A DNA stretch of 64,000 nucleotides from Undaria pinnatifida. Taxonomy: Eukaryota > Sar > Phaeophyceae > Laminariales > Alariaceae. How positions within the stretch are numbered: position 1 is the first letter of the stretch; each line of letters begins with the position of its first letter. Made by a program: the position numbers and the translations under genes. The notes beneath the pieces were generated by a model that made no database searches, was not told the DNA's origin, and was given only the letters and a program-made list of their open reading frames with translations. Below, piece after piece: positions 1 to 64,000 of this stretch. The DNA is taken from NCBI GenBank assembly GCA_012845835.1, contig JABAKD010000029.1, forward strand, positions 11,618,524 to 11,682,523, read 5' to 3'.

Positions 1-1140
1 TGGGAGAACCTAGCGAAGATGCGGGACGCGGCTGCCCAGTTCGTGAAGTCGGGATTGCGTAACTTAAGACTAAAAATCAGAGTGAGGACGCAGCTGAAGC
101 AGCAATGTGGCATTACGCTGAGTTGTTCTCTGCGGTTTTCGCGTGACTTGGGCGAAGGTTGTCCGGGAATGTTTTGGCGGCACTTTTTCGTGGGCTACTT
201 GTACGTTACTTAGATATAAATGATGTTTTGCGTATTACAAGCGCGTATAAGACGAAGATTTTTACTTTTGAGGTACTTCTTGCGGAAAACGACGTCTGCC
301 CATGTAGTATTGATGATACTAGTTGACTTTGTTTACATGAAAGGCATGATTTGTGCCTTGCGTCCGTGATGAATGTTTTATGAAGAAATGTAGTGTTTCA
401 TGACTCGTGATCGTGGGGCAATTAACTGGTGTATTTTATGTGAAATTGAACGCGTGTACTAAACATTAAAATGACAACCGTCATCATTGGATAAGGTATA
501 GATGTGTGTGGTCGTTTATCATTCACAAACGACATATTTCTTTAATGTCACGTAGCTGGTGCTCACGTTTGATCAAAGATTGTGTATGAACTACTTCGAG
601 TAGCAACTCGCTTTTAGGAGCATTGTGGACAGTGGAGTACCAGAGAGTGTAAAGTGGTGATAAGAGATGATAACTGACCTTCTTGGTGGTGATTGACTTC
701 TGATGATCTGATTTGAGCGTTGGTTGGCTCTGAAGAAGACAGGGGTTTCGATTTGTCTTCTTCTGGATTCTGGTAGGGATCCAGGGATGAGGCTTGAGAT
801 CACTTGCCTTCTCGCGGGTTTGAATATTACACAACTTATCTCTGTTTTTTTAGCATCTGTATGGTGTAGACCAGACCCCCTTGGACCAAGGGGGGGCAGT
901 CTCTGACCAATAGACCCTGCCTGACCCAGGCGTGTCTATATCTGACAAGAGGGGGGCGCTATCTGCACGGGGTACTGTCTGAGAACACCGAACAAGGTCT
1001 GCTGTTGCCGAACGGGGCCCGCTAGAAATCACAGCACCGCTCCCAGGCTGGGAGCGGTCGGAGTAGCAGGTCCACCGCTGACGGTAAGATTCTGGGAAAT
1101 GGGCCTGAAGCTCCGGAGTATGGAAGTGTTTTTGTTTTTT
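1..1140. other. No confident gene; open frame at left edge and hairpins
   Basis: A + strand frame is open from the first base to position 213 and could be the end of an exon cut by the window edge, but I recognise no family in it. Positions 1036-1058 form a perfect hairpin with a 10-bp stem (ACCGCTCCCA / TGGGAGCGGT) and a 3-base loop. A shorter C-run/G-run inverted repeat lies near 875-897. Nothing else in the stretch looks coding. Confidence 0.3.
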
Positions 1141-2110
1141 GCAGGCAGTAATCCTGCGGTTTTACAAGGAGAGGTACACGGAATAAGCAACAACTTGTCC
1201 TGTACTGCCGGTTGCCCAGCTGCCGCGGAAGTCGATTTGATCATGCCTGTCGCGAACTAGCAGGAGATCGATCTGCACGAGGCTATTGCCAAGCACGCCG
1301 AGTAATGGACTGGTGATTCGATCGATCCGTCCATTGCGGCCGCGAAGGCGTTCCCTCACATGACCATGGGGTCCGTCCGAAGCCTCTGCTGCAGGTCGGA
1401 CTGATGCACGGCAAAGCCGCCTTGAAGAGTACTTCAAAAATCCACGTGCTGAATGCGTGTTCCGTGATGCACGTGGGGCGTTCGAACGGGGTCACAGTGC
1501 CGTCATCAGCACGGCATTTTTTTGCTGGGACTTCACCCGCGCCCGAGTTTAAACTCAAGTTCGAGAGTAAGCTCGATATAACAGCGGGTTGGAAAGATAA
1601 GCCTGACGAAATTTTCGGCTTGGTGCGGGAGGTGGCTATTAAATGATGCACGGTGGAGTTGGCCGACAGCAACGCACACGCGCACTGGTGGGCTGACAAT
1701 GCCCATGAATTCGTCCTTGACGTCGTCGCCCGGGTCGACGGTGGGCGGGGGAGTCGTTAAGCCCGACACCGAGGTTTCCACTTGTTTCGAAAGGAAGAAA
1801 CCCAGTCATTTCGCTCGAATTTTCGCGCTCAAGGCGTTTCCCGTGAAGGCCCCCATGCAGTCAGATGTGGGCCGGGGTACCGGGGGTCAACTTTGGGGGT
1901 CCTTCCCGGGGCGTGGACCGCTACCACAGCAGCTGCAGCAACGACAACGCCAGCACAACTAATATAGCAGCAGCAGCAACGCTTCCCGGCGCACCAATCC
2001 GAATGGACACCTTCCTCTGGAGGGGGGAGGGGTTCCGGGGGGGAGCCTCTACTGCATTTCACCAGTCACAGGTTGGAGGTCGTACGCTTTTTCTGGGGAA
2101 CCGGCGCCCT
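1141..2110 (+). pseudogene. Decayed coding remnant of a probable mobile element, family unknown
   Basis: Protein-like stretches occur in more than one + strand frame across this region, just upstream of the LINE fragment. The run around 1560-1646 is the most protein-like. I could not assign it to a family; it may be an ORF1 or gag-like protein of a retroelement. It is broken in several places and is best treated as a fossil. Its position directly before the LINE fragment suggests, but does not prove, that the two belonged to one insertion. Confidence 0.35.
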
Positions 2111-2124
2111 CAGGAGCGGACGAT

Positions 2125-2990
2125 GTGAACGCGCCTTTACCCCCAAACCTGGTTTCGTCTCCGTGTACTGCGCCGGCGCTAATGAGTGTGTCGGCAGCCT
2201 GTACTCCAGATAAGTCCGACGTGGGGCAAGGTCTTCAGCAAGGGTGTGTGCTCGCGACACTGCTGTTCAGCATGTTTTTTACGGCGGTACTGCGTGTGGC
2301 CGAGAAACGCTTCGTCGCTGACGCAGTCATGAGCAACATGATGCAGCTCCAACAAAAGGAGAAGGACGAACAGAAGAGCAAACCACGACCGGGCAACGAC
2401 AACGGGCGGAGCGGGAAGGAGGAGGAGAGGGGGGCGCACAGGTTGTGGGGTATGCTCTACGCTGACGATATGGATTTCGTATCGCAGTCAACAGGAGGGC
2501 TAAAGAGGATAATGGTGTTGATTACGGAGGGCCGGAGAGGATGATGACGATGATTACGGAGGGCTGGAGAGGATGAACGGTGACCGTGACTGCGTGTTCA
2601 TCTTTCCATGATCCTCCGATGCCTCGGCTATGGGACACGGAAGCGCGACGTAAACACTCTCTTGTACGCCGATACATTTACGAAGCCAGCCTCCGGGAAA
2701 AAAGAGGCGACAGTGCGGAACGGAGGATTTTGTTCGCGTCTGTCACAGAGGGTGATGTTTGGGGAGGTGGTTGGGGGTAAGGGCTGCTCAGGGGGGCAAG
2801 AGAAGGATAGGAATGCGCGCCTGAAGGAAGATATGACGGAATTTGGCATAAAAGTTCGAAGGGTTGCGAAAGGCTGTACAGAAGGCCGCAAGACCGTTTC
2901 AACCGGTCAAGGATGGGGCAGAGACGTTCATGCGGAAATGGCATGACGCGGAGAGTTGTAGAGCAGAAGAGCAACACACGAAGGCCGCGG
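2125..2990 (+). mobile_element. LINE (non-LTR retrotransposon) reverse transcriptase fragment
   Basis: Frame 1 from about 2215 encodes the RT palm signature GLQQGCVLATLLF followed by LWGMLYADDM, with the YADD catalytic box at 2458-2469. The part after 2608 reads like the cysteine-poor C-terminal tail of LINEs known from brown-algal genomes: VMFGEVVGGKGCSGGQEKD near 2755-2810 in frame 1, then ETFMRKWHDAE near 2915-2950 in frame 2. So there is at least one frameshift near 2870, and a short frame-3 excursion near 2690-2750. Only about 140 bp separate YADD from the tail, where a full element has several hundred, so an internal segment is missing. A near-duplicate of about 25 bp (GATTACGGAGGGC...) lies at 2519-2543 and 2552-2577. 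Dead copy; strand and family call are firm, the lineage match is from memory. Confidence 0.8.
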
Positions 2991-5056
2991 CAGCGCACTA
3001 CCTCACCGTCGGCATCTCTACGAGGCGAGAGGGACGGGAGAGTAGGAGGAGCGGGAGGGGGGGGGTTCTGCTCAAGAGACTGAAGTCTGGGTCTGTCCAC
3101 CATCGTCCTGGCGTTTGTGTGCCTTCACACGACCGTAAGTAGCCAGCGTGATGCCGCCCGGACTTGTTCGCCGTGGGGGGCTTTCCCTTCCTTTCCTTTG
3201 CTTCATATTTTCTTTCTTTTTTTTTCCTCAATGGACTTGGGTCTGTCGTACGCTTGCAAAATGATCGCGTTCGCTGGTTGGCTGATGTTTTTATTTGTCA
3301 CCCCTCCCCTGCAGGCGAACTCACGTATACATTCACTAACTAAGCGAAATATATACATGGTTGATCTTTTCATTTTTGACACGAGCCACGATAGAGGTAG
3401 CACTTTTTGGCAGTTTAGTTTAGCTCCTTGACCAAAAATCGTCGCAAATAAGCCATTTTTTTTTCATGATTTTCGTTGTGTCTCTAGACCATGAGGATTT
3501 TCAAGCGTTAGCAGTTTTATTTTTCTCCAAAACAACCACAACAACGACAACAACAACAACAACGACAACACCGGGGGGAACGGCGTAATGAAAGCGACGA
3601 CACTGCAATGGGACCGACGTGATGTTGCCAACACTGAGTGATGACGAACCTGGGTAAAGAACAGTCGGCCATTATTACCATGGTATGTCACCCGAAGGAG
3701 TTTATTCTGCTGCGATTCCTCCAGAAACGTTCATCTGGCTGCGGGGGACGAAAGCAATCAACCCTCTGTGGCATAAAGGAGCCTGGTGTCAGTACGAACA
3801 ACAACAAGGAGCAAGGTCATAAATAGCGACCGCCTTCTTTAATTTAAGTTGATATTTCGTTGCCTGCAGATGGGTATTTCCAATTGGCGCTATGCCTCGC
3901 AAGTGTTTAATATTACCACTTGCTCCAAACCGCAAGCCACCGCGTCCAACCAATGTTCCACCTCCGCTAGATACACTTTTCTGGGTCATCTTCTTTTCTA
4001 ATCTTCCCAGGCATATTAATCATTAAAAAATAATCCCAAAACCCGTCCAGTGTGGGCATGTATCCTCTGGAACAGCTCCAAATGTATTTCCGGGTTTTCC
4101 TCCAAGAAACGCCTGGACCAGAAAACTGACATCCGAATCGGCACCCGAATCGATCAGAAGCAACGTGTTCCACTCGAGCATTTCCTGTAAGCAGAAAGGG
4201 AACAACAGCGTCAACAAAAACAATTATGGTAATTAAAGTGTTCTCGTCGCGGCTGTGTTAAACTGCAACGTCGTGTTTGTTCAATGCAGAAGAGATGCTC
4301 GTACGGGCAAGCAGGTTCGTCAACCGACGTCGGATTCAGCAATGGAGGGGGGTGCAACACCATGCGGCACGTTTCGTGGCTGGCTGCAGTATTGAAATGT
4401 AGTTGTGTTGCGTGAACGCGTTCCGTAGTAGCACAGGGCAGTCTTAACTCGTCCGAAGGGACCGGTAGGCCACAATCATTACACGACCTGCGCCCCGCCT
4501 CCAAGCACGTGGCTGGCAAAAGATACAGGGGGTCGAAATATAGAAATCGCGGACCACAAAGGGCAGTGAGGCAAGCTGTCCATTATTCCCTTGTGATCCA
4601 GATGTTCAGGGTTAATAAGCTAGATATATTCATGGATACCTGTGTACCTGGTACGCGCTATGAATAGTAGCAACGAGACAAGCTTTCCTGGCATAATACC
4701 TGCAGGAGGAGTTCAAACATATCGGTAGAGTCGCAAGTAGACGCCTACGCCTTGCGATACGAGGTAAAAAAATGGAACGAGGATGCTCGGTGAGTACGAA
4801 CATGCTCGTCAGAGCGGAGAAGATACACCCCCGGGATCCACCTAAATGAAACAGTTCGCGTCAAAGCTTCTTTCGTTTACCCAACAAAAGTAGGAAAATA
4901 CGTACCATGCAGAACACAATTCGAGACTGGATGCGGCATTTAGTACGTAAACATTCACACATTCACACAATACATGGCGTATAAGTAGCTAATAGTCTCC
5001 TCACAAATATGCTAAAACCGCAGGAGAGAAGACACGCAACACTATGTGCAAATATG
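2991..5056. other. Region without a confident gene
   Basis: Holds a polypyrimidine run (3181-3230), a CAA/CGA microsatellite (about 3534-3572) and scattered short frames. On the minus strand a good acceptor (tract read from 4215 to 4190, ending ACAG) precedes an open stretch with the motif SDVSFLVQ, faintly like a BTB domain start, but no good donor follows it. Another minus frame (4519-4211) is cysteine-rich with SCNDCGLPVP. On the + strand 4706-4763 is bounded by TGCAG and GAG/GTAAAA. None can be tied to a known gene. Confidence 0.3.
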
Positions 5057-5770
5057 CAGGGCTTTTCACGGGTCGGGTCAATCTCGCAGGTCGGGTCGGG
5101 TCGGGTCGGGTCGGGTCGGGTCAGGTCAGCTGACCCGACCCCACCCGTGAAAATTTCGACACGTCTTGACCCGACCCAACCCGACCCGACCCGCCACAAT
5201 CCGGGTGACCCGCGAGATGCGAGTTTTACGCGGGTCAAGTCGACTTGACTCGTGAAATTTCTCACGGGTCAAAGTCGAAAAGTCACGGGTCAAAGCATGT
5301 ACACGTCGGTCGGGTGGTTGGTCCTTGGTCCCTCGTACTTTTCCCAGGATATAGTATTACTATGGGTCTTCTACCGGTATTGCTTGCAGCAGCATTTTGT
5401 GGTGTGCGCGCGAAAAATGAGAAAGAAACCGCAACCCACACGCGTGAGCAATTAGCCACGCCCGTAGCGCTAGACCACCGGGTCCACCCGACGAGCGACT
5501 CGACTAGTCAGCTAGTTACTTATGCAGTCTCCGGCCCCGGCGAGCAGCCTAGCTGGGTCGCCTCCGGCAGCAAGCCCACAACTGGGACGGCGGATCTGTC
5601 AGCAGGGAGGGGCTGCGATCCGCGAGGATGCGTTGTCTGCTGCTGGTGCTTGCTGCTGCCAGATTGCTGCTGCTGCTGTGCTGCTGCTGCTGCTACTGCT
5701 TGGACGACGACTGCTCTTGCTTTTTTAAGTTTGGTCACATTTCGTACTGGCATGATAATTCTCGAGCGAG

Positions 5771-5826
<56 letters not shown>

Positions 5827-6667
5827 GTACCTATCTTTATCTATTATGCAGTCTCCAGCCCCGGCAAGCAGCCTAGCTGAGCCGCCTCCGGCAGCAAGCC
5901 CACAACTGGGGCGGTGGATATGTCAGTAGAGGCTGCGATCCGCGATAATCCGGGGTCTGCTGCTGGTGCTTGCTGCTGCTTCGACGACGACTGTCCTTGC
6001 CTTAATACGTTTGGTCACATTTCTTATTGTTATGACCGTATCATTGCTACTGTTACGGCTTCAGCCAGCACGGGATTCGCGTCACACTATATGCCTTGGT
6101 TCGAGTAGCTATGGGTACTGCCTGGTGATTGTTCTACACGCTGTGATGACATATGATCGGAGCATCGGCACGAGAGAGGTAGGAAGCGGTAAGTTTCGTA
6201 TGATTTACGGATCCGCGGGTCGGACCCGCGGGGCGCCTGCACGGCAATGGCCCTCAGCTGTAAGTTTGAAAAAGGGAGATCCGTGGGTCAGATCTGCGGG
6301 TTTGACCCGAGGGTTAGCCGAAAACAACTCGCGGGTCATGATGGCTTGACCCGCGAGTGACCCGTATCTCGCGGGTCATGACCCGACCCAACCCGAGAGA
6401 TTTTGAAAACCTCTTGAGCCGACCCGACCCGACCCGCGAGATTTTGAAGCCTAATGACCCGACCCGACCCGACCCGCGAGATTTGAAACTTCTTGGCCCG
6501 ACCCGACCCGACCCGACCCGTGAGATTTTTAAATGTTATGACCCGACCCGACCCGTGAGATTTTTAAATGTTATGACCCGACCCGACCCGACCCGACCCG
6601 ACCCGCGATATTTTGAAACCACCTTGACCCGACCCGCAGTTCGGGTCATGACCCGTGAAAAGCCCCG
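5057..6667 (+). mobile_element. hAT-like non-autonomous element with mirrored GGGTC/ACCCG arrays, copy A
   Basis: The left end reads CAGGGCTTTTCACGGGTC (5057-5074). The right end is its inverse with one mismatch (6650-6667). CAGGG...CCCTG-type ends are typical of hAT transposons. The left arm is a (GGGTC)n run that flips into (GACCC)n at the palindrome GTCAGCTGAC (5125-5134). The right arm (about 6350-6650) is a ladder of (GACCC)n runs separated by a spacer close to GCGAGATTTTGAAACCTCTT. The interior has no transposase; it shares with copy B the block near 5311-5350, two copies of a block starting ATGCAGTCTCCGGCCCCGGC-like (5522 and 5847) and CTG runs. A clean 8-bp target duplication is not visible. 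Orientation is arbitrary. Confidence 0.75.
5771..5826. repeat. (CTA)n microsatellite
   Basis: A pure trinucleotide run of about 18 units inside the hAT-like copy A. Copy B lacks it, so it expanded after the two copies separated or was lost from B. It creates artificial long tyrosine or threonine frames. Confidence 0.95.
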
Positions 6668-7887
6668 AAAAATTTAAACAGCAGTACAAAAAAAGTTATC
6701 TCACCAGCCCAAACTACAGCAGTATAAAATAGCATCGCTCACCGAAAGAAACGTGTGACCACGGATGGTGTTCATCAAACCGCCAGGTTGTAGAAGTCAC
6801 CCGGTCCAAAGGGGGTTTCTGCGATTAAGTAAGAAGTCCGTGTAACTTCGGTATACTTGAATCCGAGGAGGAGGCACTGCGGCTTCTACTTTATTGGTAG
6901 ACGATGAGTGCTGGCGACCTGGGTAGGAAGTACCTTCTCGTGTAGGATTGCACGCATTCGCTGGCTCGTCTCTACCAGCAGCGGTTGTTGCGGCCTGCAG
7001 AACGATGGGACGGTGCGATTGTTTGCTCCACGCATTTGCTGTGCCTGGCGATATTAAATTGGTATGGTACACCACTGGACACATGCAAGACCTTCTGCCG
7101 CAGCAGCTCCCAGTACGAATATACAGAACGCGCATGATACAAAACAGCGATACACACCTCCAATACAGTAAGTAAGGTTATTCGGCCTGGCACTGCCAAA
7201 CGCAATGACTACGAAGGCGTAGTGGCCGATGTTAAAGCTCATGCTGCACATTGTCGGATGGCAAACATAATAGCCGCGTGCTACCATAGAGGTAGCACTT
7301 TTTACCCAAAATGTTTCCGAATGTCAAGCCTCCTTAATCCCAAATCGTCGGAATGTCATTCTTGTTTTTGAAAACTGACTGTTTACACCTGGGGCACGGG
7401 TTTATTCACCGGGTTGCGCTTTCTTGTCGAATTTTTTTTTGGGCGGGGTATAGAGCAACGACAACAACAACTTCCTGTGCCCTTTGTAGCTAGTCATCTG
7501 CCTCCCCCGCTGCGTCTTGTTTCCCTCTTTCCAAACTATATTCCTTTGTTTTCCTTTTCTTATCCAATTCTTATTTTTCTTTCTTAAGTTGTAAGTCATC
7601 TGATGTGCTGGCTTGGATACGCTCCGCCCTCGTTTCAATTGCGTTCGGCCTTGCATGGCCAACCACCTTGTTGAATTTAAAATGTGAGGTACCTCTGTTC
7701 TGTAGCTTGTGACCACAGAGCTCGTCTCGCTAGGAGGTGGCGTCGACACGTACATTGACGGGATGTTATACACTAATAAAATACACTACGTACAGTTGTG
7801 AGATCGAAGATTTCGTCGAAACCATTTTTGCAAGCTGTATATGATACACCGATCGTGCGTATTGCTGGGTGTGTCCTAATTAAGGAT
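6668..7887. other. Region without a confident gene; possible exon 7001-7167
   Basis: Positions 7001-7167 (+) are bounded by a CCTGCAG acceptor-like site and a perfect donor (ACA/GTAAGT), and stay open in the frame that includes GDIKLVWYTTGHMQD. I recognise no family and cannot find partner exons. The minus strand is also open here (7054-7287), so coding is unproven. From about 7790 the sequence belongs to dispersed repeat R-A, interrupted by the SINE that follows. Confidence 0.3.
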
Positions 7888-8345
7888 TTATTTTTTCTTT
7901 TTTTCCTCACACTTCTACTTTCCAGCTTCTGGACAAGCCGTGGTCACAGGTGTCGTCCCTTCTTCCCCCCCGGTTCTTGCCTTCAATTTTTATCGCGCAT
8001 AGGATTCAGCAATCCCACTGCTCGTCGATATTTCATTGAGTGTTGCTAACTCACGCTCTCGCGCTTTCCGCAAGTCAATTTGAAAAAGTCCCAGCGAATT
8101 ATTACGAGTATGCACTCGGCGGGGCTCGAACTCACGAAACTGACCTATACCAGGCTCGAGGATAACCTGATACGCCACCGGGGCGACCGTAGAAGGATGC
8201 AGGTCGGCGACTCCTCTTAGAACTAGCTTGCACGAGGGTTAACAGGATGATGTTCATCAATCTGTGCGGAAACTTTAAAACCCAGGTTTTTCAAGGGGAA
8301 TAAATAATAACAGCTGCGGAATGAATGCATCACTGATTAGTTGGG
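7790..8345. repeat. Dispersed repeat R-A, split by a SINE
   Basis: The left piece (7790-7887, starting TGTGAGATCGAAGATTTCGTC) and right piece (8193-8345, starting AAGGATGCAGGTCGGCGACT) are contiguous in other copies at about 40325-40560 and 53575-53830; a partial copy lies at about 47770-47870. The interruption is the SINE at 7888-8192, so R-A is the older sequence. No coding capacity is seen. Confidence 0.8.
7888..8192 (-). mobile_element. tRNA-derived SINE (family a), copy 1
   Basis: The minus strand begins with a tRNA-like head: A-box-like TGGCGTATCAGG, then B-box-like GAGTTCGAGCCCC about 45 bases later, as needed for RNA polymerase III. The unit ends in an A-rich tail (the T-rich run at 7888-7912 on +). 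It is flanked by the direct repeat AAGGAT (7882-7887 and 8193-8198), the mark of target-primed insertion. Copy 2 at 54741-55044 is about the same length (304 bp) and also has flanking direct repeats. Confidence 0.85.
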
Positions 8346-9527
8346 AATATTATTGTGGAAGGAGAGTGGCGGAAATGTCAGTTTAATGTGAAGAAAACAC
8401 GCCTGCTGTTTCAGCTGGTGTTCAAATATTCGTAGTGTTTCAGGGATAATTGTGAGTTTCTGCTGATTACCCTTCGTACGGGACCCCTGCTGTAAGTAAT
8501 CTGGGTGTGATTGACGTATAATATGAAAGGTGTATCCTTTCCTGGCTGTGCACATTTCGTTTTTGTTCCATTTATGAAAGTTTCCTGGTGGTGGACAAGC
8601 AACAGCGAACAACGAACATATAGCATGCGTGCTCTGCACATCAAACTGATATTGCCACCTTTTTTATCCTGAACCACCAACCAGTGTCCGTGTTGATGCC
8701 TCCGGCAGATAGATAGACACGAGTTCTGTGGTCATAAACCATGAGACAGATAAACATTCCAAACATAGCAAGAAAAGGCGACTTGGCCCTGAAAAAGCCA
8801 ACAGAAATGAGCACGCGGGCAAGAAGCAAGAACATGTTACACAGGCAGTTACCCCAGGCTATGTGCCGTACAGCAAAAACAAGAAAGAATACATTCACAA
8901 GACGAAAGAAAACATTTGGAAAGTAGCTAGAAACACATGTGCATTAGCATGGCGTTTTTACCGACAAGTTGAAGCGAGCGTGTGGGCTTCTGTGGCGTGT
9001 GCGTAAAACGAATGCAAAGCCTATAATGTCGTGCGCGCGTTTTAGTGAGCGTTTTTCTACACACATTTGAGTGCAGATAGATGTATGCACGGAGTGTGCT
9101 CTGCGCCGTGTGAGAAAACAAAACGAATCGTTGATTGCGTTTGACGGATCAGCGTGTTTCTTAGGCAAACTTGTGCTGTTTCTGATGAACAGAGAGGAGC
9201 AGTATAAGAGTCTACCGCAGTGTGCATTCCGATGCATTCACAGTGAAAAAAAAAGGAACCTTTCCAGTTGAAGGAGACTGCTTAGGGGCCAACCAATCCG
9301 CAACATAACCCAAGTTCCAAATTTTCTATACAGCGGAATATATGTGCTGGCTGTGTGTACAACTAGATATTTGTGACTTCCGCATTTCTTGTATTGACAG
9401 TTTTTGTAGGGTCATTGTGCAATCTGTTTTGGGGCGCATGAGACGATTGTCTCGTTCTGTCGTAGTACAATAAGTGCACTCGTGTGGCGCTGCTGGTTTT
9501 TGTCTCCAAGCAGGCGAGTCTTACTGA
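8346..9527. other. Region without a confident gene
   Basis: The minus strand has an 85-residue hydrophobic frame (8898-8641) that could be one or two membrane helices. It contains an acceptor-like site (GCTTTTTCAG) in the middle, but no family is recognisable and the + strand is partly open too. No repeats of note before the microsatellite at 9528. Confidence 0.25.
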
Positions 9528-9817
9528 CAACAACAACAGCACCAACACCAACACCAACAGCAACAGCAACAGCAACAGCAACAACAGCAACAGCAACAAC
9601 AGCAACAACAACAACAACAACAACAGCACCAACAGCACCAACAGCACCAACAGCACCAACAGCACCAACAGCACCACCACCACCACCACCACCACCAACA
9701 CCAACAGCAACAGCAACCGCAACCGCAACCGCAACCGCAACCGCAACCGCAACCGCAACCGCAACCGCAACCGCAACCGCAACCGCAACCGCAACCGCAA
9801 CCGCAACCAACAACACC

Positions 9818-9873
<56 letters not shown>
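9528..9873. repeat. Large compound CAA/CAG/CAC/CAACCG microsatellite
   Basis: An uninterrupted 346-bp purine-poor array passes through CAA, CAACAG, CAACAGCAC, CAC, then about 15 copies of the hexamer CAACCG (about 9714-9808), and ends in CAA. All phases are multiples of three, so several frames stay open for over 120 codons on both strands (poly-Q/N, poly-T, poly-L). These frames lack any non-repetitive protein around them and I do not call them genes. Confidence 0.95.
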
Positions 9874-9874
<1 letters not shown>

Positions 9875-10600
9875 ATTAATTAGAAACACACCTAAGTCAG
9901 GCAAGGTCTATGACCTGAGATCTTCCCCGTGTTCCGACTCGCGTGACCACGGCCCGCTGGTATCAGCTCCGAGGCCTTCTACTCCTAGGCTCGGATTGCG
10001 TTTGTCTACAATGCAATAGTTCATTTGTTATCACACGGGGAAGTGCCATGCCATCGGACACGGACCTTCCCGTCCATTTCTCACGAACTCACAAAAAACA
10101 TCAACAGCGACAGTGGAACTCCCTGAAAAATTGTATCCAACCATTATTTGCACCGTAAAGTGACCAATGATACGACCACAGTGGTACGGCACCCTCCAAA
10201 AAAGCCCATCTCGGACTGCCAACCACAAGTTGCTCAGACCGAGTAGCATAGACATGTAGTTGTCCGTTCCTTGGGCAGCGGTCAAGTCCAATGAATCCTG
10301 GTCAGTTTCACAACGACCTAAGATGTACCACCACGTTTACTGACCTTGAACAACGATTGCTTAGCAGCTGCGTCATCACCAATGCATCTTCAAGCAATCC
10401 ACGCACCAAGCGCAACACCTCCAACTGCGCATGAAATTTCCCGAAACCCAGACCACAAAAGGTATGTGTATTCCATACAATAGCTGCCCGTAAAACGGAA
10501 GCATCAACCACGGACATGCTCTGTCCTCACAGCCTCGGCGATGAACCGCCACCTGTGGCTGCGTCAGCAACTATCAGCGCCCTACGCAGAAACTCCAAGA
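9874..10600. other. Unassigned minus-strand frames next to a gypsy fragment
   Basis: Two minus frames, 10517-10308 and 10291-10031, look protein-like (aliphatic and mixed charge, no simple repeats) but match nothing I know. They lie just downstream, in minus orientation, of the gypsy remnant and may be part of its 3' region. The + strand is also open for 71 codons at 9943-10158. I see no splice pattern that would settle it. Confidence 0.25.
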
Positions 10601-11320
10601 CATATAACTCGAAATTCAAAATTCAGATAAAACCGAAAATCAGCAATTCAGAATCCGGGACCCCCCCCAAACGACAATATGATCACAAAAGCAGCCCATA
10701 CCGCCGTACGAGCGCCCGCTTTTGCCCCACCTTCAGCCGCAGCGCCTTGGGCTCTTTTCGCAGTACGATCGGCGCGTCATGGAACACGCGCGACACCGGA
10801 TCCCAGGTGCTCTCCGCCTCCTCCAGCCCTTTTCAGGCCACCTTAACGACAAACTCGGGTCGCCACCGAGCGGCAGTCACCGCAAGACTGCCGTATTTCA
10901 CGGTAAATGATTACGTTCTAGTGGGAGCTTTGCCCGCACCACCCTTGCACGTGAATGAAGCGGGAGCGCTACAGGCTTCTCGCGTGCAGGTAAATCGCCC
11001 AACAACGCCCGACATAACACGTCAAGGTGCGTGCGAAAGACGATATCGCGCGCCATCTTGGCAAATTCCGGCGGGGAGCCATGGTCAGCAGCGTCATCGA
11101 TCGCCATCTCCAACGCGCCCACACGATGCTGCATCTCCACCTCGAAATCCTGGAATATCATGGGTCGTTGAGACAGCAGCTCCAGTTTGACATAATCGTC
11201 GATGTCACCTGGCGCATCGCCGGCCGGCCCGAATTCCGTGACAGCTATCGCCGCCCGCAGCACAGCACCACCGCTGGGCTCCCCCATAGCACGAGCTGTC
11301 CACCCCAGCGCCATCTTGAC
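10601..11320 (-). mobile_element. Ty3/gypsy fossil fragment
   Basis: Read on the minus strand, 11314-10898 resembles the protease-to-RT linker of oomycete-type gypsy elements (a HLDVLCRALLGDLP-like segment). About 10880-10660 resembles the chromo-like tail after integrase (WDPVSRVFHDAP, then LRL...ALVRRYG). The order is right for one element, but the body between the two parts is absent, so this is a small internal fragment. No LTRs were found. It is broken. The 224-residue + strand frame here (10516-11190) is a shadow. Confidence 0.55.
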
Positions 11321-11340
11321 GCCCGTATGCCTTCAGTACA

Positions 11341-13032
11341 CATACGTTTTTACGGGTCAGGTCAAACCTCGCGGGTCGGGTCGGGTCAGTCGCGGGTCGG
11401 GTCGGGTCAGCTGACCCGACCCGACCCGCGAGAATTTCGAGACGTCTCGACCCGAACCAACCCGATCCGCGAGAATTTCCAGACATCTTGATCCGACCCG
11501 ACCCCACCCGCGAGATTTAAAAACCTCTTGACCCGACCCGACTCGATCCGTGAGATTTTGAAAACCTCCTGGGCCGACCCGACCCGACCCGCGAGCTTTT
11601 GAAAGAAAGCCTGTTGACCCGACCCGAGCCGACCCGCCACACTCCCAGTGACCCGTGAGGTGCGGGCTTCATGCGGGTACGGTCGATTGGACCCATGATA
11701 TATTTCACGGGTCGAAGTCGAAAAATCACGGGTCAAACATGTCTGGATACGTACCTTGGTCAGTTGGTTAGTCCTTGGTCCCTCGTACTTTTCCCGGGAT
11801 TTTGTGCTCTCTGCTTTTTTTACCGGCATTGCTTGCAGCATTATTATGTAGAGTGCGCGCGAAAAATGATAAAAGAGATCGCAACACAAGCCGACGAGCG
11901 ACCCGACGAGCCAGCTAGTTATCTATGCAGTCTCCGGCCCCGGCAAGCAGCCTAGTTGGGCCGCCTCCGGCAGCGAGCCCACAACTGGAGCGGTGGATCT
12001 GTCAGCAGGGGCTGCGATCCGCGAGGATGCGTTGTCTGCTGCTGGTGCTTGCTGCTGCCAGATTGCTGCTGCTGCTGTGCTGCTGCTGCTGCTGTGCTGC
12101 TGCTGCTGCTTGCTGCTGCTTCGACGACGACTGCTCTTGCTTTTTCAAGTTTGGTCACATTTCGAACTGGTATGATAATTCTCGAGCTACGCAGCTACAG
12201 TATCTATTTACTATATGCAGTCTCTGGCCCCGGCAAGCAGCCTAGCTGAGCTACCTAAGACAACAACCCCACAGCTGGGGCGGTGGATCTGTCAGCAGGG
12301 GCTGCGATCCGCTAGGATCCGGGGCTGCTGCTGCTGCTTGCTGCTGCTGCTTCGACCACGACTGCCCTTGCCTTTTTACGTTCGGTCACATTTCGTGCTG
12401 GTAGTATGATAAAATATATGATACCTGCTATGGATTCATCCGGCACGGGATTCGCGTCACACTGTATATCTTGGTACGAGTAGCTACTGCCTGGTGATTG
12501 TTCTACACGCTGTGATGACATATGATCGGAGATCGGCACGAGAGAGGCAGGAAGCGGTAAGTTTCGTATTACCTACGGATCCGCGCCTGCATGGCAACGG
12601 CCCTCAGCTGTAAGTTGAGAAAGGCGGATCCGCGGGCCAGATCCGCGGGTTTGACCCGCGGGTCAGCCGAAGGCGACTCGCGGGTCATGACGGCTTGACC
12701 CGCGAGTGACCCGTATCTCGCGGGTCATGACCCGACCCGACCCGTGAGATTTTGAAGAGCGCTTGACCCGACCTGACCCTCCCCACGAGATTTTGAAACC
12801 TCTTGACCTGACCCGACCCGACCCGACCCGACCCGACCCGACCCGACCCGACCCGACCCGACCCGACCCGACCCGACCCGACCCGACCCGCGAGATTTTG
12901 AAACTTCATGAGCCGACCCGACCCGACCCGTGAGATTTTGAAACGTAATGACCCGACCCGACCCGACCCGCGATATTTTGAAACCCCCTTTACCCGGCCC
13001 GCGGGTCGGGTCATGACCCGTGAAAAGCCCTG
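11341..13032 (+). mobile_element. hAT-like element with mirrored GGGTC/ACCCG arrays, copy B
   Basis: Same layout as copy A and collinear over its whole length. The left end 11341-11358 is a diverged CA....TTTT.ACGGGTC; the right end GACCCGTGAAAAGCCCTG (13015-13032) is the better preserved. The left-arm flip palindrome GTCAGCTGAC is at 11406-11415. The right arm includes an unbroken ACCCG run of about 18 units near 12800-12890. Shared interior blocks are near 11763-11801, 11925 and 12215, plus a CTG-rich stretch at 12060-12120. No transposase frame and no clear target duplication. Confidence 0.75.
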
Positions 13033-13690
13033 GTTATTTGTACTCTAGGTGGCGAACTTTGGCCAAGATCCAACATATCTGTTTCTTGCTGTAATTTCTA
13101 CTATACTGCCCTAGCATATATGAATGGCGGATGATTTGTGGGTGGATGGCTTTGTCCGGGTTGTCGGTACTTGTCGTTCAATACGCGGGTAAGTTTCCTC
13201 TGCTCGAGGGTGGTCCTACTATTTCGTTCTTGTTTTTTGCTTTTCTCCACTATAATGACGGGTTTTGGCATACTACGAGAATATGAAGACAGCCAGTAGT
13301 GATCTAATATGCTAGTATTTTATGAAACTATTAATTACAGCATTCGAGAATAAAAGTTGGCTACCCCCACCCTGAAGAAAAAAAAGAAGAAAAAACAGAA
13401 CGACTCTATAGGACTCGAAACCACGTTTTCAAATTGACAACCTGTCACCCCAAAAAAATTAGTACAACAGAAGCTCCGCAGTGGTTCGTGACTTCACGTC
13501 AACTGGACTCGATCGACTTTCCCACCCGCCCGCCCTGTCGCTCAAGAGAGGAAGGGAATCAGGTTGCAACAAGTAATGACGATTTTCGGTCGTGAAAGGT
13601 ACTATGCCCTGCAGGGGAACGAGCGGGGCATAAGCTGTTTCGGGTTAGCCTGATACTTGAAGTTTTTTCGTAGTGTTTTTTTTCGTATTA
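13033..13690. other. Region without a recognised feature
   Basis: Mostly A/T-rich spacer with one purine run (13371-13396) that reads as a polypyrimidine tract plus CAG on the minus strand. The exon it would open closes after about 16 codons. Nothing is supported as coding. Confidence 0.4.
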
Positions 13691-15450
13691 ATAGGGGAGT
13701 ACAAGGGCTCCGCTCCGCGAGCGGCTGACGCCGCCCGCTGCGCTCGCGCAAGGAAGAACGCAACTAAAACATGTAAAGGGGGCAGAGAAAAGAGGCCCAT
13801 GATTTGGTGCCAACAGCGATTTGATAATGGCAAGAGCTGCTTGTGCAGAGCAAATTGCCCTGTGCTGTGCTGTGTGCTTGTTGGCGCTGTCACGTTCTGA
13901 TCGGCAATACGGGTGTAGTTTGCGTGGGGGGGGAAACAGGGCGGCCGTGAGAGATCAAACATGTGAAGAAAAAGGAAAAAGAAAAGTAGTACCCAAGAAC
14001 ACGTATTATACCCGGTACTGCTCTATCTATGTTCAAAAGAAAGCACAGCGCAGCACGACACAGTACCGCAGCGTAGGGCACGGTACCGCACCGCACGGGC
14101 TCCGCACGGCGCCTACTCTGCGCTGCTGGGCTATATATAGCTGGACTGGTCTGAGCTGGGCGTGCATTGTGATCCAACACCCTATTTTCTGGTATGTACA
14201 AACCTGGTGTAGTAGTACCGGTACGTACATAGTACGTGGTATTTTATACAAGGGCTCCGCGCCGCGGGCAGCTGACGCCGCCCGCTGCGCTCGCGCAAGG
14301 AAGATTTCAACTAAATATGAAGGGGGCAGAAAGAGGAGGCCCATGAATTAGTGCAACTAGTGATTTGATAATGCCAAGAGGGTAATTGTGCGGAGCTGAT
14401 TGCCCTGACTGTGCTGTGCTGTATGTTGGCGATGTCACGTTTTGATCGGCAGTACAGTAGTACGGGTGTAATTGGCGAAGAAAAAAACGCGAAGACGACC
14501 GAGATGGAGGACAAAATCAACGACGAAAGCAAAAAGACCAGTACGCACACGCACTACCGGTGCCTGGAACCTGGTACTTCGCCTAATACCTGCTGCCTGG
14601 TGGTACTCTGTATGTTCGAAAGAAAGCACAGGGCTCTATCCCTCGGGCGGCTGATGCCGCCCGCTACGCTCGCGCAAGGAAGAATGCACCTGAAACATGT
14701 AAAGGGGGCAGGAAAAAGAGGCCCGTGATTATTTGGTGCAAACAGCGAAGTGATATTGCCAAGAGGTGCTTGTGCAGAGCTAATCGCCGTGCGCTGTGCT
14801 GGGTGCTTGTTGATGTCACGTTCTGAACGGCAGCACGTGTGATATTTGCGGGGGTGGGGGGGGGCATGAGAACCGAGAGAGGGCAATCAACTGAAGAAAG
14901 CAAAAAGACGAGAACACAACACGTACAAAACAATGGTACCTGGTACCTGCATCATACCTGGTACTACTGCTGTATATTCAAAAGAACGCACAGCGCCGCA
15001 CGACACAACACCGCAAAACGAAGGGTAAGGCACGGCACCGCACTATGCCGCGCTGCACTGCTGGGCTATATATAGCCGGGCTGACCTGAGCTGGGGGTGC
15101 ATTGTTTGCGATCCAACAACGTAGTATGTACAAAGTTATTAATAGTACCGGTAGTGGTATGATACTTCGAATGAATGTTCCTGGCATGTACGAACTAGTA
15201 AAAGTACCGCAAACCACGCAGTATGGCGAAGCACGGCAAAGCGCGGCACCGCACGGCGCTGCGCTCTGCTGAGCTAGCGCTGCGGTGCGCTGCTGAGCTG
15301 AGCTGCAGGACACGGCAGGGCATCGCAAGGCACGGCACTGCACGGCGCTGCGCTGCTGAGCTGTAGCACTGCGGTGGGGTGCTGAGCGGAGCTGAGATGA
15401 TGACCCAAACTGAGATCTCAGCTTATATGGTGAAAGTTCGTGCACGTACA
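13691..15450. repeat. Field of interleaved short tandem and dispersed repeats
   Basis: A unit beginning ACAAGGGCTCCGC and continuing through GCGCTCGCGCAAGGAAGA recurs at about 13701, 14247 and 14627. Each copy carries a GC-rich inverted repeat (GCGAGCG...CGCTCGC in the first). A second unit, with GCACAGCGC... and the segment CTGGGCTATATATAGC, occurs at about 14030-14200 and 14970-15140. From 15225 to 15400 follows a degenerate GCACGGC/GCTGAGCTG ladder. No protein is recognisable in any frame. Confidence 0.8.
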
Positions 15451-15453
15451 AAA

Positions 15454-15905
15454 CAAACGGTGGAAATCAAAGAAAAGCTAAAGCTGGACCATTCCGCAAT
15501 GCACAGGCGATAAAATAGCGGCAAATAGCAGGAAGTTCAACTTACCACACAAAAAGGAAGAAAAAATCGCAAAAAAGATCAAAATCGTGTTGGCAGGAAA
15601 AATAAAATTTGAAGGAAGCAGCTGAAAAGTCGAGAAACAACTGGCAAAACGAGCAGAAACAAAAATAATAAGGCGGAGCAACAAATCAAAGAAAAGCTGG
15701 ACCGTCCGACCCCGGAGATGCCAGGGATGCATCAACCGAGCACTTTCAGCAAAAATATCTAAGTAAGTCTAAAAATTTAACAGCGTCCCTAACGGGGTCG
15801 AGGGGGTTTGCGGTTTGCCGCAGCACCTACCTCAAGTTTTTATTATAGTCCGGCACGGAATGTGCCGCCTTCGACAAATCAATAGACTAAAATTGTTGAG
15901 CTGTA
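15454..15905. repeat. Dispersed repeat D, left part, interrupted by the LTR element
   Basis: The segment 15737-15905 (core AACGGGGTCGAGGGGGTTTG, then a GGCACGGAA.GTGCC hairpin) is repeated at about 29567-29745. In that copy the sequence runs on through GAGCTATAAC into AAAAAAAGCAC. Here the same continuation is found only after the LTR element, at 24311. Short AAATCAAAGAAAAGCTGGACC-like blocks at about 15454, 15683 and 24390 belong to the same family. Confidence 0.8.
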
Positions 15906-16380
15906 TAAGGAGTAGTTCTCGAGAACACCGCAGGGAGGTGTGAATCTGCAACGCTGTGTGTACAAGCGTCCCTCTCAAGCAACGGTCGCAGAATGTGGGC
16001 GGTGTTGACGATCACCGGACGAATAGAAGCGCTCGGTAAAGAGACAGAATCTCAGGTTGAGATGGGGACAGAAGGAAGAGTGAAAGGTGTGCGAGGGCGC
16101 GCCTTCGCACTCCTCTCGGATAAAAGCAACGGGCAACGAGCCGAGGAAGCGTCTGGGAAGACGTCTTGAGGTTCCTCGGGATGTTGTACCCTTCCTTGTT
16201 TCTCGGAGCGTTGGCGATAACGACATCGCTCCGAGAGATGATCTTTCCACGAGAACGTGCGTTACATCATCCGCCGGAGGATGAAAAAGAAAAAAAAAAA
16301 GTGCGGAACGTTCCCAAAGGCTCTAGGATTTGTGGTCAGACGCAAGTAGGCAGGTTGGGTTCAGAGCATTGTGACCCGCA
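15906..16380 (-). repeat. 3' LTR of the Ty3/gypsy element
   Basis: 475 bp; matches the right LTR from TAAGG...AGTTCTCGAGAACACCGCAG to GTGACCCGCA. It is longer than the right LTR mainly because of a small insertion at 16262-16300 flanked by GTGCG. Like its partner it contains an inverted repeat around CTCGGAGCG...CGCTCCGAG. Confidence 0.92.
16262..16300 (+). mobile_element. 39-bp hairpin plus A-tail insertion within the LTR
   Basis: Absent from the other LTR. It is bounded by the direct repeat GTGCG (16257-16261 and 16301-16305), contains the hairpin CATCCGCCGGAGGATG and ends in an A-rich tail. The same hairpin followed by a poly-A run occurs at 58994-59032. It looks like the extreme 3' end of a retroposed RNA. 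Confidence 0.6.
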
Positions 16381-17967
16381 TCACCCCCCAGTTTTGATGG
16401 TGTTAGAGCGCTCACTCTACCAAAATTACAGAGCAATGGGAACACAGGCTCTGGTAATCTAACCTTTTAGACAATATTTCGAAGAGTCTCCTCCAAATCT
16501 TCGAAAGTATGTAGTACCCAAAAGGTTTCCGGAAATACTTGTAGTAAACCAGAATATTGTTCAGGATCGAATGACGGAGGAGTAATGATAGTGTGCTTAG
16601 CCGAACACAGCATTGCTGCGGCAGGCAGGACGAGTGACTAGCACGGAAAATATACGCATAGCGTATTGAAAGCGTCGCGCGAAAGACGTTTTGACGGATC
16701 TTGAGTGTGCTACGCAACATTGACGCATCATGGCCAGATGAAATTGATGCGATCGGAAGCACTGACGAACGAAAAATCATGGCGAAAAGCAAAACAGCCA
16801 CATGAGTAGGCCGATGCTAGGTGACATGTATGTAGCCAGAAGTCAGACCGAAGTTTGTTGCCTTTCTGGAGGTTGAATGGAACTACACCTCGCAGAAAAA
16901 TGCACCCTGCAACAAAACATGCGTCTCATACCCAATCACCTGGGCTCTAAAAACATACCGGTGGAAAGAGACTGGGCGTGTGATGCCCGTGGAGCCAGTA
17001 GACAAGATGTAGTGTTTGCTCGTGTATTATGAATTTCCTCTCGACTAAGCTCGAATCTTGTTCGACCCCCGTGTGGCTGGAAGCCACTCCGGAAAAAAAA
17101 TCACGAGTAGGCGACTAATCTTCTGGGTCTCGTCGAGACGAAGTGCCAACAGGCGACGCAAACGATGCAACACAAAGACGACTAATAGGCTATTCCACTC
17201 GGATTTTTGGCGAAGCAAGCTCCATATTGCTAAGAGTACACAAATCGATACTTGTACCGGTTCCGAAGGTCGTGCGAGGACACAAGGGTGCGTAACGACG
17301 CGGGGAGTCAACTGGCGTACGACAGACGCTATTGTACCTCACTAAGCATGCAATCGAAAAAACATACAAGATAAGTGGTCGTGCTTCGGAAACAAGATAA
17401 CCACGAGCGCGCGTGCGTGGTATTTCGCACGGAGGACAAAAGACGAACGAAAATCAAAGGAAGTCATGAATGGCTGCCGCTATAGGAAATACTAAAACAC
17501 ATGGGCGCCGGGCATCGGTCGTTGCAAAACCGAAGCGATCAAATCACCAAAAATTAAAAGTAGAAGACAACGCGCGTATACATACATGCCCTAGGCCACC
17601 TTCGTCGCGATGCCGATCTAGAATAGGTTCGCTTCTTCTTCCCGGGAGGCTCGAAAGCCGAAGGATTTTGTGACAGAATTACAGCACGGTAAGATTCGAT
17701 CATCTCCTTGCATTGAGGGAGAGTGCTGTACGCCATACACCACATTGTGGTGGTTGACCTTCAAGTTTGAGGTGGTATTGGAAACTCTCCGCCGACGCTG
17801 CACCTACCCCCCGCTTATGACCATCGATTGCTTCGATGACATACGGGCGATAGTGACGGTGTGCATTGAGCCATCAAGATCAGGTACGGGTAGGGTGGTT
17901 CCGAGGAACATGTCATCGAGTGCCTCGAAGTCAGGGGCGGGGGATGACTTGGGTTTGACAAATCGTG

Positions 17968-19250
17968 TCATCCGACGTAAGTGGACCGTAACTTCGGCCG
18001 GTTCGTTCGGTTTTGACACACGATAAATATCAGGGGAGAGCTGAGCTCTGACGGTACACGGGCCATGCCAAGGGCTAACGAGCTTGGGGTTTGGTCCGTC
18101 AGTTTCGTGATACGATGCAGTAAAACTTTGTCGCCCATTTTAAAACTGGGGAAGGACAATTTTTTGTTTTCGGCGGCTTGCTTGTCCGCTCGTTCTTGTA
18201 AATTGCGACGGGCTAACTCTTACGCGAGCTGCAAGTTTTCTACTGTGCGACGTGAGTAGTCGAGTTTATTTTGTGGTGCATCAGTAGGAGGAACTCCGAG
18301 AATGAGTTCGCCGGGGAGAGTAGCCGTGCTCCCAAACACAAGATGGTGGGGAGTCTCCTCCAAAGTTTTGGAGTAGGCCGTGTTGTACGTGAGCTGGACA
18401 AACGGTAGCAGTTCCGCCCAATTATCGCACGCCAAGTTGCTGTACATGGCAAGCATATTATGAACGGTGCTGTGGACACGCTCGAGAACAGAGTTCCCTT
18501 GCGGACGATAAGCGGCGGTATGTATTTTCTTGTACCCAAAGACAGAATGCAATTATTTCACGAGTTGGTTTTGAAATTCCTTCCCTTGATCGGAATGCAG
18601 GGTTTCCGGTGGGCCGAATACCGAAAAGACGCGGTCAATAAGATGACGAACCACCACCGCAGCTTCCTTAGACTTGATAGGTATCAGAATGAGGAAACGA
18701 ATGAGGTGATCGATGACAGACAGGATAAATCGATTACCTTCCGACTTAGAGTTGTACTCGACGAGATCCACCGCAACAACTTGAAACGGTCTGGTGACCG
18801 GTCGGTGCCCGGTATGCAGCGTAGGTGATCGGTGAGACGTTTTGCGGCGTTGACAGGGAAGACAGCTTTCAACATGTTCGGCAAAGTCAGAGTGCATCGT
18901 GGGCCACCAATAACGATCCCGACTTTGTCGAAGGTACCTTTAGAGGCTAGGTGACGGCCTGACGAGGAGAGGTCATGGCAAGCGTTGATTACAGGTGTTC
19001 TCAACGATTTCGGCACCACCAGTTGATCACGAAAGGTGTCCCGCCTACGTAGGTGGGCAGGGACGTAAGACCGGCAAAGCAAACCTTCGTGGATAAATAA
19101 TTCACTCATGCTGGACTTTGGTTGCTGGTGTGGGACGCGAGCCTTGGTAGGATTGGCTAGATGGTCAAAGTACTGACGAAATTCTTTCCTCTGATGATCA
19201 AGCAACTTCGCAGCATCGACGACGGGGAAGACAGATACGGCACTAGCAAA
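17968..19250 (-). mobile_element. Integrase region of the Ty3/gypsy element
   Basis: Minus-strand frames show a zinc-binding start, the catalytic core (FQVVAVDLVEY, then DQGKEF, then AYRPQGNSVLERVHST) and a C-terminal GDKVLLH segment typical of gypsy integrases. The region is broken. Its place after RNase H is the standard gypsy order. Confidence 0.9.
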
Positions 19251-20750
19251 CAATTCGCAACCGCTATCGACGGTTATGATCTCGTCTAAATTGCTAGCGG
19301 ACAGTTCGTATTCACGAGGGTTGGGGGGATGAAAAGGCTGATCATCGGGGCCGTTACGACAGATAGCTGCAAGTTGCGGCTCGGATGGAAGTGGTTTTCC
19401 GTCCACCTCGCTGAAAATACGAGACAACGTATCCGGTACAACGTCAAGTTTTCCCGTAACGTGTTTGACGGTGAAATCGTAATTTTGAAGACAAATTGCC
19501 CAACGGGTGAACATATTGGACGTGTCTTGCATGTGGTACAAGTACGTGAGAGCTTGGTAGTTGGTACAACACATAAAGTGTCGACCCCACAGGTACGGAC
19601 GCCAGTGGGTCAGAGCCCATACGACAGCAAGGCATTCTTTCGTCGTAGGGCTATAGTGGCTTTGACCACGAGAACAACGCTTGCTATAGTACGCGACAAT
19701 ATCCAGCTCCTTGCCATCGGTGTTGCCCTTGGACGGTTGGGCTAGGAAAGCAACTACACCTTGCTCGGAAGCGTCGGTGTGAACGACAAAATCTCTCGAA
19801 AAATCGGGAAAGCGGAGGACAGGGGCTTCGGATAAAGCATCTTTGAGTTTCTGGCATGCGGCATATTGTGCCGGATCCCAGGCCTTTTTAAAACTCGTGC
19901 GTATGACGAAGCTCTTTCGAGTCAGTTCTACAAGCGGTGCCGTAAGGTCAGAATAATCTTTGACAAACCGACGGACGAAATTCGCCATACCCAGAACAGA
20001 ACGTAAGTCTCTAATGGATTTTGGCGTAGGCAGGTCGTGAATCGCTTTGATGCGGTCGGTACTGACGGAAACACCTTTCGAGGAAATGACATGACCGAGA
20101 TATTCGACTTCTTTATGCCCAAATTTAATATTGGACGGTTTGAGTGTCAAGCCTGCCACATGCAACGCTGCGAACATTTTCTCGAGAGAGACGAGGTGGC
20201 TTCGAACGTGTGATTGATACAAATCAAATCGTCCATGTACAAAAGGATACCGGAGTCAGGGCCAAGGTGGCCTAGAGCTAAAGACATGACGTGTTGAAAC
20301 AGCCACGGTGCATTCGCTACTTCAACAGGCATGCGCTTAGAACAGTACTTGCCTCTCGGTGTGACGGAGGCGGTGCGGTCGACGTGCCCCTCGGCCACGG
20401 ATAGCAGCCAGAACGCGCTGAGGATGTCGGCGACTGAAATGTAGAGGACGTCTCCGTCGGCATCCAGGCAGGACTCGAGGTTGGGCATGGGCCAGCTCTT
20501 GCGGATGATGAGGCGGTTGAGGGTATGGCCGTAATCAACACAGAAACGGGGGCTGCCGTTGCTCTTCGCGACCATAGTACAAAGGCTACCCCACGAACTT
20601 GGCCGTTCCTCAATTATTCCCCATTCCAACATCCCGTTGACACATTTGGCAATTACGGCAGAGGTGCGGGGGTTAGGACGAAATGGAGGACGATCGACAG
20701 GACGGGTGCCTTCCGGCACGGGGAACGTCGCTTCGGCGATGTACAACGTC
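19251..20750 (-). mobile_element. Reverse transcriptase and RNase H region of the Ty3/gypsy element
   Basis: The minus strand encodes the RT fingers and palm with the catalytic box YMDD (about 20240), the VEYLGHVIS segment, and an RNase H domain opening with VVHTDASEQG and closing with NYDFTVKHVTGKLDVVPDTLSR-like sequence shortened here. These are diagnostic of Ty3/gypsy pol. The region is broken but long stretches remain open. Confidence 0.93.
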
Positions 20751-21199
20751 CTAATTCAGACATTGACAGAGAGGAAACGGGACGATATTTAGCGAATAAG
20801 TCGAGGACAGCATCCTTCTGCTTCTCAGTAGACGTGGAACTGGCGAATGCTTTAGACGGAGGACCTTCAAGGTCAGACCTGGCGCGGCGAACATCATATT
20901 CAATTAATCAGGGGTGACAACAGACGCCGTGTACAAATTGCCAAGATGCAAGCCTGGTAAAAGGCAGACACCATCACCAGATGGGTTGCATATTTGTACG
21001 ACAACAGAGCCATCAGAAGCACTCCACGTAGCTCAAGTACGGGCGACGAGAATGCTCTTGAAAGGTTCAAGTGTTGCGTCGTCGGAAAAATTCTTCCCGG
21101 TTAGTGCGAGGTTCGACAACAACAGTGCAGTCTTCTGGCGGTAGACAATCAGTGTAGGCAACAGCAAGGCTTTCCCATTCCGGTTTGAGGTTGACTCTC

Positions 21200-21931
21200 T
21201 CACACAGAGACAGGAATGGCATCAACATCGTGATGAACAGCGGCCACCGACATGTTTTGAGTGTGGTTCGCCCGGGAAGGATTGTTGCTACTGGACGACG
21301 AGACGGAGTCGCGAATGCGATGAACAGCTGGTATCGTTGAACCAGTAGGCGAAAATGACAAAGTTTGATTTTCCCAATCTAGGCGCGCTCCGAAGTCGGA
21401 CATGACACTATTATCGAGGAGTATAAGATCGGGGCCCAAAGAGGGGATGACCAGCGCAGTCACCGTACGGGTGAACTCGCTGAGGGTTAAAAGAAAATCA
21501 ATAAACTCTACGACATTGATTGGCTCGCCATTTGCAGCGCGGAGCGCAACGGCGGCCGGGGGGACGGGATTAAGAGGAATACCTCGCAGGGTGGGATGAG
21601 ACCGTACCCATGCGAGAGAAACAACCGGCACATCGGTAGCCGTGTCCACCGTGATGTTATACACGGGGACGTCGTCGACAGAGCCAGCGATCCGGACTCG
21701 TCGAGACGAGAAAGACAAAAAAAAGTCGATGGTTTTGTGCGCCAGCCTTGAGCTGTACCACACCTGGTCTGAATTATGTTTTCTTTCGGGGGAACTTTTC
21801 CCTTTCGCATTCCGAGAACGTACACCCAAGCGCGCAGGCGCTGTACATCTACTTGGACGCACACCTTGACTCGCACTCGGGGACGCGGATACAGTAACTG
21901 GGGAATCAGGGACACCATTATCACAACTCAA
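21200..21931 (-). mobile_element. Protease region of the Ty3/gypsy element
   Basis: A minus frame carries a retropepsin-like core with a DTA-type active-site triplet (VDTATDVPVVS) followed by a DLILLDNSVM segment, matching the usual spacing of gypsy proteases. It lies between gag and RT as expected. Confidence 0.75.
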
Positions 21932-22222
21932 GCTTCGCTTGCGCGATGACCGCTAACTCTCAACCTCCTGTACTTCAGCCTGTGGGGGAGGGACGACACG
22001 TAATTCAGACACACTTGCCACACGTAACAGCTTCTTTGCTGTACCGTGAGGACGGGCACGGTACCTAGGCACGACATAACTACGATGACGGACGGGGACA
22101 CGGGGGACGACAAACTCAGAGGCAAAAACGGCTACCGACGACGTGGAGAGTTTCCTCTTCACGTCTTTCTTGGCTACAGAAGACGACCGTACTGTTTCAG
22201 GCGCTACAACAGCAGGGCACCC

Positions 22223-23829
22223 CTAGTTGTCGTCGTCATCGTCGTCGGCAGCGGGGGCCTTCTTGGAGTGCTCACCTCCGCCGTTGCCACCGCCGCCGCC
22301 CTTGTTGCGCTTGCTGGTCGCGCGCGCCCTGCGTGCGTCACGCTCCCCGCGCTGCTGCGTCCAGCACTCCTCGAGCCAGTGGCCCACCTTGCTCTTGCAC
22401 GTCGGGTGCATGCACTTGGGACGCTCCTTGTCAGTCCGGACTCCCCTGGGGGACTTTGTCGCTCTTGGGGGACTTGCCCTTACAGGACTTGCCCTTGGGC
22501 CCGCCCGAGCCAGACCCTCCTGAGCCGGAACCCCTGGAGCTGGAGCCTGCACTGCCGGACGCAGCCCGCAGCGAGATTGCATCGTACTGCTGGGCGATAG
22601 CGGTGCGCTTCGGGACGGTAGTGAACGATGTGGCCGTGAGCATTGGTGCGACCAGTGCTAGAGCCAGTGAGGTTTGCGGCCTCAAGGCGACAGAGCTGAG
22701 CAACAGCTTCAGACATTGTCTTGGGGTGTTGTTCTTAACTAGCAAGAAGTCTGATCCCCGGTACTACACCGTTGCGGAATAGTACGACCGACAGAGCAGC
22801 GTACGGGGAACGCTCCGGGGTTACACGCTGGACGCACGCTTCAAAACGAGTACACTCCGATTGAAAACGGAGGGCATACGATGCAACGGTTTCACCAGGG
22901 TCCATTTTGAACTCGGCGAAACGAAGGGCAGATTCCTGTACGGAGCTAGGGGGCATGATACAGTCGAGCAGTGCAGTTTTTAGCTCCGACCAGTTCTTCG
23001 GCGCAGTGTGCGGACCCGGTGTATCAGTGACTTCTGTGGATACAGCAGAATTGTGCCAATTGAGACTGCCGTCCATTATGTGCTGGTACAACGTGAGAAC
23101 TGGTCCATCACAGATGAGTGATATGTGCTCGAATGCAACCTCGTCGGAGAGTTTGACTAACTCAGCATTAGACACACCAGTAGATATTCCTGCTTTGACG
23201 CGAAAACTGCAGACGAGACGGTACTGCTATATAACGGAAATGGCATCGACGTCAGTGGAGCCGGTAAGACGCGGAACCTGCTTGACGTCCTATGACGTGA
23301 TGACTACACGCTTAGACTTAGGCGACAAAACTTCAGCGAATGTCTGCGCAAGTGACGGGACGGAGGTCTCCTGCTGGTGTACAGAAGCGGTGGGAGACGA
23401 CGACTTAGACTCGGAGCTGGCTAAGCTTACCAGACGGCTCATCAGTTCCATTGTTTGCGGTGACAGCTCCGCAATCTCGCAGGAGTCCAGCTAGGCGATG
23501 TCCTTGCTGACGATGGACTGAAGTAGGTTGACGGTGTAGTCTATGTTGGAAGGACCGGAAAGAAGCGGAGTGATGTTCGTCTGGTGGAAGCCGGAAGCAC
23601 CTACGGCGTTGTCGCCGTCCACGTCCATGGCGCTCGCGGGGGAAGATCCGTCCGCGGTCGCCTCGGCGGCAGCGCCGTCGCTGGTTGCGACAGAACCGTC
23701 GCCATCAGGCTCAGCGGGGTTAGCGGGGTTGTCACCAGCGGCGCCATTGGTGGTGACCACAGTCCCGTCGGCAGGGGGAGCGGGCTGTTGGCCCGGGTTG
23801 TCCACATTTCCTCCGTAATTGTCGGACAT
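22223..23829 (-). mobile_element. gag region of the Ty3/gypsy element
   Basis: Minus frames include an N-terminal Pro/Ala/Asp-rich part, a central capsid-like helical part and a basic, glycine-rich part with one CCHC-type knuckle (CMHPTCKSKVGHWLEEC). It is broken. It lies directly after the right LTR in transcription order. Confidence 0.8.
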
Positions 23830-23883
23830 GGCTGAGATGAACTCGAGAAAGGCTCAATCAAAAGACTGCCGTCTGAACGCCAA

Positions 23884-24310
23884 TAAGGGTTAGTTCTCGA
23901 GAACACCGCAGGGAGGTGTGAATCTCCAATACTGTGTGTACAAGCGTCCCTCTCAGGCAACGGTCGCAGAATGTGGGCGGTGTTGACGATCACCGGACGA
24001 ATAGAAGTGCTCGGTAAAGAGACAGAATTTCAGGTTGAGATGGGGACAGAAGGAAGAATGAAAGGTGTGCGAGGACGCGCCCTCGCACTCCTCTCGGATA
24101 AAAGAAACGGGCAACGAGCCGAGGAAGCGTCTGGGAAGAAGTCTCGAGGTTCCTCGGGATGTTGTACCCTTGTGGCTCGGAGCGTTGGCGATAGCGACAT
24201 CGCTCCGAGAGACGATCTTTCCAGGAGAACCTGCGGAACGTTCCCAAAGGTTCTAGGATTTGTGGTCAGACGCAAGTAGGCAGGTTGGGTTAAGAGCACT
24301 GTGACCCACA
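23884..24310 (-). repeat. 5' LTR of the Ty3/gypsy element
   Basis: 427 bp, starting TGTGGGTCAC on the minus strand. It contains the GGCTCGGAGCG...CGCTCCGAGAG inverted repeat. Its outer edge abuts the TGTA target duplication and then the right half of dispersed repeat D. Confidence 0.92.
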
Positions 24311-24590
24311 TGTAACGAAAAAAGCACAGACAGACACAGATAGACAAGACATACAGATAGCAGATAGCTATATTTGTAAAAAAATAGAAAAGATGGAGCA
24401 AGAAATCAAAGAAAAGCTGGACCGTTCCGCAAGTAATGCACGGAGGCGGTGTCGAAGTGGGACCCCCGGAAATGCCAAGGGGGAATAGGCAATTTTTTAC
24501 TGTCGGCGCATGCCGTCGAAAACGTGTCGCATTTTCTAACTCGCTGTCGGTTTCGTGTCGCATTTGGTTTTGCTTGATTAAAATAGGGTT
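24311..24590. repeat. Dispersed repeat D, right part
   Basis: TGTAACGAAAAAAGCACAGA onwards continues the copy interrupted at 15905. Joined across the LTR element it matches the uninterrupted sequence at about 29735-29800. It also carries the AAATCAAAGAAAAGCTGGACC-like block of the family. Confidence 0.75.
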
Positions 24591-24987
24591 TCATATGCCT
24601 GGAAGGCCAATAAAAAGGGAACAGGGGATACCACCACTTTTAGAACGAGGTAAGCCCGCCCCACCCGCAGCTCGTACCCGCAGCTCGCAGCAGTGTGCAC
24701 GGAGCAGTAATACCAGATGGGGGCAGCCAGCCGCCCCCGGTGGCGACAAAGCTACCGCAGCAGCTACCGCAGCTGACGCAGCTGACGAGTATGACGGGGG
24801 CTTGCAATGGACACCAGAGACGAAAAGCGCGGTGATGTCGGCTGTGGCAGGTATAGAGAACAAGACGTGGCAGCGACAGCAGCAGCAGCAGCAGCAGCTA
24901 GTGACGCTGTGCCGCATGAGAGCGCGAACATGTCATGGACGGTCTGAGAAAAACGCACGAGGGATACTTGGCGGACACAAAATCTAA
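24436..24987 (+). CDS. Open frame, hypothetical, doubtful
   Basis: A 183-codon frame with an internal ATG at 24595 that would start MPGRPIKREQG, a style of N-terminus seen in some transposon proteins. It then runs through Ala/Thr-rich and poly-Gln (CAG) sequence. A donor-like GAG/GTAAGC lies right after the first 19 codons, so only 24595-24651 might be coding. No family recognised; repeat-driven openness is an equal explanation. Confidence 0.25.
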   Translation: MHGGGVEVGPPEMPRGNRQFFTVGACRRKRVAFSNSLSVSCRIWFCLIKIGFHMPGRPIKREQGIPPLLERGKPAPPAARTRSSQQCARSSNTRWGQPAAPGGDKATAAATAADAADEYDGGLQWTPETKSAVMSAVAGIENKTWQRQQQQQQQLVTLCRMRARTCHGRSEKNARGILGGHKI

Positions 24988-25734
24988 CCAGGGATGACGA
25001 TATCGGTGAGTTGTGAGCTGGTTTTGTTTCGCTCTTGACACAGTCAGCAGCTATCTTGTGCTCGTCTACAGCATCATATGATATTTTTTGTCTCTGTTTG
25101 CCGAGTACAATGCAATCCTTGCTTATGCTCGTATCCACGAACTAATTGGTGTGACGTTGTGCATCGCTTGTGTATAGAACACAGAGATTGAGTTGCGCAG
25201 CGCTTCGATCACAGCAGAGTAGCAAAAGCTGCACGACGATCGTTCGATAGTATAGATCGCTGCAACAACAGCAGCAGTACTGGTACCTGGTGGACATGTA
25301 ACCACTGTTTTACAGCTGTACAGTACTGCCGTATATTTCGTTGTACCGGTGCTTCGCACGGCGACGGTGCAGCGCACGGCAAAGCGGTGCAGCGCACGGC
25401 AGAGCGGTGTAGCGCAACAGCACTACTATTATTACCGTCAAGAACCACACGCTGCCGTATAGTACGAAGAAATAGGTAATGATGAGGCGCGACCTCAATA
25501 CCTGCAGTAGTTCAATCTGCGATTCCGGTGACCAGCTGCTGGGACTACTCTGTTGGTGACTACGGAAAACATTGAGGCAGACCAGCAAGCGAAATAACAG
25601 CAGCACACCTGGTAGTCATCTCGTAGATATGAACTGAACAAATCAACACGAACGAACATCTACAGTACGCTGTTTGATATCTACGCTCTCTTCTCAGAGA
25701 AGAAAAAAAAAAAAGTTGGTACCCGTTCTATGTA
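24988..25734. other. Region without a recognised feature
   Basis: Short GCACGGC/AGCGGTG repeats near 25350-25420 resemble the ladder at 15.2-15.4 kb. No frame looks like a protein and no splice pattern is evident. Confidence 0.4.
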
Positions 25735-26860
25735 CCCGTAGCAGCAGCAGAAGCAAAGCAGCAGAAGCAGAAGCAGAAGCAATAGTAGTAGCGGCAGTAA
25801 CGGCAGCAGCAGGACAGACGAGACCTGGGCCGGGTCAGCGTCGCTGTGCGTGCGCCTCGTCAATCAACCCCCTGAAAATGGCTACGCGCACCCGTAGTAA
25901 TTTCGTTTTAATTCGGTTTAAACCAGCACGAGAAAGGCTCGGTAGCATGTGTACCCGTAGCAGCAGCAGCAGCAGAAGCAGCAGAAGCAGCAGAAGCGGA
26001 AGCAATGGTAGTAGCGTTAGCAACGGCAGCAGCAGCAGGACACACAAGAACTGGGCCGGGTCAGCGTCGCTGTGCGTGCGTCTCGTCGATCAACCACCTG
26101 AAAATGGCTACGCGCATCAGTAGTAATTTCGTTATAATTCGGTTTAAACCAGCACGAAAAAGGCTCGATAGTATGTGTACCCGTAGCAGCAGCAGAAGCA
26201 GAAGCAGAGGCAATGGTAGTAGTAGCGGTAGTAACGGCAGCAGCGGGACACGAGACCTGGGCCGGGTCAGCGTTGCTCTGCGTGCGTCGCGTCGACCAAC
26301 CCCCTGAACATGGCTACGCGCATCAGTAGTAGTTTCGTTTTTTTTCGGTTTAAACCAGCACGAAAAAGGCTCCATAGTATGTGTACCCGTAGCAGCAGCA
26401 GAAGTAGAAGCAGCAAAAGCAGAAGCAGAAACAATAGTAGTAGTAGCGGTAGTAACGACAGCAGCAGGACACACGAGACCTGGGCCGGGTCAGCATCGCT
26501 GTGCGCGCGTCTCGTCGATCAACCCCCTGAAAATGACGATGCGCATCAGTAGTTGTCTCGTTTTTTCCGGTTTAAATCAGCACGAGAAAGGCCCGATAGT
26601 ATGTTTACCCGTAGCAGCAGCAGAAGCAGGAGCAGAAGCAGCAACAGAAGCAACAGAAGCAAAAGCAGAAGCAACAGCAGTAGTAGCGGTAGTAACGGCA
26701 GCAGCAGGACACACAAGACCTGGGCTGGGCAAGCGTCGTTGTGCGTGCATCTCGTCGATCAACCCTCTGAAAATGACAATGCGCGTCAGTAGTAGTTTCG
26801 TTTCTTTCCGGTTTAAACCAGCACGAGAAAGGCTCGATAGTATGTGTGCGTGCACAGAGC
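25735..26860 (+). repeat. Tandem array of ~206-241-bp units, about five copies
   Basis: The anchor GGTTTAAACCAGCACGA-like sequence recurs at about 25915, 26141, 26347, 26569 and 26810. Each unit contains an AGC/AGA microsatellite of varying length, then CTGGGCCGGGTCAGCGTCGC and CTCGTCGATCAACC. Frames inside encode repeated Ser/Arg-rich peptides with FKPAR.RLDSMCTRSSS, but the period is not constant in frame, which argues against one coding array. Confidence 0.9.
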
Positions 26861-27400
26861 CGGCCGGTAGTGGCATTGGTGCCGTGTACGTAGAGTGCGG
26901 TGGACAAACGTGGCCGATAAACATGTTGACTCACACATATACACACAAACCGATACACTATTTCAAGGCAACCTACCCTCGTCTGCGATCCGATATTAAG
27001 AGTCTTTAGTTCGTTATGAAACAAAGAAAAAAAGACTCGCGCTTCGCGCTCGCGTGCCTCATTGTAAAATACTAGCAACTGCTGTTGTCACAACTACCTG
27101 TGCAGGCAACATTAGTTTATACTGTATCTCCGTCTAGTAGCAAATATTGCTGCCAAACGTCGCTTGCCTATGTGTATTTCAGTGGTGTCGTGTCGTGGTT
27201 TTGTACACGATTTCGTTTACGTACAGTGTTCAAATATTTTTATTCCATCGAGTTTTCCCGACTATCTCGATATGTTGCCATGGTCCTGGCTTCTTCCTGT
27301 GTTCCCTGCTGTACGTTGTTTCTATTAAAGGTTATTGGACCAGGAGCGAGGAAAGCTTCGCCACGTTGGCTCCGACCCCTCATGCCATCATGCGGTACAG
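26861..27400. other. Region without a confident gene
   Basis: Contains a GC stem (CGCGCTTCGCGCTCGCG, about 27037-27053) and a 146-codon + frame (27085-27525) that runs into the next tandem array. No recognised domain. Confidence 0.3.
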
Positions 27401-27990
27401 AAGGGAGTGGGGACAGGGGCTGGGGCGGCGGGGGTTGCATCGACGGTGACTGTGGAGGCTGTGGTGGGGGCAGAGGGAGGCCTGTGCGGTGGCAGCGGAG
27501 CCAGAGATGTCGTTCTTCTCGCTGACGCTGGGCGCCGCGTAAACCAGGCCCATGCGGGGGCTTCTGTGGGGGTGACGGTGACGGCGGCAGCCGCAAGCCT
27601 GCCCCGTGGAAACGGGGCCAGCGGTGGGGCTCTTCTTGCGGATACCGGGCGCCGTGTGTGCTAGACCCACGCGGGGTCTGCTGTGGAGGCAGCGGTGACG
27701 GCAGCGGGGGGACGTCTGCCCCATGGCAGCACGGCCAGCGACGGCGCTCTTCCCCCTGACGCCGGACGCCGCGTGTGCAAGGCTCTCACGGGGGCTGCTG
27801 GGGGGCTGCCGTAGCGGTGGCGGAGGGAGACCTGCCCCATGGCAGCAGGACCAGCGATGGCTCTCTTCTCGTGAACGCCGGGCGCCGCGTGTACCAGGCC
27901 CACGCGGGGTCCACACGGGGCCGCCTCGGGGGTGGCGGTGGCGGCGCCGGAGGGAGGCCCGCTCGGTGGCAGCGGAGCTAGCGTTGGCAT
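27401..27990 (-). repeat. GC-rich ~118-bp tandem repeats
   Basis: The anchor GGGCGCCGCGTGTACCAGGC and relatives recur at about 27528, 27648, 27760 and 27878, spaced 112-120 bp. On the minus strand, frames 27916-27380 (178 codons) and 28257-27661 (198 codons) read as about 39-residue repeats rich in Pro, Arg, His and Ala (PRVGLVHAAPGV...). The two frames overlap and the spacing is not always a multiple of three, so a gene is possible but not shown. Confidence 0.8.
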
Positions 27991-28446
27991 TCGTATTATA
28001 GGCGCATTAGAAGGGGACACACATCCTAGGGTTGTGATGTTTTGTACGAAAATATATGTCACCGTCGATGCCGGAACGTTGGTGCCGGCATTCGAACCGG
28101 GGTGCGATGCAGTTTCTTTTTTCTCTCCTCTTATCTTATTATTGCTATTTTTTCTCCTTTTTTTTAGTTCCACCTCACGTGGGTATGCGGTCTCCTCAGT
28201 TCCTGTTGCAACTCGTAAACGTGGATATCTCGATATCTCGTACCCTGTTACATACATTCGTACTGGTACGCTGATTTCAATTTTATTTCTTATCTGAGGC
28301 GTTCCATTTGCCTCAGTTGTTAAACGTAGTAGGTGTACTACTTTCTTCTTTTTTCGCTTGAGTTATTATTTCAGTCCAGAGTTTATTGTAGGTACACTTC
28401 TTTATTTTTCCTCTTGAGTTATTGTTTCAGTCCAGAGTTTATTTCA
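27991..28446. other. Region without a recognised feature
   Basis: T-rich spacer with two near-identical stretches (TTGAGTTATT.TTTCAGTCCAGAGTTTAT) at about 28358-28386 and 28413-28443, a short tandem duplication. Nothing coding. Confidence 0.4.
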
Positions 28447-28640
28447 GAGCCGACGGAAGAAAATGCAGAATTCTTTCACGATACAATTGAAGGCACAAAC
28501 CGTAGTGGGGAGGGGGGGGGGGGGGGGCGCTATGTGACGCATGATTTGAGTTGCTACTGGGAGGGAGAGCGAGAGTAGTGCGAAGATATTAAATGGGATG
28601 AAGAAAAATAAAAATAAAAATAAAAATAAAAATTGTATTA
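28447..28640 (+). mobile_element. 5'-truncated copy of SINE family b with (TAAAA)n tail
   Basis: The sequence from GACGGAAGAAAATGC through CGTAGTGGGGAGGG and CTACTGGGAGGG.GAGCGAGAGTAGTGC matches the 3' parts of the copies at about 55270-55410 and 58400-58550. It ends in an AAAAT/TAAAAA microsatellite (28604-28635), as expected for a retroposon tail. The tRNA-like head is absent. Confidence 0.6.
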
Positions 28641-29566
28641 TTGGAGCCTGTCCTGTGACCATGGACCCGATTTTGTCGATGGGTTAATGTGATAACTGCA
28701 ATAACAGCGGGGTTGTGGTCGACAGAGCGGTTGTAATTTTACATGCTTTTTCGGGGCGCCATAGTAACCAGACCCCACGATTGATAAAAATAACTTGTAT
28801 CCCCGTATCGTATATTGTACACACCACACTTGGTCCTGATTACTATCTTCGCCCGTAATGTTATAAACAACCGCCGGCGTCGCCGCCTTCGTCGTTCGCC
28901 CGCCGCCGCCCGCTCGCTCGCTCGCCCGCCGTCGTTCGATCGATCGCCGCCGCTGTTGTTAATATGAATAGTAGCTTTTCAAGGGGCTTTAGCGACTGAC
29001 AGCACAAAATAAATATACCCAAACCTCTGCACGCAAGTGGCAAAATGTTTTAGCACCGCACTCCGACAAATGGGGACCAAAGACTTGGAGCTACGGTGAG
29101 GTAATTTCTTTACGCTATAAATCGAGGGCTCCCCCCTGTACTCGGCTCTACGATGAGAATGATCATGTTACCTTTAGATCTGTGTGTAGACTGCATGTTT
29201 GTTAAGAGGGCAAATGTATTGGAATTAGAGTTGGAAAAATCGTGCAGTGGTGGGGAAAGGAGTAACAAGGCACACTTCACACCTCGTCCACACAGGGAAC
29301 ACAACAGATAAGAAATACAGTTCTCGGGGACTCGGAGCAAGGAGGCGTTGCATAAATAATCCTTGACACGGGCTGGTGCTTTACTCGCTTCAACTTGCGT
29401 AGCGCACGCGTCGCCGAGTCCATCTTTCTTCCATTTATCGTTTTTTTTCGCATGGGTAGGACCCGCAGCCCCGGGCAGAAACGCCGGGAAAATAATACTA
29501 AACATTTTTTTCTTTCATTCTTCCATTTAATATCCGCCGCTAATAAAAAAATGCCGGTGCACCAAC
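28641..29566. other. Region without a confident gene; CpG-rich block
   Basis: 28868-28955 is an extreme CG-rich block of CGCC/CGCT/GATCGATCG repeats that could be a promoter island or a minisatellite. On the minus strand 29505-29110 is open for 131 codons and contains mixed-charge, protein-like sequence; no family recognised. Confidence 0.3.
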
Positions 29567-29800
29567 CTAGCACTTTCATCAGAATTATCATATCTATAAG
29601 TATGTTTAAATTTTTAACAGCGCCCACAACGGGGTCGAGGGGGTTTGCGGTTTGCGGTTTGCCGCAGCACCTACCACCAGTTTGTATTACAGCCCGGCAC
29701 GGAACGTGCCGCCTTCGACAAATTAATTGACTATAATTATTGAGCTATAACAAAAAAAGCACAAACACAGACACAAAGAGACAAGACAGACAGATAGAAG
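29567..29800. repeat. Dispersed repeat D, uninterrupted copy
   Basis: Carries the D core (GGGGTCGAGGGGGTTTGCGG, with extra GGTTTGC units), the hairpin GGCACGGAACGTGCC, and then GAGCTATAACAAAAAAAGCAC, the junction that the LTR element splits in the other copy. It serves as a natural pre-insertion reference. Confidence 0.8.
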
Positions 29801-30507
29801 ATAGCACAGATACCCAGATACCTGGTAGTAGACAGCAGTGCTTCACACGACTGCCAACTTCTACTTCTGATACTGCTCTAAAACTCGAGTCTCGCAACTC
29901 GCAATCGCTACGTATGCACAAGAGCAAACTAAGCTGACTGAGCCTCCACCTTGTATGCACCCTTCTACTTCCACCCTGTGCATGAATCCAATTGCCCTTT
30001 CGCGAAACGTCGTTGCACCAACCTTTCGTTCTGGTGACGGTAGAGGATGTAGCATATCGCTGGCAAACACGATCGATCTGCGATTGATCTGCGATGTATC
30101 CTTTGAATATCCTCGCAGCGTATCCTCCTCCCTCCTCTGTCCTTCGAAGCTGAAACTCTTGATGGAATTCTCGATCTGGATATTTGCGGGTGGGATGGAT
30201 TTTGTAAACTTTACTACATACGATACTCGTACATTCCAGGGTAGGATATAGGGTGCACTGGGCCTGCGCTGGGCTGCCGGGATGGCGGGTGCAGGGTGTG
30301 TGTTATGCGGGAGGTGCGGGGTGGCTTTACCTGACTGAGGTAATGCGGTGCAATTATTATGCGGTGTAATTTTTCATTATACCCCTACAGGAAACAGCCT
30401 TCGAAGACTCCAGCAGTCCTTTCCAGATCGTCAATTTGCCAGGTTTTGCTCTCGAGTACATGTTGCCTTGACCTTGAACCTTGACAGCAGTTGAACAACG
30501 ATTGCCG
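29801..30507. promoter_or_regulatory. Upstream region of VPS25
   Basis: About 700 bp without a recognised repeat or gene precede the VPS25 start codon. It should hold the promoter and 5' UTR. I see no certain TATA box or other defined element. A duplicated motif ATCTGCGAT.GATCTGCGATGT lies at 30077-30097. Confidence 0.35.
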
Positions 30508-30587
30508 ATGGCGGTCACACCTTTCGAAAAGCCCGAGTTTTACAACTTCCCTCCTTTCTTCACTCTGCAGCCTGTGCTAGCGACCCG
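30508..30587 (+). CDS. VPS25 exon 1
   Basis: Starts at ATG 30508-30510 (MAVTPFEKPEFYNFPPFFTL) and ends two bases into the Arg codon. The donor is CCCG/GTGAGC. This ATG is chosen because it opens the frame just before the conserved FPPFFTLQP motif, which mediates contacts with VPS22/VPS36. A frame-preserving upstream extension is not needed for family length. Confidence 0.9.
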
Positions 30588-33500
30588 GTGAGCGGATGCA
30601 TCCTCCTTCTTGATGTGCGGCGTATCTCGAATCCAAGCTTAGCCCCTTGCATAAAAAAAGTCTGCCTCATCTGCGATAGATTCACACAGCTGGTCGTACA
30701 CCCGTTGGCAGTGATCGTTCTCCAGAAGACTCGCTATACTGACTTGTACCCCAATTGCCTTGACCCATTCGTTTTCGCCACTGCTGAAGAGAAAAACAAT
30801 TGCGATTATGGTGCGACATGGTCCTGCGATGGCACCGCTCAAGAAAAGAGTATGTGTTTGAATGGAAAGACTGGCCACTGTGGGAAAACCCCGCGATAGG
30901 ACGAAAGCTAAGCGGTGCTGGTGCGACAGCGGTGGTCGAAGAACTTATTCGTACAGGCCATGCAGAGTGGAATGATGCAGGAAAGTCTATGGTCACCCTC
31001 ATGTGGCACAGCGCCGGAGAAATCGCGGCCAAGCTGTTCGACTTCGTGAGGAAACACGACATGGTCGGCAGTGTTTTCACCGTCTACGAACTACACCAAG
31101 GCGACGAGGTCCTGGGAACGGTGAGCAGCATTGAGCAGTGAGGACTGAGGGCGTGTCCCCCCAAAAGGCATTGAACATTGGAACATTGGAACGTTTGGAA
31201 CCTGGAATGGAATAATATTGGGCTTGCTGCTGATTGGTTATCAAATCGATTACTTGTAGGTTCCTAGAGTCCCCACCCCGATCGTGAAGTTTGGAGGATG
31301 ATAAAATCCCAGAGTATACCGGTACTACAGCAGTAGTTAGTTAAAAATGAACGGCCCCGTTGGAACGAGATCGACGGCTACTGATTGGTGTTGGGAGTGT
31401 TGCTTCAGACGCTACTGGAGACCCACGAGGGTATGGGTGCACATGGGATGACGTAAAACTCATGGAATACATGTGGACGCTGTAGGGCTCGCCCGCGGCA
31501 GGAGTCACGCGACACAGCCACGGCCTGACCAGGAGGCTCGTGAGGCAAGAGACCGGGTTGTGAACGAGACTCTGGCCATATATTTCGGGCAACAGCGTGG
31601 TACCGATGCTCGTAGAAATTTCTTGGAAATTTCAGTAGTCCTCGCCGAGCCACCACCACTTGTGTTGCTTTCCCCACACAACGAAAAGCGCTGTACTCGT
31701 ACAACCGACAACGTCAACTATTATTGATACCGGGGTTTTGTCAAAAACAGCCCCGCACAATTCCCTCTTGGCCATTCAGCGCTCTGTGCTCTTTCACCGG
31801 TGCCGTGCTCCTCACCGAACTCACACCACGCCCGTAGGAGCCCCGCCTAGTCGTTATATATAGTCTGCTATGTAGTTGGTTTGGCCTGTCTTGCTAGATA
31901 GGATAAATCCGGGGCGCCGCGGCAATATAGTGTATCGTTTGTGCCGTTGCAATGCTCCCAGCAGTCGCACCGCCAGTTTAGGCACTTTTCACGGTCACTG
32001 TCGCGGTGAAGTTGATGAAATTGCGTAACATTCGCAGTGTGCTCGTTCACACCGGCAGAGAAGGGTTGGAAGTTTCCAGGGCTCACTTTGGTATGCCTTT
32101 TTTAGGTTGGTATCGTTTACCGCGGTATCCAGCTACCACGGTAATGCACGGTAATTATTGGATGGTAACTGGCCACCCTGGTACTCATTGGCACAGGAAC
32201 CGGCCACCACGGTAATGCGCAGTAATTTTTGGATGGTAACTGGCGACCTTGGTACTCATCGGTACAGGAACCGGCTACCACGGTAACACGGTAATTTTTG
32301 GATAGTAGCTGGCCACCTTGGTACTCATTGGTACAGAACTGGCCACCAAGGTAGTGGACATTTATTTTTTGTATTTCTACAGCGCGTGGCATGCCCACGT
32401 TACAACGTATGCCTAAACAAGGAATATCGTGCGTGGGTCCGTTGTTTGCAAACCTCAAAAGCAAGCCTAGTCGTGCATAATACAGGCAGACGGGTCGAGT
32501 CTCGCAGCCAAAAAGTAACAGACGACGAACCAAAACCTACACCCAAAGCGACGCCAGCAGTCTCGACTACTTCAATTCAATAACCATAAATCGTGAAGAT
32601 ATCGCCACCCTCTTCTAGACTTCTATGGACAAATAATGCAAAATTAAACCTCGCAAACTCGTGAAACACCTGCCAAACCCACGAGCTCTTGGCACTTTTG
32701 CTAGAAGCCTGTGAGACAATGGTGACTGTGACCGGTGTGCCGTTTGCTCGAGCGGAGCGTGGTAGCTCCGAGACCACCAAGCTGCGGCACAGCACGCTCG
32801 TCAGCAGCAGGTGTGGCTGCAGCACCACCGCCACCTCCGGCGGAAGGAACCACTGCGTCAGACGAAACCACCCACCCTACTAGCACCACTGCCGGGGCAG
32901 CTTCGACTTCGCTCATGACTGCTTGCCCTCGGTTGCGCGTGTTTCGGTTGTGCTTGTGCTTTCGCGCTTTTGTGCTTTCAGCGCGCGCGGGTGTTAGTCC
33001 GCTCCAACAAAAAAAATGACAGGTTTGTTTCCAGTAAAAAAAAAAAACATTCAGAAAAGATAGAACAAGAAAAAAAAAAAACGTATAATCGCCACTAAAA
33101 CGGTATAGTCGCCAAGAGAGAATTGAACTCTGAGGCTAGTCCATCAAAATTGACCCATCAAAATTGACCGCCTCACCCACTGTCGTAGATGATCATATCG
33201 AAATGAGGTGTCTGCGATAATTCACTTTACCTTACTGTACGGTAATTGGGAACTACGTTTGCGCGGTATTTGGTTGGGTGGTAACGAGAACCCAGATGGC
33301 GATATTTGCACGGTAATTGTTTGGATGGGAATGGGATAACATGAGTTTCTCGATAACGATTTGGATGGGAATGGGAGAACGTGATTTGCTTGCTAACGGT
33401 TTGGATGGGAACGGCAATTGCGATTTATCACGGTAAACGTACCGTTTACCTATTACCGTGGTTTTACCGCAGTAAAATTACCGAAGTGAGCCCTGGAATT

Positions 33501-36500
33501 TCCGATTTTTGTCACCGACGCCGCAATCGCTGGAGACGTGCCTCAAAAACCAACGAAATGTGGACAAAAAAACACTGCGTTGCAGTTTGGTAGCGCTAGA
33601 TAACAGAAACATGTTTTTTTAAATATAATCGTACATACGTACTAGCACTGATCCTCGTTACCACAGTAAAAAACAAATAGTGCCACAGAGTATAAGGAAA
33701 AGAAAATCCAACGACCTGGAACCACATTTTCAAATTTCAGCGACGCTGTCGCGGTGCTTATAGGCCACCAAAACTGCTGCCGCCTTGCCACGCTGTAGTT
33801 AGAGCACTTAAGACCCCATCCCAGGGTGGTACATTTTTCGATTACAGTGGGTACCCCGATTTAAGAGCGCCCTGTAACAAGCCGAAACAAGCGCTCTTAA
33901 CTATGCATTGCTCTTATCTGTAGTGGGAATTATATAGCTCTTAGTACGAGCTGGGCCAGCCAAGAAACGGATAAACCATCCCAGAGTCGTATCTCGTGAA
34001 CCACTGCGAATTGAGCAGAACTAGAGACACCGCTGTAATCGGCCAATCATCGTGCTTACGCAGAGCCACGTCGCCACGTGCTTGGGCGTCATTTGACAAA
34101 AGGACCAAGAGGTCTGAAAATATACTTGAATTTAGTGTTATTAAATGGACTTTTGATACCGTTTTTCTTGCGGCGGAATACATACCGCGTACAAAAACCT
34201 CCAGCCTGCAGCACTATGCTGTTGTTATAATAGACACCTTGCGTGTCGCACCACTCGCGGCGACATGGCGTCAAGCTCGAGCGGCGCTGGGGATTGGAAG
34301 AAGACCTCCAAGCCTAGGGTCGATTTCGATAAAAGAGCTGGGAAATGGAGGCTGACGATTAACTACACGCTCAGCTCAAAAAGCCGACCTTGATGGTGCA
34401 TTCACAGTGGTGTAGCACTCGAGAGGAGACGGAAGCAATGCTACCGTGGTGGCGGCTGAGCTAGGAGCAGGGGCACAAAGCCAAGAACGTCGACCCGCCC
34501 ACGCCTCCAGACCGACAACAAAGGTCGCGCTCCGCGCGTACGGCAGGATCGGTGGCTGCTACTCTCCCGCCAGGCGAGTTCAATTCCGTGTGGTATCACA
34601 GGTGTCTTGGTTCGTTCCAATTTGTGCGTAATTGCGCCGCCTTTCGTTTGCGGCTGTTCGACGTCGTCCCTGCTGTCTCGCGTACGAGCTGTACCGTCCG
34701 GCAAGATGCCTGCATGCAGATTTCCGTCAGTACAGTAGTGTTGTCCACAGACGTGTATGTTGCTGTCACACTGCTGTTCTGTGTACCTGTATGATAACGG
34801 TATCAGTCCTGCAGCTTGCAAAATCCGGCAAGACGTCTGTGTGCAATTTTGTGCCGGTACAGCAGTGCTGAGCACATATGCTTATGTTGCTGTGACACTG
34901 CTGTTGTACACGTACGTACCTGTGTGAGAATGGTACCGGTCGTGCTGCTGTTTGTGCGACATAATTACACCCCCTGCAAGGATGGGGCTTCCCCTCACTC
35001 TACGGTTGGCGGTACTCGTACATTCTACTGCAACGAACATGTGATGACCACACCCATGTGCCAGCTATATTGATGTCAGGACAAGCACCAGTGGCAACAT
35101 ATATCTTAGGCGTACGTTGTGCTTCTACTGCTGTGTCTGCCTGCACTGCTCTGCACGATTGCCAGTGCGAACATATGCCTGTACTGCTGCTATAATTACT
35201 GCTGCTGTTGGTGCATGGCTTGATTGTTCCCCCCGTCCTCCCCGTCGCTTGCCGACACAGCACAGATAAACCTCGGAATAGCTTGCACCGGCTGAGTGGC
35301 ACGCCGGAACGCGCGTTCACGAGAAAACGAAGCGAAGAAGCTGACATGACACGTGGGAAATGGATGGAGTCGACGCTCCTGAGCGATCGAGACAAGCGGT
35401 GTTTATCGCGTGCATGGAGCAGGCGTGAAGAGATGTTGGCGAAGCAGTATACTCGTACAGCACGGAAGTTTCAGCTCGGGCGTCGATAATTTGAACGGCA
35501 ATGCATTATTTTTCGCGACCTGTCATCAGGACCTATTAAAACACATCGCTCGGGCGCATAATAAATCCTTTGTAATATTCATCTACGAGATGCGAGTACG
35601 GATGAGTTCTCGTACTCGTAGCATCGCTGCACTACGTGCTGCAGAGGTCGCCTACCCATCCTTAGAATATGCCCGAAAGGGTGGACCCGAAAAACTGCGA
35701 TGCCCCGCTCAATTTCGCGAGTTTCGATCTAAAAATGTAATCTCACTTTTGAACTGCGTGTGCAAACAAACGGAAGACTTTACGGAAGACTCGCCTTTTT
35801 TTTCGGACAAGTTATGACCGCTTTTGTATTTTTTCGGATCGGTTTATCGGTCATATCTCTTAAACAAAGAAAACAAACAAAAAAGGCGAGCTTTCCGTTT
35901 GTTGCTTGGTGCACGATCAACACCGTGTCCAAAAATCACATCCCAATACGTAATATTGAGCGGGGCATCGCCAATCAACCAGGAAAAATTACGCCTTGGC
36001 TGGCCCAGCTCGTATAGGGGGAATATGCCGACTTGACCGATCTTATGCCATCAGTGCTTTCATCCTGGGCGCTCTTAAATCGGGGTACCCACTGTAACTG
36101 TAACGCTAAAGTTATGGCCGAGCTGCCGAATATCATACACAAATACCAGGGGGCTTCGCCGCGGCGGGCTGCAGCCCGCCTTGCCTCCGCGCATGCCCGT
36201 AATTTTCGAGGATGCATGGCAGATATTATGAGTATAGGATTACAGGTGGAATGCGACAGCACTGCCAAGGGGTACATTCAAATATACATTTTTTTGAATA
36301 AAGAGAAACAAACACTGGAATCAGATGCAATAAACCACAGCAACAAATTGCGTCATCCGGCACACGATGACGAACAACAACAGCAGCAGCCCCCGCACAA
36401 CTTTTATGTACGTGTAATTCCAACAACAGGAGCGGCAGCTGCGGCATCGACAACAGCAAGCAGCTTTTCCACGATAATAATATCTGTACGAAAATAGGTT

Positions 36501-39500
36501 CACTTTGCTTGGAGCCGATACATAAATATTAAAAAAAAAGAGGGGGGGAAAAACTAAATAGTAAAGTAAAAGAGGATCGGATAATGTACACGCCAAGGCT
36601 CGAACCCAAAGGGAAGAAAACAAAGAAACTAACTTGAAAATATGACTGAGTTCATCGAGACTTGCGGCTAACGATTAACAATCGTTCGGGGCTACCCTTC
36701 GAGCTACTGTTGTACGATTACTATTGGGATAAAATGTTGTGTTCTTACACGAACGACTACACATTTGACATGACGCAACATAAATTTTGCAGAAAAGACA
36801 CGATTTTGCAGGGGCTGTCACGCGACGAAGCGAGCACGGCCGAGGCCGCCCCCGGCAGAGTCGTGAGAGGCGAGCAAAGTGAGGCACGTCTTGGAAATAG
36901 CGTACCGAGAAGTGGGCTTCAGCTCGTATTATCTCGAGGACGGCTCCAAACCTGGTCTGAATCGGGCTTCTCGATCGCTGAGACGACAGGGCCAACACAG
37001 CAGGAGCGGCAGTTCGACAGCAGCAAGCAACAGTTTACAGTCAAATAATATGCATCAAAAACGGCGGCGTCAGTCCAACAACAAATGGCAAGCCGTGCAA
37101 GAACACCATACATACATGCAGTAACAGCAGCAGCAACGCCGTACAACTCTTCTGTGCGTATAAACCGATAAACAGCATGCTGCAGCAGCGGCAGCACCAG
37201 TAGTACAACAGCAAACAGTATCCAGTGTAATGTGCATAAATAATAATACGTTCACTTTGGGCCGGTACCCGAGACGTATAGAATACAAACAAAGGAATGA
37301 AAACGAAAGTGAACAAAAAAAGAGTAGCAGAATGTAGGATACTCATCGAAAGTCGAACACAAACGGGAGGAAAAAAAAAGCGCACACAATTCCAAAAGAA
37401 GGCAAGCAGTAGCAGCGACTGTCCATCGACAAACGGCAAGCCGTAGAAGTACAGCATACACATGTAGTAACAGCAGCAACGGCGCACAACTCTTATGTGC
37501 GTGTAAGTTCAACAACAGCATGCTGCAGCAGCGGCAGCACCACCAGTACGACAAGCAGCAAGCAGTAACCAGTGCTATACGCATAAACAACAATATGTTC
37601 ACTTTGGGCCTGTGCCCGGTACGTATAGAACCAAAAAGGAGGGAAGCAATCCAAAAATAACAAAAATGGGGTAGCAGAATATTGGATACATATTGAGGCT
37701 CGGAACACAAACAGGAGAAGAACGAAAACATTGGAGTGTTTGCGAAAGTGAGTTTTTATAATTTTACCTTCCCGAAAAAACACCGAAGGAAGGATTTGAG
37801 GTACAATCTTGAAAAAAGGGCAGAAAAATACTTTAGCGAAGGTAGGATATTGACAAAATGTACGGTACATTTTTGCTCTCCACATCATTGGCTTCCAAAC
37901 ACCGAGCATCTTCCATGCCTCGCACGCACCACCTGCGCTGCTTGCTGTACAAAACACGACAGCCTCTGGGAGCACAGAGGCTCGAGAGGTGTAGCTGGAG
38001 TATGACGCGACAAGCGGCGTTGGATTGAGCCAGCGGGTCGCCAGCGGACTGCAGGCGGCCCGGTGCTACAGCAGTACACTCTCGCCCACAAGGTGTCAGG
38101 ATGAGTCGTTCCAGAATGGACTACTCGCACTCGTTCTCGTGACAGCGTGATTGTAGCGTAATTCCACCACGCTGCGGTAGCAGCAGCAGCAGCAGCTGTG
38201 GCGGCGACGCGCCGCCACGGTCCATACGTCGGGGCGCCGGGCGTGCTCGGAGTACAGCCCACCGGCGCGGTGGCGCGCGTAGGCCGAGCGCGGCAGCTGC
38301 TGCTGCAGCAGCAGCACCGGCGAAAAGAATAGCCGGTCCACAAATCGAAACATTCAAAAATGGAAGCTGTTGCTGCTAGTGGCGCTGATGCTGTTTTTTT
38401 TGTTGCTCAAGCTGACGCTGCTGCTAGCTGCCGCTAGCTGTGCTGCTACTCGCGGTCGTGGGATAGCGGCGGCGCCACCTCGGTCAAGTGTGCATGGTTG
38501 CTGGGCTGCCGTTGCTTCTCGTACGTACGCTTTTTTTTTGCTTTGCTTCTTTTTTGGTTTGCCGGGTTGGCGCACATCCCCACGTCCCTCCTCAATTTCG
38601 GAGGCGTCGCCTGCAGGATTTTGTTTACCTCTTGCGCAAGTACACTTAAATCTTGGTGGGAAGGCAACTCACTTGTTTCAGCGGAAGGAAAGTAAATTTG
38701 TAAAAATATACATCCTCGAACACTCCACTACAAAGAAAGAAAGAGTATAAGTGTTCACGGCAAGCCTGGAACCCGTGACTGGTGAATACACCCCGGCGGG
38801 ATCGGGAATGTCGAGCAAGGTGAGTCACGTGCAGGAAACAGCGCGCCGAGAGGTGGACCTCAGCTCGGGTTATCTCGTAAGACGGCTCAAAACCTAGTCT
38901 AAAACGGAGACTTCGGCTGCTCTCGTGCAAGCACCGGCACAATTATACATGTATTCAGTACACTGGTAGAGGTTGTTGCAGACCTGTATTTTGGCCTAGT
39001 TTGGCGCATGTTATTTTTTTTTGTGGGCAAAGCAACACAGGTGCGACGGCAATATCACAATTTCTAGATTTGTCCCGAGGGTACCACTTGGATGCCTAGC
39101 ACCGTCTTCTGTGAGGCTTGCCTTGCGATATAATTGCGTGTAAAGCTGCTCTTTGTGTCAGAAGTACTCGCTGCCCACGTGATGTCACCCCTGCCCTAGA
39201 GTCGAGCTGCACGGTCTCGCCGCAAAAGTCAGTTGAGCTATTTTCTGTTCGGGTCGGTTGCCCAGAATTCACCCGTTCACGTTGTACACAAAACAGGTTG
39301 GATTGGAAGTAACGAATGCGAACGGCCTCGTTCCATTCCATCCGTTCCAACGAGGTAGAAATCGCCCTGGGCACTGAGCACATCAAAAGAGCCACCCGTT
39401 CGGGCACTTTGCGCCGTTTTTTGGCTCTCGGCAGTTGCATGATCGGGTCCGCCAATACCAAATACAACTATTAATAGAGTAATTTTGAACAAAAAAAACG

Positions 39501-42500
39501 ATATGTATTTATTTGCTCTATTTTCGGTATCGCGATATTCGTATGCGCAAATCGCGCGATATAAAACAGACAATCGCCTTTTCTCCAGATAGATCAGGGG
39601 TGTATAGTCGTCAACACAAAATTCCAATATTAAACAAAAAAAATCAAGAAGAGAACCAGCACAAACTAGGGCACCACCACTAGGTTCAAGAGAGGCGAGG
39701 GGCACACACAGGGAAGCCACGCTCGGCTCGTGTTTTTTTACGCGACCTCGGGTTGTGCGATAAGGGCTACGGTTAGATCTATGAAAGGGTTGTTGGTTGG
39801 GATTGTTTGTAAGTCAAATGTGATACGTACTCGTACAAAATGAAAGAACAGGGTGTTGTTGCAGTTGTTGTGCTAACACTGTTAATAGGCAAGTCGTCTG
39901 GGGCGGGCTCGAGAACACGGGCGCCGGTCCGCTCTGCGTGGCCAACGGGAAACCGACGCGGCCACTGTTTGTGTTGTGCTGTGTGTGCTGTACTGTGCTG
40001 CTGTGCTGGCTGCTGATCGGTATCTCGTGTTCGCCAGCAATCGACCCGATATGCGGATCTAACAAAATACGGTAACACAACTATCGCCTTGGTGTAAACA
40101 TTTACCACGGCAATATTTGTGTTCTGTGGACCATGTATCGCGAATACATCGCTATATCTAGCAGCCGTATAAACCGAGAGGCTCAAAATTGCGCCCTAAA
40201 CATCCAATATCCCGATTTTTTTTGTTTTAAATTGCTCTACTGTCGTGTACGGCATTTTAGTATTACACCGTTCATTAGCTCAACGGCAGCAATGTACTGA
40301 AACATACTGTACTGACCGATATTATTCATAAAAGGAAAAATGCACTTCAGCTGTGAGATCGACCAAAAAGGATCTTGATCAAAATTCGGCTTTGCAAGCT
40401 GCGTGTGATACTGCGACCGCGCGTGTTACGGGTCTGTGTACCCTCGTGAAGGATACAGGTCGGTGACTCCCCTGCTAATGCCAGGGTCAGTAGGACTAAG
40501 ACGTTCAGCCTTGTTCTGCGCACGGAAACTGTATAATCCGCATTGCGGGAGACAAGAACATAATTATGTGTAATTCAGTAGGCATAAAACCAATAATTAT
40601 AGTGTGTTAACTTTTGAAGTGGGCTACTTGGGTCTACCAGGTTGTATGCAAGTTCCTGTGTACTCCCTGCACATGGGGCAGGGCAGCAGAGGTCTAGCCC
40701 AGGCCTGATGCTCGGATTATTAATGCTGTCGAGTCATGATGCAACATGCGGTGGATGTCGATCGCAACTGTTCCGAAGTGATCTCTCTTCGGCTCTTGAT
40801 GTAATGAAAAGGCACACTCACACACCTGTGTTGATCGGATGAAGACCGACGAGTGAGATCTGGCGTTCTGCATCAGGCGTCTAGCGGTGCACACTTGATC
40901 CTAAAGCTCTTCGAACGCCCATCTCACACACTACCAGGGATACCTGGTACATGAACTAAAGCGTGGATCCAAAACGCCTTATTTTTTATTGCACCAGGTA
41001 TCATATACGCCCAAACACGAGTGTGTCTCCGCGGACATTTTCTTTGACTGGTCTTACGATATCCCCCCCCTAAACCGGCGATTTTCTTAAACGAACGTTA
41101 TATGGCTGCTCGAAACGAGAAAGGATGCCATGAAAAAAGTATCCTCAAACGTTTTCTTGTTTGCAAAGGCCTATTGAACGATGACTTCGGGGTGGCAAAA
41201 GGGGCACCGTGCTTCGGGAGAACGGCCGGGAGGTGGTTTGAAAACCGGCGATTTCGTTAAAGAACAATTGGGGGAGCTACCGTAGAACGACTTCTTTATA
41301 TACTTTTTTAATCCTCGGGCGGATGGGGAAACATACAGCTTAAGCCCACCGCGCTTCCACCTAATGTCGAACATGTCGTGTGTCAGTTTAGCTCAAATGT
41401 AATCGCAATCCAGTGCGAGCTGTCCCTACGGGCGGTTCTACCGGCGGTCACCATTACTACTCCACCAGTGCAAGCTGCCGTTGGATACGGATGTGTGAGT
41501 AGGCGACCCGACTTGATCCATGGGGATCAGGTGCGGTAGAAACAGCCACCCGGGAAGTTATCCTGTCAAGATGCGTCCACTGGTAGGTGCTCGGGTCGGG
41601 ATGGGTTCACGAGTGGGTTCTCATGGTGTCAGCGCGGGAGGGGTACATGTAAAATAAAGTATAATATAGAAAAACACAGGTATATATACCAAGATATAAA
41701 GATGAATTAGTAGGGGACTCCCGAGGCCCATATAATGTGCCTCGGGAGAAACACCCCTGTTGTCTCCGCGAACTCCCTGACGGTTTCATATCCATATCAC
41801 ACGCTTCGTACCGTCGATAGTCTCCCTACTAGGTGCACAAGAAAATGCAGACCTCGAAACATATCGGCGATTCAAACCATGATCACCAAACACTCAAATC
41901 CATCATGCTCAAAACCTAAACATCAAAACCAAGTATAGAGTCCAGTAGAAATACCAAATCCAGAACCTTCCAATTTAATTACTTCACCATCAACCCGGTA
42001 GTCAGCACTCAGCTGCCGTACCTAGGAGCGTCTGCCCCAGTAATAAACGGTCATCAGCTGGTGTGTAGGGTTGAAACAAGTGTGTCTGATGCAAAACTGC
42101 ATCATGTTTAAAACTCAAATTCAAACCTCATATTTCAATTTCGAGAACTTCAACATTAACCCGGTAACCAGCACTCAGCTGCCGTAACTAGGAGCGTCTG
42201 CCCCAGTAGTCAAACGGTCATCAGCTGATGAACAGAGTTGAAACAAGCGTGTCTGATGCAAAACTGCAACAAAGTTCACCCCTCAAATTCGAGCTTTAAA
42301 TATCAAATTCAAGAACAGAATATCAAATCGCGACCTCAGCACAACCTCTCATATCTCTACCTCAACACAGCGTCTGGATTATCAAAAGGCAGATTCAAGA
42401 GTCTGTCAAACTCACGTGACTAGAAAAATGTATACGTATAAGTGTCCTTTTTGCCTCTTTTTTCGGGCACATCTCTTCGTGCTCGCACCTTTATCCGAAA

Positions 42501-45500
42501 CGTCGGAGGGGGTAGGCACAAGTCGACCCTTGTGGTCACGTTGCCGGAGGTATGGGCGCGATCCGTGTTGTGTGTCGCGCGTGGCGAGCCCTTTTAACTT
42601 TTTTGGCCTTGGGCATATTTAGGGAAAATCTCCGGGTTTCCGCAACATCCAGTATCATACGCGCGTACAAAGGGTATACTTTTTTTACGGCATACCCTTT
42701 GCGCGCGTACCAGGCCCAGAGATAACATATCATTCGGTATGTTTTTTGCCCTCTCATGAAGACAGCCATGAGCACAGCCAACACACAGAGCACAACGTTA
42801 AAAACTGCCGCCCAGCAGCAGCAGCAACAAGTAACACCGTGCGTGTGTGGCACATTCATCAGCGCCGTACTGCTGTGGCTAGTTGATTTTTTCGGGGCCT
42901 GCTTCGTATATGTAATCGATTACCTGTCTTTTGCTGCTGCTGTGGGCGGCATCGCCATTCTGGACGAAAATATTAGGACCGTTTGGATCTAAGACTTTTG
43001 CATCAATGGTTCTTATCACATTACGATCATCAATTAATATGTGTTTATCCCCCCCCCCCGCGAGCACACCCAGCCATGTGTAGACAACAGCAGTGAACAT
43101 GCAGATAACGTAGACAACGCTACAACCGTGCCCAGCAGCACAAGCAGCAGCAGGCAACATCATCATCATCATGCGCGTGTGGCATACCCATACTCGTACT
43201 TGGTGTGCTGCTGCTGCTGTGGTCATGTGTTATATACAGCAGTACAGCAGTATACGTACAGCAGCAAACCGATCGCTTGGTTCGTATTCAAACTTCGCTA
43301 CTTGTAGGCATAGTGAATTCGTTTCCTCGAGGGGACGATTTTGAATCGGACGACGACCAAAACAATGCAGCGTGATTTTTATTGACTCTAAAAAGCAAAT
43401 AACAGTGGATATAAGCGCTGATGCTCCATGACAGAGGGCTTGTCTCTGTCTCGTCGAAAATAGAAGCCCTACAGTTCCTCATTCCATGCACTTCCTGCGA
43501 CGAGCTGGTGGTGAACGGGGGTGATCGCCCATCCTGGCGTGGATCATTCGTCGTGAGGTTCAATATCTGGCTCAACAAGACAAGAGTACCTAGTCTGAAA
43601 TGGCTGATTCCCACACGAAACAAAGAAACAAAACATCAAAAACACGATAGAAAGACCGCTCACGGAACAAATGCGATTTTTTTTTTGCCGGTTGAAAATC
43701 CATATTTCGTCCATTTATTTTTTACCACGCAAATTTTACAGCATAACAGTCGCCCGCACAAAAACTCCTCATCGTGCGAGTGCTCGTGCTGGACACGTAC
43801 TGATGGGGTTGCCACTTCTTTACGGTTCTCCGCCGCGACGGGGAGAGAGCGAACCGTCCCCGGGAGGGCGCCTCCCCACACTCCGCTTCTCGAGCTGCGG
43901 ACAAGAGCACAGTTTTCACGACCACCAGGTACATCTTTTTTGCCCACAGGCAGTCAGATGTTGGATGATTAGATTTCGTTCTTGCGTTATTCCCCTAGGC
44001 ACTTCCCGGAGGGGAACCTTGTACTAAATGCCAATATCATAATTACCTCAAATATCAACAGCCATGAGCAAGGAGCCTGTCAAACCCAGGGGCTTAGAAT
44101 ATCAAATATCAGTATCACCCTACTCAAAATGTAATACCACCCTCTCATTTTCAAGAACTTAGTACCAATAATACCAATGCTCGCGTCCAACCAGGCTCCA
44201 ATTCAAGAACCAAGCACCAATGCCGATAAATAGCCCTCCTACAAGGAACGCCTATGTCCACTTAACCAGCGTTGAGAAACCATGATGAATGTACGAGTCT
44301 CAGTGCGGTCGGTCAGCATGCGACAAATTCTTCATCTCACGACTTTATCCAGAGCCCCTGAGGACAAACTGGATATTAAGTCGTCATCTAGGTAAGCCAA
44401 TGTGTCAACTCATTCATGGATCCTGCCATGAATACTCCCAATGCCAATAAGTAGCCTTCCTACGAGGAACGTCAATGTCCAGTTATCCAGCGTTGAAAAA
44501 CCACAATGAATGTGCGAGTCTCAGTGCGGTCGGTCAGCATGCGACAAATTCTTCATCTCACGACTTTATCCAGAGCCCCTGAGGACAAACTGGATATTCA
44601 GTCGTCATCTAGGTAAAAGCCCATGTGTCAACTCATTCATTGATCCTGCCATAAATACTATAACAGTTTTAGTAGTGCTCACCGCAAAGTGAGTGGGGCA
44701 GTACAGTATAACATCACTCACAAACCTAGGTTTAAAGAGGCCCAGTAGCAGTACAAGTACATCACGTACATATAGCCTCCCTGCTAGATACTTGGCATCG
44801 CATGCAATGGGGGGGGGGGGAGGGGGGGAGGGGGTTGTCCATGAATATATCAGTGCAAAGCATGAAAAACAATCAGGTGCCTAGCGTGCGTCCCACGGGC
44901 CGCTCGATTAGTCACTTAACCTCCAATCTGTAGCCAGAAGAAGGGGGGCGGAGGGGAGGGGGCTTATGCTTATTTCAGCAAAAATACCCGATAGATTGAT
45001 GGCCTTCCTATTATACTCCCTACTCTCTACTTGGCAAGACACCGCCGTCTAAGACTAGTAACCTTTCTGCAGAAATGCATACTATCCTGCTAATATTGTT
45101 TGTATACCAGATGCCACAAACCTGGCACCAGACAGGTGCATATTAAACGCAACAATCAAAACGCGTGGACACGTGGTTGATTACTGAAGTTTCAAGAATG
45201 GTCATAAGTCATCAGCTACCAGGTGTCGGAGAAAATTGAACGTTATTTGCCATTTTCTCGATACCCGGTACCAGGTATATGTATCAATACCTGGTAACTC
45301 ATACCAGATCGACTGCTAATGAAAAAAAATGCTACCATAGGTAACGCAACAGGAGGAGGGGGGGGTGTTTGACAGCTGACAATAATAATATTAATAGCCC
45401 ACTCTGGTACTTCTGCATCATATACGAGAATATACGTATGTGTGATCTCCGCATGACACCACACACGAAAACTAACAAAACAAAAAAATAAAGAATCAAG

Positions 45501-48500
45501 AACCTGTCTGAATCAGGCTGATGGTCTGGCGCTTCTCCCACTCCCTAGCTCACGATCGCTTGGGCCTAGTGGTACGGCGTAGCCTTACCTCCCGAACCTC
45601 GCCCAACCGCATGGGCTCCTCGCCCCTTTCCCGTCTCCTTCCTCGTTCTCTTCCTCGCAACTATTATCACCGCCTTCGGTTTGTGGCGCCTCCCCGTCCC
45701 TGTGGAGCGCCGCGTGTCATCGTCGGCATGGTGTCGCTGTGGTGTGCAGGCAGGCTACTTCAGGCAGGTCATCCCGCTTGTCGTGCATACACTCTGGCCA
45801 ACACGTCCTCATATTCTGCTTGCTCTCGTGAAGCAAGTCCTCTTGCTGTTCATGTGAGCCCTCTGGCTCTCTCTCTCTCTTGGTCTGGGCGTTCCCTCTG
45901 GCCTCCCGAGCGTGTCATCTTGCTCTGTGGTACTTATACCCTCTGGTACCGTATTCGGTTGGATTGTAGGAACATTTTCCGACTGATTCTACGATAGCCC
46001 CTGCCCAAAACCAGCAATTCTCTTCGACGAACGTTTCGTGCCTGGTCGGCTCGAGGAAGGATGCTTTGAAAAAGCTATCTTAATACAGTTTTGTGTTTGC
46101 AAAGGGCTATCTAACGATGACGTCGGGGCATCAAGGGTCGCCGTATTTCAGAAGATACGGCCGGGAGCTGGTTTCAAAACCGGCGATTTCGGTAAAGAAA
46201 AGTTGGGGGGTCTACCGTGGAACGACTCTTCCTCTTGTTCACCAGGCAGTAGCTTCATCTGCCCTGCCCGCGTAATATTGTCCGTTTGCCCGAGCAGGCT
46301 CTCCTTCTCGTTACCACCCTCTGGTATTTCCTCTGGCTTGTTTTGAGAAGCATTCTGCTTTATGTCACCGGGCAACTGCGTCATCTGCCTTGCCCGCATG
46401 TTATCTTCCGCCCTGCGGAGCAGGCTCTCCTGCTCGTTAGTACCTTTCGGAACATTGGCTCTCTCTCTTCCTGCATTGTCCCGTGCTCTTGCGCGCGTGA
46501 ATTGTCGCTTTCCGCTCGCGTAATCCCGATCTCTGCTCGCGCCGTGCAGTAGTGGCTCAAATGGTTGTATTGGTTTCGCCTCTTGTTCGCTTCCAGCACC
46601 CGGAATCACCCTGCTCCAAAACTGCTGCTGTGCGTGCTGCCGCTGCTACTGCTGACGCTGCTGCTCCTGCTCGAACAACTACTGCTCCTCTTGATCGAGC
46701 CACTGCTGCCGCTGCCTTTTCTGCCGGTCAACGACCCATTGTTGCGTTGGTAGCGATGCCAACGCCGTGCTTTTTTTGTGAGGACAGCTGTAGTCATTAT
46801 AGTAGTAACCGGGCGGCAGTTTTCCAGCGTGGAAATATATATAAAGCGGTGGGTTAGGAGACCAGCAGCGGAAGTATATATAAAGCGGTGGGTTAGGAGC
46901 CTCCCTGAGTTGCACCACCACCCTGCATTGGGCTAGGGCATGGCCATAGACCTGACACTTCATAAATCGAATCACGCTCGTATCGTGTGGGACCGTCTCG
47001 CTTCCACCCGTAGCCGAACCAAACATTCTTCCTTGCAAGCTTCCACCAGCAGATGCTGCTAAGTACGTAAAGTACCCGCTGGCGTGTCAAGATGCGTCCA
47101 CTGGTAGGTGCTCGGGTCGGGATGGGGTCACGGGTGGGTATTCATGGTGGCAGCACGGGAAGGGTACATGTAGACACGAAGTAGAATATAGAAGAACAGG
47201 TATATATACCAAGATATAATTATTAATTAGTGGGGACCTCCCAAGGTCCATATAATGTGCCCCACGACAAACATCCCCGTTGTCTCCACGAACTCCTTGA
47301 CGGTTTCATAACCATCTCGTACGCGTCATATCGTCGATACATCCCTCTGGGTTTTGTGGGACTTGTACAAGCTCAACCACTAACAAACCGGCCATGAGAA
47401 AACAGCCTTCCGCCGGACTTGGTCCAGTTACGGTCCATCCTACCGATTTGGGCGTGGGTCCTCTCGTTTGTTTATGTGTACATATCGGTGCTCGTAAGCG
47501 GTGATTTTAGTTCGAAGTATACGTCCGTTACTCCCCTCCAGCTCAGATCACAAGAGGTCGTTCGCGATTGGTAGCACCATGAATAAACGTAATTTCAGGT
47601 GCCTTCTTTCTCCTCTACTCGGCCTTGTTTTTGGGGTTCTTATTGCACATTGAGTGCGGCATTTTCGTACTCGTGTATAGCTCGTCCAACTTAATGGCAG
47701 TGCGCTCAACCGCGCTCTCGCGCTTTCAGGGAAGAGCAAATACCATGTGCGTGTTTTTTCTATATTTGAAAACATGAAAAAATACACGTCGGCAGTGAGA
47801 TCGACCAAAAAGTATTTAGATCACAACTCACATTTGCAACCTGCGTGTGTTATTTACTACCTGTTACGACTTTGCCACTCTTCGTGCTCTCGGGGCGTTT
47901 TCGCCCGGGCCGCGCGCCCAGCCCCAAAAGCTCTGGGACGGGGAACGGGGCCGGGGCCGTCGGCGCACGACCCGCCCGCTCCCGCACCCACCCGCCCGGC
48001 ACCGGCCCGCGCGCTCGGCCCGCAAAAGCGCGCGCACCGGCTCTATTTTGCGGGGACACCTCAGCGCACACCCCGAACCGGGAAAGCCTATCTATTTCTC
48101 TAGGCGCGTGCAGCAGCACGCGCAAGAGGCACCGGGCGCAGAGCCGGAGCGCACAGCCACACGCCACTCGCCCAGCAGCAGCCCACCTCCTTGCAGCTGC
48201 AGCCCGCAACTCTATGCGCGTGTGGCTGCTGTAGCTGATTGCTTTGATCGGAGCCTGCGATGCCTTCCCCGACCATACGTCACCACCTCTCGGTGCCGCT
48301 GCTGCTGCTGCTGCTTCTGTCAGTGACATGACGGTGTGAAGTGCCACTCTGGTGAGTGTCGTTTGAATTTTAGATTGGTACTTAATCGGTCACTATATTT
48401 ATGTTCATGTTGGTCGTGAGGATTTTTAGTTTTCAGTCATGAGAGCGCACAGCTTACAAAATCATCAGGCCAGAGAGCACAACGCTACGACCCTGCAGCC

Positions 48501-51500
48501 CAGCACCAACCAGTCCAGCCCCCTAGCAGCAGCCTGCAAGTCTATGCGCGTGTGGCTGCTGTAGCTGAATGCTTTGATCGAAGCCTGCGATGCTCGCCAC
48601 CACCTCTCGTTGCCACTGCTGCTCTGCTGTGAAGTGACGATGTGAAGTGCCACTCTGGTCACGATCGTTTGAATTTCATATTAGTAGTTAAACGGCCGTT
48701 ATGTTTATGCCCATGGTGTACATCGTATGATACACGACCTATTATACCATGATACAACACTATTGCGGTTCTCGCGGTCAGCAGTCAGCAGTACGTACAC
48801 GCCTGTTGTTTGTACGCCACCACCTTCAGTTCCACTGCTGCCGTGCTGTGAAGTGACGATATAAAGTGCCACTTTGGTCACTATCGTTTGAATTTCGTAT
48901 TAGTACATAAGCAGTCCTTATATTTATGCCCGTGGTGTACATCGTATGATACATGGCCCACCATGATAAACAGTACTCATCTGCTATATGCACTAGGTAG
49001 ACAGCGTAGTGCTGTTTTCTTCTGGTGTATGTACGCAGCAGTATCAGATAGACGGCAGCATCAGTACACAGTACAGCTGCGCGGTGCGATTCTCGCAGTC
49101 AACAATCAGCAGTACGTACCTACCTCCTTTTTGTTGTTGTCGGCATTTGCCTATGCCCCATGAGGCAACACCGACGCTTGCACATTGAGTGTCACACGTG
49201 CTGCGTGCATGTATATGCGTGTAGCTGACAAGGCTCCAAAAAAGTCAAAACGAACCGAAAGGCAGGGATATTTTCTATGCTTTGGTCAAAAGGTCACGTC
49301 TGACTTTGATTTTTTCAAGACATGTTCAAATTCCGATATCTTTAATGAAATATAGATGTACCACGCAGCTTGCAAAGTTGAGTTTCATCCATTCAATCGG
49401 TGGTACTCACAGCTGACGTTTTTCAATGTTTATTAAAATCCCGCGAAGAATGTCGCTTTTTTTTTCTTGGCTAAAACCCTTGCAGCACTGCACTACTCCC
49501 GTTAAGGCCACGGGGGATCGCACAGGAATATTTTGAGTAGGAGTTCGTATGGAGGCATTTCGCGTACATATAAAAACACTTGAAAATAGAGTATGGCATC
49601 TGCAAACAAGATCCTTATTTCGAATTTTTAGCAAACTGCAGCAATGATCCAATAATACAGAGCTTTTAAGGTGGTTTTCGTCCTTATTTGGACCCCATGA
49701 CTAACCACCCTTTTTTCGAGTGTCCCTCTTCTCTTCTCCTAAGCCCTTAAACCCCACATATAATAGTGTTATATCATCCGCCTGGTTAGCAGCAAGCTTT
49801 TGGTGAAAACCGTTTTTTCATCGGTGATGTACTCATTGTATTGGACTCCCGCGCGTGGATTTAAATATTTCAGCGATTTCGGTAGCTTTTGGTGTTTCTG
49901 CTCGCAAGTCGAACTCACGAAAACATCTCGTGAGTCGCTTCTAGCTCCCTACGACTTCTGGCTGGCGTACCCCACGTCGTTATACACCCCACCAGGAGCG
50001 TCCCTCAATTTCGCGGGCCGCGGTTGCTTGTGAGGAGCTGTAGCTGCCCGCTAGTGAAGTGCATACGTTCTGTTGGGGGTCGTTTTCTGTCTCGTTCGTG
50101 TACCCCCAATTTTGACCACTGCAGTGCCTCAAAGTCTAGGTGTGGACCTCTGCTAAGAACCAGAGGGACGCCGATCTGAAGCGACCCACAGCATCTGTGG
50201 ATTAAGTACTTTTTCTCATGGGTTTCCGGGTCTATGTTCCACGACCCAGCCGAAGCTCCAAACGCAGCGTGTTAACCTAGTCATGTGAGTTACTGTTCCG
50301 ATAAAACATCTAGATAATAGAGTTACCGGAAAACCGGGGACCAGGGGACGCTTGGGTCCCCCCGTGGCCTTCAGGGGATAAAAAACACTTCGAGGTAGAC
50401 TAGGATCATCTTCGGAGTTGGAGAATAAGGGTTGCACCATTTTTTTCCAAATGTTTTTGTTGGTTGACAGTGGCGGTTGCGCGCTATGATACTGTGCCTC
50501 TGTAATCGGTTAGCACCGATATGGAAGCAACCAGTAGTATCAGTGTGCGGAGTGGCGCCAGTTGCCGCTATATTTCCGGTATTTCCAGCCGGCTCATGCC
50601 GGCACTATGTAGAAAGACCAGTATAAGAGACCCCTATCTTATACCGAATATATGTGAGTTTTCAAAACTCGCCGCCTACTGCAAACGTCTGCAACGTTCT
50701 ATACCACCCAGGTTCACAGCACTAATCCACCTTTTGTTACAGTAATTATTAGGGAAACTAAACAAATATTAGGTGGACTCTTGCGCTCACCCTACTCGTG
50801 TTGTCCCCCAGGGAACCACGTCCCGGAGGGGAACCTTGTATGCATACGTATAATCATCATATTTGCCTCTGTTTTCGGCCGTATCCCTTCGTGCTCGCAC
50901 CTTTATCCGAAACGTCAGAGGGGGTGGGCACGGTTCGGACCTTGGGGTCACGTTGCCCGAGGTTTGGGCGCGATCCGTGCAGTGTGTCGCGCGTCGCAAA
51001 AGCCCTTGTAACTTTTTTGGCCTTGGGCATATTTAAGGCAGATCCGGGGTTTCCGCATCCCCTATCCCCGTGTACGTACGTAAGATTTGGAGAGGCAGTT
51101 TTTTCCGCGCGTAGTTTTTCTGTTTTTTTTTTCGCGAAGATCGCAGATGATAGGCAGCAGACAACATGCGGAGAGCACAACGCTACATACAACCCTGCCG
51201 CACAGCAGCAGCAGTTAGCAACTCCATGTATGTATGCATGTGCGCATGATGGCGTGTCCTCGCTATGATATGCTGCGGCGAGTTGTTTGTGTCGAAGCCT
51301 GTCATTTATCACCCCACAATACCACATATTTCTGCTGTGCTGCCGCTGCCTGCGCATGCCCATCGATCGCGCCATGGTTTCTGCAACATCCCCGGGGTTG
51401 GGGTTACCCTGCCGCACAGCAGCAGCAGTTGACAACACCATGTATGCATGTGCGCATAATGGCGTGTCCTCGCTATGATATGCTGCGGCGAATTGTTTGT

Positions 51501-54500
51501 GTCGGGGCCTGTCATTTGCCAACCCACCATACCATACATTTCTGTTGTGCTGCCGCTGCCTGCGCATGTCAATCGATCGCGCCATGGTTTCTGCAACATC
51601 CCCGGGGTTGGGGTTTCCGCATCCCGTCTCCCCGTGTACGTGCGTGAGATTTGGACATGCAGTTTTTTCCGTATTTAATTTTTTCATTTTTTTTTGCGAA
51701 AATTGCTGATGACAGACGGCAGACATGTGGAGAGCACAACGCTACAACCCTGCCGCACAGCAGCAACAGTAGGCAACACCATGTATGTGCGCATGGCGTG
51801 TCCTCACTATGCCGCAGCGAGTTGTTTGTGTCGGGGCCTGCCATTTGTCACCCCACCATACCACATTTTTCTGCTGTGCTGCCGCTGCGTGCGCATGTCC
51901 ATAGTAGTAGCATGTCCATAGCTCACTCCACTTTGGGCGGAAATATAGGGAACTTTGTAATAGTAATTTATATACCAACCCATCCTTACATTGAATTCCA
52001 CATAGGCAGTATTTTTACGTACACACCAGGGGTTATGTTTTGTGTCGGAAACTTTGCCAACACCACAGATGACAGGCACCAGACAACACGAGGAGAGCAC
52101 GACGCTACGTGTACAACCCTGCCGCACAGCAGCAGCAGGATACATCATGTTCGTGCGCGTGGCGTGTCCTCGCTATGCTGCGGCGAGTTGCTTTTGTCGG
52201 AGCCTGTCATCTGTCTCCCCCCACCATACCGCATACTTCTGCTGTGCCGCCGCTGCGTGGGTGTGCTCTAGCTCATTGGTCGCGTGCGTCACTTTGGAAG
52301 GAAACATAGGGACCTTTGGAATAGTAATTTAGATACAAACCAATCCTTACATTTTAGTTCACAGCGGCAGTTTTTTTACGTAAATCATTTTTTACGGAGA
52401 TTTCTTGCGGACGTCACAGATGACAAGACACCAAACAAAATGCGGGAAGTTTGACGCCGTGTGTACGAGCCTGCCGCCCAGCAGCAGCAGTAGCAGGCAG
52501 GGCCATGTGCGCGTGCCGTATCCTCTCTATACTGCGGCGAGTTGCTTTTGCCGCAGCCTGTCATGTATTGTTCTCTTGGCCTCGTTCTCAATATGTGCTC
52601 TATGCATTCTATTCTACAGTAAGGCACATCCCACGCCATCGGTCTGGGTCTGTCATAACCCCCCACACGTGCTCCTTCTCGTTTCCTGGCGATCCCTACA
52701 AAAATAGCTGGAGTTCAAAGCGTAGCCCTCTCCTCGGAATCATACATAAATATATATATGATTCTTTCTTGGGGGGATTCGGTCAGGAGCTTTTTTCGTC
52801 TCGGCCTCAGTATGTGATTCTCGGAACTGGAATTCTCGGTCAAATAGCTTCGTTCGAGCGCCGTCTTCGGGGGGCGGCTCCAACGCCCCTCGCCCTGCCG
52901 TATCCGTTCCGCACCTCGACGTGAACGAGGACGGACGCTGAGCGAGACAAGCGAGAAGTGCGTTTTTTTTGTGTGTTTTCGGCGGTATGCGCCCGAGCTA
53001 TTCTTGGATCTTGGCATATCTAGAGCTCGAACGGATAAATAAGGGACAACATTTTCAAATTGGCATCTAAATTTCCTCCCGACGATGCTTTTTTCATGGC
53101 CGCCTCGAAGCGCTTGCCCTATCGTAGCTACTACTGCTGTGTGTCGTTTCCTTTCGGCTCAGTGGGTATAGTGCTGTATAACCAACGAAGGATGTGTCGT
53201 GAGTACGATTCTCACCCAGATCATATTTGGTATTCAGAAGCGTGCGCGCTGGAGACGTTATGAATGGTTATGGTAGTTGTTAGTGTTCTCCTGAGTACTA
53301 CTAACTGTAGTACGTGGAGAGAGGATAGCTCCGGAGATCGCTCTTTCGAAGTCGGTGATAATTGATTTACGAACTCGAAAACGTGTTTGGTTGTTTTTTG
53401 GCATAAAACCCTACCCACTCACTGTGAGGTTTACTGAGTCACGTGACAGTGGGTAGTGCTATGTGTCGTGGGTTCGATTATCATCGACTTCATATTTGTC
53501 TTTTTCAAGCGTGCGCGCTGACGACATTATGAATGGTTATTTCGATAGTTTAACATATACTGAGTATATTATAAAAAATGAAAATACACTCCAGCTGTGA
53601 GATCGAAGATTTTGTCGAAACTCATCTTTGCAAGCTGTGTGTGATACTCCGATCGCGCGTACTACGGGTTGTGTGTCCTCATTTAGGATATAGGTCGGTG
53701 ACTCCCCTTGCAACTACAGTGTAGCTATCAGGGTCAACAGGGTAATGTTAGTCAGTTTGTGCGCGGAAACTATAAAACCCGTTTCTGAGGGGGACAAAAT
53801 CTGACAGCTGTGGAAGGAAATGCATCCGTTTATCAAGTGAATTGTGTAAGTCGAATAACCGGTTAGGGGAGGGCGGAGTTTTGAAGGACGTGGGGGCCTG
53901 GGTTTGATCAAAAGGGAGCGGGGTTGGAGGGGGGGCGGAGGTATGTAGTAGCACTGCCCACTGAGCTACTGAATTAAGTGATTAAGTAGCTCAGTGGGCA
54001 GTGCTGTAGGATTTCTCGGTCAAACCACTTTGTTCGAAGGCCGCCGTCCAAGCGAGAAGCGCGCAAAATTTTGTGTTTCGAACGGTACTCTCCAGTTATT
54101 CTTCGGATCTTGATGTATGGAGAGGTTGATAAAATATAACTTGGCAAGACATTATTTCTAAATTGGCGTCATATTTTGTCCCAAAACAAATGATGATATT
54201 CCTGTAAAAAAATCCCCATGGTACTGCGGTAGGAATCATAGTAGTGCATTTGTTTATTGAATTTCGGTAGGTACACGTACATACATGGATATAGACGTGG
54301 CAAGCGCACGCATGACTAAACGAGGAGGAGGTAGTAGTGATTACCATTACTGCGCCAGAAAAAGCCACACAGCAGCATTGCGGGTGGCTGCGTCCCCGGG
54401 GCCTCGAGGGTTGTATTATACAAGTTCCTCCTGCTGTTAAGCTGCGCCACGCGAAAGTAGACAGTATCCACGGAAGAAACCAGTGGTGGCATGCATTCGT

Positions 54501-57500
54501 CCCGGTATCGCACTGTTAGGTGTTTTTTTTCGCCGAGAAGACTCCTTGGAGAAATATTATAGGCTGTGTGTGGATGGCATGCTTTGTTGTTGCTGTGGTC
54601 CCTGACTCCGTTGCTGTGGTCGTTTGCCGGTTAAGTGCAAGCGGTCGTGTTGGTACGTAACTGACGAATAAGTTTGTGTTGCTTCGTACTTGACGTGCTC
54701 CGTGCTGCTGATTGCAGATTAATCATCTCTTCTAGTGAGTTTTTTTTTTGGCACACTTTTACTTTCCAGCTTCTGGACATGCAAGCTGTGGTCACAGGTG
54801 TCGTCCTTCCCTTCCCCCCCCCCGATTATTGCTTTCTTTTTTTTTGCGCATATGTGGTTCAGCACCCACTGATCGTCGATTTTCCATCGAGTGTTGCTAA
54901 CTCACGCTCTCGCGCTTTCCGCAAGTCAATTAGTGCACAAGAAAAAGTCCCACGAAACTTTTTACGAGCACGCACTCGGGGGGATTCGAACTCACGAAGC
55001 TGACGTATACAAGGCTCGAGGACACCCTGATACGCCACCGTGGCAGTGAGTGATATAGAGCCGGTCGCCCTGGTGGTCTAGTGGGGTTACACTTAAATAC
55101 TACTACTATTAATACTATAGTCTAGCGTTGGTCCTTGAGTTAAATAGCCACCGTTGTGAGCTTTGTTGGCTTTATTTATTTGCAGAAATAAATGGGGAAA
55201 AAAGGATCAACTAACTGCTGAAATCGCCAAGCAGCGTGGGTAGATACAATTCGACGCGAATCGACGAGGGAACAAAAATGCTTAATTCTTGTCGCGATAA
55301 AAATTAGGGCAGGTACCGTAGTGGGGAGGGGGGAGGGGAGCCCGCTATATGACCCCGGATGTGAGTTATACTACCGGGAGGGCGAGAGTAATGCGAGCAT
55401 CACAATAAATGGGATGGGAAAAAGAACATAAGTGAAGTGTACTTCGAAGTATTACTGCTGCTGTAATAATACGATACCCAAGCAAGTTGCACCGATCGAC
55501 TCGATCTGGACTGACGGCTGTATTATGCAATTGCTCCATGCACAACTTCTCTAATCACAGACCAGTGTGAGATGATAGTCATTGAACTTGCTGAACTTGT
55601 TAGTGAGTGATGGTTTCCTCTATCCACGAACCCCGGCCGAGCCAATAAATCGAAGGTTAGGTTACACTGTGCGGGGTGGTATCGAGACAGGAGGTCAAAT
55701 GAAATGTCCGCGTACCGCGGGGTTGGGGTATACGAATAAAAATTCAGCAGTAGCGCAAGTGACCCCATTTTTTTCTAGTTGTAAATACCTTGAAGGGTTT
55801 CTGAACCGGGGTTGGACCCTGTTCTGTGGTGCTGGCGTTGTATACGAACCTCAGCTAGCTGAGGCTTCCACACCGTGCGGTGTGGTGTCGACACGGTAGG
55901 TCATCGTTATTGTTGCCGCGTTTTTGGAGCTGTAGAGATTCGGGGGATTCATAAATCGGGGATGGGACCCTATCTTCCCCGTGTGCGACGGAAATGCCTC
56001 CAATTGATGGGCCTCTATTCGCCTAGGACGGCGTTGTGGAGCTCGAACCAATTGGCGATTAGCCAACGGGATTGGGGTTTTATCACCGTACAAGGTGGTG
56101 TCGACCCGAGAAAGCTCGGTTTGCTTCCCCGGTTGATGGAAGTTTTAGAGATGTGGAACGACCTCTGGACCGGGGATGGGACCCTATGTCCTCCCGAGGT
56201 GGAGCTGGCTCAACATACGAACCATGGCCAATCAGAAAATCGGCCTGTGGGGTTGGGATTTCCACACCGTGCGGACAGGTATCAACCCGGATGATATCCG
56301 TGTTCGTCCCCGGGTTGTTGGAGTTGTAGGTGTGTGGATGGATTCCGATCCCGGCATGTGACCCTATCGTGCTCGGGTGACGCCTACTTCGTGTATGAAT
56401 CCTGGCCAATGAGCGATCAGACAAAAACGACATGTTTTTATTTTCGTCTATAAAAACTCGAGTCTGAAAGTCTTAACGGTTAAATTGTAAGCGCTGTAGT
56501 CGCGTACTGTATGTACAAGAAGTGAGCGATCTACACAGCTAGCAACAAGCAGCAGCATTGCAATAGCATCCGAGGAGTTGAATGACGAAGGCAGCCATAC
56601 CACCGTGTTTCGCGCCTGGAACAACGTCAGCACGTCTCTCCACGATCAGACAACACACAGTCGATCTGGGAGGCTCGGATCTAGATGATACTATTATACG
56701 GAAGTATCATGCATTGTACATTTCAGAAGCTGGCTCAGTGCGCGCCTCTCAGTGGCTACGAAGAGAACACGCAGCGGACATGGTCACTCACCTTACTGGC
56801 CCCGAATGCTTGATGGAGTAAAAATATCATAACAAACGCACTCGACACGTTTCGTCGCCAGACTAAAGGGTCAGTCGGCGTGTGCTCGGATTTACCAGAT
56901 CGAAATCTCATGAATGAAGCTCGGAATCGGATTCACTTGAAAAACGGTAGCTATTAATAGTAGTACATTGTTATGATTGTTAGTCTATATCGAACTCTTG
57001 GCATTACCTTACATACTGTACGCGCAGACTAGGATTTGTGTGTGGTGACTCTTTTTACTTTACCAAGTACTGAATCGAACAATTCGAAATGCTGCCCTGC
57101 CCCACCCATGCGGAGCCCTTGTACATATATATGATGATTCTTTTTGGGGGGATTCGGTCAGGAGTTTTTTCGTCTCGGCCTCAGTATGGGATTCTCGGAA
57201 CTGGCATTTCTGGATCAAATCGCTTCGTTCGAGCGCCGTCTTCGGGGGGCGGCTCCAACGCCCCTCGCCCTGCCTTAACCTTTCCGCACCTCGACGTGAA
57301 CGCGGATGGAGGCTCAGTGAGACAAGCGAGAAGTGTAAAAAATTGTACCAGGTATTTTGAGCGGTACTCTCGAGTTATTCTCCGGATCTTGATGTACATG
57401 GAGAGATTGATGAAAAATAACTTGGCAAGACATTACTTCCAAATTGGCGTCATATTTCGTCCCAAAACAAATAATACTTCCTGAAAAAAAAATCCCCATG

Positions 57501-60500
57501 GTACCGCGGTAGGTATCAGAGTAGTAGTGCATTTAATTATTGAATTTCGGTAGGTACGTACGTACATGGATATAGACGCGGCAAGCGCATGCATGACGAA
57601 CACGAGAAGGTAAGTGACACGATTACTGCGCCAGAAAAAGCAAAAAGCCACACAGCAGCATTGTACGAGTGGCTGCGTCCCCGGCCTCGAGCATGGTAGT
57701 TCGGGCACATCGACATAGTTGATGCTCGTGCAAGTAATATAGGTATAAGTAAGAGCACACACACTGACTGATGCTCTATTGCACACACGCTTTTTGTCTG
57801 ACTTATAGCATGGACGGGGAGGGTATACCAAAAAACGGGGAATAACTTTTCGACATGAAAAACAAGGGGGAAATTCGTTCCTGTTCATGTTGTTAAGCGG
57901 CGCCACGCGAAGGTCGTAGTTGTAGCAGTAGACGGTATCCACGCACGAAACCAGTGGCATGCATTCGTCCCGGCATCGCCTCGATGGGTGGTTATTTTCC
58001 CCAAGAAGACTCTATGGTGAAGTATAGGCGGTGTGGAAGGGGTACTTCGTTGTTGCTGTGGTGCCCCTGTCTCTCCGTTGTTTTGGTCGTTTGCCGCGGC
58101 CAACTGGAAAAAAAAACGGTCGTGTTGGTACGTAACTGGCAAATAATGTTTTGTTGCTTCCTACTTGACGTGCTCCTTGCTGCTGATTGCTGATTGATCA
58201 TCTCTAGTGAGTTATATAGAGCCGGTCGCCCCGGTGGTCTATCTAGTGGTTACCTTCGTATACTACTAGCGTTATTCCTTGAGTTCATATCACCACCGTT
58301 GTGAGATTTTTTACGTTATTTGCAGAACTGCAAGAATAGGATCAACTAACTACTAATGAGAACGCCTAGCAGCGTGGGTAGATACAATTCGACGCGAATC
58401 GACGAGGGAAGAAAATGCTGAATTCTTCTCGCGAAAAAAAATTAAGGCATGTACCGTGCGTAGTGGGGAGGGGGCAGGAGGAGCCGCTACGTGACCCCTG
58501 ATCTGAGTTATGCTACTACTGGGAGGGCGGGCGAGAGTAGTGCAAGGATGGATGGAAAAAAAACAGATACAAAATCGAGAACAACTTTTCAGACAAGCTA
58601 TACAACAAGTACTTAAAGCAGTACAGCGGGGTTATTCCGATTCAAAATCACCATGTGACAAGTCGGAGCAGGAGCTCATTGATCTTATCTGAGTTGTTGA
58701 CAATATATGGCTGTGTTGTATGCCGGGACATGGCGATTTGACCGTTCTTATTATGTCCCGAATTGCTTTATATTTGACGCTCTGGGTACCAACTGTATAG
58801 ATTCATCCTGATAAGGTCGAGCGTTTTGTACGAATTGCGGTCAAATCGCGAATATTTGCCCTACTGAGTAGTATGCAAGAAAACCCGCGAAAATATTAGC
58901 GAGCTTAGGTTTTACCCAATGAGCGAATGAAAACGACACACGACGCGTATGAAAATACGCGGAAGTGTGGTGAGCTAAAGCGTTATTTTTCCCCATCCGC
59001 CGGAGGATAAAAAAAAAAAAAAAAAAAAAAAAGAAAACGGATTTTCAGCAAATGTTTTCGGTTTCACATAAGCGACGAGACGTGATTATAGTGTTGAATG
59101 ATTATTCGACCATTTCGCGAGTCAAGTACGCAGTGTTTCGGCCTCATTTCAGGATTTTTTCCACGGTTATTATGCTCGAGTTGTGCCAGTCTCTAAGTTC
59201 CACTTTTTATGCCGTTTTGATTTGAACACCTCACTTTTGTTTGAAATTGTACTTATAACCGGGGGGGGCTGAATCTTGGATACAAATGGCTCTATAAATT
59301 GTCCATTCATATTGCGTTTGGTGCTGCTGTTGTTGCCGTTCAATGACAAGTGTTTCTCTCATCCTCATTTTGAGCGTGCTTGCTCGGCACGCCAACCTGA
59401 TGCAAGCTTAAAATCGCTTTTTTGTGCCACCTATCATGCAAATAGCTGGTCGAATTGCGTTCGCATTGCAAATGTTTGCCGAATACGTAAGTATGCGAGA
59501 AAACCCGAGTTTATGTGAGAAAACCCGAGTTGATCGAAGCAATTGTGAGCTTTTTAGGTCAAGGCCTACCAGCCAATCACGAATAAGCCAATGGGGTCGG
59601 GGTTGACACGCCGTGCGGGGAGGTATCGACCAGAGATCATTATAGTTCCCGCTAGTTAGTTCCCGCGTTGTTGGAACTGTAGATATTATGAGGAATTCTG
59701 AACCGGGGATGGGGCCCTATCTCCCCCGTGTGCGACGGAACTACCCCCCATTGGTTGGTGAGCCTCTATCATCCTCCTAGGTAGGGTGTGGGGCGGCGCC
59801 GTGGAGCTCAAACCAATCAGCGATTTTCGCCGGGAGTTGGGGTTTCCACGCCGTGAGGGGCGGTGACGACCCGAGATAACTCGGTTTTATGCCCCGGTTT
59901 GTCCAACTTTTAGAAATATAAAATGACCTCCGCACCGGGGATGGGACCCTATCGTCCCCGGGTGGACCTGGCTCTATAATATACGACCCCAAACCAATCA
60001 GAGATCGGCCGGTAGGTGGGGTTGGGGATTATTTCCACACTCTGCAGGGAGGTATCAATCCTGGTGATATCCGTGTTCGTTCCCGGGTTGTTGGAGATGT
60101 ATTTGTGTGTGTGGATGGACTATGATCGTGGGATGGGACCCTATCGTCCCCAGATGACGGTTAATTTCTGTACGATCCCCTGCCAATGAGCGACCAGCGA
60201 TCAGACAAAAAGTTCATACCAGGAAATACATGTTTTTTTTTTTTTTTTCGTCTAAAACTTGAGCCTGAAACTCTTAACTGCCAATTTTTTAGTGCATTGC
60301 TATCGCGTATTACTAATACTCTATCTACCAGATAGCAACACGTGGCAGCATTATAATAGCATTCGAGGAATTGAATGACGAAGGCAGCGACACCGTGTTT
60401 CACGCCTAGAATACCGTCAGCAAGTCTTCCACGATCAGATATACACACACAGACAGTCGGTCTGCGAGCCTCGGATCTTGATACTATCATGCATGGTGGC

Positions 60501-61944
60501 GCAGAAGCTGGCTCAGTGCGCGCCTCTCAGTGGCTACGTAAATAAAATGCCGCATACATGGCCACCCCCTCGCTGGCCCTGGATGCTTGGTTGAGTCAAA
60601 ACATGTAGCAACGCACTCGAAACGTCTCTTCGTGGCCAGACTAGAGGGTCAGTCTGCGTGGGCTCGGAATCGGATTCACGCAAGAAACGGCAGAAGTAAG
60701 TAGTCCACTGTTAATCTATATCGATATCTTGGCATTACTTTACATTCTTCACGCGTAGACTATGTGTTGTGTGGTAACGGTATTGAATTGAGCAAGTCGA
60801 AGTGCTGCCCTGCCCTACCCGGAGCATGTATGTATGTATATGTGTGTACGGAGTATGTATCTGGTACTTCGTGTACTGGTGCGTAGATATTTTATTTCAA
60901 CTGCGAATTGCGTAAATATTGTATTCGAACCCCGAACTTCCGCGAACAGAGGCCTAGGCCTGTCCTGGCTCAAATCACTACTGTAGTCGGCATGGTGCGA
61001 GTACTCTGACAAGATATATTGCAGTTGTACAAAACAAGCAGCATATGTTCTGTCACATTCAACGTCCATTTTTCAATATGCTTATACGGCGCTCCAGCCG
61101 TAGCTGGCTCTAAAGGTCTAACGAGTCGAGTCATAGCATGGACATGGTTCTCGTTTAGTAAGGCGATTCATACACCAGGTATACAGTTATGAATACGGAG
61201 TAGTAGGTTAGCGTACATCGTACGGCTTCACACTCTGACTGGACTTCGACGATCATTTTTCACGTTGCTAACAGTACTTTGTTTAGAATTTTCTTCGAGC
61301 TTCTTGACGTTCTCCCCTCCACCCCCCGTGATGCCGCTATAACTCTAGACTTGATAGAAGAAGCCTTCGTGTTTTAGTCTTGCCTTACTACGTATTTCGA
61401 TCTGGAGCTCTATTTGATTCCTACTACTCGTAACATTAATAGTGTTAGTACGATGTATGTTGACGTATTTTTTTCTAATTGTCGTTTCCTATATTTGCGG
61501 TGGTCTTTTGGCATGCAAGTTCCACGATATAGAATGTGTGTCATTCGCAATACAGCGGGCGACCTCGCGGTTGAGAACGAGAAGCCTCGGTGGTTGTGTT
61601 AACCGAAAGGCGCCGTTTTTGTTGAGGAAGAGTACGTGTTATGGTTGAAAGATGTTGAAGATATGCCCGAACAAGGGTGGGCGACAAGTGTCTTCGCTGT
61701 CGAAGTTGTTTTTTTTGCTAACATTAGGCGGTTAACAATGACTGAATATTAGCCTCTATTTTGCCGTCCTCTTGAAGACTACAACTAGGCTTTACTTTCC
61801 TCTGCTTTTCCCCTTGCACAGGACTTTTTCGGGATGGACGAGGGTTTTTTTAGGAAAGCTCTTTCTGTCTTGGAGGATGAAGGGCGAGCGGTTATCTTCA
61901 AGGGGGCAACATCGGAAGAGGACGGAGTAAAATTCTTGGCTTGA
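30508..61944 (+). CDS. VPS25, ESCRT-II subunit (three exons, one giant intron)
   Basis: VPS25 is the small subunit of the cytosolic ESCRT-II complex (with VPS22 and VPS36), which acts at endosomes in sorting ubiquitinated membrane proteins into multivesicular bodies and recruits ESCRT-III through its second winged helix. The exons join as 30508-30587, 30790-31120 and 61822-61944, giving 177 residues against 176-179 in animals and plants. The N-terminus has the family's FPPFFTLQP motif. Residues about 20-95 form winged helix 1 (REKQLRLWCD, PLWENPAIGRKL, GHAEWNDAGKS, LMWH). Winged helix 2 continues with SVFTVYELHQGDEVLGT, then from exon 3 GMDEGFFRKALSVLEDEGRA and the terminal DGVKFLA. Splice phases match at both joins. 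Odd point: intron 2 would be 30,701 bp and full of mobile elements. Confidence 0.85.
30588..30789 (+). other. VPS25 intron 1
   Basis: 202 bp, donor GTGAGC, acceptor TTTTCGCCACTGCTGAAG. The join creates CGA (Arg), giving ATREKQL, exactly as in plant and animal VPS25 (ATRQKQL, DTREKQI). Normal size, in sharp contrast to intron 2. Confidence 0.85.
30790..31120 (+). CDS. VPS25 exon 2
   Basis: Open throughout and encodes most of both winged helices, from EKQLRLWCDMVLRW to YELHQGDEVLGT. It ends in phase 0 at ACG/GTGAGC, the same donor hexamer as intron 1. Reading through the donor would stop after five more codons (VSSIEQ then stop), leaving a protein that lacks the conserved last 40 residues, which supports real splicing here. 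Confidence 0.92.
32077..33495. mobile_element. hAT-like element with CACGGTAA-type subterminal repeats
   Basis: The ends are CAGGGCTCACTTTGGTA (from 32077) and its inverse, TTACCGAAGTGAGCCCTG (to 33495). Flanks GAAGTTTC and GAATTTCC match at 6 of 8 positions, in line with an old 8-bp hAT target duplication. The left arm is about three copies of a ~68-bp unit (32125-32345) with ACCACGGTAA and GGTACTCATTGGTACAG; the right arm (33220-33480) repeats GGTAA and TTTGGATGGGAA motifs. On the minus strand 32834-32577 contains KSSWVWQVFHEF, faintly like the start of a BED zinc finger, which hAT transposases often carry. Internally deleted, non-autonomous. Confidence 0.7.
34680..34930. repeat. Two ~125-bp tandem units inside the pogo-like element
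   Basis: Both units contain CCGGCAAGA.G.CTG, then GTATGTTGCTGTCACACTGCTG-like sequence and end in TGTGTACCTGTATGATAACGG-like sequence (first unit 34700-34800, second 34825-34935). They diverge by many substitutions. No coding support. Confidence 0.65.
35697..35974. mobile_element. ~278-bp foldback (MITE-like) palindrome nested in the pogo-like element
   Basis: The left arm starts GCGATGCCCCGCTCAAT and the right arm ends with its inverse (ATTGAGCGGGGCATCGC). Further inside, CAAACGGAAGACT...CTCGCC pairs with GGCGAGCTTTCCGTTTG. The two arms pair imperfectly over almost the full length around a centre near 35835. The target duplication is not clear. It lies wholly inside the pogo-like element, so it either inserted there or is an internal foldback. 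Confidence 0.65.
36095..37730. repeat. Diverged ~360-bp repeats with CAGCAG microsatellites
   Basis: Units at about 36370-36530, 37090-37290 and 37455-37650 share GCACAACT.TTATGT.CGTGTAA, CAGCATGCTGCAGCAGCGGCAG and TTCACTTTGGGCC. Between units are A-rich spacers. 36164-36181 is a perfect 18-bp palindrome (GGCGGGCTGCAGCCCGCC). Frames here are Cys- or Leu-rich artefacts of CAG/CTG. Confidence 0.7.
37731..40320. other. Intron interior without a confident feature
   Basis: A perfect 20-bp palindrome GCTGCTGCTGCAGCAGCAGC sits at 38296-38315. Several minus frames look partly protein-like: 38667-38446 (basic, VLAQEVNKILQATPPKLRRD), 39720-39277 and 39467-39096. None matches a family and none has clear splice partners, so I do not call genes. 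Confidence 0.3.
40325..40560. repeat. Dispersed repeat R-A, uninterrupted copy
   Basis: Runs AGCTGTGAGATCGACCAAAA ... TGAAGGATACAGGTCGGTGACT ... CGGAAACTGTATAAT without the SINE that splits the copy at 7790-8345. It documents the pre-insertion state of that site. Confidence 0.75.
41065..41825. repeat. Low-copy repeat pair, copy 1
   Basis: Two blocks, 41065-41290 (GCGATTTCGTTAAAGAACA region) and 41565-41825 (GTCAAGATGCGTCCACTGGT to GACGGTTTCATATCCATAT), recur in the same order at about 46005-46225 and 47086-47345. The second copy has about 0.9 kb of other sequence between the blocks. No gene is recognisable in either. Confidence 0.75.
41985..42275. repeat. Two ~164-bp tandem units
   Basis: Both carry AACCCGGTA.(C)AGCACTCAGCTGCCGTA, GGAGCGTCTGCCCCAGTA and GTGTCTGATGCAAAACTGCA. 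First unit 41990-42105, second 42152-42270. Non-coding as far as can be seen. Confidence 0.8.
42430..43260. repeat. Dispersed repeat (cgtgctcgcacc family) and CAGCAG-containing units
   Basis: 42440-42650 (CTTCGTGCTCGCACCTTTAT to TTTTTTGGCCTTGGGCATAT) recurs at 50866-51060. The units after it (about 42770-42900 and 43080-43220), with ACAACGTT/CAACGCTACAACC and CAGCAGCAGCA, are relatives of the tandem units at 51.1-52.6 kb. So the two segments share a common ancestor repeat. Confidence 0.7.
43261..44210. other. Intron interior without a confident feature
   Basis: A 183-codon + frame (43421-43972) and overlapping minus frames are open, but the sequence matches no family and lacks consistent splice sites. 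Nothing else is seen. Confidence 0.3.
44215..44665. repeat. Two ~227-bp tandem units
   Basis: ATGAATGT.CGAGTCTCAGTG through GACTTTATCCAGAGCCCCTG and TCAACTCATTCAT.GATCCTG occurs twice, starting about 44282 and 44508, at well over 90 % identity by eye. This is a recent local duplication. Confidence 0.9.
44666..46004. other. Intron interior without a confident feature
   Basis: Contains a G run (44809-44835) and a CTCTCTCTCT run near 45869. A 158-codon + frame (45521-45997) is Ser/Arg/Leu-rich. The opposite strand near 45680-45950 has Glu/Arg-rich sequence resembling the repeats at 46148-46609. No gene call is justified. Confidence 0.25.
46005..47345. repeat. Low-copy repeat pair, copy 2 (with inserted segment)
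   Basis: Blocks 46005-46225 and 47086-47345 match the repeat pair at 41.07-41.83 kb in the same order. The ~0.9 kb between them is not in copy 1 and contains the gag-like remnant on the minus strand. Confidence 0.7.
46148..47090 (-). pseudogene. gag-like fossil with a zinc-knuckle remnant and charged repeats
   Basis: On the minus strand, near 46950-46915, the sequence resembles a gag zinc knuckle (KCQVYGHALAQC type), preceded by a VPHDTSVIRF segment as in retroelement gag proteins. Downstream, 46609-46148 is an open frame of 153 codons with two Glu/Gln/Arg-rich repeats of about 40 residues (NEQESLLRRAEDNMRARQM and NEKESLLGQTDNITRAGQM). The family could be an LTR element or a LINE ORF1. Broken in several places; treated as a fossil. 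Confidence 0.4.
47346..48280. other. GC-rich island and R-A fragment
   Basis: About 47770-47870 is a partial R-A repeat. 47890-48070 is a strikingly C-rich block (CCCGCCCGCTCCCGCACCC type) that opens three long frames on + and one of 165 codons on minus. With three + frames open at once, base composition explains them better than a gene. Confidence 0.4.
48281..48920. repeat. Diverged tandem units (CACCACCTCTCGKTGCC family)
   Basis: CGCCACCACCTC(T)..TGCC.CTGCTG through GTGAAGTGCCACT.TGGT and CGTTTGAATTT recurs at about 48285, 48597 and 48820. The segment TCTATGCGCGTGTGGCTGCTGTAGCTGA occurs at about 48212 and 48541 in the intervening sequence. Non-coding. Confidence 0.7.
48921..50865. other. 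Intron interior without a confident feature
   Basis: Contains short palindromes such as GGGACCAGGGGACGCTTGGGTCCC-like sequence near 50337-50360 and STRs, but no repeat with clear ends and no coding frame. One near-copy of the AGCGATTTCGGTA block is at 49872. Confidence 0.35.
50866..52610. repeat. Dispersed repeat plus about five ~220-250-bp tandem units
   Basis: After the 50866-51060 block shared with 42.4 kb, units start near 51170, 51408, 51730, 52090 and 52440. Each has GCCGCACAGCAGCAGCA(G), a CATGTATG/GTGCGCATG stretch, GTGTCCTCGCTATG.TGCTGCGGCGAGTTG and ACCATACC.CA...TTCTGCTGTGC. The spacing varies and other sequence separates later units. A 289-codon minus frame (51726-50857) crosses two units and repeats a ~69-residue block; this is most likely a by-product. 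Confidence 0.85.
52735..53100. repeat. Third, partial copy of the duplicated block's head
   Basis: GGGGGGATTCGGTCAGGAG through TCGTTCGAGCGCCGTCTTCG, CGGCTCCAACGCCCCTCGCC and the ..GGATCTTG..GTAT region matches the start of the block at 57130 and, more weakly, 54000-54190. It shows that the head segment has been copied at least three times in this intron. Confidence 0.8.
53155..53550 (+). mobile_element. Two copies of a short tRNA-like repeat (SINE family c)
   Basis: 53158-53275 has a tRNA A-box-like GGCTCAGTGGGTATAGTGC and a B-box-like GAGTACGATTCTCACC. 53437-53550 has CAGTGGGTAGTGC and GGGTTCGATTATCATC. Both continue with CATATTTG, AAGCGTGCGCGCTG and ATTATGAATGGTTAT-like sequence. The head is typical of Pol III SINEs; neither folds as an intact tRNA. 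Confidence 0.6.
53575..53830. repeat. Dispersed repeat R-A, uninterrupted copy
   Basis: AGCTGTGAGATCGAAGATTT to GCGCGGAAACTATAAAACCC, continuous across the point where the copy at 7.8-8.3 kb carries a SINE. Confidence 0.75.
53950..54005. repeat. Perfect 21-bp palindrome of a tRNA A-box
   Basis: Left arm 53950-53970 and right arm 53985-54005 are exact inverses around a 14-base loop. The right arm contains TAGCTCAGTGGGCAGTGCT, the consensus 5' part of many tRNAs, so two SINE heads meet head to head here. The duplicated block A begins at this point. Confidence 0.9.
54741..55044 (-). mobile_element. tRNA-derived SINE (family a), copy 2
   Basis: The same unit as 7888-8192: minus-strand head with TGGCGTATCAGG and GAGTTCGAATCCCC, tail T-run (on +) at 54741-54749. 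Flanked by the 7-bp direct repeat AGTGAGT (54734-54740 and 55045-55051). Block B keeps the single, uninterrupted AGTGAGT at 58206-58212. Confidence 0.9.
55060..55440 (+). mobile_element. SINE family b, copy in block A
   Basis: The head GGTCGCCCTGGTGGTCTAGTGG is close to the 5' half of eukaryotic tRNA-Glu (CCCTGGTGGTCTAGTGGTTA type). The B box is degraded. The body contains CAGCGTGGGTAGATACAATT and ACGCGAATCGACGAGGGAA, and the 3' part has GTAGTGGGGAGGG and GAGGGCGAGAGTAATGCGA. Not a functional tRNA. Confidence 0.65.
55590..56430. repeat. ~200-bp tandem repeats with CCAAT motifs, block A
   Basis: Units share CCGGGGATGGGACCCTAT.., AACCAAT or GCCAATCAG/GAGCGAT, then GGGGTTGG...CACCGTGCGG.GGTATCGACCCG and CCCGGGTTGTTGGAG. 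The GGGACCCTAT anchor is at about 55963, 56174 and 56356, with a diverged one near 55814. CCAAT in every unit is notable but may be incidental. Confidence 0.8.
58221..58570 (+). mobile_element. SINE family b, copy in block B
   Basis: GCCGGTCGCCCCGGTGGTCTATCTAGTGGTTACC head with a small TCTA duplication compared with block A (head quoted in part: GGTCGCCCCGGTGGTCTA). The body and 3' part match the block A copy. It was present before the duplication, unlike SINE family a. Confidence 0.65.
58690..59560. other. Block B-specific segment with hairpin and poly-A
   Basis: 58994-59008 is CATCCGCCGGAGGAT followed by a 24-base A run (to 59032), the same hairpin-plus-A pattern as the 39-bp insertion in the gypsy LTR. 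This suggests that the ~300 bp before it may be a retroposon body. AGAAAACCCGAGTT is duplicated at 59499-59530. No gene. Confidence 0.45.
59560..60190. repeat. ~200-bp tandem repeats with CCAAT motifs, block B
   Basis: The GGGATGGG.CCCTATC anchor is at about 59707, 59939 and 60134. CCAAT motifs are at 59573, 59588, 59812, 59994 and 60181. Same units as in block A. Confidence 0.8.
60831..61740. other. 3' end of the giant intron, no feature
   Basis: About 900 bp of apparently unique sequence between block B and the branch/acceptor region. Short AT-rich frames only. Confidence 0.4.
61822..61944 (+). CDS. VPS25 exon 3 (C-terminus)
   Basis: Preceded by a long pyrimidine tract and GCACAG. Encodes 40 residues and TGA (61942-61944): DFFGMDEGFFRKALSVLEDE, then GRAVIFKGATSEEDGVKFLA. 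This matches the last third of VPS25 from plants and animals (LQGID..IL.RALK.LE.KGK, F..GT...GVKF). Phase 0 fits exon 2 exactly, and the sum is 177 residues. No other VPS25 exon lies nearby, so it belongs to the gene 30.7 kb upstream or is a displaced exon. Confidence 0.88.
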   Translation, partial: DFFGMDEGFFRKALSVLEDEGRAVIFKGATSEEDGVKFLA

Positions 61945-62885
61945 TTGATTGCGGTAGGCCCAACGGCGCGGGCGTCGTGAGATGGTCTAATAACTGCCGA
62001 GGGTATGCGAAGCACGTCGTTCTACTCCTGCTTTGGAAAGCGGTGCCTGCCATTGGCAGCCACAGGTTGACCACACTGGATTCGTATGGCAATCGTCAGT
62101 GCGCTAGGGTGCTAGTCGAGCAAGCATCATTGGACGCGCCCTCCATGCAATAGCAGTGAATAGTGAACGATGTAAATAAGGACGTGGTTTATTGTCCGTT
62201 ACGCAAAAGGCCAACGCACATGCTACCGAGCTGGAGCCGAGAAAGCTGCTTGTAGATGAATTGTTGGTCCGAAAACAATGCAGAGGTCCAATTTGATTCA
62301 ATTGAATAACGTCAACTGCACTGCGTAAATTGTTACTGTCAGGAGCACTGTTGTGTCTGACGCCATAGCTGTGAGAAAAAGTTTACTTGCAGCTATGATT
62401 CTCCCGGATTACCTGTATGGTGATTCTCCGCAGACCTGGGTATATCTGACTCTGGCCTATATATCGTGATACCTGGTATGTATCAGGAGTGGTTTTAGTA
62501 CGCAAACGAGCGAATCTACTTGTAGTGCTGCGCATTTCGTTGCGTTTGAAGTGCACCTCGAATGGTTTCAATCTCACGCAGTAAATTAGAGATGAACAAC
62601 CAGCAGAAGCAGACGCGCGATGGCGCCACTCCTCAATCGTATGTTTCGATACAATAACACCGAAGGAGCCTGTGATCCTGTCGTGCAACGCCTAACGCTC
62701 GAAAACAAAGCTATTGCCACGGTAATCCCGCTCATCTGAACGATCACATGAAGAATCATCCCAGAGATAGACTATCCAAAATTGTCATTGTTGCTGGTAT
62801 CGTTCTCGCATATACTGATCGCCATGCGTCATGTCGTATGTACGCACGCATGAACACGTATAGACAGACGGGAGAAAACGAGGGA
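61945..62885 (+). other. Downstream region of VPS25
   Basis: Should contain the 3' UTR and polyadenylation site. I see no certain AATAAA-type signal. A 101-codon minus frame (62688-62383) is protein-like but unassigned. Confidence 0.35.
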
Positions 62886-63365
62886 TGTACATTGTCTTTT
62901 TGGCGGACCCCTGCGGCAGAAGCACCGCGGCAGTGTCCACGGACCTCCACGGCATTCCACGGCCATGTCCACGGCGTTCCACGGGTAACCGCGGACACTC
63001 CACGTGCTACCGCGGACCTTCCACGGGCTACCGCGGACCTTCCACGGGCTTCACGGACATTCCACGGACATTCCACGGGCTTCCACGGAATGCCGAGGCA
63101 AGTAGGGAACACCGTCGAGGCCCATGGCAGTAGCCATGGCAAGCTCCCCGGCGAGGTCCACGGCAATCTCCACGGCAACTTCCCCGGCAGCACCCACGGC
63201 AACGCCACTGCCACCCACGGAAACATCCACGGAAGCATCCACGGCAACGCCCACAGACACACCCACGGAAACACCCACGGACTGTCCACGGAAACGTCCG
63301 CGGATATCCACGGATAGGTCCACGGAAGCACCCACGGCAAGACCCACGGCCACGCCCGTGGACAC
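62886..63365 (+). repeat. CCACGG-rich degenerate array
   Basis: The hexamer CCACGG (with CCGCGG variants) recurs every 6 to 18 bases, mostly at multiples of six, so both strands show long Gly/His/Ser-rich (+) or Trp/Pro/Val-rich (-) frames of about 190 codons. These frames are by-products. Confidence 0.9.
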
Positions 63366-63514
63366 CAGGTGTCTTACATAATTGTGTTTTTCAAAACCAT
63401 GGAACTAACCCTAACCCTACCCCATACGAAATACCGGTCGAAGTGCCCCCTACTAACATCACTGAGGCAAAATGGTTGGAAATGTCAAATAATGTGTATC
63501 GCTATCGGAGGATT
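63366..63514. other. Spacer with a short telomere-like motif
   Basis: 63405-63422 reads TAACCCTAACCCTACCCC, only two CCCTAA units. Too short to call an interstitial telomere. The spacer separates the two mirrored arrays. Confidence 0.5.
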
Positions 63515-63860
63515 GCCGTGGCAGTGGCCGCGGACGGGCGCGGATGGCCGTGGAAATTGCTACGGTTGGACGTCCGCGGAAACTGCCGTGGCAATTGCTG
63601 CGGACTTCCGCGCAATTCCGTGGTGATTGCCGCGTTGCCGTGGCAATAGCTGCGGATGGCCGTGGAAATTGTGGCAATTGCCGCGGACTTCCGTGGGTTA
63701 CCATGGTTGGTACAACGGGGTGTGCCACGGACAGAACCGCGGCACGTGCCATAGCCACAACCGTGGCATTTTTCCGTGGAAGTGCCATGAGCTGTGGCAC
63801 TTGCCGTGGAAACCCGCGGATTTCCACGGTAGCCCGTGGCAACACCCACGGAAGTTCACG
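63515..63860 (-). repeat. CCGTGG-rich degenerate array, mirror of 62886-63365
   Basis: The same hexamer in inverse orientation (CCGTGG, CCGCGG), so the two arrays form a large imperfect inverted repeat around the spacer, switching back to CCACGG after about 63815. The layout recalls the mirrored short-motif arms of the hAT-like elements above, but no terminal repeats were found. Confidence 0.8.
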
Positions 63861-64000
63861 GAAGTTTGGGGTTCATCCAGGTTGGGGATCGCTATGGGAC
63901 ATCCGGCGAACCGCAGTGGCATTGCTTTGGAGTCGTCTGTCTGTTTGCTGCGTGAGGCATGAGGGTGTCTTCGGTGCGGTATTGAGCTTGACCGCGGTTC

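What the first reader, a model, noticed from the sequence alone, without database searches (positions are those of the whole stretch)
30508..61944. VPS25 split by a 30.7-kb intron
Exons 1-2 at 30.5-31.1 kb and the only matching C-terminal exon at 61.8 kb join in phase and give a full-length 177-residue VPS25. Both sides of intron 2 have good splice sites, and both introns use the same donor hexamer GTGAGC. A 30-kb intron in a ~530-bp gene, next to a 202-bp intron, would be extraordinary for an alga-like genome and shows how far a single intron can be inflated without loss of the gene.
Basis: partly seen in the sequence, partly recalled or inferred. Interest (0 to 1): 0.9.

Follow-up and report, generated by a model that had tools for sequence, protein, structure and literature searches.

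The report
Brown-alga VPS25 with 30.7-kb intron
A small, conserved trafficking gene (VPS25) of a brown alga is interrupted in this sequence by a 30.7-kb intron that grew by duplications and mobile elements; this looks like the long end of intron sizes already known in brown algae rather than a new phenomenon.

Summary
Exons 30508-30587, 30790-31120 and 61822-61944 join in frame through GT-AG introns of 202 and 30,701 bp into a 177-residue VPS25, which matches Pfam ESCRT-II, human VPS25 and Ascophyllum and Sphacelaria proteins at 86% and 84%. Exon 3 occurs once in the window; there is no N. In 20 of 20 relatives' fragments examined, exon 2 ends at the same place. The genome is a brown alga's.

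None of 249 ORFs of at least 60 aa inside the intron has a convincing Pfam match. The intron holds an old tandem duplication (52.7-60.8 kb), retroposon-like insertions with target-site duplications, one a tRNA-type SINE, and local duplications. Some relatives appear to have a much shorter intron 2.

'Extraordinary' is not supported: Saccharina japonica introns average 1.8 kb, and introns of nearly 13 and 15 kb occur in two gene families. This is a long-tail case of a known kind. Contiguity and splicing could not be tested; the genome search did not complete.

The parts
30508..30587 (+). VPS25 exon 1 (ATG to ..LATR, 80 nt, ends after the second base of a codon)
   Evidence: a relative reads the same exon 1 and runs on past ..LATR into non-homologous sequence (P0091)
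30588..30789 (+). intron 1, 202 bp, GT-AG
   Evidence: relatives' exon-2 ORFs enter at REKQL, the same point (P0009-P0012, P0016)
30790..31120 (+). VPS25 exon 2 (331 nt)
   Evidence: 20 of 20 unspliced relatives' fragments examined read VS or VR directly after the last exon-2 codon, i.e. a GT donor at the same place
31121..61821 (+). intron 2, 30,701 bp, GTGAGC...GCACAG; no recognisable gene found on either strand
   Evidence: Pfam on 127 ORFs >=80 aa and 122 ORFs of 60-79 aa: 7 weak families, best E 0.0087
61822..61944 (+). VPS25 exon 3 (last 40 codons and stop)
   Evidence: 37 of 40 residues as in Ascophyllum
52747..57107 (+). copy A of an old head-to-tail tandem duplication inside intron 2
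   Evidence: five blastn blocks of 70-92% identity with 57122-60820, in the same order
57122..60820 (+). copy B of the tandem duplication
52961..54048 (-). 1,088-bp piece in copy A only, with a run of T near its + strand start and AAGCGAGAAG on both sides; probable retroposon (inference)
   Evidence: copy B has AAGCGAGAAG once, at about 57323-57335; related pieces elsewhere in the window
54742..55044 (-). 303-bp tRNA-type SINE in copy A only: A- and B-box-like motifs, poly(A) tail, 7-bp AGTGAGT target-site duplication
   Evidence: empty site in copy B at about 58206-58213; second copy at 7898-8184, 82% identical

Best explanation
This is an ordinary VPS25 (ESCRT-II) gene of a brown alga. Its second spliceosomal intron, whose position is shared by the relatives examined, has grown to 30.7 kb by accumulation of local tandem duplications (one of about 4 kb), retroposon-like insertions including a tRNA-type SINE, and decayed repeats. 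Shown: the reading frame, splice-site motifs, shared intron position, duplication, insertions with empty sites, and absence of a second exon 3 in the window. Inferred: that the primary transcript spans the intron and is spliced by the major spliceosome (probably by exon definition), that the assembly is contiguous, and that the gene is the only VPS25 of this genome.
For: An in-frame 177-aa protein matches along its whole length. Exon 3 is unique in the window, on the same strand and in the right order and phase. Relatives have the same junctions: in 20 of 20 unspliced fragments examined, exon 2 is followed by VS or VR at the same place, and 5 of these 20 also show the entry at REKQL. P0008 carries exon 2 joined to exon 3, while P0048 shares the same first 89 residues and then reads into the intron, as expected for a transcript and a gene of one species. 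None of 249 ORFs in the intron has a Pfam match better than E 0.0087, while the same procedure found a retroelement in the flank, a positive control. Copy A / copy B blocks, and pieces present in A and absent from B with repeated target sites, show growth in steps.
Against: No RNA or long-read evidence was available. The genome search did not complete, so the assembly could not be checked for a second VPS25 or another exon 3. Stop-to-stop ORFs in the intron are longer and more numerous than in shuffles (68 of at least 100 aa against a mean of 27.5 in 30 shuffles); I read this as repeat and composition structure, but small or fast-evolving nested genes are not excluded. ORFs under 60 aa were not scanned, nor were ORFs crossing the intron's ends. 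P0008 and P0048 both lack the first part of exon 2, and whether the P0008 contig is RNA is not stated.
Confidence: 0.86

Rival explanations
1. Assembly error: the gene is real but a misplaced segment was assembled between exon 2 and exon 3, so the true intron is shorter.
For: Only one assembled sequence was seen; no reads. Some relatives appear to have a short intron 2: P0022 (exon 2) and P0110 (exon 3) both list a longest contig of 1,922 bases, P0011 and P0087 both 6,643 bases.
Against: No N in the window. G+C is 0.488 in the intron, 0.516 in the left and 0.547 in the right flank, no sharp foreign signal. Repeats of the intron recur in the left flank (7898-8184 and 54742-55044; 28451-28611 and 55265-55426). 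The internal duplication (70-92% identity) is more divergent than two haplotypes should be (recalled). An ORF of the intron is found at 100% identity over 94% of its length on contigs of at most 10,453 bases (P0093), so this sequence occurs in other records, though that does not test contiguity.
Confidence: 0.08
2. Exon 3 is reached by trans-splicing, or belongs to a duplicated gene fragment, and the resident VPS25 uses another last exon outside the window.
For: Not excluded without RNA; the sequence beyond 64 kb and the rest of the genome were not seen (genome search did not complete).
Against: Exon 3 has a good pyrimidine tract and AG, the right phase, strand and order, and 37 of 40 residues as in Ascophyllum with no decay. 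No competing exon 3 lies in the window. Normal cis-splicing needs no extra assumption.
Confidence: 0.03
3. The segment contains nested genes (host or mobile-element genes) that account for part of its length.
For: There is an excess of long ORFs over shuffles, and the longest ORF, 294 aa, has 16 relatives besides its own copy.
Against: No Pfam match better than E 0.0087 in 249 ORFs. The 16 relatives of the 294-aa ORF match 16-48% of it, carry no Pfam domain and no name, and the ORF lies in locally repeated DNA at 50.8-52.6 kb, which is how translated repeat DNA looks.
Confidence: 0.1

Closest known systems
VPS25, ESCRT-II subunit (Pfam PF05871)
   Same: Full-length match, 177 aa, exon junctions as in the brown-algal relatives examined
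   Different: Nothing noted in the protein; only the length of intron 2 stands out
Long introns of brown algae, e.g. Saccharina japonica sulfotransferase (nearly 15 kb) and glutathione S-transferase (nearly 13 kb) genes
   Same: Very long introns in intron-rich kelp genes (passages of PMC7291590 and PMC10506224)
   Different: About twice as long as the longest case I found, and in a gene of only 534 coding bases
Intron-resident transposable elements of Ectocarpus
   Same: Intronic elements are shorter and more degraded, with LINEs and non-autonomous elements frequent (passages of PMC12477816)
   Different: Here one 303-bp element has A- and B-box-like motifs; the passage seen says the origin of the 5' region of their possible SINE could not be determined

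Membership tests
VPS25 (ESCRT-II subunit) | Pfam ESCRT-II domain over most of the protein | tested here: met
   PF05871, 131.3 bits against a cut-off of 27, profile 1-138 of 138
VPS25 (ESCRT-II subunit) | Sequence alignment with solved VPS25 over its whole length, including the N-terminal FPPFF stretch and the C-terminal domain | tested here: met
   residues 5-175 align with 4-175 of 3cuq_C
VPS25 (ESCRT-II subunit) | Assembles with VPS22 and VPS36 and works in endosomal sorting | not testable with these tools
   no experiment; role recalled
Spliceosomal (GT-AG) intron | GT donor, pyrimidine tract and AG acceptor, in-phase joining | tested here: met
   GTGAGC ... CTTTTCCCCTTGCACAG, 177-aa frame
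Spliceosomal (GT-AG) intron | Removed from the transcript in this species | not testable with these tools
   No RNA data for this genome; only a joined/unjoined protein pair of a relative, P0008/P0048
tRNA-type SINE (element at 54742-55044) | Pol III A and B boxes near the 5' end | tested here: met
   TGGCGTATCAGG and GAGTTCGAATC on the - strand; a pattern written after the element was seen hits only the two copies in the window. Box consensus recalled; ARAGORN called no tRNA in the window
tRNA-type SINE (element at 54742-55044) | Poly(A) or simple 3' tail and target-site duplication | tested here: met
   run of A at the - strand 3' end and AGTGAGT on both sides; one AGTGAGT in copy B
tRNA-type SINE (element at 54742-55044) | Many copies in the genome | tested here: inconclusive
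   2 copies in 64 kb; the genome was not searched for further copies (the genome search tool answered none of my calls)

The most novel reading that the evidence does not exclude
Intron 2 of VPS25 was inflated more than fivefold in this lineage, from the few kb or less that it appears to have in two relatives (bounded by contigs of 1,922 and 6,643 bases), by an ordered series of steps: a ~4-kb tandem duplication, then a ~1.1-kb retroposon-like and a 303-bp tRNA-type SINE insertion. That SINE family, with Pol III boxes, may be undescribed in brown algae: my one search for it found no paper, and the one Ectocarpus paper consulted left its own SINE-like family unresolved.
Probability: 0.35. Interest if true: 0.3.

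Novelty: new member of a known kind. Interest (0 to 1): 0.17.

Why it matters
It is a worked example of how a brown-algal intron grows in place while the tiny gene around it stays intact: comparing copy A with copy B gives the order of events. It is also a practical warning, since a gene finder with an intron cap below 30 kb would split or truncate such a gene. It does not change what is known about intron size limits.

Tried and rejected
Rejected: chance match of exon 3 (93.6 bits against 5.6 for the next hit); a second, nearer exon 3 in the window; an insertion carrying a recognisable protein-coding mobile element (249 ORFs, 7 weak Pfam families, best E 0.0087); an RNA gene in the window (Rfam at gathering scores, 0 matches; ARAGORN, 0); an unmerged haplotype as the source of the tandem copies (70-92% identity).

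Led nowhere: scans of viral contigs and genome contigs for VPS25 (9 and 12 pattern matches, none a relative); Rfam at a lax threshold on the SINE region (one match below its gathering score, E 0.33); a global alignment of the two duplicate copies (64% identity over 3,136 aligned columns), which misaligns around the insertions, so the blastn blocks are used; paper searches that found nothing or nothing on point. Of the papers I saw passages only. Passages of PMC12879055 and PMC12459048 had nothing on intron length. PMC12089773 says that genome growth in Sargassum is explained mainly by transposable elements and gives no intron lengths in the passages seen. The main brown-algal genome paper (Denoeud et al. 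2024, DOI recalled) is not held, so its intron data were not seen.

Dropped rows: the tree used 28 of the 92 relatives (close ones, cut to about 101 columns of exon 2); many forks are weak, among them the one that parts the window from Ascophyllum (82/85), so it is used only to say that the window lies among brown algae, nearest P0013 and P0014 (96/91). The exon-3 profile used 9 relatives; P0111 and P0112, which start later, were left out by its pattern. One search examined 20 fragments that I chose because they read past exon 2, not all such fragments. In the flanks only the 138 ORFs of at least 92 aa were scanned.

Full report
Observation. Exact limits are exon 1 30508-30587, intron 1 30588-30789 (202 bp), exon 2 30790-31120, intron 2 31121-61821 (30,701 bp), exon 3 61822-61944; the spliced 534 nt read as 177 codons and a stop. 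Both introns are GT-AG and both start with GTGAGC. The acceptor of intron 2 has a long pyrimidine tract (CTTTTCCCCTTGCACAG), while that of intron 1 (CTGAAG) is plainer. The window contains no N.

Identity of the gene. Pfam gives ESCRT-II (PF05871) at 131.3 bits over the full profile. Human VPS25 in 3cuq aligns over residues 5-175. In the protein collection 92 of 150 candidates match at E <= 0.001. The proteins of Ascophyllum nodosum (86%) and Sphacelaria rigidula (84%) also have 177 residues, and exon 3 shares 37 of 40 and 32 of 40 residues with them. A tree of 28 of these relatives puts the window among the brown algae, next to two unnamed sequences that are 95% identical over 101 residues (P0013, P0014; fork support 96/91); the forks that would place it more closely among named species are weak. 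I could not name the species. A kelp or near relative is a guess from G+C (0.488 in the intron, 0.516 in the left flank; 48.72% is printed for Saccharina japonica).

Junctions in relatives. Open reading frames of relatives show the same gene structure. In 20 of 20 fragments examined that read past exon 2, the residues directly after the last exon-2 codon are VS or VR, the translation of a GT donor; in two of them (P0010, P0025) a residue beside the junction differs (ET and GA instead of GT) but the place is the same. Five of the 20 (P0009-P0012, P0016) also show the entry into exon 2 at REKQL. P0091 reads out of exon 1 after ..LATR. P0008 runs from exon 2 into exon 3 without a break while P0048, identical over its first 89 residues, runs into VRAEHY. 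So the position of intron 2 is shared. Its removal in a relative is likely but not proved, because the nature of the P0008 contig (RNA or DNA) is not stated.

Length in relatives. The exon-2 protein P0022 and the exon-3 protein P0110 both list a longest contig of 1,922 bases, and P0011 and P0087 both list 6,643 bases. If these are the same contigs, which equal length suggests but does not prove, intron 2 is under 2 kb and under 7 kb in those two algae. Proteins that join exons 2 and 3 lie on contigs of at most 7,812 (Choristocarpus), 6,259 (Hapterophycus) and 17,321 bases (Sphacelaria), which bounds their introns too. The Ascophyllum (919,254) and Scytosiphon (65,756) contigs give no useful bound. 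Growth in the window's lineage is therefore likely, but its time is open.

Contents of the intron. I scanned the 127 stop-to-stop ORFs of at least 80 aa and the 122 of 60-79 aa lying wholly in the intron: seven Pfam families appeared, each in one ORF, best E 0.0087, about what chance gives for 249 searches. The same procedure on 138 ORFs of the flanks found retroelement domains (RNase H, integrase, reverse transcriptase, gag) at E down to 5.5e-30, so the method works. Against this, there were 68 ORFs of at least 100 aa against a mean of 27.5 in 30 dinucleotide shuffles. The longest (294 aa) has 16 relatives besides its own copy, matching 16-48% of it, without domain or name, and it overlaps locally repeated DNA, so I read the excess as repeat structure, not genes; this is an inference.

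How it grew. In a self-comparison (hits of at least 50 columns, E <= 1e-8) 11,392 of the 30,701 intron bases (37%) lie in repeats within the window, against 8,847 of 30,507 (29%) in the left flank, so the intron is not strongly unlike its surroundings. Its largest feature is a head-to-tail duplication: five blocks of 52747-57107 match 57122-60820 in the same order at 70-92% identity. Copy A has two pieces that copy B lacks. One is 1,088 bp (52961-54048), has a run of T near its start, and is flanked by AAGCGAGAAG, which copy B has once. The other is 303 bp (54742-55044), begins with a run of T, and is flanked by AGTGAGT, once in copy B. Read on the minus strand the 303-bp piece starts with A-box-like TGGCGTATCAGG and B-box-like GAGTTCGAATC and ends in poly(A): a tRNA-type SINE. 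A second copy (7898-8184, 82%) lies in the left flank, between two stretches related to the 1,088-bp piece. So the order is duplication first, insertions later. Smaller tandem duplications (for example 44217-44659 and 51192-51615) add to the length. Copy B has extra sequence of its own (57692-57884, and about 600 bp within 58550-59658) that I did not resolve. Mechanism, as inference: ordinary local duplication and retroposition into a tolerated intron.

Comparison with what is known. In the passages I read, average intron length is 703.8 or 740 bp in Ectocarpus, 530 bp in Cladosiphon and 588 bp in Nemacystus, 1,514 bp in Macrocystis and 1,203 or 1,816 bp in Saccharina japonica. Longest introns of nearly 15 kb among 44 sulfotransferase genes and nearly 13 kb among the 32 glutathione S-transferase genes of S. 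japonica are reported. [quoted passage not shown] With the S. japonica mean and an assumed log-normal width of 1.0-1.6, 47 to 545 of 106,257 introns would exceed 30.7 kb. The widths are my assumption, and at each width the model predicts more introns above 15 kb (0.45-1.7%) than the 1 in about 306 suggested by the sulfotransferase family, so the count may be too high. I found no printed case of a brown-algal intron as long as 30 kb in these searches, and the passages I saw give averages and a few gene families, not genome-wide maxima. The claim that this is extraordinary is therefore not supported, while the claim that it is a very long intron stands.

What remains open. The genome of the window could not be searched, and no reads or transcripts are available, so contiguity, expression, and uniqueness of exon 3 outside the window rest on inference. 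A misassembly that happens to place the one missing exon in the right order, strand and phase is unlikely; a misassembly that only changes the distance is the main rival.

Verdict. A correct and careful observation of an ordinary gene with a very long but explicable intron. Novelty: a new member of a known kind. On checking, confidence was set from 0.87 to 0.86 because the placement outside Ascophyllum is weakly supported and was taken out of the statement.

Noticed in passing
54742-55044 and 7898-8184: Two copies (82% identical) of a ~300-bp tRNA-type SINE with A/B-box-like motifs and poly(A) tail on the minus strand; the second lies between two stretches of another repeat. The Ectocarpus TE paper passage seen (PMC12477816) leaves the origin of its SINE-like family's 5' region open, so a clear Pol III-box SINE in a brown alga may be worth a look.
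   Followed up: partly
18687-23226 (- strand): Retroelement with gag, reverse transcriptase and RNase H domains in separate ORFs, 7-12 kb upstream of VPS25; integrase-type domains were also found among the 138 flank ORFs but not placed.
   Followed up: partly
5063-6665 and 11347-13030: A ~1.5-kb duplicated segment (76% identity) carrying GACCC-rich tandem arrays with a ~40-bp higher-order unit.
   Followed up: no
62936-63349 and about 63500-63850: Long stretches of degenerate CCACGG / CCGTGG repeats just downstream of VPS25, with low-complexity ORFs of 213 and 205 aa on opposite strands.
   Followed up: no
25731-26847: Tandem array of a ~206-226-bp unit, about 5 copies, with AGC/AGA runs.
   Followed up: no
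53950-54005: A 56-bp inverted self-match (89%) near the right end of the 1,088-bp insertion, i.e. a near-palindrome, which a plain LINE-type reading does not explain.
   Followed up: no
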